NCBI GenBank assembly: GCA_949358305.1
Contig: OX442314.1
Coordinates: 54,259,369 to 54,323,368 of the forward strand
Length of the DNA stretch: 64,000 bases
From: Strigamia acuminata
Lineage: Eukaryota > Arthropoda > Chilopoda > Geophilomorpha > Linotaeniidae
Reading direction: 5' to 3'
Shown: in pieces, positions 1 through 64,000 of the stretch
Layout of the letters: each line of letters begins with the position of its first letter
Position numbering within the stretch: position 1 is the first letter of the stretch
Notes under the pieces: model-generated
The model's input: only the letters and a program-made list of their open reading frames with translations
Database searches by the model: none
What the model was told of the DNA's origin: nothing
Made by a program: the position numbers and the translations under genes

Positions 1-435
1 CAATTCAACTACAGACAATATACGTGTTCAGTTATCAAGCCAGGGGGGTGAGAGGTGAGAAACTGAAGCTTATATAGTTCTGTAGGACGACTAGATTGGC
101 GACAGCCAATCAGTGTACGAATCGGTGGATTCGTGGGTCACTAGTCCGGACCTAATATATGACTATGTCCAGATGGGCCCAGTTGGGGTCCGAAAGGGTC
201 CGATTGGTTCCCTTTGACAGGTAAGTAATGTGGATATTGTTTCGATAGAATCAACATCATCAAGTAATTAATACTTAATTCATATTGAATAAAATAGTTA
301 TATTTTATTCACCGTGTCCAAGTAATAATTTATTACGCTTTTTAGTTTCATCGAGTTTGAATTACGCGCGTTTGTTAAACAGCGCCATCTATTGTGAACA
401 TTGATAAATACTGATTTGTAATCATCACAACTTGT
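1..435. other. No gene recognised; AT-rich flank
   Basis: I see no coding region in this stretch. It lies directly upstream of a truncated BEL/Pao integrase frame and carries AT-rich sequence with a short 'gcgccatct' motif that recurs near other repeats in the window. It may be the flank of a decayed element. Confidence 0.4.
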
Positions 436-1005
436 TTGAAGAAAATTTTGGGGAAAAGAGTATTGTCATTTGAAGAATTGGTTACGGCATTATGTGAAGT
501 TGAAGCCATGATCAATTCGAGACCAATATCCTACGTTTACGGAGACGCCAACGAGAGGGAACCGTTAACACCTTCTCATTTTTTGGTCGGGAAACGCCAA
601 GTAACTCTCCCAGGAACTCACCACCACAACACCCGAGAACTGCCGTCTCATTCCGTGGAATTGTTGAAACGATGGAAGCTGCGAGAGAAGTTAATTAAAC
701 ATTTCTGGTCCAGATGGCGGAAGGAGTATTTGACTGAATTGAGAGTTTTCAAGACCGCACGGGAGAAAAAAGAATTGCGTAAAGATGATGTAGTTCTTAT
801 TCAAGACGAGAATCAGCCTCGTTCGGTTTGGTTAATGGGACAGGTTGTCGACGTGTTTCCAGGGAGAGATGGAAAAGTGCGGTCTTGTGAAATTCGTTTG
901 GCCACGGGAAAGCGGTTGAAACGCCCGATTCAGAGACTGTGTGTTTTGGAATCCCACGAGGAGATGGTTGAGAGCGAGCTCAACGGGGCCCAATGTGAAA
1001 ATTGA
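436..1005 (+). pseudogene. BEL/Pao retrotransposon integrase C-terminal fragment
   Basis: This open frame of about 189 codons encodes the end of a BEL/Pao-type integrase. Visible features are an N-terminal part with 'EAMINSRP' and 'PLTPSHFLVG', a block rich in W, K and R ('HFWSRWRKEYL'), and a C-terminal 'DDVVLIQDENQPRSVW' segment. These match the tail domain (DUF5641 type) that follows the integrase core in BEL/Pao polyproteins. No ATG begins the frame: it opens on TTG and no upstream protease, reverse transcriptase or catalytic integrase core is present, so this is a 5'-truncated copy. The end of the frame at TGA looks natural. A 3' LTR-like region follows. The family call is firm; autonomous activity is excluded. 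Confidence 0.85.
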
Positions 1006-1420
1006 GAATTTTTAAGTGTTTTTACAAAAATGTTGTTTTTGATAATTTGTGGAAATTGTTTTAGTCTTTTAGTTATTTGTTCGAATTTAATTAATAATTG
1101 ATTGTTTGCTTTAGTGTTTGACTTTTTGATTGGAATTTAAGAAATCTGACCTACTTTTTGTATTTGACCCACATTCGTTTTGATATAAACCTTAATCCTT
1201 TTTGACACCTCCTTTTGTGTGATGTCATTCGATATATTGACGAATGGAATCAAATGTATTGTTTTAACCTTTTCTTTGTCTTAAACTTGAGAAATAAAAT
1301 CAGTGTAATTTTTGCAACCAGCTAACGTGTGTCCGCGTGAGTTTTTTTGCCGTGAAACTTTACATTCTTCGAGTTGCGACAAACCCGAATAAGATTATGA
1401 ACAATTGAAACCAGTGGATT
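1006..1420 (+). repeat. Putative 3' LTR region of the BEL/Pao fragment
   Basis: Non-coding sequence follows the integrase stop. It contains an AATAAA polyadenylation signal at about 1293-1298 followed by a T/G-rich stretch, as expected for the R-U5 part of an LTR. I could not find a second copy or a target duplication, so the borders are guesses. Confidence 0.35.
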
Positions 1421-1480
1421 TGCAAGAGGCGACTCTCTTGCATTATTTAAACCGATCGATTGCTTTTTCGAAGCTTGCAG

Positions 1481-2700
1481 TGTGTTGGATTCAACACAAT
1501 AAAAAGGTTCTATAAGAAAGGTAAGATATATTTATTAGCAGCATATATATGAAAAATAAACGAAATTGATATTGAGGATTGTATTTTAGATAGAAATTGT
1601 GGAAAGAGAACAATCTGGGCCACGTGTTAGTTAACATCACACCTGTGCCGAAAACTTCATTGATTTTGTTTCCATCAATTGGATATAAACCTATTACCAC
1701 CCTGGATTTTTCTAAATTCTCTGGGTTTGCAGTGCCTGTGATTTGTGAATGGTTGTGAATGGTAGTCTAAAAAGAGGAAGAAGATTATTTTTAACTAAGT
1801 TTTTAAAAAGAGTAGAATGTGTAATCCGTGATAGGTTAGTGTTTTTGAAGTGCTTATGTGCAGCTGAAACACAAAGATGTGTGGATTATGAGCTGAAACT
1901 GCTGATAAATGTTTTTCCCGATGGGTGTAAAATCAAACCATCATGGTGTTCATGGTGAGTAAGGACAGCTGGTCAAGTGCATGCAAAGATATTGGAGCCA
2001 TATGTTATACGGAGTAATTTAGATCAGTTTGGTGAGACTGGCATTTCCACAGAATTTGTATCCAAGACCAGTGCATTGCAAACCTGGCATCATCCACCAC
2101 GTGGAAGACAAGTGGGGGTCATGAGATCCAGTGAAATTGGTAGAAAACCATCAACTTTTCATGATCAGCTTTATTCAGGCTGTAGTAGTCCTGCTTTAAA
2201 ATTTAGGGACTATAATACGAGAGCTTACTTACATTAATGATCACATGTACACACAAAGTTGTGCATATGATTTCATAAATGAAATAAATTTAGTGTCAGG
2301 CAGTGAGAGATTATACTTGTACATTGAACAAAAAACTAGGAAGCCATTTTATGCGGATTATGGATTGAGCTCATTACTGCTTCAATTTCACATGATGTGG
2401 CGGATGGTCGCCTTGTCCCGGTCAAGAAGAAGTTGGTTGCGGTGATGCTGGTTGCACCAACGCGAGCACTGGGCTAACCCGATACCACAGGTGACGTAGT
2501 TGCCCAGAAGCGACCTCAGGAAGGTGAAAATGGAGGAAGATAACTTAACTAGCCATAGAGGCTCAAGAAACTAATGGCCCGTGCGCCAAGTTGGACGGCC
2601 AAGAGGCTGGAAACGAGGAAGAAAAATGAGACCGAGATCAGCGCTTAGCCGAACTCGGAGTACGTCGTTCCCAACGCCTGGCGGACCAACGGGGGGTCGC
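1481..2700 (+). other. Degenerate open frames, family not recognised
   Basis: Three short frames (1749-1958, 1977-2237, 2245-2445) lie close together in the same orientation and may be pieces of one decayed gene. The middle one contains a 'WHHPPRGRQ' segment that loosely recalls arthropod YqaJ/SWIM transposon-associated proteins, but I cannot support that firmly. From about 2400 the sequence runs into a copia relic. Confidence 0.25.
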
Positions 2701-2705
2701 GAATT

Positions 2706-3420
2706 TGGTCACGGAAGATTTGTTAACGCCAGAAACGTACGAACAGGCTACACACTGTCCAGACAAAGAAAAATGGTTGGAGGTCATGCAAAGCGAGATG
2801 GACTCACTCTACATTAATAAAGTTTGGACGCTGACTGAAAGACGACCTGAAATGAAGACTGTTCGCAGCAAGTGAATTTACCAAATTAAACTCAACGCTG
2901 ACAAAAGCATTAACAAGTACAAAGCACGCCTCGTCGCAGTAGGATGTTCTCAGAGGCCGGGAATCGATTTCATTGAAACCTTTTCCCCAGTAGTGCGAAT
3001 GGAATCCTTGCGTATATTATTCTTTCTCATTGCGACGCTAAAGCTCAAAACGCGCCAGTTTGATATTAAGAAGGGTTACCTTTACCGGAAACTCAAAGAA
3101 AAAATTTATATGGAGCAACCCGAAGGTTTTCAAGACAGCGACCTCGTATGTGAGCTCGAGAGAAGTTTATATGGACTACGCCAGTCTGGCCGTTGTTGGA
3201 ATGAGCGCCTGAATGAGCAATTGGAGAAGATGGTTAACACCGCTGATCAACGACAATTGATTGTACATCTTTAGACGAGACAACGAATACATTATTCTCG
3301 GAGTCTTCGTAGACGACATTATAACGGCATTCACCATCGATAACATTATAGATTGGTTCCTGAAAGATCTCAAAAAGACTTGCGAGGTGGTGGAATACCA
3401 GAAAACTAATGACATGTAAA
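2706..3420 (+). pseudogene. Broken copia (Ty1/copia) reverse transcriptase
   Basis: Translation gives a canonical copia RT stretch: 'EKWLEVMQSEMDSL', then 'NKYKARLVAVG', 'ETFSPVVRMESLR', 'QFDIKKGYLY', 'IYMEQPEGF' and 'YGLRQSGRCWNERL', followed in another frame by the 'VDDI' catalytic region near 3313. An in-frame TGA at 2873-2875 stands where family members have tryptophan in the 'SKW' motif. There is also a frameshift near 3240-3290 and a stop near 3417. No LTR, protease or integrase was found next to it. This is a dead fragment, clearly older than the gypsy elements of the window. Confidence 0.88.
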
Positions 3421-4123
3421 TGCAAACCGTTATCTAGATAAATTGTGAGTGGCGGTCGGTCGCCCCATGGTCAGAGAAGGACCATGGGCGTTTGGAGTGG
3501 GACACCATTCACTATCATATACAAAACAGAGACACACAGTTTAGGATTGATTCTTTATTGCCATGGTTGTCTAGGGATTAGTTTGTCGTCGTGTTATCGC
3601 CTTGGCTGTTGGGTTGCCCTTCAGCAACCCAACCCAGACCAACCGCTGACCACATGGCCAAGGCATGGTTATAAACATTATGTACATAATGTGGAATTAA
3701 AAAACTTTGATAACTCACCCAATCCCAAACATCAAATATTTAATTGTATTTAATGTACACGTTATCATCAAGGAACTCATACACATAGGATGGAGAAAAT
3801 ACACCACTTAACACACATATTGTTACGTGGGTATACCATACCGTGAACTGGCCGTCTTCCCCACGCAGTTTAGATTTAGTACGTACTGACAAAGCTCACC
3901 AGATGGCGCTTGCAACGGTGATGTAACGGATTAATCTATTAGAACATCAATTGTCTTGTTAGCATAAAGAGAGAGAATTCTGTAACTATTTTTGTAAATT
4001 TAAATAAATTCACAGCAGAAACAATTAGATAAACTATAACTTGTGCTCGGTGCGTGAATGAAGCGGAGGATTCAAAATGGCTGCAATTAATAATCAAAGT
4101 CTTTAGTCTAGGACGTAAATAGT

Positions 4124-4254
4124 GGAAAACTATCGAATTGGCCACAATATTTTCAGAAGTAGTGTAAGCTCCGGCGGAGTTATAAGTTTCCACTATACTT
4201 ATAGGCGAAATGGGGATTTTTATAAGGAAAAAATACCTGTAGTAAACTCTCTAT
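4124..4254 (+). repeat. Direct repeat, copy 1
   Basis: About 130 bp starting 'ctatcgaattggccacaa' recur with few changes at 4577-4708, about 453 bp downstream in the same orientation. Both copies share 'ctccggcggagttataag' and end in 'aaactctcta'. Confidence 0.7.
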
Positions 4255-4576
4255 TAACTTGATACCCTTATTTTTATTTTATGTAACCTTTTTCTTTTTT
4301 TTTGTTATGCCAGCTTACTAAGAGGAAGACCAGAACTGCGTCACCAATATACACCATATGAGGACCGGCGAATTTTTAAATTTGAGAATGGTGGGCCACG
4401 CTCAATTAAGGACTGAAATTGTATCAGTGCAAAAAGATTGATTATAATTTTTTACAAAAATCTGTCTTTTAGTTTAGGGGCAATCCAAACGGAAAAGCAT
4501 TAAGAAAACATTACTATCGCCTGAAAGAAAAGTAGAACCTGATTTGAGCGTTTATGCTGCGAAACAGGTAATTGAC

Positions 4577-4708
4577 TACTATCGAATTGCCCACAATATT
4601 TTCAGAAGTAGTGTACGCTCCGGCGGAGTTATAAGTTTTCCACTATACTTATAGGCATAACGGGGTTTTTTTATAATGGAAAAATACCTGTTGCAAACTC
4701 TCTAATAT
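4577..4708 (+). repeat. Direct repeat, copy 2
   Basis: Second copy of the 130-bp direct repeat at 4124. Differences are scattered substitutions and small indels, so the duplication is not recent. The pair could be two decayed LTRs or a local segmental duplication; no coding sequence lies between them. Confidence 0.7.
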
Positions 4709-5392
4709 CACGTAAAAATATCTATTTTAAATCAATACTCACTTATTACATGTGATCATTTGTAACACAAACAAACAACCAACAAAAATGACGAGGGTGT
4801 GAGACTAAAACTCACACGACCAGTCGCGAGATTGCCGTAGTTTGAATGGGCACCACCGCGGCGTTGTTAGTGCATGTGGCGATGTGATTGGCCAACTGCG
4901 AGAAAGGCAATCCTGAAGAAAAAAAGAAAACAAGAATGTAGATTCTTTAGCCAAAATATTCAAGTTTTGAACATATCTGATGAGATTCTCCTCTGTCTCG
5001 CATTAATCTCTGTTGAGTTCGTCAAATGGTTATCAATCCGCTTAGCTGCCTGCCAATATAAAAAAATTGTTAACATTTTTGGTTAGTTAAATAATTTCGT
5101 TTTGAATCCTGATACTTGAACGTGGCTCAAAAACCGACCACGTGACGTGAATAGGTCATTCCTATTACCAAGAGTTCGCCACGGGACAACCCCTCCAACA
5201 GATCTCTAACCGAAGATAGAAAAGAAAAAATGTAAGTTCTCGTATTAGACATTAGAATTTACTCTCTTCTTATTCATTTAGGAGTTTTCCCTCTGACTCG
5301 TCAAATACCAGGGCGCAAAAATTGAGCGCATCTTCGTTGTCCGGATTGGGGGCCAACCAGGGCAACAGGTCAAGAGGTCAACACTCTTCGGC

Positions 5393-5773
5393 TTGCTACG
5401 CAAAAAAGCAAGAAGAAATATATATTTTTGGGTCCACCCCTCGGCAGCAGCGGTCAATGAGCAGATGATAACTTTAGTTAATCGAAAGAGTGTCGGGAGA
5501 AGCAACTGGGCTCCTCCTGCGGCACAGGATATGTGCGGTTGGACATGCAAGTGGGATAGTAAATGGTGGTCAAGCGTCTTTTCTCCTCGTCTCTCAATTG
5601 TGAATGCTGAAAGCCCTGTCTGGAATTTAATTTCCAAGCCTCTCAATCACAGAATAACACAGAATGGCCACTTCACCGCCATCTTGAATATGGGCGGAGC
5701 CGATCGGCAACACAACTCCCTGGTGGTGGCGATGGTGGTTATACTAGCAGACAACGTAGTAATTCAGATTTGA
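5393..5773 (+). other. Unrecognised open frame of 126 codons
   Basis: The frame begins 'MLRKKARRNIYFWVHPS', a short motif that loosely recalls the N-terminus of arthropod PIF/Harbinger transposases ('RRxWVxP'). The rest shows no recognisable domain. A THAP-like frame follows 130 bp downstream on the same strand, which would fit a decayed Harbinger or THAP-type transposon. This is an inference from a short motif only. Confidence 0.25.
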
Positions 5774-5904
5774 TGTTGTATTTTGCCAATATTTGCATGA
5801 CAATCGCTTATGATGTAATTTTTCTGAAGATTTTTGGCGGAAAAATAAAAAATTGTTTCCTTTGTCAGTTTCCTGCATTCATTTTTGTTTCCATCACTTT
5901 TAAA

Positions 5905-6102
5905 ATGTCAAAGTCAAAGAGGCATCATTGCTCTGCCATTGAATGCTTGAGCAGTAGAGGAGCATGTCCAGGATTATCTTTATTTCAATTTCCTAATGAA
6001 AAGGATTTGATTGGCTTGTTTATTACATCGCAAACTCAATTCCATCCCATCCGAATGTTTCGGATGGGAAGACTTTCGGACCGTAAGTCTTCGTCACGCT
6101 AA
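5905..6102 (+). pseudogene. THAP-like zinc finger fragment
   Basis: From the methionine at 5905 the frame reads 'MSKSKRHHCSAIECLS', then 'LSLFQFPNEKDL'. This fits the start of a THAP (C2CH) DNA-binding domain: C-x4-C followed by the hydrophobic 'F.FP' segment. The C-terminal C and H ligands of the finger are not seen in the same frame, which then runs into an arginine/serine-rich end. It may be an exon, or the remains of a P-element or Harbinger type transposon. Confidence 0.45.
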
Positions 6103-6261
6103 ACGAATGCTTCAAGATTTTCCAGCACCTCAACTAACTCGTAAGCTTATTTCATTCATTTTTTTTAAAGTTGTGGTGATCTCAAAATATTTCACCAACT
6201 TAGAAGATAAAATTATTTGTCTTCTAATTAATTTGACTGTGGCACACGCCAAGTCAGATCA
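6103..6261. other. Short spacer before gypsy element A
   Basis: No gene seen. Confidence 0.4.
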
Positions 6262-7143
6262 TGTGACCGAGGGGAGAAATCCTCTCTAGGCACATATCAC
6301 CCCAGGTTGTCCGGGGTGAAGACGGTTATTAGCCGTTATGGTGCAATATGGTGTAATAACCACTAGTTGCACCCATTTGAGCTAAGTGCGCAGGTTTTCT
6401 GCGCAATATTGAAGCGTGCTGGGCTCACGCCTTGGCTCAAATCGGGACTCTGAAATAAAACACACAACCACAAACATCACTGCTTTTCTGCTCCTGACAA
6501 AAAGTATTGATAGTGGACTCGTGTTCTTCAGTTTCATCTGCTATCTTTGTGCAACAAACGCACAAAGCCAGCAATTCTGCTTGAATTAGCCGTAGCTAAT
6601 TCCAGCAATCGAGAAGAGAAGTTCCCGTGTCGCGTGAACCATCGCCGTCGCAGTAGCGCGAACTGCTGCCACCGCCATCGGACGTGAACGGACGCCTGCC
6701 CGAACGTGAACCACCGCCCCGTGCCGTCGTACTTCGTGTGGAAGACTCACCGTGAACCATCATCCGAGGATCATCGTACGTGTGAGTGAAGACGAGGAAA
6801 ATAGCGGAAGCCATTTTCCTAACAACTTTGGTTGTCAAGCGCATTCGCCGCGCTTTGTAGCTTGCAACAGTCGTTGCAAGCCCTTCCATTGTTCCCGCTC
6901 TTTTATTTCGCGACTTGTCGCATTCTGTGATATTTCTATCATATTTTAATATATATTGTAATTTAACGAATAAATAATTGTGTGATTTTTATTACCATAA
7001 TAAATTGTGTCTTGATTTTCCTATTTAATAAACTTAACCCTAGACAAGTTTAAGGCCGCCGATTGTAAGTCTTGAAAAGCATTCACCTGCGGTTTCAGGC
7101 TTATTAATTAGTAATTTGCCTGATATCAACCCGGATCGCAGCA
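6262..7143 (+). repeat. 5' LTR of gypsy element A
   Basis: The right border is firm: the sequence ending 'gatcgcagca' at 7143 recurs at the 3' end of the element and is followed by the primer site. The left border is inferred from a TGTGACCGA start that resembles the LTR starts of elements B (TGTTGTGACCCGA) and C (TGTGGTGACCCAG). AATAAA signals occur in the last third (for example near 6969 and 7000). Confidence 0.7.
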
Positions 7144-7145
7144 CG

Positions 7146-7163
7146 TGGGGGCCCGTCCGGGAT
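7146..7163 (+). other. Primer binding site, tRNA-Pro-like
   Basis: Two bases after the 5' LTR the sequence is TGGGGGCCCGTCCGGGAT. This differs at one base from the proline-tRNA primer site of murine leukaemia virus (TGGGGGCTCGTCCGGGAT), which supports priming by tRNA-Pro. Confidence 0.8.
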
Positions 7164-7256
7164 AGACATTGTATAAATTTTTGACAGTTAAAATTTACCC
7201 GCCATTTTTATCTTGCTTATCTTTCTTCTCTATCCTTTCTTTATCCTCATTGAAAA

Positions 7257-10200
7257 ATGGCGACTCCTTCAGAGAAGAGACCGAGAGGAAGGCCGGCGAA
7301 GAGACGAGTGGCGATCGATCTACCAGCCGTGGATCAAGAAGTGACTGAGTCACAAGAACTGTTTGAAGCCATGGATCAAACAGCTAACTGTAACTCGGCA
7401 CAGTTAATCGTGAATGAATTCACGCAAGCGTTGGAGCGACAACAGCCATCCCCGCCCAGCGGCCAGTTGGACTTAAATAATCCAACTGGAAGTGGCCGTT
7501 CCAAGTCGCAAAACGATGATTTGAATTTACGAATTCAATCGTCAAGTGCAGAGCACTCGCTGAATTCATCACCCGTACAAGGTGCAGCACATCAAGATTC
7601 TGAGAACTCCAATATGGAAGTTTCTCATTCTCCCGTGCGTGTTACCATGATGGACGCACTCCGTGAGCAAGCTAGGCTCGAGGGAGTAAAAGTCACTAGT
7701 GAAATGACTGTGGAACAAATCCACAAAGCTATGGTTCGCAAGCAAAGTCAAAAAGACGTTGAAATCGTCAGAACAAGCTTGCAAGCAGAGTTCGAGCGAA
7801 TGCATGCAGAAATGCAGCAGCAAAATGCCGAACTAAAACAACAACGTGCAAATGATCACGTAAAGTTGTTAAATCTAGAGCAGGAAAAAGCTTCCTGGCT
7901 AATTACGGACGAAGAGCATCAACAAAGGCTCGAGCAACTAAATCAAGCCCAAAAAGATTTAGAAATTGCTAATGAAAATTTGAGATTGGCCAACGCAAAT
8001 TTGCGAGAAGCCAACACAAATTTAATGACTGCCGAACTAACCGCCCCAGTTCGAGCGAGGGAAATAATTCCCTCTCCTTCTCGAAATTACGAGAAATATG
8101 CTGCAGAACAAGCAGCAAGAGCTAAGCGATTAGCACAACGAGAAAACGAAGTATTTCTCGCTCGACAGCAGTCAGTAATTGATGCTGGTCAAGCCGCCAA
8201 AAGTCAAAGCACTGCAGAGCAGTTATTGCGTGCTGACTTAGCTGCGCAAGCTCGTGAAAACGAAATTCTTCGCGCAGATCTATTGACGGTGCAAGAAAAC
8301 TTTGCAGTAGTTGTACAAAAAGTACAAGACGTTTGCGGCGAAGATAATTTTGCAAAGCCAGCCCCAGTTTTGCAAAAAGGTGCTTCCAAATCACCTGAGT
8401 TGATTGAGTTAACATCAGCTAAACCGAAAGTCAGTCGACAATCAAGCTGGACTGACAGTGATGACTCACGCAGTAGTCGTGGAAGTCGTAGCAGTCATCA
8501 CAGTCGCAAAAAGCGAAAGCGACAACCAGACCCGACCGAATATCATTCCCCAAAAGTTCCGCAAAATTCGGATCGATTCTTTAGCAATAGCGACCGATTA
8601 ATTGGATTGCTAGAGAAAAAGAATAAAGAACGTGAGAAACCACACGATCGTGGACGCACACACGATAATCCGCGAGAAGGCTCACCAAAACGAGATTGTC
8701 ACAACGACATCCGTGATGGGCCGAGACACCGTGGAAATCCGCCAGGTGGTGACCCACCAGGTGGAGATAGTTCAGATGGACATGGAGGTGGCCACTCACG
8801 TGACCACAATTCGAATGGCAATCGAGGTGGAAGGGGACCACCAAATGGAGACCGTCGTCCGCCAGATGGCGACGATCCTCCGGACCCTGATCCGCCGCCA
8901 AATCCGAATCATGAATCTGCGTCAGATACAGATTCCTCACACCCCAGTGTAAGAGGGCGATCTCGTCACAGAACACGTAGTAGAACTCAAAGACCCGATT
9001 TCTACACGAAAGATGAGATTGACCAGCTGTTGAGGCAAAATGCTCAACAACAGCGAAAAAACAGAAGGGATAAAATTATTTTGCAAAAAATAAATGAATT
9101 CACTTCTGATAAATGGACTCATCAAACAACAGATGAAAAATTCATTAGATGGGATCGAGTTATCCCACATGCCTATAATGGAAGTTGGCAAGCAGGGTCA
9201 AACCTCTTGCTAGAAATATTCGAACTAGGCAAAGTTCATAGCTTTAGCTGTGAAGGTGCATTGGCCCATCTAGTACCAAGAATACTGGTTGGCGATGTCA
9301 AGGAGTGGTTTCGCAGGAAAGACTTCACGAAGTGGGATGACTTCGTTAAACAATTTATGTTTAAATTTGGTGAATCGAGCGAAGACATCAAGACGCTCTG
9401 GAGATGTCTTAAGCAACGAAAAGGCGAAAGCTTACATTCGTACATGCTAAGAGCAGAGAATCTGCTTGGCAGAATGCCACATGCTGTTACTGATGCAACA
9501 GCAGATGATCAGTTTAGAGCTGGTCTCACAGAATATAGTAAAAATATTCTGATGATGTCGGACGCTCCCGACCCGGGGAAATTCTCCGAGTTAAACGAAT
9601 TCATGGAGGTCAATCAATTGCGCATTGACGAAAAGTACAAAGCTTACCTTACAGATGCCGAAAGGTCAGCGTACTTAAAGCGAGAGAAAAGACTCGCTGA
9701 GCAAAACAATGAAACCTTTAATGGTTTGAAATTGTTGCAGCCACCTAGTTACGAAGACTTTCTAGACGAGGTGGAAGGGAAGAGTTCGAAAAAAGAATCT
9801 TCCAAAAAGGACGTCAAAAATCCTCATTCAGTCCCTAAGTTACATGCAAATATAACTGGAGCTGAAACTCCGCCGTCTGACGCTGAAGAAGCTGAAGAGG
9901 AGGAGGAAGCGGGAGACGAGACGTTGGCTTTGTTGGCCAAAGCAGCGGCGTTGTTAGCAAAAAATAACCCCGTTGCAGGCAAATGGAAGCCAAGAATGAA
10001 GCCAAAAAATGTTTCATTTGACGCATCAAAGGTGAATACCGAAAGGAATTCAAAGTCACCCGCGGTGTCGCCAGCGCGCCGGTCTGACGCTCGTTCTCGT
10101 TCTGCCTCGCCAGCAGCAACGAAAAAGAAATCGCCTGCCACTGATCCATGCAATTTATGCAAAAAATTAGGGCATTGGCAAAAAGACTGCCCTTCCTCTA

Positions 10201-10280
10201 AAAAGGACAAACCAGTGTCAACAGCTGAGTTTGAAAAAGCAGTCAAGATCATAACTGACATGTTTCGAAAAAACTTGTAG
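7257..10280 (+). CDS. gag: Gag polyprotein of gypsy element A
   Basis: The frame of 1007 codons starts at the first ATG after the leader (context aaaaATGgcg). An AT-hook-like segment (KRPRGRPAKRR, residues 7-17) opens the protein. A long glutamine- and alanine-rich coiled-coil region follows at about 140-360, then Ser/Arg-rich and Gly/Pro/Asp-rich disordered parts. A retrotransposon Gag core lies at about 600-800 ('WDRVIPHAYNGSW', 'VKEWFRRKDFTKWDDF'), and there is one CCHC zinc knuckle at about 965-978 (CNLCKKLGHWQKDC). Known function is packaging of element RNA into particles. The protein is about twice the usual gypsy Gag length because of its N-terminal extension. It ends 3 nt after a -1 slippery site. 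Confidence 0.92.
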   Translation: MATPSEKRPRGRPAKRRVAIDLPAVDQEVTESQELFEAMDQTANCNSAQLIVNEFTQALERQQPSPPSGQLDLNNPTGSGRSKSQNDDLNLRIQSSSAEHSLNSSPVQGAAHQDSENSNMEVSHSPVRVTMMDALREQARLEGVKVTSEMTVEQIHKAMVRKQSQKDVEIVRTSLQAEFERMHAEMQQQNAELKQQRANDHVKLLNLEQEKASWLITDEEHQQRLEQLNQAQKDLEIANENLRLANANLREANTNLMTAELTAPVRAREIIPSPSRNYEKYAAEQAARAKRLAQRENEVFLARQQSVIDAGQAAKSQSTAEQLLRADLAAQARENEILRADLLTVQENFAVVVQKVQDVCGEDNFAKPAPVLQKGASKSPELIELTSAKPKVSRQSSWTDSDDSRSSRGSRSSHHSRKKRKRQPDPTEYHSPKVPQNSDRFFSNSDRLIGLLEKKNKEREKPHDRGRTHDNPREGSPKRDCHNDIRDGPRHRGNPPGGDPPGGDSSDGHGGGHSRDHNSNGNRGGRGPPNGDRRPPDGDDPPDPDPPPNPNHESASDTDSSHPSVRGRSRHRTRSRTQRPDFYTKDEIDQLLRQNAQQQRKNRRDKIILQKINEFTSDKWTHQTTDEKFIRWDRVIPHAYNGSWQAGSNLLLEIFELGKVHSFSCEGALAHLVPRILVGDVKEWFRRKDFTKWDDFVKQFMFKFGESSEDIKTLWRCLKQRKGESLHSYMLRAENLLGRMPHAVTDATADDQFRAGLTEYSKNILMMSDAPDPGKFSELNEFMEVNQLRIDEKYKAYLTDAERSAYLKREKRLAEQNNETFNGLKLLQPPSYEDFLDEVEGKSSKKESSKKDVKNPHSVPKLHANITGAETPPSDAEEAEEEEEAGDETLALLAKAAALLAKNNPVAGKWKPRMKPKNVSFDASKVNTERNSKSPAVSPARRSDARSRSASPAATKKKSPATDPCNLCKKLGHWQKDCPSSKKDKPVSTAEFEKAVKIITDMFRKNL
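10268..10274 (+). promoter_or_regulatory. -1 ribosomal frameshift site A_AAA_AAC
   Basis: In the gag frame the bases read CGA AAA AAC TTG TAG. The heptamer A AAA AAC is a canonical -1 slippery sequence, and the gag stop follows one codon later. The pol frame is the -1 frame and is open from 10259, so slippage here would yield Gag-Pol. A downstream structure was not checked. Confidence 0.85.
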
Positions 10281-13200
10281 ACGCAGATCCATCAGGTCTA
10301 GTGGACACTGCGTCTTCTCCGAAATCGGAATCAGAGAATGAAAATCTGAAGATAATGGAAGATGTTGGAGAAGTTATTGATGAATTAATTCGTCAAGAAG
10401 AACTAAAAGAAAATGGATCTCTTGATGTAAAAAAGGAGATTGTCGGCGAAACCCTGACTGAAGAAGACACTTCCAATATTCAAGATAAAGTCGAAATTAC
10501 AGATGATAGACCAAGCTCAGTTCCAGAAACGACTGGAATTGAACAATGCATTAAGTTATTTGCAGCTACAACTCTTGATACCAATGAGTTATTAGATGAA
10601 TTGCCTTTGGAGCCTCCAATTACCATTCATCATAAATTGCGCAAGTTTGAGTGCAAACTGGCTGGAATACCAAACAGCCAAGACCTTCCGACGTTAAAGT
10701 TAGAAACGTTAAAAGGTGTAATAACTGGAATGTTGGACTCAGGAGCAAATAAAAGCTTCCTAGCCACTTCAGTTATTAATCAACTAGGTCTAGAAAAATA
10801 TCTACGACCTATCGGACCTGGTGTCAGAGTCACGACGGCAAGTGAAGAAGTCACTCCAGATGGAACCATCCATCTTTCATTTCGATGGACACATGGCACG
10901 TTACGTCATCCGTTCATTGTAATACCAAATAAGTATCCAATGGTACTATTGGGTTGCGATTTTATGAATAAATTGAAAATCCAACCTAATCCACAGACGA
11001 TGTCTTGGAATTTTACGCAACCTGTGGATGCAGATTTACCCTACATCCCACAAGCGTTGCTGGATCGTTATTTGGAGAAAATAGAGGAACCCGATTCCTC
11101 ATTTGTGACTTTTGCAAAAGCTTACGCTGCAAGTGTAACTCAAAGCAAAATAGATGAAGAGAATTTCATCCAAAAGTTAGTCGAAGAAGCTAACTTAAAT
11201 TTGGAGCAATCCAAATTATTAGAAAAGATGTTATCCAAACATAAAAGGATTATTTCTAAAGATGCAGGTAAAACACACCTGGTAAAGCACAAAATTGAGC
11301 TTGACACGGATAAACCCATACGTGTCCCCTTTAAGAGCATAAACCCTCAAAAAAGGGAAATAATCAGACAACTTTGTCAAGACATGATTGACAAAGGCGT
11401 AGTCGTCAAAGCTGAAGGCGATTACGGAATGCGGCCAGTCCTAGTCATGCGACCAGGAAACGACCCACGTCTGTGTATTGATTTTCGCCCCATCAATACA
11501 CATACTAAGTACAACCCACCTCAAATGCCAACAATTGAGGAAATTCTGCGAGAAATCGGAGAATTCGAATGGGTCAGTACTATAGATCTGACCAAGGGAT
11601 ATTGGCAGATAGAATTGCGACCTGAAGACAGAGAAAAAACTGCCTTCTGGAGCCCAATGGGAAGACTAATGTTTTTAGTCATGCCTTTCAAATTAGTAAA
11701 CGCGCCAACTACTTTCCAAGAATTGATGGAAAAAGTTTTGGGTGACGTTTATAGAAAATTTGCATGGGCATATTTGGATGACATAATTGTTGTATCCAAA
11801 TCGTTCGAAGAACACATTAAACATTTAGATATAGTGTTTAAAAAATTGGCAGAAGCTAATTTACATGCGCATCCTGGCAAGACGCATCTCTGTAGAAAGG
11901 AATTAATTTTTCTAGGCTACAAAGTAGGAGTAAAAGGACTTGCAGTAGACCCTAAAAAAGTCGCTGCGATTACGCAATTTCCGGCTCCTACCAATCTTAA
12001 GGAATTACAAAGATTTCTAGGCATGGTGAATTTCTTTCACCGCCTAATCAAGAATTTGGCCACAGTGGCAGAACCACTAAGGCCACTCTTGAAGAAAGAT
12101 GCGGAGTTCGATTGGGAACTGCATCATCAGGCAGCATTCGACGCAATAAAAGACTTACTTACGAATGCTGAAACAATGAAGATGCCTGACTTGTACATGC
12201 CATTCATTGTTCATACTGACGCCAGTAGACAAGGGTTGGGTGCAGCCCTTACACAAAAGAAAATTGTGGATGGCCAAGAAGTCGAAATGCCATGCGTGTA
12301 TGCAAGCAGAAGCTTGCAGCCCGCAGAGAAAAATTATACTGTGACAGAATTGGAATGTCTCGCAGTAGTATGGGGATTGCGCAAATTTCGCCCATACTTA
12401 GAGTACACTACATTCACTGTACAAACGGATCACCAAGCCTTAAAATGGTTGATGTCGTTATCTGACCCGTCGGGCAGATTAGCTCGTTGGCAAATGGAGC
12501 TGATGGCGTATTCGTTCGAAATACAGTACGTCAAAGGTCCGCTAAATGTAATAGCAGACGCCTTGTCACGTGCACCTGTTAGCGCACCTGACGAACCAGA
12601 AGACGATGGCGATAATGATGATTTATTATTATATTGTCCATCTCCTTGCCGAAGTTGGCAAATGGGAAAATTGAACGAATTACCCAAGTCAATAATAGTT
12701 AATGAAGACAATCAAGCATTAATTAATTTTTGTATTAACATGCATGATCCGTCAGGAACCCCTGACGTCGAATTAAGAGCTATGATGGCTAAAAAATTCG
12801 AGCTGCCAACAACTAATGTTTTAATCAAAGCATTTGCAGCTAAAATTGCTAAGCAATTAGAATGTGATCCTCCAACGAGAGATGACATTATTGCAGGGCA
12901 AAAAGCAGACAAATTTTGCCAACATATTCGCAATTACTTGTTAAACAAGCAATATCCAAGTTACATAGTAACTCGTCTTCAAAGAAGAAATTTTGAAAGA
13001 CACGCGAGTACTTATCTCATTGAAGAAGATATGTTACTCCATTATCATCCTACCTCCACAGATGAATTAGGAGAGGATGGTAGGGCACTTAAAGTTGTTG
13101 TGCCAAGAAAATTGATTTATAAAATCATTTGGTTGATGCACGGACATCCACTGTCCGGCCATCCAGGCATTGCGAGGACAATGTACAGAACTCGAAGAGT

Positions 13201-14527
13201 TTATACCTGGAAAGGTATGAAATGTGATATTACACGTTTTATTCAACATTGTCAAGGATGTCAGGCCTGTAAGCCCAGATCGAAGACAGAAATAGAAGGC
13301 GCTCAAATTGGACCATTTGGACCATTTGACTGCCTCAGTGTGGATTTGTCTGGCCCAAAACCCAGAACCAGAAAAAACAATACCCACATTTGCGTCATCG
13401 TAGATGTCGCTACACATTGGCCCGAATTATTTCCAATGTGTAATCCAACGGCAATGAAAGTTGCCAACACAATTTATCACTTATCAATAACTTTTGGATT
13501 TCCAAGACAAATTATAAGTGATAATGGACCTCAATTTCGATCACAGGTCTATAAAGAATTTTGCAAAAAATTCGACATGTCGCGAACACCGACATCAATT
13601 TATCGGCCACAAAGCAATCCTGTGGAGAGAACCAATCGAGATATTAAATATTTAGTTTCGATTTATTTAGATATTCACGACCAATGGGATGAATATCTGC
13701 GCGAATTCGCATTCAGTTTAAGAACAACTGTAACAAGAGGCAGAGATTATTCTCCAGCTTTCTTGAATTTTTTCCGAGAATTAAGAATTCCTTGGGATCC
13801 AAGAATTCCAGAAGGAATCTTGGTCATTGATCCAAAAAATCCGCATTTATATGTTCAGAAATTAGAAGCAATAATTGCAGAGACGTATCAGCATATGATG
13901 TCTCACGTCTTAGATTTGAGACGCCGAGTCGAAGCTGAAAAATCAGACAAAAAATTCGATAATTTCAGACAGAATGATTTAGTCTGGCGAGAGTCGCATA
14001 TTCTCTCAAATGCCGCTAAAGGAATAGCAGCAGGCATTTCACCGAAAAGGAATGGGCCTTATGTAATTGTCAAAAGGTTACAAGGAGGCGCCTTTCAACT
14101 TCGACGGCTGAGCGATAATAAAAATTATCCAGCCGTTCACGGCACCGAATTAACGCCGTACTTTCCCGTTTTCAACCAAGAAATTTGGCTGGAAGGGGAG
14201 GAAGTAGGTCAAAAAACAAAAAATATTGTTAATACCTTGGATGATGCTGAATTATCCAAAATTCCTGTCGAAAACACGGAATCGAGTGAAAAATCAAAAC
14301 TCAAAAATAACGAAGTCGATGAAATAAGCAAGCGACTTGAAAATGTTTCTCTTGATGAAAATCTAGAAAAGGAAATGTTTTTAGAAAAAGAAAAAATTTC
14401 AAACAATGAAGTAAATAACTCATCTGACATTGGAGACGATGCTGATGACAATCTAAACAAGTTGGATTGTACTTCGCGAAAGTCAAAGTACAACTTGAGA
14501 TCTCGCGTTCCGCGAGTCAAGACATAG
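10277..14527 (+). CDS. pol: Pol polyprotein of gypsy element A (PR-RT-RH-IN)
   Basis: This frame is entered by -1 frameshifting from gag and has no usable ATG near its start; residue numbers here count from a GTG at 10301. A retroviral-type aspartic protease (LDSGAN, catalytic D at about 146) is followed by reverse transcriptase with YLDD at 491-494. RNase H ('HTDASRQGLGAAL') comes next, then an integrase with an HHCC zinc region ('HGHPLSGHPG', 'CQGCQACK') and a DDE core ('SVDLSGP', 'SDNGPQF' with D at about 1074, 'NPVERTNRDIK'). A GPY/F module ('KRNGPYVIV') and a basic tail end the protein. One residue is odd: 'MPFKLVNAP' has K where the family usually has G. The frame is intact. Confidence 0.93.
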   Translation, partial: VDADPSGLVDTASSPKSESENENLKIMEDVGEVIDELIRQEELKENGSLDVKKEIVGETLTEEDTSNIQDKVEITDDRPSSVPETTGIEQCIKLFAATTLDTNELLDELPLEPPITIHHKLRKFECKLAGIPNSQDLPTLKLETLKGVITGMLDSGANKSFLATSVINQLGLEKYLRPIGPGVRVTTASEEVTPDGTIHLSFRWTHGTLRHPFIVIPNKYPMVLLGCDFMNKLKIQPNPQTMSWNFTQPVDADLPYIPQALLDRYLEKIEEPDSSFVTFAKAYAASVTQSKIDEENFIQKLVEEANLNLEQSKLLEKMLSKHKRIISKDAGKTHLVKHKIELDTDKPIRVPFKSINPQKREIIRQLCQDMIDKGVVVKAEGDYGMRPVLVMRPGNDPRLCIDFRPINTHTKYNPPQMPTIEEILREIGEFEWVSTIDLTKGYWQIELRPEDREKTAFWSPMGRLMFLVMPFKLVNAPTTFQELMEKVLGDVYRKFAWAYLDDIIVVSKSFEEHIKHLDIVFKKLAEANLHAHPGKTHLCRKELIFLGYKVGVKGLAVDPKKVAAITQFPAPTNLKELQRFLGMVNFFHRLIKNLATVAEPLRPLLKKDAEFDWELHHQAAFDAIKDLLTNAETMKMPDLYMPFIVHTDASRQGLGAALTQKKIVDGQEVEMPCVYASRSLQPAEKNYTVTELECLAVVWGLRKFRPYLEYTTFTVQTDHQALKWLMSLSDPSGRLARWQMELMAYSFEIQYVKGPLNVIADALSRAPVSAPDEPEDDGDNDDLLLYCPSPCRSWQMGKLNELPKSIIVNEDNQALINFCINMHDPSGTPDVELRAMMAKKFELPTTNVLIKAFAAKIAKQLECDPPTRDDIIAGQKADKFCQHIRNYLLNKQYPSYIVTRLQRRNFERHASTYLIEEDMLLHYHPTSTDELGEDGRALKVVVPRKLIYKIIWLMHGHPLSGHPGIARTMYRTRRVYTWKGMKCDITRFIQHCQGCQACKPRSKTEIEGAQIGPFGPFDCLSVDLSGPKPRTRKNNTHICVIVDVATHWPELFPMCNPTAMKVANTIYHLSITFGFPRQIISDNGPQFRSQVYKEFCKKFDMSRTPTSIYRPQSNPVERTNRDIKYLVSIYLDIHDQWDEYLREFAFSLRTTVTRGRDYSPAFLNFFRELRIPWDPRIPEGILVIDPKNPHLYVQKLEAIIAETYQHMMSHVLDLRRRVEAEKSDKKFDNFRQNDLVWRESHILSNAAKGIAAGISPKRNGPYVIVKRLQGGAFQLRRLSDNKNYPAVHGTELTPYFPVFNQEIWLEGEEVGQKTKNIVNTLDDAELSKIPVENTESSEKSKLKNNEVDEISKRLENVSLDENLEKEMFLEKEKISNNEVNNSSDIGDDADDNLNKLDCTSRKSKYNLRSRVPRVKT

Positions 14528-14871
14528 CGTTGACTTTCACCTTTTGGGTTTACCCAAAAAAGATCCGAGAGAGCAATCTCGTGACGTCATTCGTAGTCCA
14601 CACTCGAATGACAACGTTCACAATGCGTTATAATTTGTGACGTCATTCGGTGTCACCGAAACAAGTTCGTTTCTCCAAACAACGAACTTAGCCACTTTTC
14701 CGATAAGTTTTGAAGTGGATGCATCGACTCCGATACAGCACAACAGTTTTTCTTGATTCAGCAAACTGTAAGTTATTTTTCTGAAAGAAAAATTTGATAA
14801 ATATATTTAATATAATTTATTAATTCTTTCTAGCCGAAAGAATTTCTTTTTCGACGCGAAAAAGAAGGAGA
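14528..14871 (+). other. Spacer between pol and the third gene, with a likely splice acceptor
   Basis: No frame lies here. A pyrimidine-rich acceptor 'ttaattctttctag' ends at about 14833, 38 bp before the ATG of the third gene. It would serve a spliced subgenomic mRNA whose donor should lie in the leader or LTR. Confidence 0.5.
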
Positions 14872-17145
14872 ATGGCAGACGACGAAGTTCAACTCCATGC
14901 AAATGGAGAAATGCCCATGGAAGGGGCAAATGAAGACGTACAATTGACGCTTCAGCAACGGGTAAATTATTAAAATAAATTTTACCAAGTGTTTAAGTCA
15001 GAAAAATTGAATAAATTCACTTTTCCTGACTTCAAACACAAGCCGCTAAAAAATGAAAATGGCGGCTATAAAAGTCACGTGCTTCGAGCATGTGCGAAGG
15101 GAGTTGCCATGACAACCAACATCCCTTAGTGGCTCACAGCCACAAGCGTTAAGCTTAAAAAATATTTCAAATAAGAAATTATTTGTTTATTTTTAAAATA
15201 AATTAATTTATTTATTTTTTCGAATATAGATCGAGAGGGATCGGGAAACGCCGTTTGCGCTCCCCGATCACGTGCCTACGCAGCACCCGCTGATTTTCCG
15301 TGGCGCGCTGCCCGAAAAGATTCGTCGGCTGAAGACGGCGAATAACACGTGGTGGAAGCTGAGACACGATTTCAGCAAAGCAGCGCTGCAAGGTCTTGGA
15401 GCAAAAGGCCGGTTCATCGAGCGCCTTCACGTGGATGGTGTCGACGAAATCGAGTGGACACTCGACGAGAGCCCCCCAGGACCGCTTGCAGCCGATTTGC
15501 TACACAACCAGTGGCCAGTGACGCCTCGAGAGCGTCACGAGCGCAGAAGAGTGCTCAGGAGTACCGGAATCAATTACGGTGCTCTCACCCAAGTGAGGAA
15601 AAACCTCAAGACGACACAGCGAGAAGTCGTGCAACGGTACCGCAAGTCCGTGCGTGACGGGAACCCGCAATTTCCCGTCACACAAACCGAGCTCCACCAG
15701 TTGGCGCTCGCCGGGTGTTTTAATGATTTTCCGGGATTCTTCCCGTCCAAAGCACTCCGAGCTGCCGCAGTGCAGCTTCGCGTCGACGAAAATCGACAAC
15801 TGGCTCAAGAACACGAGGCAGAGGAGCAAGCGCGATGCGCTCTCCCATTTTATCGGGAAGACGAAATTCCGGCCCCAGCGGCCATCAATCCTCCGCCGCA
15901 AGACGAGGATTTGAGGGTGGGGCAACCCCCTCCGCCGGTTCCAGTCCGACCAATGTTCCGCGAGTCGAGCCGCGATCGAGAAGAGCGACAGAGGCGATCG
16001 CGCCCATACACGACTGACGCACCGCCACCTCGCCCGCAGTCACGAAGAGGACGAACGCCAGAGTCTTTCTGTTCGTCGTCTTCACGAAGTTTCGAGTCGG
16101 ATTCCACGATTAAGTCCGAGCGCAGTAGTCGAACCGCCTCCACCTACAAAGTGGATAATCCGGCTACTCCATACGCCATGCGACGTGTCGTCGGTGATTT
16201 ATCCACCGACTATAGCGTGCCAGTCCCAGGCCACGCTAGCCGCCCACCAGCGGGAGCTCGCAGAATGCAGCTGAAGCCGTACTTCGATGAGTCCTTCGGG
16301 CCTCAATGGGTGTATTACGAGCAACAACCCATCAAAGCACAACAAGAAGTGCTTGGAACACTGGACGCCTACCAGAACGCCCAGATTTGCGAAATGCAAA
16401 AAGGTTGGCAACGAGTAGCCGCCCGATTGGAGAGCTCGGACATCGAGAATGTTGACAATCCCCGGTTAATTGAACTCCAACGTTTATTAATTCCGGAGAT
16501 GATCAGGGTGTTGTACCCTGGTGTCTTGCCAACAGTCGGGCAAGCGTTGGCGGCGCTCACTTATTTGTGGACGGCTCCAATGCGACTTTCTGAGAAGAAA
16601 GTCGAATTGTGGTACCACATCCGCCTACGATCCTGGCGGAACTGATTAAGCAGTTGGTCGCCCACTGCGAGACCGAGGAAGAAGCTGCAGTTCGGTTAAG
16701 AACCGAATGGTCAATCGCAAAGACCACGGCGCAGTTAGCTCGAGGCATATCGCTTCCTGTTACCTGTGCCACAGCAGCCGCATCCCTAGCTGCTTTCCAG
16801 GCGGCCCAAGAGGCGCCTGGATGCTCGTTTTGGCAAGAGAACCCGAGAAGTTCTCCAACTCCAGCCGGAGTTCAACGGGCAGTCGAACCCCGTCAGCTCC
16901 CTGGTGTAGGTCGAGCGCAGGGACGAGGCGTCATACCCTCGTCAACCTCCGCACCCGCGTTGGTTTTTGCTGGCTCGCCGAGCCACTTCGATGACGTCGT
17001 GACGGAAGACTCGCGTCCGCCGCCACCGCCGCCGCCACCAGCCAAGCCGGAGAAGACGGCGAAGCCGATGAAGAAAGAATCGAAAATAGCGGAAGCCATT
17101 TTCCTAACAACTTTGGTTGTCAAGCGCATTCGCCGCGCTTTGTAG
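14872..17145 (+). pseudogene. Third gene (ORF3) of gypsy element A, spliced, frameshifted and 3'-truncated
   Basis: Exon 1 (14872-14961) encodes 30 residues starting MADDEVQLHANGEMPM and ends at a GTAAAT donor. A 268-nt intron ends 'tttttcgaatatag', and exon 2 begins at 15230 in the same phase. Exon 2 carries the family signature IFRGALP (coded from about 15290), then basic, Pro- and Arg-rich disordered sequence. At 16609-16645 the reading frame shifts: the first frame stops at 16645 and the downstream frame continues to 17145. The final codons run into the truncated LTR, so the true C-terminus is lost. It is homologous to ORF3 of elements B and C but far more diverged. No membrane segment is visible. 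Function unknown. Confidence 0.75.
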
Positions 17146-17428
17146 CTTGCAACAGTCGTTGCAAGCCCTTCCATTGTTCCCGCTCTTTTATTTCGCGACT
17201 TGTCGCATTCTGTGATATTGCTATCATATTTTAATATATATTGTAATTTAACGAATAAATAATTGTGTGATTTTTATTACCATAATAAATTGTGTCTTGA
17301 TTTTCCTATTTAATAAACTTAACCCTAGACAAGTTTAAGGCCGCCGATTGTAAGTCTTGAAAAGCATTCACCTGCGGTTTCAGGCTTATTAATTAGTAAT
17401 TTGCCTGATATCAACCCGGATCGCAGCA
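17082..17428 (+). repeat. 3' LTR of gypsy element A, truncated
   Basis: These 347 bp match 6797-7143 with one visible difference near 17220. The first roughly 535 bp of the LTR are missing and the junction joins third-gene coding sequence to LTR sequence at a short shared 'gaaaatagcgg'. The 3' end 'gatcgcagca' is intact. Confidence 0.9.
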
Positions 17429-18434
17429 AAGTGAACTGAACAGACTTTGCTTGCTGTTCCTAATTTAAATTTAGGACCTAAATCAAATCTGATTTGTAAA
17501 ATACATTCTTTTCTCACAGCTGTATCACTTGGAAAAGCATGCCAAGTTACCCCAATCAGCCTCTTTCTGCCGTTATTATAACATAGGAGAACAGCACACG
17601 AAACAGCCTTGATTTACTGTCAGTATTCGACAGTATTAAATTCCCTCACAGATGGCGCTGCAGTTTCGCGGATCTTGTCTATTAATTGGCAAATAAGGAG
17701 TAACAGGAGATTTCCTATTAGATCCAGCCACCCATTTCAGACAGTTCACTCCAGAGCTTTGGCAAGCCATGAGCTCTCTTCTAATCAGCCCAGGTCCTGA
17801 TGTCAGCCAGCTGATGGCAGACTGATGGTGCCTGCTTCAGTCTTAATTACTTATTGTTGGTCATATATTGTTAACCATTTATTTATTTACTTTCAGGTGT
17901 AACATTGTATTACATTGATTTGATTTAAGTGTAAAGCCATTTAATGTAATTCCAGACAGCTCATATTGTCTGACTTGATTTAATAAGCTTAGATAATAGC
18001 ATTTAATGGCAGAAAATTCCTCTTGGAATTGTCCGATTGGAAATAAAATAGAATTTGCATTTGAAACATAAAACTGAGCCCTTCTCCCTCATTCTTTCTT
18101 CAAAGCACATCACGTGAGTTAGATCCATTAGGGAAATAAAACCACATAATAGTATGCGTCCCTCCCACGGAAGTCAATCTCCAGACTACCTTGGGTAAGA
18201 CCATACCGAGTCACAACGCCACTGGACCCCCTTCAGCCGAAGATGCTGGGGATTTGTTGTTGTTTTTGTCTTAAACTAAATTAAATTAAAATAAATTTTT
18301 TTGCAAAATAGTTGTAACTGTTCCCACGTGGCGGCCCAACCCTTTATAAATGGAAAAAAAAATCTCATTCTATTAAAAGTACTCATCATGGCTGAAGCTT
18401 CAATCATCCCCGTAAATTCCTATTTCTGAGCTAA
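17429..18434. other. Intergenic, no gene recognised
   Basis: I see AT-rich sequence with AATAAA motifs (for example near 18045) and no convincing coding frame. The longest frame (17609-17800) lacks any recognisable domain. Confidence 0.4.
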
Positions 18435-18482
18435 AATTGAATATTTTGCTAAGTTATGACGCAAAATATGAATTATATAAAG

Positions 18483-18616
18483 AGGCAATAAATGTTGTTT
18501 AACTATAAGCTTGTCCAATTATTTAAATATTAACTAGTACTTTAAAGAAAAACCAGGTGGAGGGCTTGACCTCTACTTATGGTCTAGCCCGAGACCTGAC
18601 CCCCAGTCCAATTTTA
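18483..18616 (+). repeat. Left inverted terminal repeat of DIRS-like element
   Basis: Starts 'aggcaataaatgttgttt' and ends 'ccagtccaatttta'. It is inverted at 20608-20741 with about three differences. Confidence 0.85.
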
Positions 18617-18782
18617 AGGAACTGAGGAATAAAAACAAGTAGTTTCAGAAATAAAACTTTATTTACTGAAAAACATCAAGGAGAGGTGACGGATCGACTT
18701 TATTGGCGATCTGAAAATACAATAAAAAACCACAAACAAATGTTGTTAGGGTGGTCAAGATAACTATCAACCAGAAACAAAT

Positions 18783-18880
18783 AACAACATTTATTGCCTC
18801 TTTATATAATTCATATTTTGCGTCATAACTTAGCAAAATATTCAATTATATTACAGCTTAGGCAATAAATGTTGTTTAAC
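18783..18880 (+). repeat. Internal complementary region of DIRS-like element
   Basis: The first part is complementary to 18437-18500 over about 65 bp with essentially no mismatch. The second part is complementary to the right end (about 20721-20757). The two join at AATT (18844-18847), reproducing a left-right end junction as in DIRS circles. It overlaps the 3' end of the recombinase frame, which is typical of DIRS elements. Confidence 0.8.
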
Positions 18881-20528
18881 GATAGGCTCTTCGTAGCCTC
18901 CAAAACAGTAGAAGTAAAATCAGTCAAAATCTTCTCGACTGGGTGATTGTAAAACTTAAAAAATATCGAAGCGGATGACCAATCAGCCGCCCGAAGAATG
19001 TGAGAGAGATTAACACCTTTTGACCAAGCAAAAGAAGCAGCTGCGGCTCGGGTTAAATGAGCTGAAAAAATTGCAGTGTTTACTCCTGACATAGACAGGG
19101 TCTCCTTGATCTATCTGGCAATAGTGGAAAAGGTGACTGGTCCAAAAGAACGTGAAGACGCTAAAAAGAATTGAATGGAGGATCCGCGAAAAGCGGCTGA
19201 GTGATTAAGATAAAATTTAATGGCTGTGACAGGACATAATTCCTTGTCCTCAAAACAAGGGAGAACGAAAGGAGCAGTAGAGGAGGACTTTCTTTTCCCT
19301 AGGAGGGGAAAAACACAAGAATTCGTCGAAAAGACAACTTTGGATGATAAAAGCTTAAGATCAGAAGCCCTCCCCGCTAACGACAGGGCCAAAAGAGTAG
19401 CGACATGACGATTAATTTCCAACTTGGAAAAAGTGTGAAGCAGATGAAACCTTGACTTAAGGAAGAAAAGAACTGGGCCTACATGCCAAATGGAGGAATA
19501 TTTAGGAATCTGCAGACGCAAGTTTGCTATGCCTTTCATGACACGTCTGATAAGAGGGTGAGATCCTAAATCAATAGAAGAAATCAAGCTAATGGTCTGA
19601 GAAATAGCCGAACGATGGGCATTTATTGTGCTAAGTACAAAATTACTCATAAACAGAGAAGAAAGATAATTTGCTAGTTCTACGGCAGATGGTCGAACAG
19701 GGTCAACATTGAGTCGTGTAGACCAGAGAAGCCAGGATTTCCAGTGGCCGTCGTAGATCTTATTTGATGCGGACTGCCAGGAAGACCCCACCAATTTGGA
19801 AGCGTTAGTTGAAAGGCCTCTATCTCCGAGGCGCAAGGAAGCGGACTGTTTTCCCCTCTTGTCAAGCTCTCGCTTAAGTCGTAAGATTTCACGGTCCTTT
19901 CGGGATAATTTCGCGGTAATCGATGGCTCTTCATCTAACGAGCTAGAGCGAGAAGCGGAGTCCGAATCATACTCTAAAACATCCGACTACAACCAGTCAG
20001 AAACGAGAGTGAGAATATTTTAAAAACAATATTTTTAATATTTTTTAAAAAGGGGTTACTTACGTGATTTACAGACTGAATCGGCCCCCACTCATCTCTA
20101 CGAGATCGAGACATTTCGGATCGTTCGGTAAACTCCTCCCGCTGAAGAGGAGCCTCACCTGCCTGATTCTGTGAGAAAGCCATAAAAATGAGCTTCTCAA
20201 TTGCTTGGGACGACAGTCCCAAGTCGGGGACGGGCGCCGAATTTTTCGCAGCTTGCAAGTCGGTAAATTCGGCCCCAATCGAATTCCGTACGTCGTCAAA
20301 ACGTTCATCTAACTGCTCGATCTCCTCGCCTGACGGAACGTTGACGATGGACCCATCTAATAGGATTCTCGATGAGGATGGAGATGCGATGGGATCGCGA
20401 TGAACATCAGCACGTGTTGTGATGGTTTTAGGCTTAGCGGTGGACGAGCGTCCACACGGTACTCGTGCTTTTTTGGCGTTGGAAACATCATTGGATGGCT
20501 TCTTACCTCTCGGTTTAGTAGGACCCAT
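18823..20528 (-). pseudogene. Gag-like plus tyrosine recombinase gene with one nonsense codon
   Basis: Exon 1 (20064-20528) starts at ATG with a basic tail (MGPTKPRGKKPSND) and ends at a GTAAGT donor. Exon 2 starts at 19986 after 'ttgtag', in phase 0. It carries an acidic and charged coiled part, then a DIRS-type recombinase: 'LGDRGLSTNASKL', 'YDGHWKSWLLWS', 'INAHRSAISQ', 'LALSLAGRASDL', then 'FSAHLTRAAAASFAWSKG' with the H-x-x-R catalytic pair and 'FFKFYNHPV' with the catalytic tyrosine. A TAG at 19111-19113 interrupts the frame where relatives usually have tryptophan ('STIARW'). Apart from that codon the frame is open to its stop at 18823. Product length without the stop would be about 543 residues. 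Confidence 0.8.
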
Positions 20529-20607
20529 CGTGAAAAAGCGAAAAAAAACAAAAAAAAACAAAATTTAAACTTGGACGCGCAAAAACGCGTGCAAAAAACT
20601 TGGCTAG

Positions 20608-20741
20608 TAAAATTGGACTGGGGGTCAGGTCTCGGGCTAGACCATAAGCAGAGATCAAGCCCTCCACCTGGTTTTTCTTTAAAGTACTAGTTAATATTTA
20701 AATAATTGGACAAGCCTATAGTTAAACAACATTTATTGCCT
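20608..20741 (-). repeat. Right inverted terminal repeat of DIRS-like element
   Basis: Inverted partner of 18483-18616. The outer edge continues to the AATT at 20754-20757, where the element ends. Confidence 0.85.
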
Positions 20742-20757
20742 AAGCTGTAATATAATT

Positions 20758-21389
20758 AGGAACGAAATGGCGGATCACCTAATTGCTTTTCTTCATTCAG
20801 CACCAGACAGCTTTATTAAAAAATACATTAAATGCATACATTAAATAAGACGTGACCAAAAGCACAAAAAGGAGACGCAGTGGAGGACAAGAAAACAGAA
20901 GAGTGTATCATTATACCCAAGAACCTAGCACAGAACGCTTAACAACACCAGCAACATGTAGACTAAAGGTTGGTTCACACTTGTGTTCACACTAGGAAGT
21001 AACGTAACGCAATGTTGCTGCGCATTGCATTGTTGGATTGTTTTAGTAGTAAAGTAAGCAAAAAGCTACTTCAAATTTGTTTTGAAGTAGGAAGTAACGC
21101 AACGCAGCAAGCTTACTTCCAACCAATAAGAAATGACTTGAATCTCGTGAGACAATGCAATCCAAAATAATTTTCAGTGCCATTTTTTGCAACAATGGTT
21201 TTTTCTCATTAAAGGCTTTTATTTAACTTACCTTGAGCGTTTGTGTGTGTGTGTGTTTCAACTTCCGGTTTGGCTAATTTTGGGTGTTTTTTCCAAAAAT
21301 CAATTCAGCGAAACAAAAAATTAAATTTTGGCCGACGTCAAGCCCTAGAACAGGTCATTCCACACATTATAATAAAAGAAAAGAAAAAA
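20758..21389. other. Intergenic, no gene recognised
   Basis: Contains a partly self-complementary patch near 20965-21130 with repeated 'gaagtaacg' and 'ttacttcc' motifs, possibly a small decayed transposon. There is a short GT run near 21243. No gene is visible. Confidence 0.35.
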
Positions 21390-21900
21390 AAGACTGATTT
21401 TTAAGCGCTGTGGACTGGAAGTACAAATGCTGAAAACTCTGATTTACGGCAAACTGTAAGCATACCGGGGCGCCACCTGGCAGAACCCGTGTTTTTTAAT
21501 GGTTACCAAAATGTTCGCCCGATACGAATTTTTATGTTTTCGGCACTAAAAAAGGATTTAAAAATCTTGAAACCACGCTTATTTGATTGGAAATTGCATT
21601 CTGCACAAGCCAGTGTGTTTCTTTTTTCGATCGTAACCGGCGACCGCATGGTCAATTTAGTAAGAAATTTGAATTTGACCATAAAAACAAAAAATATGAA
21701 AAATGAACAGTTTAAAAAATTAAAAATGTTTCCTGTGCAGAATTTGCCGCTCTTTCAAATGGTGATGATAACTTTTTAATCTGAGCTACATTTTTTTTTA
21801 TTTGCTAAAAAACGATTTGTCATTTGGATTCAAATTTCTCAGGGATACACCATAAAAGCCTTTTTCAAAAACGTAGTTTTTTTGGTTTACTTGTTTTCAA
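21390..21900 (+). repeat. Interspersed repeat, copy 1 (deleted version)
   Basis: This segment matches the reverse complement of parts of 49280-50410. Shared landmarks are 'ttttaagcgctgtggactgg', 'gcgccacctggc', 'ttcgcccgatacgaattttt', 'cgatttgtcatttgg' and 'gcataaaagcctttttcaaa' (with small changes). The centre of the longer copy is missing here near 21690. Its end falls right before the ATG of the MADF-BESS gene. Confidence 0.75.
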
Positions 21901-21901
21901 A

Positions 21902-23638
21902 ATGCAGAACACGAATGAGAATCTAATCGCACTTGTAAAATGCCATCCAGTATTATGGAATACTGGAATGGCTGAATATAAGCAAAAGGTAATCAAGGAA
22001 AATGCGTTCAAGGAAATTGGGCAAGCTGTAGGGATCACCAGGTTAGTACAAAATTACAAAAATTGCATTTTTCGGATTACAACATTAAAAATCCATTTTC
22101 GAATTTTAGCTCTTTAAATTCAAGCTAGGTGGAAGGTCCTACGGGACAGATATACCAAGGAAAGGAGAGTTTTGAAGATTAGAAAATCAGGAGAAAGTGG
22201 AAAAAAAAGGACAAGTGGGTGTATTATGAGCACTTGTCATTCCTTGCTGATTTTGCAAAAAGCAGAAAGTTAGTATACAGGGTGTCCTAAAAGTCTGGTT
22301 CCCTCCAAATATTTCCTGAGCAATTGCATCTAGGTCAACTTTGATGAAGCGATCGTATAGGAAGTTGGGTGAGAGCAATCCAATGACGTCATCAAATTTG
22401 ACCTTGAAGGTCATTTTCAAGGTCATTCACTTGCTAACTTTTAAACCAATCAGGTTAGAGCAAAAAAGTCAATTACAAAGTTGTAGAGCACCATCAAATT
22501 AGTACTATCCAATTGATGTTAGTCATCTTAAGTGAAATGTTTTCTTTTTAAAAAGAAGGCAAATCAGAAAAAAAATCCGCAAAGTGAAATTTTTTATTCT
22601 TGTGATAAAATAATTTTTAAGGCATTAAAAAAAGGCAGTGGTTTTTCTTGTTTACTTCCATAATAATGCACATTTGAATTTGTTTATTTAAGTAATTCAG
22701 TATTTTTCGAAGAGAAATTTAAGTTTTGTCACAATGGCTGTCTTTATTTCAGCTGATTTGCCTCCTTTTTAAAAAGAAAACATTTAACTTAAGATGACTA
22801 AGATAAGTTGGATAGTACTAATTTGATGGTGCTCTACAACTTTGTAATTGACTTTTTTGCTCTAACCTGATTGGTTTAGAAGTTAGCAAGTGAATGACCT
22901 TGAAAATGACCTTCAAGGTCAAATTTGATGATGTCATTGGATTGCTCTCACCCAACTTCCTATACGATCGCTTCATCAAAGTTGGCCTAGATGCAATTGC
23001 TCAGGAAATATTTGGAGGGAACCATACTTTTAGGACACCCTGTATAATAATAATTAAATAATAAATATGTAATAAATAATAATTTTAATTTTAAAACAAC
23101 AGGACAACTGGAAACAATCCTGAGCAACAGATTGGAGATGAATTTGATGAGGCCTCTGATGAACAAGTAGGTGAGCAGACAGAAGAAAGAGATTCTGTGA
23201 AACAAACCAGTCCAGAAACCAATTCACAAAGTTCATCATCGTTCACATCATCATCACGATCACCATCGCCATCACCATCGCCTCTGCCGCTCCCATCAAC
23301 AAGTGCAATAAGTCGGAACAGGAAATCAAGCTCGTCAGGTTTAATTTATTTCAATCTGAATTGAAATTTTATTTATTTTTGCTTAACATTTTATTCTTTT
23401 TTAAACAGCACAATCCACGCAACAGGAATTGATGGACACATTCAAGACAACTGCCAATGCAATTTTGCAGCGTCGCCAAACCCAAACAATTTTGGGGGAC
23501 AGTGCTTTGGAAGAAGACCAAGCTTTTTGTGCAAGCCTACTCGTAGTTGGTCCAATGAGTCGCATAGAAAACAGGAAAAAAATGAAGCTCAAGCGAGATA
23601 TCATGAATTTGATGTATTCATGTTATGACTCTGAGTAA
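21902..23638 (+). CDS. MADF-BESS domain protein, four exons
   Basis: Exons: 21902-22041, about 22120-22268, 23103-23338, 23409-23638. Exons 1 and 2 form a MADF (Myb/SANT-like) DNA-binding domain ('LIALVKCHPVLWN', 'AFKEIGQAVGIT', 'RWKVLRDRYTKERR', 'WVYYEHLSFLADF'). Exon 3 is acidic then Ser/Pro-rich. Exon 4 ends with a BESS motif ('EDQAFCASLLV' ... 'KMKLKRDIMNLMYS'), the usual C-terminal protein-interaction motif of this transcription-factor family. Donors GTTAGT, GTTAGT and GTTTAA and the phases of exons 3 and 4 agree. Two problems: the A8 run at 22201-22208 leaves the frame one base short (A9 would restore it), and the exact start of exon 2 is uncertain. This is either an error in the assembly or a recently damaged gene. 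Confidence 0.8.
22276..23044. mobile_element. Mariner-like foldback element with long inverted arms
   Basis: The element begins TACAGGGTGTCCTAAAAGT and ends in the inverse with TA at both ends. The arms are near-perfect inverted repeats of more than 250 bp, including 'gcaattgcatctagg' and 'accttgaaggtcattttcaa'. No transposase frame lies inside. It sits in intron 2 of the MADF-BESS gene, about 7 bp after the donor. Confidence 0.85.
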
Positions 23639-24480
23639 AATCAAATGAAATAAAATAAAAGTAGATTTAGAAATATAAATACAAATTTTGTATTTTTATT
23701 TCATAAAAATTAAATGTATTGGGAATTAAATAACAAAAATTCAAAAATTTGGAAAAACAAAATGATTAAATAAATGAAATCAAGAAATCAAATCTTGCAC
23801 TTTGTAGCAGCGGATCAATTGGCTCGTGTAACATGACGAATTATATTATATTATATTATATTATATTATATATATATATATATATATAATATTATTTCGG
23901 ATGTACTTGCCTTATATTTATTATCAATGCTCTATTTACTCAGTACCACGTGTTTTACCACGTGTTTTACAACTAATCACTCAGTTGTCATACACGGAAA
24001 GAAGTGTTGTGTTCCTTCGTCAATTTTTTGCGTTTCAACCAAAAAAATGATGAAAACACGAGAGTTGATTATTTTAACATATAATTTTGTTTAATTTTAT
24101 TTCACTGGATAAGTCAAAGTGAAACTATTTATTATGTATTCAACAAATTTTTCAAACTAACATTGTTATAAATTATAACTTATAATAATACGAAACATTT
24201 ATCAGTATAATGGCATTATTTTTCTATGGTCATTTTTTTTGTTAAGAAGTATCTGAAAATAAACATGTAACTCGTTTGAACATTTATTAATTGAGAGTGG
24301 GGGAAACCCTAGTGAACTTGGTAGGTGTCAGAGCCTTAGAAGTTGAGTTCTCTCAAGGTGCTTGCAGTTTGAACTAGTCAGCTGGAGAGAGTAACTCATA
24401 TTTGAAAAGCATGGATAGCACAGTGGATAACTGAATTAGGGGTATATTTTGTTTTTGAGAGGCCAAAAAAATTAAAGAGG
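23639..24480. other. AT-rich intergenic with microsatellite
   Basis: Holds a (TTATA)n/(TA)n microsatellite at about 23842-23890 and otherwise AT-rich sequence without a supported gene. The segment from about 24290 resembles 24597 onward ('aaaccctagt', 'aggtg', 'ccttagaa'). Confidence 0.5.
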
Positions 24481-24485
24481 AGGTT

Positions 24486-25070
24486 GTTACGCGGCCAAGC
24501 CATGCCCTGAACCGGCTGTCTGACCCCCGCTTTCGTAGGTAATTGGTCTTCAGAGTTCGCTCATAGCGATAACAACAGTTTATTCTCTTATTCTTTAAGA
24601 GGGAAAACCCTAGTTTACCTAATAGGTGACCTCGGTCTTAGAACTTGTTGGCCAGTGTATGGCGCGGCTATTTTGAAACCGAGTTTACACATTATTATTG
24701 TTATCATTGACAAGTGTTATCCATGCTTGAGTTGATCGATGAAATGATCGATGAGGCTGATATTACTAATGTTGCGGCCTATGTAGAGATCGAGGTTGCC
24801 GGTAATGCTACTAATGTTGAAGTCGACATTGACGATATTGTTGCCGATGTTGTGGAGAACGTTATTTCGTATGTTGATGTCCATGCCGCAGATGTTGACT
24901 ACGGTGTTGACGATAATGAAGAAGTAGCAGAGTTTCTAAACTATCTAAATCTTTAGTTTTCGTTGAGTGCTCATCTATAATTGCCTCGAGTTGGATTAGC
25001 CTTTAGTTTGCTTTAAAAGTGATGGTTTAATAAAGAGTTCATTTTGTACTTTTAGCAATGAGTTGTTTGA
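24486..25070 (+). repeat. LTR-like segment
   Basis: Begins TGTTACGCGGCC and contains AATAAA at about 25030 followed by a T/G-rich stretch, as in an LTR. Its start resembles 3824 (TGTTACGTGGGTATACC). A short acidic frame (24714-24956) lies inside and I do not recognise it. No paired LTR or target duplication was found. Confidence 0.35.
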
Positions 25071-25262
25071 GTTATTGAGTATATTTTTTATCCTTTTTTT
25101 TATTCAAACTTGTAGAGTGAAGACTTGTTCATCACTGCCTCAGAGAAGTTAGTCTTAAATTGGCAATTTATAGAAGTTTGAACAAAGAAACAACCAGATT
25201 TTAGAATGACTTAACAAATTGGAAACAATTTGATTGTTTGATTAAGTCATGAAGTTGAGAAG

Positions 25263-25787
25263 ATGAAGCCAGTGGTTGTCAATTCAAAACTTGTCAAGGC
25301 CATATGTTTTCAAACATTTAAAAAGCAATTGAGTTTCAATAAAATGCACTTGGAAGTGGAAGGTGAAGTGGTTTTGATTAAAGAGGAAGAATTTGATATA
25401 ATTGAGTACATTGGTGGGAGTGTATTGAAACGGCAAAAAAACCAGCATATCGTCTAAAAAACGAGGAGTTGAAAGAAAGTTTTAATGGACCTATTAGTTG
25501 ATAGTGAAAACCAAGAAAATGTTTTCCTCACCACAAAACAGAGGAGGACTATTGTAGCATCATCCCCAGAACTGTTTTTTGGAATGGAACAAGCATTTAG
25601 AGAAATTTTCCAAAACAAAAAAACAATGTGTTTAGAGAAGTTTAAAAAGCAACTTGAAGTTAATAACATTTACCAGATTTTTGAAGTTGCTGTTAATAAA
25701 TCAACTATGACAAATTTGACAAAATGTCACTTTATAAAGGCATATGCATTTGCGATTTTTCAACAAAAGCTCATGCAAAATGCATGA
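25263..25787 (+). pseudogene. Degenerate transposase C-terminal fragment
   Basis: Two frames (25263-25457 and 25485-25787) seem to continue each other across a stop or frameshift near 25460. The first ends 'FDIIEYIGGSVLKR', which resembles the 'EYIxGYxxRK' motif near the C-terminus of several P-element/THAP-type transposases. The second has 'ASSPELFFGMEQAFREIF', like the segment that follows in such proteins. Family assignment is tentative. Confidence 0.35.
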
Positions 25788-25790
25788 AAC

Positions 25791-26325
25791 TTATCCTAAC
25801 GTTTCAAGAAAATAAGGCTTAAAGAAATAAACGGGCATTTGGAAAATCATTTCATTAAATTTGCACTTACGTCTGTGCTTATAGTGAGAGTAGATGGGAA
25901 TTCAATGAGTTTAAAGTAAAAGCAAGAGTGCATTAGGTAGAGAGTGGATTTTACACCCCCGAATGTAATACACTCTCAACGAATTTGCTCGATATTTTGT
26001 ATTGAATTTCACCCAACGAATAAATCAAATTTAAAACAATTTAGAGTCATTTTTTTAAAAATCAATACAAAGAAACGACCACGTAAGTGTATCAAATAAT
26101 TACCGGTATGAAAATGTTGAGGTTTTGTCATTCAAAATTCTTTAAATTACGAAACTGGTCAGACAGATTGAAATCAGAAATGCAACGGCAATAAAAATAC
26201 CCGCACTGTAATTGAATAAAAGCGATACAAATTAATGAAATAACCGTTCGTGAAAGCGACCGAAGCTAACGTTCCTCCGCGCCGTGCCTCCATTGTGATG
26301 AATCTCTGTTTGAACCTCTGTGCCT
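25791..26325. other. Intergenic, no gene recognised
   Basis: AT-rich with no supportable gene. Confidence 0.4.
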
Positions 26326-26330
26326 CTGTT

Positions 26331-26360
26331 TGAACCCCGTATACATGTATACGGGGTTCA
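26331..26360. repeat. 30-bp perfect palindrome
   Basis: A perfect inverted repeat without spacer, centred on ATACATGTAT with arms ending TGAACCCC/GGGGTTCA. It could form a hairpin or cruciform. Confidence 0.9.
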
Positions 26361-26873
26361 CATTTCGGAAGACACGAGTTTCTGAATATAGAAACAATCC
26401 CGATGCTAAGATTGCTAACCGACAAATATTTAGGATTCAATGTTTTCGACAGATAATATGTGATATGCAAAAATTAAATTAAAACGGACTCACAATTTGC
26501 AATAAATATTGTTGTCTAAAGTCTAAATCCTGATCGTCTTGGGTTTAATCGAGAGCACACACGAATCTCTTTTCATTTCGCTCTTGTGTGATGAACTCGG
26601 TCTTTAGAAAACCTGACGTAAAATCAAATTGGCAACTCATGGAGTAAATATAAGAAATGAAATTAAAATTGGTTACATGTTATAAAAATTAAAAATTAAA
26701 AAAAAATGAAACAAAAAGCTTGAAGTCTTCAACTGATTAATTAAAAAAATAAATAATTTTAAATAAATTGTACACTTTATTGAATTCTAGGTTAACAACC
26801 TCATGAAATCCTCATTTATGGACACAAGTTCAGAAAATACAGACAGTCAGTTGGCAGATCCTTAAAATGTTTA

Positions 26874-26908
26874 AAACAATGGTATCGTGTGACACGATAC
26901 CATTGTTT
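26874..26908. repeat. Palindrome with 17-bp arms
   Basis: Arms 'aaacaatggtatcgtgt' and its reverse complement flank a single central g. It lies 18 bp from the next palindrome. Confidence 0.9.
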
Positions 26909-26925
26909 GTTTTGTTTTGTTTTGT

Positions 26926-26974
26926 TTTTTTCTTAACCGTGGGACACGATTCGTGTCCCACGGTTAAGAAAAAA
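26926..26974. repeat. Palindrome with 24-bp arms
   Basis: Arms containing 'aaccgtgggacacga' and its reverse complement are separated by one t. With the previous palindrome it forms a paired hairpin structure around a T/G-rich linker. Confidence 0.9.
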
Positions 26975-27059
26975 ACAAAAATTTCAATTTCCAAATTAAA
27001 AAAACAAAAAATTAATGTCTATTTTTTCTCTCTTTTCAGTGCACGTTTAATCCTGGCCC

Positions 27060-27778
27060 TTTTCCTTTCACCATTTTGACAGATCTTTTTCACAACGGGT
27101 TTTGCCTCACCCCTCAGTCCATGCCTTTTTCTTTCACTACCTTTACACATTGTGACCAGCTGCCCACACAGTCTGTGTCACTTCACTGCAGCACACGGCG
27201 CTTCCCAGCTCTCGCGCACCTCGTGTGTTTCTCGTGCTCGACCTGGCGCGGTCCCCCGCACCAGGTGGAGCTGTCGGTCATTGGCTCGACCAATTGGGAA
27301 CCGGAAGTGCCCCTTCCGGAAGTGGTGGGCCCCGCAGTAAGCCCGAACAGTTGAATCTGCGTCAGCATGGTGAACGGTCGCTTCCCGACCGTCTCCCCAC
27401 GCTCGATGGCAAGAGATACCCGAATGACCGACGCAGCAACACTGTCGCCGGTCGGGACCTGAGCGTCCAACACGCCGTGTTCGTCGCACGTTCTTAACGG
27501 ACGTTGCGACGACGCGGCACAAACTGCATTCACCGATCTCGCGTGTCATGGCGATCTACCGATTGCCGTGACACGTGGTCAAATCAGGAATGGCGGCTAC
27601 AACCGCCATTACACTTGGGAAATACACCTTGAGACACTATATCATACCCCTAGACAAAAATAAAGCAATAACCAAAACCTAAACTTGTGTCTTTTGTGTA
27701 TTTCGTGGGATTTATCATCGTGTGTGTTGCGTCCAGCGTCTCGTGGTCCTCCCCAGACCACGTGGCGTCCGTCCGAAC
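27060..27778 (+). repeat. LTR-like GC-rich segment
   Basis: A GC-rich block that differs from its AT-rich surroundings. It includes 'atggcggctacaaccgccat' and then AATAAA at about 27659 with a T/G-rich tail, consistent with a solo LTR in + orientation. I could not identify a clear target duplication. It abuts the end of the last open exon of the minus-strand gene to its right. Confidence 0.4.
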
Positions 27779-27780
27779 AC

Positions 27781-28947
27781 TCACAACATCTTCACTTCGG
27801 CAACACACGCTACGTCTGATTTTGCCTCCAGATGCTCCTCACAACATTTCTCCAGCTCCGACCACTCCAACTCCCAACTCAGCATTTTATTACGCGGCTT
27901 ATAAAGTACTACAGTCAAATCCTCCAACAATTCCTCCGGCAAATTATCCAACTGAGCATCGACCTCCCGCTCCTTCTCAATGAACACCCCGCACGATCCT
28001 CTCACGATACAATGGCACGACCCCGCAAAACCCTTAAACTCCTCCATCACTTTCAACCGATCTGTCGTAGGATCGACCAAAAACGCGCTCAAATTACATT
28101 CGCGCGCCAACCGCGACTGCTGCCCGCCGCAAATCCAAGCCAAACGAAGAAAAATGGCCGCCAAATGCACTTCAAGTTCCCTCACATCCCGCTCCTCCGC
28201 CCGAGCTCTTTCCAAACTATTCAAATCAACCGTCAATCCCTTGACAAACATTTCAATTTCCACCTGCAACAACTCCCTCCCGAACCTTACAAACAGCGCT
28301 TGTTCCAACATGTAATAGTGCGCACTCGTTGAGAAAATCCCCGACAACAACGTCACTTTATCCCGCAACAAATGCAAATCCACGTTGAGTTTGCATTGAA
28401 CGTCCACCCACAGTTGCATCAGCCAATACGTGTACGAATAAGTGATTTGCGACAACAAATCGTTAACGAGGAAAATCTGTATGACGCTACGGCGTTGGTT
28501 TGCGTGAGAAGCCGATCGATAAGATCGAGTCTCATCTCGCAAGTGTAGGAAGCGAGCATTTCCGTCGTTAATTGGTCGAGTAGGTTCATTTGGTAGAGCA
28601 GTGTGAAGTACATCTCGTTGATTTTTGTATTCTTTTTCAACCGGGGAGTGTTCATACAACTCACGCACAATTTCAACGCGAAATCTTTGCTTTTGGTTTG
28701 CGATGCAGTTGCGTGCATAAAACGTCGCAATCAATGTTTGCGCAGTAGTGGTTGATGTTGGAGTCGCTTGTGTCGTTTAAAATCATCGCTAAAGGCGAGT
28801 CGTACCACGCGTCGGTCATGGATGATTCGATAAGTGCGAAAATTAAGCGCACGCTTTGTGGAGATGATGAGAGAGTGCGCAGACTTTCCTGCATAGCACG
28901 AGTTAGATGGAGGCGTAATTGTGGACGGATGTTTTTGATTGATTTCT
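27781..28947 (-). pseudogene. Unrecognised host-like gene, exon with two frame breaks
   Basis: Three consecutive frames on the minus strand look like one protein. They are 28947 to about 28740 ('IKNIRPQLRLHLTRAMQ', 'SSMTDAWYDSPLAMIL'), about 28727 to 28490 ('NEMYFTLLYQMNLLDQL', 'EMRLDLIDRLLTQTN'), and about 28490 to 27785 ('IFLVNDLLSQITYSYT', 'LEQALFVRFGRELLQV', 'LAAIFLRLAWICGGQQ'). Both frame changes go the same way, equal to one missing base each. Composition (many L, amphipathic segments) suggests an all-helical protein. I do not recognise the family. A CAG acceptor at 28947 and a GTGAGT donor at 27784-27779 suggest it is an internal exon. The breaks could be pseudogenisation or assembly errors. 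Confidence 0.5.
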
Positions 28948-29247
28948 GTTATATTGAACGAAAAAACAAATGAGATTTACTTCTGAATTGAGATATTACA
29001 TCGCTGGTTACATGGATATGTGTACAACAAAAGAACGAAACTAAAGAGTGACCACGCCAAATATAGCAGCGGGTCACCACGTGACTAACAAACAAAAAAC
29101 TACTCTAATATCACTAACGCCATAAATTGTTGATTTTCAACATTAAGATAATAATTCCCAACAAATTCCCCCAAAAATTAACAACTTGATCACATAAGTC
29201 AAAAAAAACTTCAATGAATACAATAAAAAAAACTCAAAAAATAAACA

Positions 29248-29601
29248 TTATTCCCCCATAGCAATCATTCCCAATTCTGCCAAAATTTCTTCAAGTGCTG
29301 GTCTGGCCAAAGGTTTGGTCAGAAAGTCCGCCAACATGATGTTTGCCGGAACGTGCTCCACAACAACATTCCCTTTTTCAATTTCAAGTTTAATAAAGTT
29401 GACTCTTCGATTGAGATGTTTAGTGCGCGTTTTCTGCGCTCCATCTTGCAGTAAAATCACCGAATTAAGGCTGTCACAAAACATTTTTGCCGGTTTGCAG
29501 TCTTCAGTAACAAGGTTCAGTCCATCCGATAAAAATTTGAGCCAAATCAGTTCCCTAATTCCAAACGTCAGGGCAAACAGCTCACTTTCTGTGCTCGACA
29601 A
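29248..29601 (-). pseudogene. Copia RNase H C-terminal fragment
   Basis: Reads 'SSTESELFALTFGIRELIWL', 'KTRTKHLNRRVNFIK', 'VEHVPANIMLADFLTKPL', the standard C-terminal RNase H of Ty1/copia Pol. The 5' part of the gene is missing. Confidence 0.9.
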
Positions 29602-29934
29602 TCACTCGGAGTGAGTGTAACTGCTCACGCGCTTCATCTTCCGCTTCTTTTTCTCATTTCTTTCCCCTAATTTCAACCGCTAAATTCATTAATTCTTCTT
29701 TTAGTTAATTCTCCTTTTTATATTTCCAATAAGTAAATTGTAATTTTCGCACAAATACAATATATTTGTATTTTATTCAATTCAAACTGTCGTTTTCCTT
29801 TCATAAAAATACCCCTAGACACCACAGAGGCAACCGAGTATAAGGCCTATAAACGGCATCCCACTTGCGAACCGCTCACGACAAGGTAAGTATTTGTTTT
29901 AGAGCGGAAATCCCGGAGGATCGCAACACTGCAT

Positions 29935-30167
29935 ATAAATTACTTCTTTCAGTTCGCCGTGAAGGAACGCAGCTTTGACGTCGTGTTGTTTCAATTTGCG
30001 TTTTCGTTTTGCTGCCTCATTTTTTAACATTCTTAGGGTTTCAATCCGGATTACCGAAGCGAAGGTTTGGTTGCAATCATCTCCAAATTTTTTAGAGTAT
30101 CCCGTCGCAACCAGTCTGGCTCTGAATCGGCCTGGTTCCGCCTCGGAGTTGAGTTTTACCTTGTAGA
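29935..30167 (-). pseudogene. Copia reverse transcriptase fragment
   Basis: Minus-strand translation gives 'GRFRARLVATGYSKKFG', 'TFASVIRIETLRML', 'QHDVKAAFLHGELKEVIYM', the N-terminal fingers of copia RT. It joins the LTR remnant on one side and LTR-like sequence on the other. Confidence 0.85.
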
Positions 30168-30212
30168 CCCATCAATTGTTGATTTTCTACATTAAGATAA
30201 TAATTCCCAACA

Positions 30213-30683
30213 TTCTGTTGTGATATAAGTGGAAAAAGAATTGTTTGTTAGGAAATTCTATTATTTTCTTGAAAGCCAGTTTATTTTTCAAATTTACCCG
30301 CATTTGTGTGATCATCGGTCACTTGTTAATTATGCCGTTTAAAAGTGATGCAAAAATGCATTTGTAATGCTACACAAATTGAAATTTACACCAATAGTTT
30401 GTTGCTTGCTTCATTGTAATTAATTTGGAGTAGTCGGATTGATGGAGAAACAAGGAGACTTAAAAAACTTGTATTTTGTCTACCATTAAGTTTATTTTTA
30501 TGATTCACACGATATCACCACTAGTGCAGTCTTGTATACAACCTAAGTATTCTCCTATGAAGGTTCTTGAGATGTTCTCTGCTGGAATCCGAGGCCATTT
30601 TCAGCAGGGACGCTTTAGGAACGAAGAGACAGAGATTGTGCTTTTAAAAAGTGGTTTACAGACACATTAGCAATGTTTGAAAT
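30213..30683. other. Flank of copia insertion; no exon recognised
   Basis: The first bases on the minus strand read as a pyrimidine-rich intron end (CTTTTTCCACTTATATCACAACAG), matching the acceptor of the gene at 28947. I see no further exon here. Confidence 0.4.
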
Positions 30684-30689
30684 AAAAGA

Positions 30690-32250
30690 TTTTACATTTT
30701 ACATTTAAATGCATAGAAGATTAAATACATTTTACATTTAAATATATAGAAGATTAAATACATTTTACATTTAAACACATAGAAGATTAAATACATTTTA
30801 CATTTAAACACATAGAAGATTAAATACATTTTACATTTAAACACATAGAAGATTAAATACATTTTACATTTAAACACATAGAAGATTAAATACATTTTAC
30901 ATTTAAACACATAGAAGATTAAATACATTTTACATTTAAACACATGAAAGATTAAATACATTTTACATTTAAATACAGAAGATTAAATACATTTTACATT
31001 TAAATACTTAGAAGATTAAATACATAGAAGATTTAATTGCTCAATTGTTATGTAATTTACCGTGCACATTTCACATTTAAATATATAGAAGATTAAATAC
31101 ATTTTACATATAAATACTTAGAAGATTAAATAAATAGAAGATTAAATACATTTTACATTTAAACACATAGAAGATTAAAAACATTTTACATTTAAACACA
31201 TAGAAGATTAAATGCATTTTACATTTAAATACTAAGAAGATTAAATACATTTTATATTTAAATATATAGAAGATTAAATACATTTTACATTTAAATACAT
31301 AGAAGATTAAATACATTTTACATTTAAATACATAGAAGATTAAATACATTTTACATTTAAATACATAGAAGATTAAATACATTTTACATTTAAATACTTA
31401 GAAGATTAAATACATTTTACATTTAAATACTTAGAAGATTAAATACATTTTATATTTATATATATAGAAGATTAAATACATTTTACATTTAAATACATAG
31501 AAGATTACCGTAAATACATTTTACATTTAAATACTTAGAAGATTAAATACATTTTATATTTAAATATATAGAAGATTAAATACATTTTACATTTAAACAC
31601 ATAGAAGATTAAAAACATTTTACATTTAAACACATAGAAGATTAAATACATTTTTCATTTAAACACATAGAAGATTAAATGCATTTTACATTTAAATACT
31701 TAGAAGATTAAATACATTTTATATTTAAATATATAGAAGATTAAATACATTTTACATTTAAATACATAGAAGATTAAATACATTTTACATTTAAATACAT
31801 AGAAGATTAAATATATTTTACATTTAAATACATAGAAGATTAAATACATTTTACATTTAAATACATAGAAGATTAAATACATTTTACATTTAAATACTTA
31901 GAAGATTAAATACATTTTACATTTAAATACTTAGAAGATTAAATACATTTTATATTTAAATATATAGAAGATTAAATACATTTTACATTTAAATACATAG
32001 AAGATTACCGTAAATACATTTTACATTTAAATACTTAGAAGATTAAATACATTTTATATTTAAATATATAGAAGATTAAATACATTTTACATTTAAATAC
32101 ATAGAAGATTAAATACATAGAAGATTAAATACATAGAAGATTAAATACATTTTACATTTAAATACATTTTACATTTAAATACATTTTACATTTAAATATA
32201 TTTTACATTTAAATACATTTTACATTTAAATACATAAAAGATTAAATACA
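30690..32250. repeat. 33-bp minisatellite, about 45 units
   Basis: Tandem units of the form 'tagaagattaaatacatt' plus 'ttacatttaaacaca' (33 bp) with small variants. A variant containing 'aagattaccgtaaataca' appears at 31501 and again exactly 500 bp later at 32001, showing a higher-order period. On the minus strand each unit encodes the 11-residue MYLIFYVFKCK, giving spurious long frames. Confidence 0.95.
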
Positions 32251-32610
32251 TTTATTAATTAATAAAAAACAAATTGCTTTTCAAATGCAACTGATATGTC
32301 AATGTGCTTTCAGAGGTTAAATGGTGTGTTACTTCTGACTCAACTTTGAGAATACGGTGAACAAATATAGCATTTATTAATGGAGTGGCTACAGTTGTTT
32401 AAATACATACCCTTTTTGTGTGCAATTAGAGTGTCAAAGTGCTTTTAGAGTTTACATGGTAAAATTTTTACTGCAATTACCAAAAGTCGTGTTGCTTTTT
32501 GGTTTCATTTTCAATGCTTTTAAAAAATCGGAATGAAATGTTTGTGGAAAATGAAATAATTTAATGGAACAAGTGATTGAAAAGTTGAAATGCTTTTCTT
32601 AAGTTTTGAA
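32251..32610. other. 3' flank of the channel gene
   Basis: No gene. On the minus strand this is the 3' untranslated side of the DEG/ENaC gene. An ATTAAA at about 32562-32567 is a possible polyadenylation signal. Confidence 0.4.
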
Positions 32611-35600
32611 TCAAATGAAATATTCAACAAGAGAATATATTGAGAGGCCGGTCAAAATACCAAAAATTGATCCAATTTGACAGAGTAATTTGACAATGGA
32701 AATTACTTTCTGTTCTTCTATTACTTCTCGGATGTTGCTGTCAATGCTGTATTTAATCTTATCGTCCCTTTGTATTGATTGTTTAATTATTGAAGGTATG
32801 AATATTGCTTCTTCACAGGGTAGTACGCAGGAGCAGTCTTTCTGTGGCTTTGTCTTGAATTGAATCTCCAAATAAAGTGTGGTAGTTGTCTTCGCTGATG
32901 TGGTATTCTCGCAATGAGGTAATGAACTGTTTTCCATAAACGGTAATCTAATAGAATAACATGAATTGTGTCAGTGCATTTCTAATATTGAAATCTGATT
33001 TAAGCTTAGCAGTTTGAAATTCTTATGTTAAATTGATAGAAACTCACTTGCATTTGAATGAGTGCAGGTCAAGCTTCCTTTCGAAACAGTTCTGTTCACA
33101 TTCGACAACAAGATTATTTGCTTGACACGGACTTTTAGGAGTATTTAATCGAATTAGCTGAAAATGACAAATTTAGCACAAAAAAAAATAGTGAGGTTTT
33201 AAAGTACAGAAAATCTACCATTTGGCGTGAAAGATCAATTTTAATGTTTGCCATTCCACGTACAAGAAAAATGTGTTTGGGATGAAAAAATTGATTTTGT
33301 GACAGAATGAAGGTCTGCAATGAATTTCAAAGAAATAAACATCGGAATGAAAAGTGAATCCATACAATTTCTAACTGGTTGATTTTCCGTGCATTTTACG
33401 TCGCATTTTCTACGCCCCTCCATGCAAAATTCGAAGTGTCCATCGTCGAAAATTATATTGTTTTTCTTTGGAAAATATGGCTGATCAACTGTAAACATTT
33501 AAAATGAAAGAGAAAGGTATTTAAGTTTTGGTTAATATTTGTACAGCGACCACTTTGGTCTCGTCACAGTTTCCATCACTGACCACGGGCCCCTGCACAA
33601 CCATGCGCAGTCACTAGGGCCAGAGATGAACATTGGCGTAAAAGCTCTACCCGTTACCCGCCCGTTACCCATCCCCCATTAAAATTTCTTAACCGTACCC
33701 TACCCTACCCGTACCCGTACACACCCTACCCTACCCGTACCCATACCCGATCGCAATTAAATCAAGCATTTTTGCTTTTGCGAATGAATCATAGATCGCA
33801 AAAACATTAAATCATCCGTTCGGTTCGTGTTACGTGTTCGACTGTTCGTGTTGTCGTGTTGTGTTGTCGTGTTGTTGTGATAATTCGCAACGTGTGTCGC
33901 GCTCAACTCTAACCGTCGCTAACTCGTGGGTTGATTACTTAATTCGACTAACTCACTACCGCTTTGCTCAAGCGGTTTACCCAAAGAAATGATTACGCAG
34001 ATATAAAAGGTAAAATATAATATAGATTTATTCTGCGGGGCAATGTACAGATATATCTTATATATATATATATAAAGGGTAAGTAAAAGGTAAATCGGAA
34101 TGGGTGATGGGAAATGGAAAGGTAAAGGTAAGATGAAAGCTGGCTGGAATCGGCGAGGTCGTCCGTTGTCTCGTTCGTGTCCAAGATGGCGTCCTCGTTG
34201 TGGCAACGTGATGTCGTCTTGGGCCGGCGTGGCAATATGGCGTCCTCGGCTCGTCTCTGGCTGGTCCTTCGGGCTCACGCTGGTCGGGCGCGAGTGAATG
34301 CTTAGTTAAAAGGCTTACTTCGGGCTGTTGTCTAGGTTTTTGTGTGGTGTCCGGCGATCACACAGCGGCGGACTCTTCTGGCTCCCGGCGGTCACACAGC
34401 GGCGGGAACGCTCGTCGTGGTTTTACTGCAGTTTAGGCTTGTGCGACCGTTTGTCTGCACAACTCGCTAAACTGGAGTGGTTTTTACTATTTCTAGCTGG
34501 TGTGCTAAAATAGTGTGGTAATCTTATCTCGCAGGTTACTCTGCGGAGTTTGACACTGACCAAACGTACTCACGGTAAATTGTCCTTTGTCCTTGGTCAA
34601 TCCCAGTATATTTACTTGGGCCTGATCTTGTAGGACGACGGGTTTACGTGTGTTTCTCGTTTGATGGTTGTGTTGGTTCTGCCCGCTCAGTGCAAGGCAC
34701 ATTCCTTTGCACAAAGCGGGGTTGACAGGTGACCGGAATCACCCAATGGTGGGGTGGACGAGCCATCCCCACTCCCTCAGGGCAGACGCCTGTCCATTGA
34801 CTAGATGTCAATGCACTGAGGGAAGGGAGACGCGCTTGCGGCTCCCCTTACACCCGAAACGAGGTCACGAGAGAAACTCTTCGTTGACCCCGGTCCAGTC
34901 GGGTCACAACACTTCCCCCTCCGAGCTCAGACCGTGGGGCTGAGCGATCACTTCTTTCCTGGGGGACCCGACACTGAGTCCGTCACCTGGGCGTAACTCA
35001 CTCCAGGGACAGGCGGTTGAGTGCCGGGTGGCGCGGGTAGATCGCCTACTAACGCCGAGGACCGATCTCGGGGGTCCTCATGCTCCGTAATGAAGCATAA
35101 TGCATGGCCGTCAACTGGCTCATGCGGGGCACGCGTCCTCTCGTGTAACCAAACGCTCGGGATGTAGGCGGAGAAGCCGGTGTTCGTATGCCGGATGGCA
35201 TTGGCTTCCGCTGGCGTCACTGGCACACGGTGGGCTCTCAGCAACCTCTGGTGGAAGATGAGGTCTCTAGTCTTCCGGATCTGGTTGTGAAGCCAGATGA
35301 AGACTGATTTGCCTTTGTCCCGCTGCGCGAGGATAAACCTCCTGGTCGCCGTCGTCATCGAGAGATGGGGAAACTCTTCGATGATTCGCCCGTAATAGTC
35401 TGGCGGAGGCGGTGCCGGCTTCGGCTTCTGGGTGGCCGCGGGAATAGCGGCTTGCGTCGTTGTCGCCGCTCGGGCCGGTGAGGTCCCGGGCGGTGTCGGC
35501 TTCGTTTGCTCGACGGACCTGACGGGTGGCGTTCGGCACAGCAAGCGCTTTGGTTTACCCGCCACTTCGAACAGGGCGGGTCCTTGCGGGGATATCTCCG

Positions 35601-38600
35601 CAGGCATCGGTGGCGGAATCGGAACTCCGCTCGTCGGCGAGATCACCATTTCTACATCCTCTGCCGATTCTTCCGTCTGGATGGTCAAGGCGCGCAGTTG
35701 TTGGGTAGGCGCCGCTGTCCAGGTGGCGGAGGTATAACGAAACGCCGTGCTTCGCAACTTGTACCCCTCAAATTCGGGGTTTACCACATCCCTGGTTAGC
35801 TCGTACCGAGTCAACACAGGGTCGGGCAGAATGGAGCTCCACTCTGCGAGGAGTGCACGGGGAACCTGTACACCCTCTCTGTCCACGACAGACCATGCGG
35901 CCATCGCCTGACGCCCTTCTCCGAAGAGTGCTGGGGTTAGCAGCTGCATCATGACCTTGGTCAATGATAGCTGTAGGCTGCGACGATTCACTGGATTCGA
36001 TCGCTCCGAATCCGCAGTGAAGGCACACGAGAGCTTACTCATCATCGCCGTTGCCCATTCGATGAAATATCGCTGGGCCTGATCCACACCTCGCAAGGCG
36101 GGCGCGGAGACTCTTGGGTCTTCCATCACGAAGCGAAACGCTGAGAGCTCGGAGATAGTCGGATTGGCGGCTTCTCTCGCGAGTCGCGCTTCTTCGTCTC
36201 GCCTCTCGAAAAACAGGGCCGAGGAACCGGATCGGGGTTGGCTCGGCCTGTAAATGCCGGTCAAATTGGCTCGACATTCCTGCGCAATGCTCTGTCCAAC
36301 GGGGAGAGGGACTGAGCGGTCGGTGGGTAAATCCGGCGGATCGCTCGAATTCAACAACGACGGCGGCGGCAGGTTCGGAGGCGGCTGCGTCTTGGTCGGC
36401 AGCGTCGGCGTCGGCAGCGGTGGTGTTGGCTGCGTCGGCGGTGGTGGCGTCTCCGTCGTCTGCACTCCAGTCATTGCGACTTGGAGCGCCGGGAGATGTT
36501 GTCCGGAGCCTGAAGGCTGCACGATGGCGGTTGGCATGCCATCGGGTCGTGGTCGCGAATTAATGTAGTCTGCGAGCCACCTTGCCACCTCGTGTGGGGT
36601 CACCTTCCCGTCGGTGACAACACCCATCTTCCTGGCGTGTTTCATCGCGGGATCGAAACGTGTCAGTTTCGTCCGCTTCATCTGAGTCAGAATCTCGCGA
36701 AGGTCCCGCGTATCTGCCGCTGGGACGTTTCGCTCACCTGACTGGCTACCACCTCGTCGACCCGCTCTCTTGGAGGCGTAGGCGGGTTCGGGGATGGGAC
36801 GGCCCCGAGCTTCGCACCTCGCGAAGTATCGCTCTTTGCGATCTTTTTTCCGCTGCTCGCGATGAGTCAGCGGACGTCTAGAAGTGCTGGGACGAGAGAC
36901 TCGCTCTTCGTCACCAGACATCCAAACCTCCTTGCACTCCTTACCGTCTTTAATCTGACGGTTTATGAAAATTCGCGGTCGGGAATACTGCGAAGGGTCA
37001 CGCACCGTACTAGTGGATGGCCCAGCTTCGTTGCCTTCAGTCGTGTTTTGAGCGACACGCTGCTTCTTGGTTGTCGCTGGGGAACGCGACTGGCTGTCCC
37101 CGGCGCCTTTGGAGCGCTTGCGCTTCCGCGGGTAGCTGCTCTTGGGCCCCAAAATCCCCAGGTAGTGGAGCTGCCACATCTCGGCTTGGGACGTCAAAAT
37201 TCCCATCCGAGGTCTCCACTGGGGCGTACTCTCTCCCAATCGCAGCCTCTCAAACCACAGATGAATATCATCCGCGGTCATCCCCTCGTTTTGGAGGATG
37301 CGCTCGGCCACTGCCGTAGCGGTATCCACCAGCTGTTGTCTATAATGCTGGTAGATGGCCTCACGGGCCTCTTCTGTCTCGGCTGCTCGCCACGCATGCA
37401 GCACGTGTTCCTCCGCCGGGTTGCCAGTGTACTGACTTGACAATCCGGGGTGGAAAATCGGCGATTTCGGGTCATCGTCACGAGCTAACTCTGTGGCGAT
37501 GCCTTCGCGCATTCCCTCCGGGAACGTATCCAGGAGCGTGCAGTCTCGTACCCAACGTCGGGCGATGCATCGGGAATGTAGTATTCGCAGGCGCCAAGGG
37601 TCGGCGTCTTCGCCGAAACATCGTCGGTAAAAATCGGGCAGCGCGCCTCGAAATATCCCGCCACGAGTGATGCAAGCGGGGTCTAATGGTCCCCATGTTT
37701 TACGTAGTGCCATCTGGAAGGATGGAGAAATAAACAATTAATAAAAAGTTAATATTTAAATACGTAGATAAATGGTTGGTTTCGAGGGACGTTGCCAGTA
37801 CGTGCAGCCGTCCGTCGAGACCGATTCCTGTCTATCGGTGCAAACGTAGGACGAATTGTCCCTCGTCGGATAGAAAAAGAGAAGTCATCACGTGAAAAAT
37901 CTGTCTCATGTCCAAAACGCACAGCGAGACGGAATCGAGCCTTTAATCCGGATTTTTATCATCAGATTTTTACTTTAAATTAATTCTAACGTTAATTAGA
38001 ACATTACCAATAATTAAATTAATAATTATCAGTCATTCGTAAAAAGAATTCGTCGGGTGTAAATTATTACTAAAGTTGCACAATAAATGTGCTTGTCGAA
38101 ATTTTATTAAATAAATAAATCTAATAAAGAATTATTCCGAAGTCGGACTTTGTCTAATTTTTAAAAAAAAGTTAAAGTCAAATTAAATTTATCTAACACA
38201 TCGAAAAATTCATCGTACGAATGTGAAGTTGCATCAATTTGATGCGTCAAATTACTTGTGGAGAAAAATATTCTTTTACAGAATATTCTCCCCTTGTCAT
38301 AAAATTATTTATGGCTCGAGCCCATTGTCTCGCTCGTGACTCAAGTCATGAGGAATTTTCGAGACGCGAGGCGACTTGAAGTCTGCGCTCGCACCCCGAA
38401 AACAAATTAACAAGAAAAAAATACGATCGTGTGAGCGATCGCGGTTAATAATTAATTATACGCTATTGTGAGTGCAAAGCACTCATGTCAGGTATTAGTC
38501 AACAAAATTTCTTCTTCAGCAGCACGGAACTAGTTCTCATGTGCCGATGCCGACTTCTACCTGATCGGGCTGGACTTGGTTTACATCGCGGTCCCAGTTT

Positions 38601-41600
38601 TCCTCGTCCTCGTGCTCGATGGCCAGCACGTCGTTCTCTTCCTCGTCCATGGCGAGGAGCGCGCACAAAAATCTCAATCACGATTTAAAAAGGATGATAA
38701 AACTATCTCAAAAACTCGGTGAAAAACTCGGTAAAACGTTAAAAACGAGGATCACGCACGAATGCAGCGATCAGCTGTGAAAAGCGGAAGTTCGTGTGAA
38801 CACGAGGTAATCGCGATGGATTCTGGGTAATATACTCCAGAACCCGGGTGTTTGAGACTAGTGCGCACCTACCCGTGCGCATGTTACGCTACGGGTCTCC
38901 TTTGTTCTCACTCCCGTGCGCGATTGCTGCTACGGGGTCTTTTGCACGCGGTATCCGACCCGTGCCGATAATTTTGCTACGGGTCCCGCGTTTCCACGCC
39001 ATCTCGTGACGCGAATTCGACCGATATCCGCTTTGTTGGACTTAGCGAAATTTTCTGCGACGTGATGGCTTGCACTATCGGTCGATTACATTTATTTTTA
39101 GTGCCGCCATCGACTCGTAATTTATTTTACTTCTTTCCTACGACCTTTCCGCCTTTTATGAACGGATTATCTCTTTTTGGTCGCAGGTTACGGATCGAGG
39201 CAGGTACGATATTTTTTGTTGTTTTTTGTGTCTGTACCTCCTCATTATTGTTTTCTTTTTTATCCGTGTTTTTTGTGTTTGTTTCAGGAGTTTCTCCTGT
39301 TTCCCCCCCGACCAAAATTGGATCCGGAACGGATTCAACTATCTCGTTTACCGGAGGTGAAGGGGCGTCGAAATACTCCTCGTTGTCACTTGGCGGTGCT
39401 TTTTCCGACTCGCCAGCGAACATATCGACGATTTGGCCGTCAGTTTTAGACTTGACTTGGCCTTTGGCCCACATTTCTTGCGGGAATTCCGGAATGTACG
39501 GAGTTAACTCTCGTACTTGTATCGACTTATGCTCGGTGTTGTCCTCGAGCTTGCGTAATTTATACGCGTTACCGCCATGCTTGCCGATGATCACATACGG
39601 ACCATCTCTCTTGTCGGCCAAGCTGGCGGTGATTCCTCTCGCTGCATTTGAGAGGATGTGTGTGTCCTTCCACACTAAATCATTGTTCTCGAAATTCACA
39701 AATTTTCCACCGCTTTTATCTTGTAAAATGCGGTCGCGCATGTTAAAAATGTGCGCCATCATATGTTTGTATGTGCTCGAAATTGTTTGCTCCAATTTAT
39801 ATACATACTCATGTGGTTTCTCTGGGTCCACCACATTTACCGACTCTGCCACTCGTGGGTCCCAAGGCACTCGTAGCTCTCGGGCGAAGTTGAGGTAGGC
39901 CGGAGAAAAATCTCTCGTCCTCGAGACTGTTGTTCGTATGCTGAACGCGATCTCCCTCAAGTATTCATCCCACCTATTGTGGATGTCAGTGAATATGCTT
40001 AGTGCATATTTAATGTCCCTGTTGAGTCGCTCAACGGGATTTGTTCTGGGATTGTAGGTCGAAGTATGTGACGCCACAATCCCGAATTTCTCACAAAACT
40101 TACCCCAAATTTTCGAGATAAATTGGGGTCCGTTATCGGATATAATTTTACGTGGAAATCCGTAACGTAACGCCACGTCGTAGATACATTCAACGATTTT
40201 CTCTGCTGAAGGTCTAGCGACGGCGTACAACTCGGGCCAACGAGTTGCCACGTCCATTATAACGATAATGTACGCATTTTTATTTCCCGTAACGGGTTTT
40301 GGGCCCATCACATCGACACTTAAACAATCAAAAGGCGCGTAAGGCCCTAAGAAAATAGTTTCGAATGGTGATTTACTCCTCGGCTTGCACGCTTGACATC
40401 GCTGACATTGGTGGACAAAAAGAGCAATATCTTTTTTCATCCCTGTCCAGTGAAAAAGCTGTGTAGCACGATAGAGTGTTCTGCTTACTCCCGCATGGCT
40501 CGCAAGCGGGTGCCCGTGTAACAACCACAGCACGCGACCGATTAAGGAAGCAGGTATTACTACCTTTACTGCGGTGTCCGATTCACTCAAGTCATCTTGG
40601 TGATTTGGGTGATGTTTCACTAAAAGGCCGTCATCCAATAGGTAATCTATGGATTCGTGTGCATAACGACGCTTCTGCCTTCTGGTTAGATTGGGCGGAT
40701 ATTTTCCTGTCAGTACGAATCTAGCTCTGTCCTGACATTTCTTGTCTAATTTTTGTTGCACAATTATTTCCTCCCTTGTCGGGGGACTGCTTTGCATCTG
40801 CTCGCCGACATGAGCGTGGAAGGCGCTTAGAAGCGGGTCATTTATTCTCCGCTCTAGCTTAAATTCCTTCCTTGCATTTGGGTAATTGTCAGCAGCTGGT
40901 TGGTATAACCGCGTCCAAAATCCACAGAATTTTACATCTGCCGGAGACGCGGTGGGAATTTCATTCATCTTCCTTAAATCCCAACGGTGACAACTCGTAG
41001 GGCAATAAATGATGCGGGAGTCATCCTCGCCATCATCGTCAGCGTCGATTGGATCTGACACTGGTGCCCGTGACAGAGCGTCAGCCACGACGTTATATTT
41101 GCCGGGCTTGTATTGAATGGTCAAGTCGCATGCCATCAGTTCTAACTGCCATCTGGCTAGTCGACCGGCTGGCTCTTTTAATTTCATCAGCCATTGTAAC
41201 GCTTGATGATCTGTGTGGACCACAAATTTGGTATATTCGAGATAATCTCTGAATTTCCTTATGGCCCACACAACGGCCAAACACTCCAACTCGGTGGCAT
41301 TGTAATTCTTTTCAGCGCCTTGGAGTTTGCGACTTATAAACATGCACGGCAGGTCTTGTTCGACTCCGTCGCGCACGTGTGTTTGGAGCAACGCCGCTCC
41401 TAACCCAACTCTGCTGGCGTCCGTGTGTAATATGAACGGCCGGTTTAAGTCGGGTAGAGGCATTACGCCGACTTCCGTCAGCATCCTCTTTATTGCATTA
41501 AATGCGATGTTGCACTCATTTGACCATACAAATTCGTTTTCATTCTTCAGGAGGTCGGTAACTGGGGCTGCCACTTCAGCTAGACCCGGTAGCAACCTGC

Positions 41601-44600
41601 CGAAGAAGTTTATCATTCCCATAAACCGTTGGACACCTTTAACGTCCTCGGGTGGTGGGAAACGATTAATCGCATCGATTTTTTCGGGGCCAATAGCTAA
41701 ACCATTGACTCCAATGCGATAACCCAGGAAGGCAAGCTCCTTTCGACAGAACTTGCTTTTGCCCGGATGCACGTGTAACCCAGCTTTTGCCAGCCGGGTG
41801 AGCACTTGGTCGATGTGCTCAATGTGCTCTTCGAATGTTTTAGAGGCAATAACTATGTCATCTAGGTATGCCCACACAAACTGATGCAGGATATCACCCA
41901 ATACGCTTTCGATTAGTCTCTGAAAGGTACTGGGAGCATTCACTAAACCAAATGGCATGACGTTGAACATCAACCGTCCAATTGGCGAGTAAAATGCTGT
42001 TTTTAACTTATCCTCTGGCCTCATCTCAACTTGCCAGTATCCCTTCGACAGATCCATCGTCGTAACCCAAGAAAAGGGGCTAAGCTCTCTCAAAATGGAT
42101 TCGATAGACGGCATCTGTATGGGATCTATTTCTGTCACCGCGTTTAATGGGCGGTAATCAATGCATAGGCGTGGGTCCGAGCCCGGGCGCATCACGAGCA
42201 CAACTCGCGTCGCGTATTCTCCCTGGGCCTCGGAGACAATGCCACTGTCTAGCATTTCTTGGCACATTTTTTGCACTATTTCACGTTTTTGCGGGTTCAT
42301 TCCCTTATACGCAACTCGTATAGGTTTATTATCCGTCAATTTAATTTCGTGAATAGCCCTATTCGTTCGGCCCGGTTTTTTCGACAGGATCCCCTCATAT
42401 TTAAGTAGGACCCTTCGTAGGGCTGCCGCTTCGTTTAATTCTAAAGCGGCGTCGGCGACAAGCGTTTCCACTACATTGTCCCGTTGCAATTCTGTTACGA
42501 ATGCTTTAAAATCGTAATCTTGAACGAATTTCTTTAGGCCTTTCTCCCACTGTGTCTTGTCGGCCGCTTCTTTTACAAGAGCTGGTGGCACGACAATTGC
42601 GGGTCTTTCCTTATCATTTCTGATATAATTCCAAGATTTCGTTATTGGATTGGGTTGTATTTCCATTGACGCCATGAGGTCTAAGCCCAACAGAAAAATT
42701 CTGTCGCATGTGGGCAGGACCAGGAAAGGGTGCTGTTCTACTCCTCCGAGCCACTCCATGGTCAATAATATAACTCCTTTTGGACGCGCCATTCCGTTGG
42801 CGGTTTTTAGACGTATATTTTTATTAACGCCTTTTATCTTATCGGTGAGACCCAATGATGCTACTATGTCTTCGGAAACGAACGAGCGATCTGCTCCCGA
42901 GTCTAGTAGTCCCATAATTTTTTCACGTTCTATTGTCATGGGCAACATGCATAGGCGGTTGGTGTATTCGACCGCCACGTTGCACATGAAAACACGAAAT
43001 TCTTCTGTGTCTTCGACTACTTGAGGTAATTCTTCAAGCAGTAGGTTCGGTTCTTCCGCCTCAGCCTCAGCGTTTGCGGTAATTACCTGCAAAGCGTTGT
43101 TGGCCCTGTCTTGAATTTGGGCGTTAGCTATGTCACTACCCATTTCTTTGACTGGTGGCGGCTTATCGAACCCTTTGTTAAACCCCTTCTTCTTCATGAA
43201 TGGCGCAGACGGTCGAGAAGTTATTTCTTCGCCGCCTGCGCTGACTCGTTTTTTGACTCGTTTTTTGCCATGGCGAGTTTAATCTCTGCCATCTGCTTCA
43301 TTATTGCGTCAAATTTAGCGTCTTCTTTCGCTGTTCTTGGGCACTCATTGGAATAGTGACCCGGTTGGTTACACTTGAAACAACGAATATTTGATTTGTC
43401 TCTTGGGGCTTCAGTCGATTTTTTCTTTTCAGGGTCTGCTTTCGACGGTGGCGTGTAATTTTTTCGAAAATACTTCGGAATTCGGCCGGCATTTGGTTTT
43501 AACCTGGCGCGAAATTCTTCTACCGCTCTATCTCGATGGATGAGATGTACTAGCGGTCCTTCCTCATCGCAACCCGTTGATAAGGTATCGCGATAGCTTC
43601 GTATTTCTTCGTCCGTCGAATAATCGTCTTTTTCTTCTTTTTTGTCTGATTTTCCGGCATCTTGTCCGGCTTCCTCCCCCTCCTTGACCTCCTCCAGTGT
43701 CGCTTGCATGGCTGACGCTGTCGGTGCCTTTTTAGGGGCGGCCAAAGGGTTGGAAGGCAGCGTGGATGTCAGTTTATTTTTTATTTGTAAACCAACGCTA
43801 GCTTCTGCCAGCTCCATTATACCGCTAAGATATTCAGTAGGGCGCATAATTTTATCTGTCGCCCCATATCTTTCCGCACTCAACTTGAGACGTTTAGCGG
43901 TTGCTGCTTTCTCCGCTTCTGGTAAAGCGGAATAATATCTTTTCTCGATATCTATCGTGTTCTCAAACAGGAAGGCGCTCATCTCCTCGTAGCTGCCTCC
44001 TGTCGGTGCCCTTTCTTCAAGTAGCACCCTTTGCGAGTATTCCGACAAACCGCCGAGAAAGAAAAGGTTGAATCCCGTGGCGTGAAATTCCATCGGGGCC
44101 TTTTCGAACAACAATCTGGCGCGAATGTCGTAATCCATTATGGTTTCACCAGGCATCTGGCGAAGACCTCGCATCTTTCGGCTCACCTCTTCGGGTGTCT
44201 CGCCGTAGCGCAGGTCGAATCTCATTAAAAAGTCGTCCCAATTGACGCCTTTCAATCCTTGGTACCACTCACGTGCCGAGCCTGTCATTAGCTCGACAAT
44301 ACCGTGGGTGAGCATGTCTCCTACGGTGGCTTTAGTGGCAGTCTTAATTCGAATTACTTCGTCAAGGAAGCGATCTCCCGCTTTCCATGACCCGTCGAAA
44401 CGGTTCTGAATATAAAATTGCCACCTAATATTCCCGGTAACACTCATGGTGTCACGTCGGGAGACAGCGTATTTTTTCTTTACGCGGTCACCAGTGCTAC
44501 GATTACGATCGTTTCGTTTGCTCAGATCAATTCCCTCGGCTTTTAACGAGCCGAGTAGGGCTCTTCCAAGCTCTCCCATCGTATACTGCCGACCCGTCGA

Positions 44601-47600
44601 ATCGGTAAACGCGCTTTGTCGGGGAAGGTCCTGAAACTCCTCCCGTCGGTGGTCGCTATTTTCCGATCGACGTCGTTTCTCTCTATCGCGCGGAGAGTTG
44701 GATCTCTTCCGGCGATTACTTGATTTTTCCTTTCGTCTGTCGTCGTTGGATGAGGGGTCGGAGCTGGGGTCGGGAGACGGTGAGCGGCGTGGCGGGTTGC
44801 GCCGTGAAGAGTTTGACTCTTTCCGGCCCCTACGACGGTCGTCACGTTCCCTTTCTCTGCGTTCATCGCGTTCTCTTTCCCTTCGTCTTTCTCCGGAACC
44901 TCTCTCCGAATCGTGATGACTGGGTGCATTTGACTCCAGTCCATCTGACGACGAATCACTATTTCCGTAGTGAAAATATTTCGGTCTTTCATCGCGTTTG
45001 CCTTCTTCTCGCGAAGAGGTGCGATCATGCGATTGTCTCCTTGACGACTCGTCGTCTTTAAGGATGGGCACTGGTTGTTGCCACTCAGTCCCTTGTGGAT
45101 TATCATGCTGTTGGCTTGTGAGAGCTTGCTCTTCATTTCGCCTAGCATTATTAGCGTTGATTAATCGCGTTATCGCATTATTTGTGGCTGAATCGAGAGC
45201 TTGCATGCGGGGCCGAGTTTGTTGTTCTCTGGCCGACGCATCTCTCTTGCGCGGAGTAGCTGGTGTTGCTCTCTCCGGCTGGGGTTTGGGTTTGGCCTTC
45301 GGCGTGCGCTTTGGGTCTCCCTCTAGGCTCTCGTCGGACAGCTCGGATGAACTGACCTCTGGTTTGCGGACGGATTTCGGGTCATCTCGTCGCAATCTGG
45401 CCATAAATGCTCGCTCTGCTTCTTGTTGCGAGTGGAAAGCATATCGATGTGCTCTCAGGGCTCGGTCAACTATTTCTACCTCCTCGGGAGTAGTCGGATT
45501 GGGCTGGGTTCTGCCGTACTCGAGAGCTTGCGCTTCTCTTTCCGCCAGCTTCCTCCGTCTCTCGCGAATGGCTTGACGAGCCTCGTTCTCTGCATCCGCT
45601 TCAAATTGAGCGGAATCAACCAATTGTTGAGCGTGTGCACCTTCAACAATGGTGATTTGTGGGGATACACTGTGCGCTTTTAAAGCTGCACGTACGATCT
45701 GTAACGTTTCGTACACGGTAATTTTCCCCGTCGGAAGGGTGTATCTCACTCCTTCCGCCTGTGCCAATTGCATCGCATCAATCAAGGTGCCCGAGACGCT
45801 GTAAGGCTGGCTCGAAACACGCTTGACAGAGGATGAGTTGGACTTGTGTCCTTCGGACCTGACCGAAGCTGGGCGGCTTTGCGTAATTGGCGTGTTTAGT
45901 GCCGAATTAGCGGTCGTATTTGAGGCCGTCTTTTGTATCGGAGACGCTGCTTTCGGACTGCCCACCTCGGTGTCGTGCGTTAGACGAGGCGATTGGTTAC
46001 GGGATAAAACCTCGTTTCCGCTCGTCTCGCCGTCACGGTTAGAACGCGGCAGTTTGGAGTGAGATTGCTCTTCACCCCGCTCTGTCTCGTCCAATCGCTG
46101 CCTCGTCTCGGTGCGAGACGGGTGCGATGCCTCGGATGCGCTTCTACGATCGGGTTTAGGCTTACGCCGTTTTTGCCTCGCTTCGTGCGCTGAGGCTTTG
46201 GGTAAGGGACCTCCAGATCGCAAGTGATAGTCGGCGCCTTTACGACTGCCGGCTCTCTTGTTTGCGTCGGAGTCGGAATCTGTTACTCGGGTATTATCTG
46301 CCATTTCTTGCTTTGGGTATGATGTAATCACAGGTTAGAATCAGTTATTCGACTTGATCCCGGACAGGCCCCCACGTGTCGCGCTCAACTCTAACCGTCG
46401 CTAACTCGTGGGTTGATTACTTAATTCGACTAACTCACTACCGCTTTGCTCAAGCGGTTTACCCAAAGAAATGATTACGCAGATATAAAAGGTAAAATAT
46501 AATATAGATTTATTCTGCGGGGCAATGTACAGATATATCTTATATATATATATATAAAGGGTAAGTAAAAGGTAAATCGGAATGGGTGATGGGAAATGGA
46601 AAGGTAAAGGTAAGATGAAAGCTGGCTGGAATCGGCGAGGTCGTCCGTTGTCTCGTTCGTGTCCAAGATGGCGTCCTCGTTGTGGCAACGTGATGTCGTC
46701 TTGGGCCGGCGTGGCAATATGGCGTCCTCGGCTCGTCTCTGGCTGGTCCTTCGGGCTCACGCTGGTCGGGCGCGAGTGAATGCTTAGTTAAAAGGCTTAC
46801 TTCGGGCTGTTGTCTAGGTTTTTGTGTGGTGTCCGGCGATCACACAGCGGCGGACTCTTCTGGCTCCCGGCGGTCACACAGCGGCGGGAACGCTCGTCGT
46901 GGTTTTACTGCAGTTTAGGCTTGTGCGACCGTTTGTCTGCACAACTCGCTAAACTGGAGTGGTTTTTACTATTTCTAGCTGGTGTGCTAAAATAGTGTGG
47001 TAATCTTATCTCGCAGGTTACTCTGCGGAGTTTGACACTGACCAAACGTACTCACGGTAAATTGTCCTTTGTCCTTGGTCAATCCCAGTATATTTACTTG
47101 GGCCTGATCTTGTAGGACGACGGGTTTACGTGTGTTTCTCGTTTGATGGTTGTGTTGGTTCTGCCCGCTCAGTGCAAGGCACATTCCTTTGCACAAAGCG
47201 GGGTTGACAGGTGACCGGAATCACCCAATGGTGGGGTGGACGAGCCATCCCCACTCCCTCAGGGCAGACGCCTGTCCATTGACTAGATGTCAATGCACTG
47301 AGGGAAGGGAGACGCGCTTGCGGCTCCCCTTACACCCGAAACGAGGTCACGAGAGAAACTCTTCGTTGACCCCGGTCCAGTCGGGTCACAACACGTGGTG
47401 CTAACATTTTTATAGTTCAAAGCACGTACCCGACGCGTAACCGGGAGTCTCAGAAGATCTGCAACCGTTACGGGTACGGGTACGGGTACTTAATGTTCAT
47501 CTCTGACTAGGGCTCGCCTTTGGCTCACTTTCGACAACCTCGTAGTTGGACTCCATTAATCCGTTAATCTTTTTTTATATCGTTTTTGGCGAAATAAACA

Positions 47601-50600
47601 TTTGACTCGGAACATTCAACCCTTTCGCCTCGCTCTTCTCGACTTACCTTTCTTAAACACGGTGCACATTCCAAAGACTGTTGACAAGTACGATATGTTT
47701 AGAATTTTAGGATCGACGTCTTTGTACTAGAAAAATAAATATTTGTATAAGTAAATTACAATCCCACACAAAATTCGAATTAAGTGTTTTGCATTCACGA
47801 CTTTTTTGTAACAAAACAATTTTGTTTTCACTTGCTGACCACATGCTGATTAAATGTTTCTTGGAAATGAATAGCATGCCTACAAGTTCTGTCTATAGTT
47901 ATTACAAAGAATCATCCAGTGTAAAATTTTGGTTGCAGCCAATCAAATGACTGCATTCTGCCATGCAATGATTTGGTGCAGTTTTTCTAAACACGTCGTA
48001 AGAAGCAGGGTTGAATGGGGATATTGAGGGGTGGGATTGCGTCAAAGACCACATGATACGATTACTGTATTTCTGCAATTAAGAGCCGCGGCACTTATTC
48101 GAAACGGGCATTCTGTGCCGCGGCTATTAATCGAGTGCGTCTCTTAATTGAGGGCAGCTCATATTTTAATTAGTAACCAATACCAATGTTACGTTCATTG
48201 AACGTAACAAGCTGCGGCTATTGTTCGAGGGCGGATCTTATTTCAAACCTTCTCCCTGAGCCACGGTTATTATTCGAGGGCGGCTACAAATCGAGCACGA
48301 CTCTTAATTGAAGAAATACCGTATTTATATAAGTAGACCCCGGATAAATGCATAAATGCATACAATATATTTATATGTGCGAATTAAAATTTCAATTGCT
48401 TACTCTCCACCACTTGTCTCTTCTGCCTACCACCTCTTCGACGTATTGTCCATCATTAATATCTGTAGAGTCCTCCCATAATTGGACCGGATTATTTGCG
48501 TATGGAGATTTATGGTGGAGTAAATCAATGAGTTGGTAATTAGAGCAATCAGTACGAAGCTTTCTTTTTAATTCATTTTTAGCTTTAAATATTTCTTTAC
48601 TGTCTGGACAACTCACGACGAGTGGATAGTGGATAATGTCATCTCTTACTAGACTAACAGTTTTGACGAGTGGAAAATCCAAATAAGTGATAACTTGACT
48701 GCAAACATTATAAACCGACATGACGATCAAAATTAGGAAAACCAAGTTTTTCAGTTTCTGCTGGCGGAAGGTTTTTTTTTCTGATTTCTGTATTTTTTCA
48801 AGAAGCGTCTGAATTTTGTGTTTCAACCTGGAATTTGTCTTTGTCATTTTACTGAACTTCATAAAGGGCATTTTGCAGCCGTGAGTAAATATTTGGACGA
48901 GCGTTAAACAAGACATTCCGAAATAGAGTCCAATGTTTCCACCAATGTCGCACAGTAAAGAGATTATGTCGTACGAAATACGTTCTTGCAATGTTCGGAC
49001 ATGATTATTGACAATGATAACTTCAAGGGCATTTTGAGAACTAAACAATGTTTCATATCTTATGCTAAGTGTTGTCACTTCGCATAAATTGGCACATTTG
49101 CAATGTTTTCTTAGTTTTGCTGAATCGGCAAATTGTGACAGCATTTGGATTTGCTGTCTTAGGTAAGTGTCATTGCATTTTGGTAGGTTTGCTGTTTCAT
49201 AATAGGGAGAGCTAAAAAAAATAAAATGAGTTACATTGTGTTTGGTTATTGCTACATACACACACACAGAAACGTTCAAGGTAAGTTAAACAAGTAAAAC
49301 AAAAAAACCAGGTTTTTTTAACAAAAAAACCAGGTTTTTTGAAAAAGGCTTTTATGCTGTATTCCTGCGAAATTTGAATCCAGATTAAAAATTTGCCAAA
49401 TGACAAATCGTTTTTTAGCAAATAAAAAAAAAATGTAGCTAAGATCAAAAAGTTATCAGCACCATTTGAAAGAGCGGCAAATTCTGCACAGGAAACATAT
49501 TTTTAATTTTTTAAACCGTTCATTTTTCACATTTTTAGACTTCTAAACCTGATGTTTAGAGAGTCTCATGAAACGGTTCTGTCCGTCCGTCTGTCTGTCC
49601 GCATCCATATCTCGAAAGCTATAGCAACAAGAGCCAAACGGACAACGGCAATAAATTCAGCGTACCTGTATTAGTATTCTAGGGTCTTTTCACAAATTTC
49701 CGACCTCCGGTTGAATTAATAAACCGGTTTTAGTGCACTTTTAGCCGTCTAATAATACTACTTCCGTCCGCGCACCGGAAGTTGTAACATTGTACAAGCG
49801 CCACCTGGCGGATCCCGTGAGCCATACGTTGCGATACGTTTTCCGCGCGATTTATTTCCCGATTGTAGCAAACCCCGGATGCAACAATTCCGCAGCATAT
49901 CGTATCAAATTTTGGTGGGATTTTGTTTGTTGTTGCTTTAAATTGGCAAAAAAAAATTTTTTTTTAAATTACTTTATTTTCTTTTATTTCGGTGTTTTAT
50001 TTAGGGACAAAAGGACAGGGTTTAGAAGTTTAATATGTAATGCTTCCCTGCATTACAAATCCCATGTTGTTTTGTCTTTATGGTCAAATTCAAATTTCTC
50101 ACTAAATTGTCCATGCGGTCGCCGGCTACGATCGTAAAAAAAACGTACTTTTTGTTTACCAAATCGAAAAAAGAAACATACAGGCTCGTGCAGAATGCAA
50201 TTTCCAATCTAATGAGTCTGGTTTCAGAATTTATAAATCCGTTTTTAGTATCGAAAACATCAAAATTCGTATCGGGCGAACATTTTGGTATCCATTAAAA
50301 AACACGGGTTCCGCCAGGTGGCGCTCCGGTTTGCTTACATTTTGCCGTAAATCAGAATTTTAATTCGTACTTCCAGTCCACAGCGCTTAAAAATGAGTCT
50401 TTTTTTTATTTCATGTGGCTGGTAAAACATTTCAACCACATCAGCCAATGACTTGCATGAATTGTTGATAATTCAAATTATGATAAGTCAAATATGGAGT
50501 AATTAATTTGACTTTGAGTGCACCCAATGTGTCATGACTTTTCCTATTGCTGTGACGCATTTGCATTCAAACACACCTGGTTGAATAACCATGTGGACAA

Positions 50601-53600
50601 CGTGGTCGGTTTGTCAGAGACCCAACTTATGTTAAACCATTTTGAGGCTACTTTTAGACCATTCTACTTGCACTTCCTGCAGGTGACTCTTTAGAACCAA
50701 GAACTCCTCCTGGCCTACTAACGAGTGTACCAAGTGGGCCATTTTGGAACTGTTGTCTGGCACTTGGGAACCAGTCACAAAATAATCTCACAGGTCTTAA
50801 TCTATTTCAAAGTTATCTGAGGGAATGAGTTGTTATAACACGTGTACCTGCACTTAATTTCCTTCCGGATACAAGGACTCAAGCAGCCAATTAAATTGTC
50901 ATCGCAAGGATTTCGTTTTGTGCTGATGAAGTTATACTGAAACAGAAATTTAGATTCTGAATGTTAATAGAATTGAAATATAAGGAGAATTTAAACATTA
51001 ATAAATTTTCATCATTCAGAGTCTGTCTCTCTGTCCGACCTCCGTCTCCTTTGATACTTATAGACGGATTTCAAGTCTGAAATGTGCATTCGACTGCTCT
51101 TGATGAGTCGGGCCACAGGGTTGGGCTAGGAGTCAACAAACGTCGTGGACATTCGCGTGGCCATAGTCATCCATGAAGATGGACGACTATGGCCACGGTG
51201 ACTAGAACTGGGGACTAGGACTCGGGCCTTGGCGAGGACTCGGTTGCGGGAGCGGGCGACTGTTGGGGCGCTCGTAGACCATGCGGGGGAAGTCCTCGAC
51301 TCTCACGACGCCAAACGTTGAGCTAATGTGTGCAAAAGGCTTGCTAAACGCACAAAAAAATAGAAGTAGTAGTGGTAATATTAGTTTTTTCTTTCCGAAT
51401 TTGATTTTAGTGGAAGATTTAGTTTTTTTTTGGTGCCTAAAATTAGTGGAACAAAAAAGGAGCGTTAGTGGAAAATTCAGTAAGTGGGCGAGTTAGTTTT
51501 TTTAAAGTGGAAATCCAAGGACATTTAGTGGACCAATAAATGGGACCCATTAATAATAGGGGTGAAAACCATGCATGTGACAAAACTAACCACCGGTTAT
51601 ACTTGTGGTGATTAAATGCATGCATCCCAAGTGCGCGCATTAATGTCTTAGTGACATTACGTCATGTAACGTTTGGTCAACATTGCACGCCTTTCATTCA
51701 GTTTAGCATCATCTTCCACATATTCCACATATTATACTGCCTAATAAAATCGGTTCTCGCTCAGTCTGTGATGTACAAATTCCACCCAGTTTTTTTTATT
51801 CCACCCGAGTTCTACCGTTCAACAGATGGTTTAAAATTTGGGATGGAATTACTCAGGGTACCTGCCAAGGGTTGGCAGTCAGAGTGATGCATGAGTCTAT
51901 ACATCTAATCTTACGGAGTAATTAATACAGTAATTAATACACTCTTTATAACGAATCGCAAGGACCGGACGAATCGATTCGTTAAAACGAATTAAGTGAA
52001 AAAATTAAATTTAACCACCAAGCACTATTTTTTTTTGTAAACCTTGATACCACTGGCAAGTTTCATGTTAATTTTACCCCGATTTTTTAAAATTGTTGAA
52101 ATTGTAGAACGGGAGAAATTAAACTCTTCTGCTACAATTGATGGCTTCTTGCCATTGTCAATGGCGTCAATAATGTTCAGCTTGTCGTGAATCTAAATTG
52201 CCTTTTGTTTGGCAGCCATTTTCATTTTCCTTTGTTTTCTAAATATGGGTATGGATGTTGTGAATCATGTGATAGTTTTGAAAATTCGTTATAACGAGAG
52301 TTTATGGGTATTATAGTGTACCTGAAAACTTGTTTGGAAAAACGAATAATTCGTTGTTTTGAAATTCGTTATCACGAAAATATTTAACATGGTGTTCTAT
52401 GACTTTGGCCCGGCCAGCACCAAATTTGCGCGACCCAAATTTGCGCCGTGTTTATTTTGGCTCAAAATGTTTTCGTATTGGTAAATATTCAGTAGTTTGT
52501 TGCCTAACTGCAGTAAACTGTACTTGTAATCTTTTAACAGAATGTTACAAATTCAATAAATGTTAGATTTTATTCTTTCTTTTAAACCTCGATATAGCTA
52601 AACGGTATATTAAAGTATGTTCAATTCATAAATCATTGTCTTACCTTTTGCACAGTCATTATAGCAATGGTTCTAAGTTGTTGAGTACTAAAATCAGGTA
52701 ATGGAATAATCAATTGCATTTCAACATCCTCTTCATATGTAAGATGCGCTACTGGTGACGGATGTATCAATAACTATATTTTTAAAAAAGAAATATAAAA
52801 CGTTCAATTGGATCTAGAAAATTTCAATTATTTACAGCCTGCCATCTCAACTTTTCCTTCTGTAAGAAATTGTTATTACATGAAAAGAAATGCTATTAGG
52901 AATGGGACTCGATTTAAGCACCCCCATCTTTGACTCTTTTTCCATCCAAGAATGAATTAAATTCTCCCCACTCTAAACCATGCCGAGACAACTATTGCAA
53001 CACACCCGTTTCTTGACTATTTTGAGGATGAATATGTACAGCCTATTATTGGTAATCTGGCAATTTGTTGTTGTAAAGGTGTTCAAAAGTAGGAAAGTGA
53101 CCACGCATGTTCAGTGAGTATGTCTAACTGACGTTTATTCGGAAATACAAGATGGCCGAAACCAAAGTTACAACATGATTGGTTGGGCAGGGGGAGGGAG
53201 GTGGGGGGGGGGGCGCCACCTCGAGGCAAAGCCTAACACGCACCCCCTATCAGTTGTGATGGTCCCACATCACCGAGTCTCTTGCCGTGTAGTTTTAGCT
53301 GTGCTCCGTGGGTCCTCCAAGAGCGGCCGGATTCGTCCGAAATGATAAAGATTTCATTGCTCAATAACGTTGTAAGGGCCCAAATAGAAGTCGTCAAACT
53401 TTCGTCGTCTTGTTCTCTTGGAAAGTAAAACCTTTTCGCCGACGTCGAGGACGTTGTCGGCCCATCTCGCAAAGGCATTGTCGTTTTTCCTTAATTTCTG
53501 CATGAGTGTCTGGATTGTCCGTTCAACGAGCCCGTTGGAGGCGTGGTGGTAAGGAGGGCTCGTCTCGAGTTCAATGCCTTCCTCGAGTGCGAAGTTGATG

Positions 53601-56600
53601 AATTCGGCCGATGTGAACGAGGTTCAGGCGTCGGTGATCATCTTGCGCGGTGGGCCAAAACGGTTTAAGATTTCGGAGCGTAATTTCGCAATCGTCGTGG
53701 CTGATTTCGTATTCCTGACGGGGCAGCCGACCACGAATCTCGAGAACAAGTCTGTGGAGACAAAGATATAAAGCATGCCTCCACTGCATGGGTAGGGGCC
53801 GGCATGGTCAATCGCTATCGTGTGGAATGGGCGGGGCGGCCTTGGTCGTGAGGCGAGTAGTCCGAGGGGTTTCGCTGTGCGGTGGTTCTGGCGTTGGCAG
53901 TCCGAGCAGTTTCTAATAAATCCCTTGATATCGTTGAACATTCCCTTCCACCAATGGCGTCTCCGGATGCGTGAGTAGGTTTTCTGGGCGTCCGCATGTC
54001 CGCGGATACGCAAGTTTAAATCGACGTAACCTAAAACCTGCTTGTCCCCGTTGGCAGTCTTGAAGAACTCCTTTTCTAAATTCGGGCAAATCTCGACATT
54101 TTCGGCGATATAAATCTGGTCGACAGTGGAACAGTTCGCGCCACAGTCGATCAGCGCTTCAGACTGGCCTCCGAGCTCGGCAGAGTGGCAGTCGACCACA
54201 GCCAGATTTGCCTCCGGTCTCTTCGTCTTCACTAAACACACGACGGACTTGGTCGGTGTTTTCGATGTCTTCGTAGTTTTGGCGGACTCTTCGTTCTGTA
54301 CGGCAACTTGGTCAACTTCAGGCAGTCGAAAGAGCAGTGTCCTGTTTCATTCCACTTCCAACATTGGATGGTCGCGAAGTCCATCCCCTTCTTGTACGAC
54401 GTGTCTTCGCGGTTAAATCTTCGTGGGCTGTCCGTCGTCGTCTGAGTCCGTGCGTCGGGCGGCTTCGTATCGGGCGTTTTTGAGGCAGGTGCGGGCGTTG
54501 TTGGAGATCTGTCGTGTTGGTGAGTGACTAAAACCAGCCAAATTCAGTAGTGGCATGTAGAGAGCCAACATGGCCGCCAAACTTTATTAACTAAGTGAAG
54601 TAATGACACTTTTCACAGAACGAATCCTGTCTATACATTGCAAGTAAGGAATCTCATTCGGTTCCTGCTCAACTATAATAAAGGACAAATCATAACAATG
54701 ATGTACGGCATACCATCCGTGCCAACAAAGAATACACATCCAAATCATAACAGGATTGCACACTACTAGATAAACTATACATAGTGTCCTAAAAGTCTGG
54801 TTCCCTCCAAATATTTCCTGAGCAATTGCATCTAGGCCAACTTTGATAAAGCGAAAATAATTCGATTTCTTCGTACATTTGTATCATTATCATGACACAA
54901 TGGGTCAGGAAACAGTCCTCTGACCCTTTTGACGCGCCTGGCGCGCCCGTGCAACGTCCCAATTGTCCAAACCTTTTTTTCTCAAAACTTTTCAGTAAGA
55001 GATAATTTTTTTAAGAACAGTTCTAGACTAATTAGATGGTGCTCTACAACTTTTCAATTGACATTTTTTGCGTAGCAATGTTGGTTTAAAAGTTACGAGT
55101 TGCAAAACAGTGATGCAACAATGTCACATAAATTTAACATGTTTCATTGAATTCGTCACATATGTCATATACTGAAATTCATAATCAAAAGTTTCTTTGA
55201 ATTAACATGATTATGAAATAATCCACCTGGTAGGTGTTCGGTGAGACACCCTGTTTACTTCAATCCATGATAACGTTGCATGGACGTTTCTAGTCAGTTC
55301 GACCAATGGGGTTGGACTGACCGTACAGGATGGCGGGAATGATTGATATTCCAACAAATACGTTTCCGTATAAAGTGTATAAACGTCCATAGGACATTAC
55401 AGTGTATTGGGTGTATACAGGGTGTCCCAAAAGTCAGAACCATCCTAAATATTTTGTGAGCAATTGCATCTAGGCCAACTTTGATAAAGCGATTGGATAA
55501 GAAGTTGGGTGAGAGCAATCCAATGATGTCATAAAATTTGACCTTGAAGGCTATTTTGAAGGTCATTTACTTGCTAACTTCTAAACCAATCAGGTTAGAG
55601 CATAGTACTAATTTGATAGTGCTCTACAACTTTGTAATTGAAAATTTTGCTCTAACCTGATTGGTTTAGAAGTTAGCAAGTGAATGACCTTGAAAATAGC
55701 CTTCAAGGTCAAATTTGATGCCATCATTAGATTGCTCTCACCTAACTTCCTATACAATCGCTTCATCAAAGTTGGCCTAGATGCAATTGCTCAGAAAATA
55801 TTTGAAAAGAACAGACTTTTCTTCCACCCTGTACGAGTATACAACTGTATGATGAGATAAAACAAAATTATTTTTATATTTTTTGCAAAAAAAACAACAC
55901 TTACTTTAAGATGCCAACAACTTCTCGGAAATTTTAGTTTGATGACCATCTTGTAATTAACATTTCCAAATTGAAATTTCAATGCTATACAAAAAGGAAC
56001 TTTAAAGTAATAAACGTGTCTGTATTTCTTTTTAAGTTTGTAACTTACGGCTTGAAACTTGAGCAACTGGCCGTTCAAGGTTAAGTAAGTTTTGAATTGT
56101 AAGATTGCTGAGAGATTTTCCCTGCAAAGACATTTGCTTATTTACATATATGTAAAAAGAATGGAGCAATGGAGATTTACCATTGAAAAATATGCATCAG
56201 TTATGTAATTAGTTACACGCAGATATTTTAGAATTGTTTCTATTGTAGTAAATATCTTATATCCAGCATTATCCTTCTTTCCATGCATATCGCCATATCC
56301 ACAACAATAAGTTTTATAAAAGTTATAGCTTCTGTTTTCAGATTTGAAATTTTGATATTCTTGCGTTGTTTGTGGGAAAATGTAAACTATTGGAAAATCG
56401 CCGTGTTTGGTTTCAATTAAATGCGCATCAACTGCTGTTGGTTCGGTCATGTAATACAAAATTCTTTCTCCAGTTTGGTAAACACACACTGCCAAATTCA
56501 CAATGAGCAACGTGAAAAATAGAATAGACATTTTTTTTTTCTTTTTTGAAATGTTCTTCATAGATTTGATGAATGCTGGTATCTCCGACTGCTCTGCCAT

Positions 56601-56705
56601 CACATTGCCAATGAAGTGTCTTATTTTTCTTTGTTGACGTTCTTGGATTCGTTCAAATGGTCGATTCAGAGTGTGTTCACCCACTCGGTGTATTTTTATC
56701 GCCAT
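32611..56705 (-). CDS. Double DEG/ENaC (pickpocket-type) channel, 11 exons
   Basis: Exons in order: 56181-56705, 56049-56121, 55905-55984, 52645-52773, 50848-50936, 48404-49211, 47648-47726, 33376-33488, 33219-33314, 33048-33157, 32611-32947. All introns are GT-AG, all phases agree, and the total of 2439 nt gives 812 residues plus stop. Start ATG has an in-frame upstream TAA and good context (CAAATATGG). Half 1: TM1 about 60-80, Cys-containing ectodomain ('CKCANLC'), TM2 about 380-406 with filter G-M-S (397-399). Linker about 408-451. Half 2: TM1 about 452-474, 'FGMCTVF', 'CSCVLPCEE' (739-747), TM2 about 782-810 with filter G-L-S (801-803) and 'SLVEYF'. Family members are sodium or cation channels of the plasma membrane, normally with one 2-TM subunit per chain. 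Intron phases repeat as 0,1,0,0,2 in each half, which indicates duplication and fusion. Long introns hold transposons. The GTTAGA donor of exon 8 is weak. Confidence 0.9.
33895..34911 (-). repeat. 3' LTR of gypsy element B
   Basis: Begins TGTTGTGACCCGACTGG at 34911 after the polypurine tract and ends GAGCGCGACA at 33895. Same length as the 5' LTR, and every stretch I compared is identical. Confidence 0.95.
34948..38650 (-). CDS. Third gene (ORF3) of gypsy element B, two exons, 951 residues
   Basis: Exon 1 (38561-38650) encodes 30 acidic residues starting MDEEENDVLAIEHEDEENWD and ends at a GTAGAA donor. The 847-nt intron ends 'tttctccatccttccag', and exon 2 starts at 37713 in phase 0. Blocks shared with element C: 'IFRGALP' near residue 54, 'EMWQL' with 'GILG', a basic disordered middle with Pro/Thr runs, 'RQAMAAWSVVDREGV' with 'PRALLAEW', and a C-terminal 'FHQRLLRAHR' and 'WLHERT'. 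I see no signal peptide, transmembrane helix, protease or zinc-finger motif, so it does not look like a retroviral envelope. Location after pol and expression by splicing are env-like. Function unknown. Confidence 0.85.
37714..38560 (-). other. Intron of the third gene in element B
   Basis: GT-AG intron of 847 nt between the two exons. AT-rich and without coding potential, in contrast with the GC-rich exons. Confidence 0.75.
39127..43245 (-). CDS. pol: Pol polyprotein of gypsy element B (PR-RT-RH-IN)
   Basis: The frame is entered from gag by -1 slippage near 43248-43266 and is open throughout; an in-frame ATG at 43197 is probably not the real start. Domains in order, approximate residues from 43197: protease (LLDSGADRS, about 98), reverse transcriptase with 'AYLDDIVIA' (about 447), RNase H ('HTDASRVGLGAAL', about 590), integrase zinc region ('HGHPLASHAG', 'CQRCQACK'), DDE core ('SVDVMGP', 'SDNGPQF', 'NPVERLNRDIK'), GPY/F module ('KRDGPYVII') and a basic tail ending 'FIKGGKVVGKK', closely shared with element C. 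All catalytic residues are present. Confidence 0.95.
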   Translation of the reverse strand, partial: VSAGGEEITSRPSAPFMKKKGFNKGFDKPPPVKEMGSDIANAQIQDRANNALQVITANAEAEAEEPNLLLEELPQVVEDTEEFRVFMCNVAVEYTNRLCMLPMTIEREKIMGLLDSGADRSFVSEDIVASLGLTDKIKGVNKNIRLKTANGMARPKGVILLTMEWLGGVEQHPFLVLPTCDRIFLLGLDLMASMEIQPNPITKSWNYIRNDKERPAIVVPPALVKEAADKTQWEKGLKKFVQDYDFKAFVTELQRDNVVETLVADAALELNEAAALRRVLLKYEGILSKKPGRTNRAIHEIKLTDNKPIRVAYKGMNPQKREIVQKMCQEMLDSGIVSEAQGEYATRVVLVMRPGSDPRLCIDYRPLNAVTEIDPIQMPSIESILRELSPFSWVTTMDLSKGYWQVEMRPEDKLKTAFYSPIGRLMFNVMPFGLVNAPSTFQRLIESVLGDILHQFVWAYLDDIVIASKTFEEHIEHIDQVLTRLAKAGLHVHPGKSKFCRKELAFLGYRIGVNGLAIGPEKIDAINRFPPPEDVKGVQRFMGMINFFGRLLPGLAEVAAPVTDLLKNENEFVWSNECNIAFNAIKRMLTEVGVMPLPDLNRPFILHTDASRVGLGAALLQTHVRDGVEQDLPCMFISRKLQGAEKNYNATELECLAVVWAIRKFRDYLEYTKFVVHTDHQALQWLMKLKEPAGRLARWQLELMACDLTIQYKPGKYNVVADALSRAPVSDPIDADDDGEDDSRIIYCPTSCHRWDLRKMNEIPTASPADVKFCGFWTRLYQPAADNYPNARKEFKLERRINDPLLSAFHAHVGEQMQSSPPTREEIIVQQKLDKKCQDRARFVLTGKYPPNLTRRQKRRYAHESIDYLLDDGLLVKHHPNHQDDLSESDTAVKVVIPASLIGRVLWLLHGHPLASHAGVSRTLYRATQLFHWTGMKKDIALFVHQCQRCQACKPRSKSPFETIFLGPYAPFDCLSVDVMGPKPVTGNKNAYIIVIMDVATRWPELYAVARPSAEKIVECIYDVALRYGFPRKIISDNGPQFISKIWGKFCEKFGIVASHTSTYNPRTNPVERLNRDIKYALSIFTDIHNRWDEYLREIAFSIRTTVSRTRDFSPAYLNFARELRVPWDPRVAESVNVVDPEKPHEYVYKLEQTISSTYKHMMAHIFNMRDRILQDKSGGKFVNFENNDLVWKDTHILSNAARGITASLADKRDGPYVIIGKHGGNAYKLRKLEDNTEHKSIQVRELTPYIPEFPQEMWAKGQVKSKTDGQIVDMFAGESEKAPPSDNEEYFDAPSPPVNEIVESVPDPILVGGETGETPETNTKNTDKKENNNEEVQTQKTTKNIVPASIRNLRPKRDNPFIKGGKVVGKK
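43221..46304 (-). CDS. gag: Gag polyprotein of gypsy element B
   Basis: I place the start at the ATG reading MADNTRVTDSDSD (46304); the frame is open a little further upstream but without ATG. About 1027 residues: a charged disordered N-terminal half, an RS/RE-rich stretch, a Gag core ('WQFYIQNRFDGSW', 'AREWYQGLKGVNWDDFLMRF') and one CCHC knuckle (CFKCNQPGHYSNEC, about 975-988). The last residues (KNESKNESAQAAKK) are coded by a duplicated slippery sequence. Like element A it is unusually long for a gypsy Gag. Confidence 0.92.
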   Translation of the reverse strand: MADNTRVTDSDSDANKRAGSRKGADYHLRSGGPLPKASAHEARQKRRKPKPDRRSASEASHPSRTETRQRLDETERGEEQSHSKLPRSNRDGETSGNEVLSRNQSPRLTHDTEVGSPKAASPIQKTASNTTANSALNTPITQSRPASVRSEGHKSNSSSVKRVSSQPYSVSGTLIDAMQLAQAEGVRYTLPTGKITVYETLQIVRAALKAHSVSPQITIVEGAHAQQLVDSAQFEADAENEARQAIRERRRKLAEREAQALEYGRTQPNPTTPEEVEIVDRALRAHRYAFHSQQEAERAFMARLRRDDPKSVRKPEVSSSELSDESLEGDPKRTPKAKPKPQPERATPATPRKRDASAREQQTRPRMQALDSATNNAITRLINANNARRNEEQALTSQQHDNPQGTEWQQPVPILKDDESSRRQSHDRTSSREEGKRDERPKYFHYGNSDSSSDGLESNAPSHHDSERGSGERRRERERDERRERERDDRRRGRKESNSSRRNPPRRSPSPDPSSDPSSNDDRRKEKSSNRRKRSNSPRDREKRRRSENSDHRREEFQDLPRQSAFTDSTGRQYTMGELGRALLGSLKAEGIDLSKRNDRNRSTGDRVKKKYAVSRRDTMSVTGNIRWQFYIQNRFDGSWKAGDRFLDEVIRIKTATKATVGDMLTHGIVELMTGSAREWYQGLKGVNWDDFLMRFDLRYGETPEEVSRKMRGLRQMPGETIMDYDIRARLLFEKAPMEFHATGFNLFFLGGLSEYSQRVLLEERAPTGGSYEEMSAFLFENTIDIEKRYYSALPEAEKAATAKRLKLSAERYGATDKIMRPTEYLSGIMELAEASVGLQIKNKLTSTLPSNPLAAPKKAPTASAMQATLEEVKEGEEAGQDAGKSDKKEEKDDYSTDEEIRSYRDTLSTGCDEEGPLVHLIHRDRAVEEFRARLKPNAGRIPKYFRKNYTPPSKADPEKKKSTEAPRDKSNIRCFKCNQPGHYSNECPRTAKEDAKFDAIMKQMAEIKLAMAKNESKNESAQAAKK
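43248..43266 (-). promoter_or_regulatory. Two tandem -1 frameshift sites A_AAA_AAC
   Basis: In the gag frame the coding strand reads GCA AAA AAC GAG TCA AAA AAC GAG. Each A AAA AAC is a canonical -1 slippery heptamer (43260-43266 and 43248-43254). The -1 frame is open from before the first site into pol. The two copies are 12 nt apart. Confidence 0.85.
46357..46374 (-). other. Primer binding site of element B, tRNA-Pro-like
   Basis: TGGGGGCCTGTCCGGGAT on the minus strand, two bases after the 5' LTR, as in element A. Two differences from the murine leukaemia virus tRNA-Pro site. Confidence 0.75.
46377..47393 (-). repeat. 5' LTR of gypsy element B
   Basis: 1017 bp, same as the 3' LTR by eye. 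Starts TGTTGTGACC at 47393 and ends GCGCGACA at 46377. Followed by CG and the primer site. Confidence 0.95.
48064..48320. mobile_element. MITE with 'caattaagag' inverted ends
   Basis: Left end 'ctgtatttctgcaattaaga' and right end, inverted, 'gtatttcttcaattaagag', with internal repeats of 'gcggctatt' and 'tcgagggcgg'. About 260 bp without coding sequence. It lies in intron 6 of the channel gene. Confidence 0.65.
49280..50410 (-). repeat. Interspersed repeat, copy 2 (longer version)
   Basis: Inverted relative to 21390-21900 and containing extra central sequence with 'gtccgtccgtctgtctg' and 'gcgccacctggcgg'. No coding frame is convincing. It lies in intron 5 of the channel gene, about 70 bp before the exon 6 acceptor. 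Confidence 0.75.
51937..52321 (-). mobile_element. pogo/Tigger-like relic
   Basis: Inverted ends ('tacactctttataacgaat' against the inverse of 'attcgttataacgagag' plus 'tatagtgta') flank a fragment whose minus-strand translation is an HTH_psq/CENP-B N-terminal domain ('IIDAIDNGKKPSIVAEEF', 'SRSTISTILKN'). An in-frame TAG follows 'MAAKQKAI'. The DDE catalytic part is absent. It lies in intron 4 of the channel gene. Confidence 0.75.
53080..54540 (-). pseudogene. Ty3/gypsy relic: zinc knuckle, protease, integrase
   Basis: Minus-strand frames give a damaged zinc knuckle ('CWKWNETGHCSFDC', second Cys replaced), a protease core ('SEALIDCGANCSTVDQ') and then directly an integrase ('HWWKGMFNDIKGFIRNCSDC', 'AIDHAGPYPC', 'GPPRKMITDA'). 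Reverse transcriptase and RNase H are missing, removed in frame. A TGA follows 'MITDA' where relatives have glycine, and integrase continues ('FALEEGIELETSPPYHHASN', 'GLVERT', 'LGPYNVIE'). An AATAAA on the minus strand near 53138 may mark its LTR. It is a different gypsy lineage from A, B and C. It lies in intron 3 of the channel gene. Confidence 0.8.
54786..55255. mobile_element. Foldback mariner-like relic, copy 2
   Basis: Its left end contains 'gtgtcctaaaagtctggtt' and 'gcaattgcatctaggccaac' as in the element at 22276. The right end 'gagacaccctgtt' is degenerate. The centre is different sequence. Confidence 0.5.
55416..55833. mobile_element. Foldback mariner-like element, copy 3
   Basis: Begins TACAGGGTGTCCCAAAAGT, ends CACCCTGTA, with long inverted arms of about 190 bp sharing 'gaagttgggtgagagcaa' and 'accttgaagg' with the 22276 element. 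It lacks that element's central part. It lies in intron 3 of the channel gene, about 70 bp after exon 3. Confidence 0.8.
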
Positions 56706-56850
56706 ATTTGCTTAAAAATAGAGCTGCAAATTGAAATTCACAATAGATTGTTTTTTGTTGCACAGTACAGTCGTGGACAAAAGAAACTTCCCTTCAGTTT
56801 ATCTGTTTAATGTTTATCTATCATTATTTGCCCGGTCTATATTTTAATAC
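56706..56850 (-). promoter_or_regulatory. Short upstream region between channel gene and element C LTR
   Basis: Only 145 bp separate the start codon of the channel gene from the 3' end of the element C LTR, which lies upstream in the same orientation. Any native promoter must lie here or be displaced by the LTR. I see no clear TATA box. Confidence 0.4.
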
Positions 56851-57756
56851 TGTTGTTAGGACAAGACGAGAGACCGGGTCAAGATTGATGTCATTGAATC
56901 TCAATGGATTTTTCTGCCACCTGGTAGATAAAATTTGTCGCGTCCTACTTGGTATAGGTTTAAATAGCGCTAACGTGTAATACTTTACCTGTGATCAATT
57001 ATGCAAATACCCAAATGAATACCAAATGTATGTAAATAAACAGGTAATTTATTCACCAGGCTTTATGCCTTTAAAATACACTCAGTAATAATTCTAGAGT
57101 CGACGTGGTCAGCGTCGAACAAAGGATTTCTCAAGATGGCGTCGTCGGTTCCGCGTGGTCGGCGGAACAAAGGCGGCGTCTCGAGTTGTCGTTAATTCGT
57201 CACGGATTCGTCTTCACGGACGCGGTGGAATGCTCTCTCGAGTCTTCTATCCGTGCCTGTTGTCTAGGGTTTGGTTTAGCGTCGCAGAGGCCTCGTCTAG
57301 GAACTTTGGGGTTCCCTACAAAGCACTCGGACACTTACTTCGGCGAATAATCGTCTGGGCGATTATTCTGGGTGATTTCACAAGGGCTATTCTCGTACTT
57401 TCGCAGGAATAGCTCGCAAGTGACTTCGTGAGAGTTACAGTTTGCACTTTACTCAGCGATCCTCGATCAATCCTAACTTGTAGTTGAAGTTGGCCTGACG
57501 GTGAGGTAGTTGCTGTGTTCTTGGTGTCGTTTGTGTAAGTTCTGACTTTAGGCGGGAAACACAGCCTTTTATGCAGTGGGGTGAAGGGCCGGCGATCAAC
57601 CAATGGGGGCTGACCACCAGCCGCTTCCTCCCCCTCGGGGCACACACCTGCCATGGGGAGGCGGAGCCAACTCGGGGGGGAACGACTCTTCAATCACAGT
57701 GACTCAGAGGACAAGTATCCGCCCTGGGGGGACACCTATCCAACTGGGTCACCACA
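56851..57756 (-). repeat. 3' LTR of gypsy element C
   Basis: Starts TGTGGTGACCCAGTTGG at 57756 right after the polypurine tract. AATAAA on the minus strand lies near 57050. The other end is inferred at a 'tgttgttagg' (read on +) near 56851-56854 and cannot be confirmed without the 5' LTR. Confidence 0.65.
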
Positions 57757-57801
57757 CGTCCCTCCTCCAGCTTCGATCTCGGATCGGAGCGATCTCAAAT
57801 T

Positions 57802-60800
57802 TTATCGCTCCCCTCTGCGAAGCGCCGGCAGTACACCTCTGCACGGGCGGAGGATAACTGGCGGTACTGCCGGTGGCGGCGGTGGTAAATCCGGGGGCAG
57901 AGCGGTTGTCAGATCCGCGGGATTCTGCCGCTCATTAATGAAATATTGCGGGTGACCACCGACGGGTTCGCCGATCAGTCCCGTACGCTCGTGGATCCAA
58001 ATCCGGGTAGATGCAGGGAATCGGTCTGGAACGAGCCGAATCCTTCGCGACTCGGCGCTCGATCCGGGTTTCCTGTGGGCCCGTAGGATACGGCGATGGA
58101 AGACGGCGTCCATGGTAGATCGGGCCTCTCTATTTAGCCACTTGAGGATCGATTCGCCATGATCATCGGAGTCAATGATGCGCTGTCGCGTGAACTCCGA
58201 CATCTGAAGGAATGGGTACTCCACTCCCAACCTCAAGTAAAGCTGTGCTGCTGGGGGCGGCGGAGGTGATGGTGGAAGCGGAATCTCCATTGGGCTCTCC
58301 AACGGCGGCGCAGCCGACTCTGGTGAACGAGCGGCCAGCTCTGCCGCTGGTGGCGAAGGAGGGGGCAGCGGAGGAGTCCGCGGTCCTCGGTTGGAGCGCT
58401 TCGGAATCAATTTGGGTCGATTCGCGTACCGCTTCTCCTTTGGGAATACCGGCTTTGGGGTCGGTATGTATGGTTGGACCGCCGCCTCTGGGGGGGCGGT
58501 CTCGATGGCCTGTGGGAGGCTCGCTGCCGTTCCTGGTATCTCCGGAGCCTCCCGAATTGTTCGTAACAAGGAAGGGTGGACTCCGGGGTTCCGGTAGCGG
58601 AATGCTAACGAACGCATCTTGGAAAACTGTAGGCCTGGGTTTTCTGTATTTCTGGCCAGGTCAAAGCGCAGCGAGGCGGGCTCAGGAGTCCATCCGGCCC
58701 ATACCTGGTACAACGCCCGAGGGAGGTGGACTCCCTCACGGTCGACGATTGTCCAGGCCGCCATAGCCTGCCGACTGTCCAAGAAGACGCCCAGGGACAA
58801 CAGCTGGGCCAGTACGTTCGTCACGGCCAGATTCAAACTGCTCCGATGGCAGGGGTGAGCGCGGTCCGGATTGTCACTGAATTGTTGTGACAGCGTCCGC
58901 ATCTGTTCGATCGCCCAATTGATGTGGTGAGTTTGGGCGGCGTCGGCCTGTCGTATGGCCAACTCGGCAATCGCGGGGTTCTCGTATTCGGCTAGATATT
59001 CCTGTAGCTCGCTGAGTGGAGGGTAGGCCGCTTCACGCCGGCATCGGGCGTCCATCTCTCGCTGTGCGTACCACTCGGCGGTGCGATAAGGTCGATACAC
59101 TCGTGGCGTTGGGGGTGACGGTGGACGGCCCAACCCGGGTAGGTCATCGTATCTGACCCGTTTCGGAGTTGGATCTCCCACTGGAATCATCCGGGGAGGG
59201 GTCCACGCAGTTACGGCTGGATTCGTGCCCTCAAGCAGTGGCGGCCATCGCGCCTGTACCTGTGGGGGTACGAGCGCTGTCGGCACGGTCGGGGTTGATC
59301 CCGACGGCCGGTTGGCCGTGTATCCTCGAAAGGCGTTCTTCAAAGCTTTGGCCAAATCCTGTTTCGTAACCGGTCCCTCTTTGTCCGACTCTTCTGGGGA
59401 CATTTGTTCCTCCGTCAACTCGCCCAAATCGATCTCCGCTTGGAGCCTGGACGGCCCAGCCGTGGGTCCGAGACTTCGGGGTTCGGACCTTTTCACGGCG
59501 GCCATCTCTCGCTCTTTCTCCAATCCTTTAGCGATCAGAGACTGTGCACGCATCTTCTGTCGTATTTTACGCTTCCGATTCCTCCTGGTGCTGGCTGCGA
59601 CGGATCTTCGTTGGACCGTCCTCTGGGGGACGTCCGTCGGAGAATCCGGTCTCTGGTGTGATGAGATGGTTCGTCGCGACGAGGATTGATCGGACGACTG
59701 TGTGGTAATCGCCATAAACAACGAGGATCTTTTCTTTCCTCGATTTTGGTGTGTCTCGGTCCTCGCAGCCCAGTGGGCGGAAGATTCGACCGTTCGCTCA
59801 GCCCGCGCGTCGTCTGGCGAGGCAGGCTCGAGCGTTACTACTCGGCGACACTCCGAGCGCACGACAACTCGAGTTCGAGAACTGGAGCTGCTCGAGCGGC
59901 TGCGGTGGTCGCGACTTGTTGACGGGCCGGCCTCTATTGGGGAGACGGCCTGTCTTCTTCGTGCGGGTCCGCGTGGGGCGGACTCCGCCGGACGCTTCGA
60001 TTTTCTGTGATGGCGGCGACTTCCCAGGATACCAGCGTGGTATAACTGCCACATCTCAGACTGTGTGGCCGTAAAATTCGCCGGCGGTATCCATCTGGGT
60101 GTCAAATGGTCCTCTTCGATGTCGCGAAGCCATCTACGGATTTCTTCGGGGGAGAAACCGTTTCTCTCGAGAACTCGGGTTACTCCGTGAGTCTCGGTGC
60201 GCTTTAAGCGTTCGATCTCGTCGTCCACTATTCTCTGGCGGGCTGCCAAGGTCGGGGCCTCGCGCCACCTGTGGGAGGTGTGCAGCTCGGCCACCGTGCC
60301 TGGGTAAGCCTCTTCCAGATACCCGGAGTAAACGGGGCTCGGCGGATCCGCATCGGGTGGGATCCGCGGCCCCACTCGCTCCCTCATCTCCTTCGTCATG
60401 CACTCGACCAGCGTTTTCGATCGCTCGAATTTTTCTTCGAGGGTCCTGGAATACATCAATCGAATTTTCCAGGCGCTGGTCTCCGCAGGATAGGCCTGCC
60501 GCAGGTAATTCGGCAGAGCTCCGCGAAAGATGTTGTTGGCGGTTGACACCGTCGAAGGCAGGGCGTCCCACGATTCTAGCGGGTCGACCTGAATAATTTT
60601 AGATCACAAGATTAATATAATAAATCCCAGTTAACGATGGGGATCAGAAATATGCTCAAGATCGACGGTGGCAGCAACTCCTTTCTTTTGTTGCGGCCGT
60701 CGGTCTTATTTTCTTGTTTCGCAGTTCTGCGATGATCTCCGCCGTCGTAGCGCTGATCCAACACTACTTTTGAACTCAGGTGATCTGCTTTTAGGAAGGG

Positions 60801-61264
60801 GTCGCAGGCAAAACCGATCGTTAAATTCTTAATTTTACGTTAAACTTTTTTATTTTAACTCTAATCGTATTTTAATTTATTACGATGTTTAAATTTAAAA
60901 GAAGGAAAACCTTTAGTTTTAGTTTTGGTTTGCCACGACGCCATTCCGCGAACACTTCCTTTGTTCTAGTTTTTTGGCGGCCTTGACTCCGAGGTGAATC
61001 TGGGTCCACTCTCGGGTTTTTAGCCAGCCTTAAATCAACAATAAAACAGAAAGAAATATATCAGTCACAAGTCACGCTCCAATCTGGGTTGGATGCAACA
61101 GATTCAAAGAATTATGTGATTTCTCTGGGGAAATCACACTAATTTACCTGCAGCGGCGGTTGTTCGTCCCAATTCTCATCTTCTTCTGCATTTACGATTA
61201 GGCCGTCGCTCTCGTCTCTCGACGATGCGCTCGGCTCTAATCGTGGGTTGCGTCGATCGGCCAT
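57802..61264 (-). CDS. Third gene (ORF3) of gypsy element C, two exons, 967 residues
   Basis: Exon 1 (61148-61264) encodes 39 residues starting MADRRNPRLEPSASS and containing 'EEDENWDEQ', which parallels 'EDEENWD' in element B; it ends at GTAAAT. The 559-nt intron ends 'taaaattattcag', and exon 2 begins at 60588 in phase 0. Shared blocks: 'IFRGALPNYLR', 'EMWQL' with 'GILG', a basic Ser/Arg-rich middle, 'RQAMAAWTIVDREGV' with 'PRALYQVW', then 'FHRRILRAHR' and 'WIHERT'. Exon 2 has no ATG near its start, so splicing is needed to supply one. No membrane or signal segment is visible. Function unknown. Confidence 0.85.
60589..61147 (-). other. Intron of the third gene in element C
   Basis: GT-AG intron of 559 nt, AT-rich relative to the flanking exons, non-coding. 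Confidence 0.75.
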
Positions 61265-61641
61265 TTCAATTTAGGAAAATGAAGTTTTTTGAGAGGTCTT
61301 TGTTTTCTCTTTGGGGAGAAGCAAAAAACACGTCTCGTCGTGTTAAAAACAGTCGGAAACTGGGCCTATCGACGCTGAGAATTGTGGGTCTCGAACGCGT
61401 CTCGTATTTTGCGAGATCCGCCGTGCTGGCAATGACGCTACGGGGTCGACCGCGTGGTTTCATTGTCACGTGGTCGCCCGATACGTCATAACTTCTCGTC
61501 TGTTAGTGGTGACTGCGACAATTCGTTGCGAAGTTTGGACTTAGCCAAATTTTCGCGTCTCAACATGTGCAGCAGCTCTCGTAAGTAAATCTTTTTATTT
61601 TACAAGGCCTCCGCTCCATGTTATCACATTTTCTTTTATTT
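61265..61641 (-). other. Spacer between pol and third gene in element C
   Basis: No gene. It presumably contains the acceptor for the subgenomic mRNA of the third gene, but I could not choose a site with confidence. Confidence 0.4.
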
Positions 61642-64000
61642 TTAGTTCTTCCCCACGACTTTGCCGTCCCGAATGAACGGATTATTGCTTCGTAGTGGTC
61701 GAAGGTTGATTTTCGACGTGCTCGTAGATCGTGACTCTACTTGCTCGTTCATCTCCGATGTGTTGGCATTTTTCTCATTATTAATTTTTTTATTTTCCAT
61801 TCCAGAAGTACATTCTTCTGCTTCCTCCCTCTCCGAAATTGCTTGCTCCGGCTGAGCTGGAGCCTCGTCGGCTGGGGATTCGGCGTCGAAGAATTCATCC
61901 TCGTTCTCCGCTATATTTTCAGCTTCATTTGTTTTTTGGAACGTGTCGACCACGGTGCCCCCTTGGTCGCTGTGTGTCTGACCTTCCAGCCAAATTTCCT
62001 GTGGAAATTCTGGCAGATATGGCCTTAAATCTCGGCCATGTATCGACTGAAAATTTTTGTTGTCCTCTAAGCAGCGCAGTTGGTATGCGTTGCCTCCGTG
62101 TTCGGCCACAATTACATAGGGACCGTCCCTCTTGTCGGCTAAACCGGCGGCGATGCCCCTCGCTGCATTGGACAACGTGTGTGCCTCCTTCCACACTAGA
62201 TCATTCACTTTAAAGTTCGCGAAAGCGAGATCGCCTTCTTTATCTGCGATTCTCTCTCTCATGTTGAAAATATGCGCCATCATATGCTGGTATGTGTCGG
62301 ATATAGTCTGCTCCAGCCGGCACACGTACTCATGTGGGCTCGATGGGTCTAATACGTTAACAGCTTCGGCAACGCGTGGGTCCCATGGCATCCTTAATTC
62401 GCGGGCGAAGTTGAGGTACGCCGGTGAGAATTCGCGTGTTCGTGACACGGTTGAGCGAATGCTGAAAGCGATTTCTCGCAGGTATTCGTCCCATCGATTG
62501 TGAATATCGGTGAATACTGTCAGCGCATATTTTATGTCTTTATTTAATCTCTCGACTGGATTTGTCTGAGGATTATATGTGGAGGTGTTCGATGCATCCA
62601 TTTTAAATTTTCTACAGAAGTCCTTATATATTCTTGATCGGAATTGGGGGCCGTTATCCGAAATGAGTTTTCTGGGAAACCCAAATCGCATTGCCACGTC
62701 GTAAAGGCACTCGACTATGTTTTCAGCCGAGGGTTTTACGAGGGCGTACAGCTCCGGCCATCGGGTGGCCACGTCCATAATTACGAGAATATACATGTTC
62801 TTGTTTCCCGTTGTGGGCTTGGGGCCCATCAAGTCTATGCTTAAGCAGTCAAACGGTGCGTAGGGTCCGAGAGACATGGCGTTTCTGGCCACTTTATCTC
62901 GCGGTCTGCACGCTTGGCACCGGGGGCAGTGTCGGATAAATTTCGTTATGTTTTGCCGCGCGCCCGGCCAGAAGAAAAGTTGTTTCACTCGATAAAGGGT
63001 TCTCGCTATGCCGGAATGGCTGGCGAGCGGGTGTCCGTGCATCAGCCACAGCAATCGGGTGTGCAGCGATGCCGGTACGACCACCTTAACCGAGTTTCCC
63101 GCTCCGCTGAGGTCGTCTTGAAACGTCGGGTGGTATTTTACCAGGAGTTCATCGTCTATGAGGTAGCTCGTTGCTTCTTTGGCGAACTGTTTTCGGCGGT
63201 GAGGGTTTGTCATCCCTTCCGGAAATTCGCCGTTTAGCAAATATTGCGTTATAATTTGACATTTCGTGTCTGCTGCCTGGTGTTCGACGAACTCACGTCT
63301 CGTGGGTGGAGCGTATTGTGTTTTTTCTTCAATTTTTGCTGTGAAGGCGCGTAGTAGTGTTTTGTGGGTTTCTCCGGGGGGTGGAGATTGAATTTCGGGT
63401 GTTGAATCGTTCGTCCCAGCTGGCTGGTATGTTCGAGTCCAAAAACCACAAAACGTTCTATCTTCGGGCTCCATCACTGGTAGCTCGTTCGCCTTTCGCA
63501 AACGCCATATTCTCCGTGGAGTTGGGCAGTACAAGAGGTGGGTGTCGTCCTCGCCGTCGTCGTCTGGACCTTGGGGGTCAGAGGCTGGGGCTCTTGAGAG
63601 GGCGTCGGCCACATGATTGTACTTCCCGGGGCGGTACGTAATTGTTATATCGCACGCCATTAATTCCAGTTGCCATCGTGCGAGTCGGCCGGAGGGTTCC
63701 TTGAGCTTCATCAACCAGCTTAGTGCCTGGTGATCTGTCTGAACCTCGAAGTTCGTGTACTCCAGATAATCGCGAAATTTCCGAACTGCCCAAATTACGG
63801 CTAGGCATTCTAGTTCCGTTGCCGTGTAATTTTTCTCCGCGCCCTGTATTTTTCTGCTTATAAACATACAGGGTACCTCCTGCGAGATTCCGTTGTACAC
63901 GTGGGTCTGCAGAAGGGCTGCACCCAGTCCAATTTTACTCGCGTCGGTGTGCAACACGAACGGTCGGTTTAGGTCCGGCAATGGCATCTTTTCGACGTCA
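61642..64000 (-). CDS. pol: Pol C-terminal part of gypsy element C (RH-IN), truncated by window
   Basis: The frame is open from the window edge. It starts inside RNase H ('FVLHTDASKIGLGAALLQ') and continues with integrase: zinc region ('HGHPLASHSGIARTLYR', 'CPRCQACRPRDK'), DDE core ('SIDLMGPKP', 'SDNGPQFRS', 'NPVERLNKDIK') and GPY/F module ('KRDGPYVIV'). The tail ends 'NNPFIRDGKVVGKN', nearly the same as element B. Highly similar to element B across its length. Confidence 0.93.
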   Translation of the reverse strand, partial: DVEKMPLPDLNRPFVLHTDASKIGLGAALLQTHVYNGISQEVPCMFISRKIQGAEKNYTATELECLAVIWAVRKFRDYLEYTNFEVQTDHQALSWLMKLKEPSGRLARWQLELMACDITITYRPGKYNHVADALSRAPASDPQGPDDDGEDDTHLLYCPTPRRIWRLRKANELPVMEPEDRTFCGFWTRTYQPAGTNDSTPEIQSPPPGETHKTLLRAFTAKIEEKTQYAPPTRREFVEHQAADTKCQIITQYLLNGEFPEGMTNPHRRKQFAKEATSYLIDDELLVKYHPTFQDDLSGAGNSVKVVVPASLHTRLLWLMHGHPLASHSGIARTLYRVKQLFFWPGARQNITKFIRHCPRCQACRPRDKVARNAMSLGPYAPFDCLSIDLMGPKPTTGNKNMYILVIMDVATRWPELYALVKPSAENIVECLYDVAMRFGFPRKLISDNGPQFRSRIYKDFCRKFKMDASNTSTYNPQTNPVERLNKDIKYALTVFTDIHNRWDEYLREIAFSIRSTVSRTREFSPAYLNFARELRMPWDPRVAEAVNVLDPSSPHEYVCRLEQTISDTYQHMMAHIFNMRERIADKEGDLAFANFKVNDLVWKEAHTLSNAARGIAAGLADKRDGPYVIVAEHGGNAYQLRCLEDNKNFQSIHGRDLRPYLPEFPQEIWLEGQTHSDQGGTVVDTFQKTNEAENIAENEDEFFDAESPADEAPAQPEQAISEREEAEECTSGMENKKINNEKNANTSEMNEQVESRSTSTSKINLRPLRSNNPFIRDGKVVGKN

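Follow-up and report, generated by a model that had tools for sequence, protein, structure and literature searches.

Apparent fusion of two DEG/ENaC subunits in one chain: an expanded gene family in the centipede Strigamia acuminata

Introduction

DEG/ENaC channels are described as trimers of subunits that each cross the membrane twice (PMC10148893, PMC9822975), with both ends of the subunit in the cytoplasm (PMC9822975). A minus-strand locus in a 64,000-nt stretch of the Strigamia acuminata genome (the window; C1:54259369-54323368 of the host genome) raises the question of whether two such subunits may be encoded naturally as one chain, and what pore such a chain would form. A first-pass annotation made from the letters of the window had proposed a DEG/ENaC concatemer at this site. 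That reading is still the best one, as the fusion exon is open, in frame and begins at the same internal-exon start across a large paralog family. Judged by its sequence, the product is very likely a natural single four-TM chain of two fused DEG/ENaC subunits. Here, we describe the gene, its paralogs and its single-unit relatives, and weigh the assemblies that the predicted chain could adopt.

Results and discussion

Gene model of the predicted fused channel

Rebuilt from the window sequence, the gene comprises 11 exons on the minus strand (56705 to 32611; all exon coordinates below refer to this strand) that join in a single open spliced frame, with GT-AG at 10/10 intron borders and intron phases of 0,1,0,0,2 | 0,1,0,0,2, i.e. 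the same series once per unit. The exon joining and the repeated phases of the first-pass annotation were thereby recovered, whereas its length of 812 aa (2439 nt) was not; the coding sequence modelled here is 24 nt shorter (2415 nt, 804 aa plus stop). A complete paralog of 11 exons with the same phases lies at C1:4749029-4753410 (772 residues, 43.6% identity to the window protein over residues 14-802), and the exon identities given below refer to it. Exon 1 (56181..56705) has an in-frame TAA 9 nt 5′ of its ATG and encodes the N-terminal tail, TM1 of unit 1 (residues 59-77, about 56475-56531) and the start of ectodomain 1. Exon 2 (56049..56121) has a paralog counterpart with the same phases and exon 3 (55905..55984) has a counterpart as well; exon 4 (52645..52773) is among the weakest in the comparison, with 9 of 35 aligned residues identical, and exon 5 (50848..50936) retains 18 of 29. 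The fusion exon, exon 6 (48404..49211), has borders identical to those first proposed and lies inside an ORF of 297 aa (48392-49285) with no stop throughout. It carries the end of ectodomain 1, TM2 of unit 1 (48887..48970, residues 380-407, placed by paralog alignment and holding a GMS filter), the inter-unit linker (48746..48886, residues 408-454), TM1 of unit 2 (48689..48745, residues 455-473, hydropathy 2.27) and the start of ectodomain 2. Exon 7 (47648..47726) and exon 9 (33219..33314) have counterparts in the paralog, where exon 8 (33400..33488) matches at 7 of 27 aligned residues and exon 10 (33048..33157) at 19 of 36. Exon 11 (32611..32947) encodes the end of ectodomain 2 and TM2 of unit 2 (about residues 774-800, filter GLS), the stop following immediately after TM2, and ATTAAA/AATAAA signals occur within 600 nt 3′ of this exon.

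An LTR retrotransposon (33894..47394) that is not part of the channel lies in intron 7, co-oriented with the channel gene, and the channel frame is intact on either side of it. The element is young; its LTRs are identical over 1019 nt, and it encodes gag and an RT-RNase H-integrase pol (Pfam). Three long ORFs near retroelements (34951-37737, 57805-60603 and 15230-16645, two of them of 929 and 933 aa) share, by eye, an IFRGALP stretch; 34951-37737 and 57805-60603 gave no Pfam match at E 0.1, and these ORFs possibly represent an undescribed retroelement protein. A minisatellite of 33-nt units occupies about 30540-32100 of the window, with 41 overlapping 300-nt windows matching a reference copy.

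DEG/ENaC signatures in the two units

The Pfam ASC profile (PF00858) matches the whole chain with E 3.8e-22, and each half separately exceeds the curated cut-off of 23.6 bits (unit 1: 49.1 bits, E 6e-13; unit 2: 36.8 bits, E 3.3e-9). Together with the filters of G/S-x-S type in both units (GMS at 397, GLS at 793), this bears out the earlier claim of two full DEG/ENaC units. The same annotation had described exons 4/9 and 5/10 as alike. A BLASTP alignment of unit 1 with unit 2 agrees for exons 5/10, which are covered by a match of 26% identity over residues 273-407 and the corresponding stretch (E 7e-11), and a second match links the TM1 regions (24%, E 6e-4); the likeness of exons 4/9 was not recovered by this comparison. 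A C-x-C-x3-C pattern precedes TM2 in both units (CKCANLC in unit 1, CSCVLPC in unit 2).

For comparison across paralogs, 32 exon-6 loci were fetched, two of which contain stops and were left out; the resulting alignment of 30 stop-free proteins includes the near-identical rows L033, L037, L038 and L064. The C-x-C-x3-C pattern is present in 30/30 rows, and the unit-1 filter reads GMS in 29/30 and GVS in the other, the unit-2 filter being GLS in 10/10 loci. The two units differ at the pore position of the D-I-G-G motif. In unit 1, this residue is D in 29/30 rows and N in one; in unit 2, it is Q in 10/10 loci (L065-L074) and in one gene model, and N in L080 (C6:11230401-11234500). Single-unit loci of the same genome have D (24/29) or E (5/29) at this position, as read by eye. 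As judged from these alignments, the acidic pore residue is kept in unit 1 and lost in unit 2, and because unit 2 is without it while unit 1 retains its Asp, the pore positions of the two units are probably not equivalent.

No HG motif lies just before TM1 of either unit. Its absence is not decisive for this centipede group, because PDPNaC1 is reported to be without HG as well (PMC12714832). A plain hydropathy scan (threshold 1.6) returned 3 of the 4 TM segments both in the window protein, where TM2 of unit 1 was missed, and in the paralog, where TM1 of unit 2 was missed; segments below the threshold were placed by Pfam and alignment. An AlphaFold prediction of exon 6 alone, run without an alignment, gave a pLDDT of 37 and was discarded. 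By sequence signature the predicted chain is a DEG/ENaC protein with a different chain architecture, in that two units stand where the family has two TM segments and one ectodomain per chain.

Linker and continuity of the fusion exon

Across the aligned exon-6 proteins, the linker is 44-48 residues long, and its net charge lies between +7 and +16 in 30/30 rows; in the 48 columns that follow TM1, by comparison, the charge varies from -5 to +4 in the same 30 rows. Basic stretches typically lie on the cytoplasmic side of membrane proteins (the positive-inside rule), and the consistently basic linker fits the predicted cytoplasmic location. The linker is under purifying selection, with a dN/dS of 0.46 in 12 close pairs that share rows (TM segments: 0.18-0.19; ectodomain parts: 0.53-0.65) and of 0.48 in 7 pairs sharing no row, where 35 synonymous changes at 188 sites stand against 77 non-synonymous changes at 796 sites (Fisher p 0.0007).

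The borders of the fusion exon are likewise shared. A phase-2 acceptor is found at its start in 30 of the 32 loci examined; the matches of the two others, L063 and L064, start one residue earlier, and the acceptor is present in the L063 gene model. An in-frame GT[A/G] near the exon end occurs in 30/32 loci (misses: L045 and L050). Splice signals inside the exon were sought in 26 rows over alignment columns 100-190 for GT and 100-215 for AG, with conservation set at 85% or more. GT is conserved at four places in this stretch, three before the linker and one after it (nucleotide column 558), and AG at two; within the linker itself (nucleotide columns 375-518) there is no conserved donor or acceptor column. 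Three GT/AG pairs of in-frame length would delete TM2, the linker and TM1 together, their signals are weak by eye, and a hidden intron was rejected. The search for a concealed stop or intron in exon 6, by which the fusion could have been undone, found no stop in the exon and no convincing intron in the stretch searched.

These data also bear on a dicistronic or alternatively spliced gene as the explanation, with units 1 and 2 made separately. Met codons in the exon-6 linker (MPFMKFSKM) could restart translation, and operon-like co-transcription is mentioned in the abstract of a CheB42a paper for llz, a Drosophila DEG/ENaC gene. Separate products are nonetheless highly improbable given the near-constant length of the linker, the purifying selection on it and the lack of conserved splice sites inside it; moreover, the first linker Met is substituted in some paralogs (e.g. 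L032), and no stop separates the units in 165 of the 172 fusion exons listed from the genome.

An expanded family of fusion genes

Searching the host genome with the exon-6 protein of the window gave at least 143 scored matches, of which 142 span TM2 to TM1 and 138 are free of stops within the match. Two diverged exon-6 queries gave at least 147 and at least 149 matches, adding 15 and 14 places, so that the union of the three queries holds at least 172 fusion-exon places, 165 of them without an in-frame stop in the matched stretch and 7 with a stop in at least one of the searches; 172 is a lower bound on places, some of which may be very recent or assembly duplicates. Identical scores were seen for C1:54139476 and C1:54196645, and for C6:1766097, 1784488 and 1797750; in addition, part of the redundancy may arise because C141 represents an alternative haplotype of C1. 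The openness of the fusion exons exceeds chance, the probability of a 47-codon stretch at this base composition staying open being 0.035. Queries of the exon-1 and exon-11 types each gave at least 150 genome matches. Sorted by strand with steps below 30 kb, the matches listed define 202 loci with at least one of exons 1, 6 and 11; the order 1-6-11 is complete in 109 of these, and the other 93 are without at least one of the three.

The arrangement of these exons indicates how many units a gene contains. Within 25 kb and among the matches listed, 133 of the 172 exons 6 have exon 11 as their next same-strand neighbour, 4 have exon 1, 2 have another exon 6 and 33 have no neighbour; the other same-strand pairs are 1-6 (120), 11-1 (56), 11-6 (12), 1-11 (8), 11-11 (4) and 1-1 (3). 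Runs of exon 6 would be expected of chains with three or more units. Since exon 6 succeeds exon 6 in only two of the pairs listed, compared with 133 6-11 pairs, such longer chains were rejected and the fused genes look two-unit. Exon 11 has its stop directly after TM2 in 10/10 loci read. At C6:11230483-11234404, the automatic exon chain stopped at exon 9; the exon pieces of a further paralog are present there, exons 8 and 9 having been read by eye and the phases partly checked. The copy at C1:4740930-4743844 has no exons 10-11 before the next gene and is probably broken.

A few broken copies of this kind are what a pseudogene, an assembly error or a misjoining of two adjacent single-unit genes might also leave behind. 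Such an artefact is almost certainly not the explanation, since the two units meet within a single exon and this junction is found again at 172 or more places, the start of the exon being shared among the loci examined. The fusion is an expanded family and not a one-off, and on sequence grounds genes with two subunits apparently joined end to end seem to number well over a hundred in this genome.

Single-unit genes and the origin of the two units

A Pfam ASC search of the genome gave 93 scored exon matches (C1, C3, C4, C5, C6, C8, C9, C10 and C11). Of these, 55 were checked, which make up most of the matches on C1, C5, C6, C8 and C9; each is separated by more than 20 kb from every fused-family place listed. 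The remaining matches lie on C3, C4, C5, C10 and C11, which hold no fused-family place among the matches listed. TM2 is present in 29 of the 30 ASC loci fetched, and the open frame ends 7-25 residues past the match in 28 loci and 74 residues past it in L026. Because the frame ends soon after the match, these loci look single-unit, and their products are possible third subunits of the fused chains. The ASC search was also above cut-off in 1 of 14 control genomes, that of Thermotoga maritima.

A tree built from the TM2 side (116 columns, 68 rows) groups the 28 unit-1 rows sampled in a single clade and the 11 unit-2 rows sampled in a second, each with support of 100/99. The two clades are not sisters; unit 2 groups with the single-unit rows L010 and L025, its exact neighbours being unsure as long branches meet there, and unit 1 is placed among the remaining single-unit rows. 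Units 1 and 2 thus seem to derive from different DEG/ENaC lineages. As each unit forms one clade and the clades are not sisters, the tree suggests a single fusion before the expansion; the simplest reading would be that two already diverged subunits sharing an intron plan were fused once and that the whole fused gene was then duplicated.

Proposed assembly and role

In the proposed arrangement, one four-TM chain would contain unit 1 as subunit A and unit 2 as subunit B, with a short basic cytoplasmic linker between them. Since both ends of a subunit lie in the cytoplasm, a C-to-N join would be topologically easy: the C-terminus of A and the N-terminus of B would both be cytoplasmic, the linker would stay on the intracellular side, and the two subunits could occupy neighbouring positions of a single pore, as joined subunits do in engineered ASIC concatemers. 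A normal pore is built from three subunits, and a fused chain would fill two of the three positions; the best candidate for the remaining one would be a single-unit DEG/ENaC protein (2+1), of which this genome has many. By analogy with known channels, we tentatively favour such a 2+1 pore as the leading possibility, followed by pores of two chains and then by linked double trimers. A change of assembly and stoichiometry through fusion, in whichever form, is a reasonable expectation from the predicted chain.

Pores made of two fused chains, in which three of the four units are inserted and one is left out or all four form a pseudo-fourfold ABAB arrangement, are rather doubtful. They would be the simplest homomers of a fused dimer, and no gene for a third subunit has been singled out here; yet all solved members of the DEG/ENaC family are, to our knowledge, trimers, and a unit excluded from the pore should degenerate over time, whereas TM2 of unit 1 (dN/dS 0.11) and TM1 of unit 2 (0.33) are constrained. 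The specific proposal that two A-B chains form an ABAB pseudo-symmetric four-unit pore underlying the largest geophilomorph sensory receptor family is improbable; if true, the fused chains would break the DEG/ENaC trimer rule. An assembly of three fused chains into two linked trimers (A3 + B3, or mixed), with their pores tied together, is also unlikely. The sampled A and B sequences are each a single lineage and could retain homotrimer interfaces, PDPNaC1 is reported as a homotrimer (PMC12714832), and a linker of 44-48 residues could reach a neighbour; the neutral residue at the pore aspartate position of B, however, is more in keeping with a modified position within a mixed pore than with a separate B3 pore. 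The 2+1 pore with a single-unit partner accordingly stays the favoured, if tentative, arrangement. A natural family with two unlike, locked subunits offers a ready experiment on DEG/ENaC stoichiometry, with the possible outcomes that a third partner is needed, that two pores are tied or that another symmetry is adopted.

With regard to function, the spider mite carries about 136 DEG/ENaC genes, and the Drosophila PPK family is given as 31 members. In insects and mites, members of such expanded families have been shown, or are suggested, to act as chemoreceptors (PMC7738191). Because the fused family is large and tandemly spread, this literature suggests, by analogy, that its members may be cation channels sensing external chemicals. 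With at least 172 fusion exons, compared with 77 gustatory and 69 ionotropic/glutamate receptor genes reported in the related species S. maritima (PMC4244043), it would be a large candidate sensory receptor family. The S. maritima genome paper lists sodium transport among the functions enriched in lineage-specific duplicates; its chemosensory section names six families, DEG/ENaC not among them, and its main text contains no mention of pickpocket, degenerin, amiloride or sodium channel (PMC4244043).

Comparison with known channels

No natural fused DEG/ENaC dimer and no study of a fused family was found among the matches listed from open-licence papers, an absence that is weak evidence, and the main texts of PMC10148893 and PMC9822975 do not contain the word 'fused'. 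A search of the full model against 5.8 billion proteins gave 3353 candidates, none with E ≤ 0.01; the collection is seemingly poor in spliced eukaryotic genes and says little on rarity. Public databases, including those with S. maritima domain architectures, may well contain predicted two-ASC proteins that have escaped notice.

The best PDB match of the window protein is BRTNaC1 (8ymw; E 1.6e-8, via unit 1), a thermal receptor from the same centipede species as PDPNaC1, the other of the two closest solved relatives (PMC12714832). Unit 1 (256-410) aligns to PDPNaC1 at 35.9 bits; unit 2 (438-710) aligns to it weakly, at 9.7 bits, which is not significant alone. The units resemble PDPNaC1 as centipede DEG/ENaC units of about 420 residues in which the HG motif is missing, but PDPNaC1 is a single unit of 421 residues that forms a homotrimer, and BRTNaC1, although matched by unit 1, is a single unit of 431 residues; in the window, two units would share one chain. 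Joined subunits are also known from triple ASIC1a concatemers, which are reported to conduct (PMC5449180). Those constructs are engineered and contain three copies, whereas the chain described here would be natural and built of two different units. The spider mite and Drosophila pickpocket families likewise represent lineage-specific DEG/ENaC expansions, but fused chains are described for neither in the literature searched. Finally, pore-forming repeats are joined in one gene in the four-domain Nav/Cav channels and in two-pore channels. The fold and symmetry of those channels are different, and two units per chain in a family of trimers would leave a mismatch.
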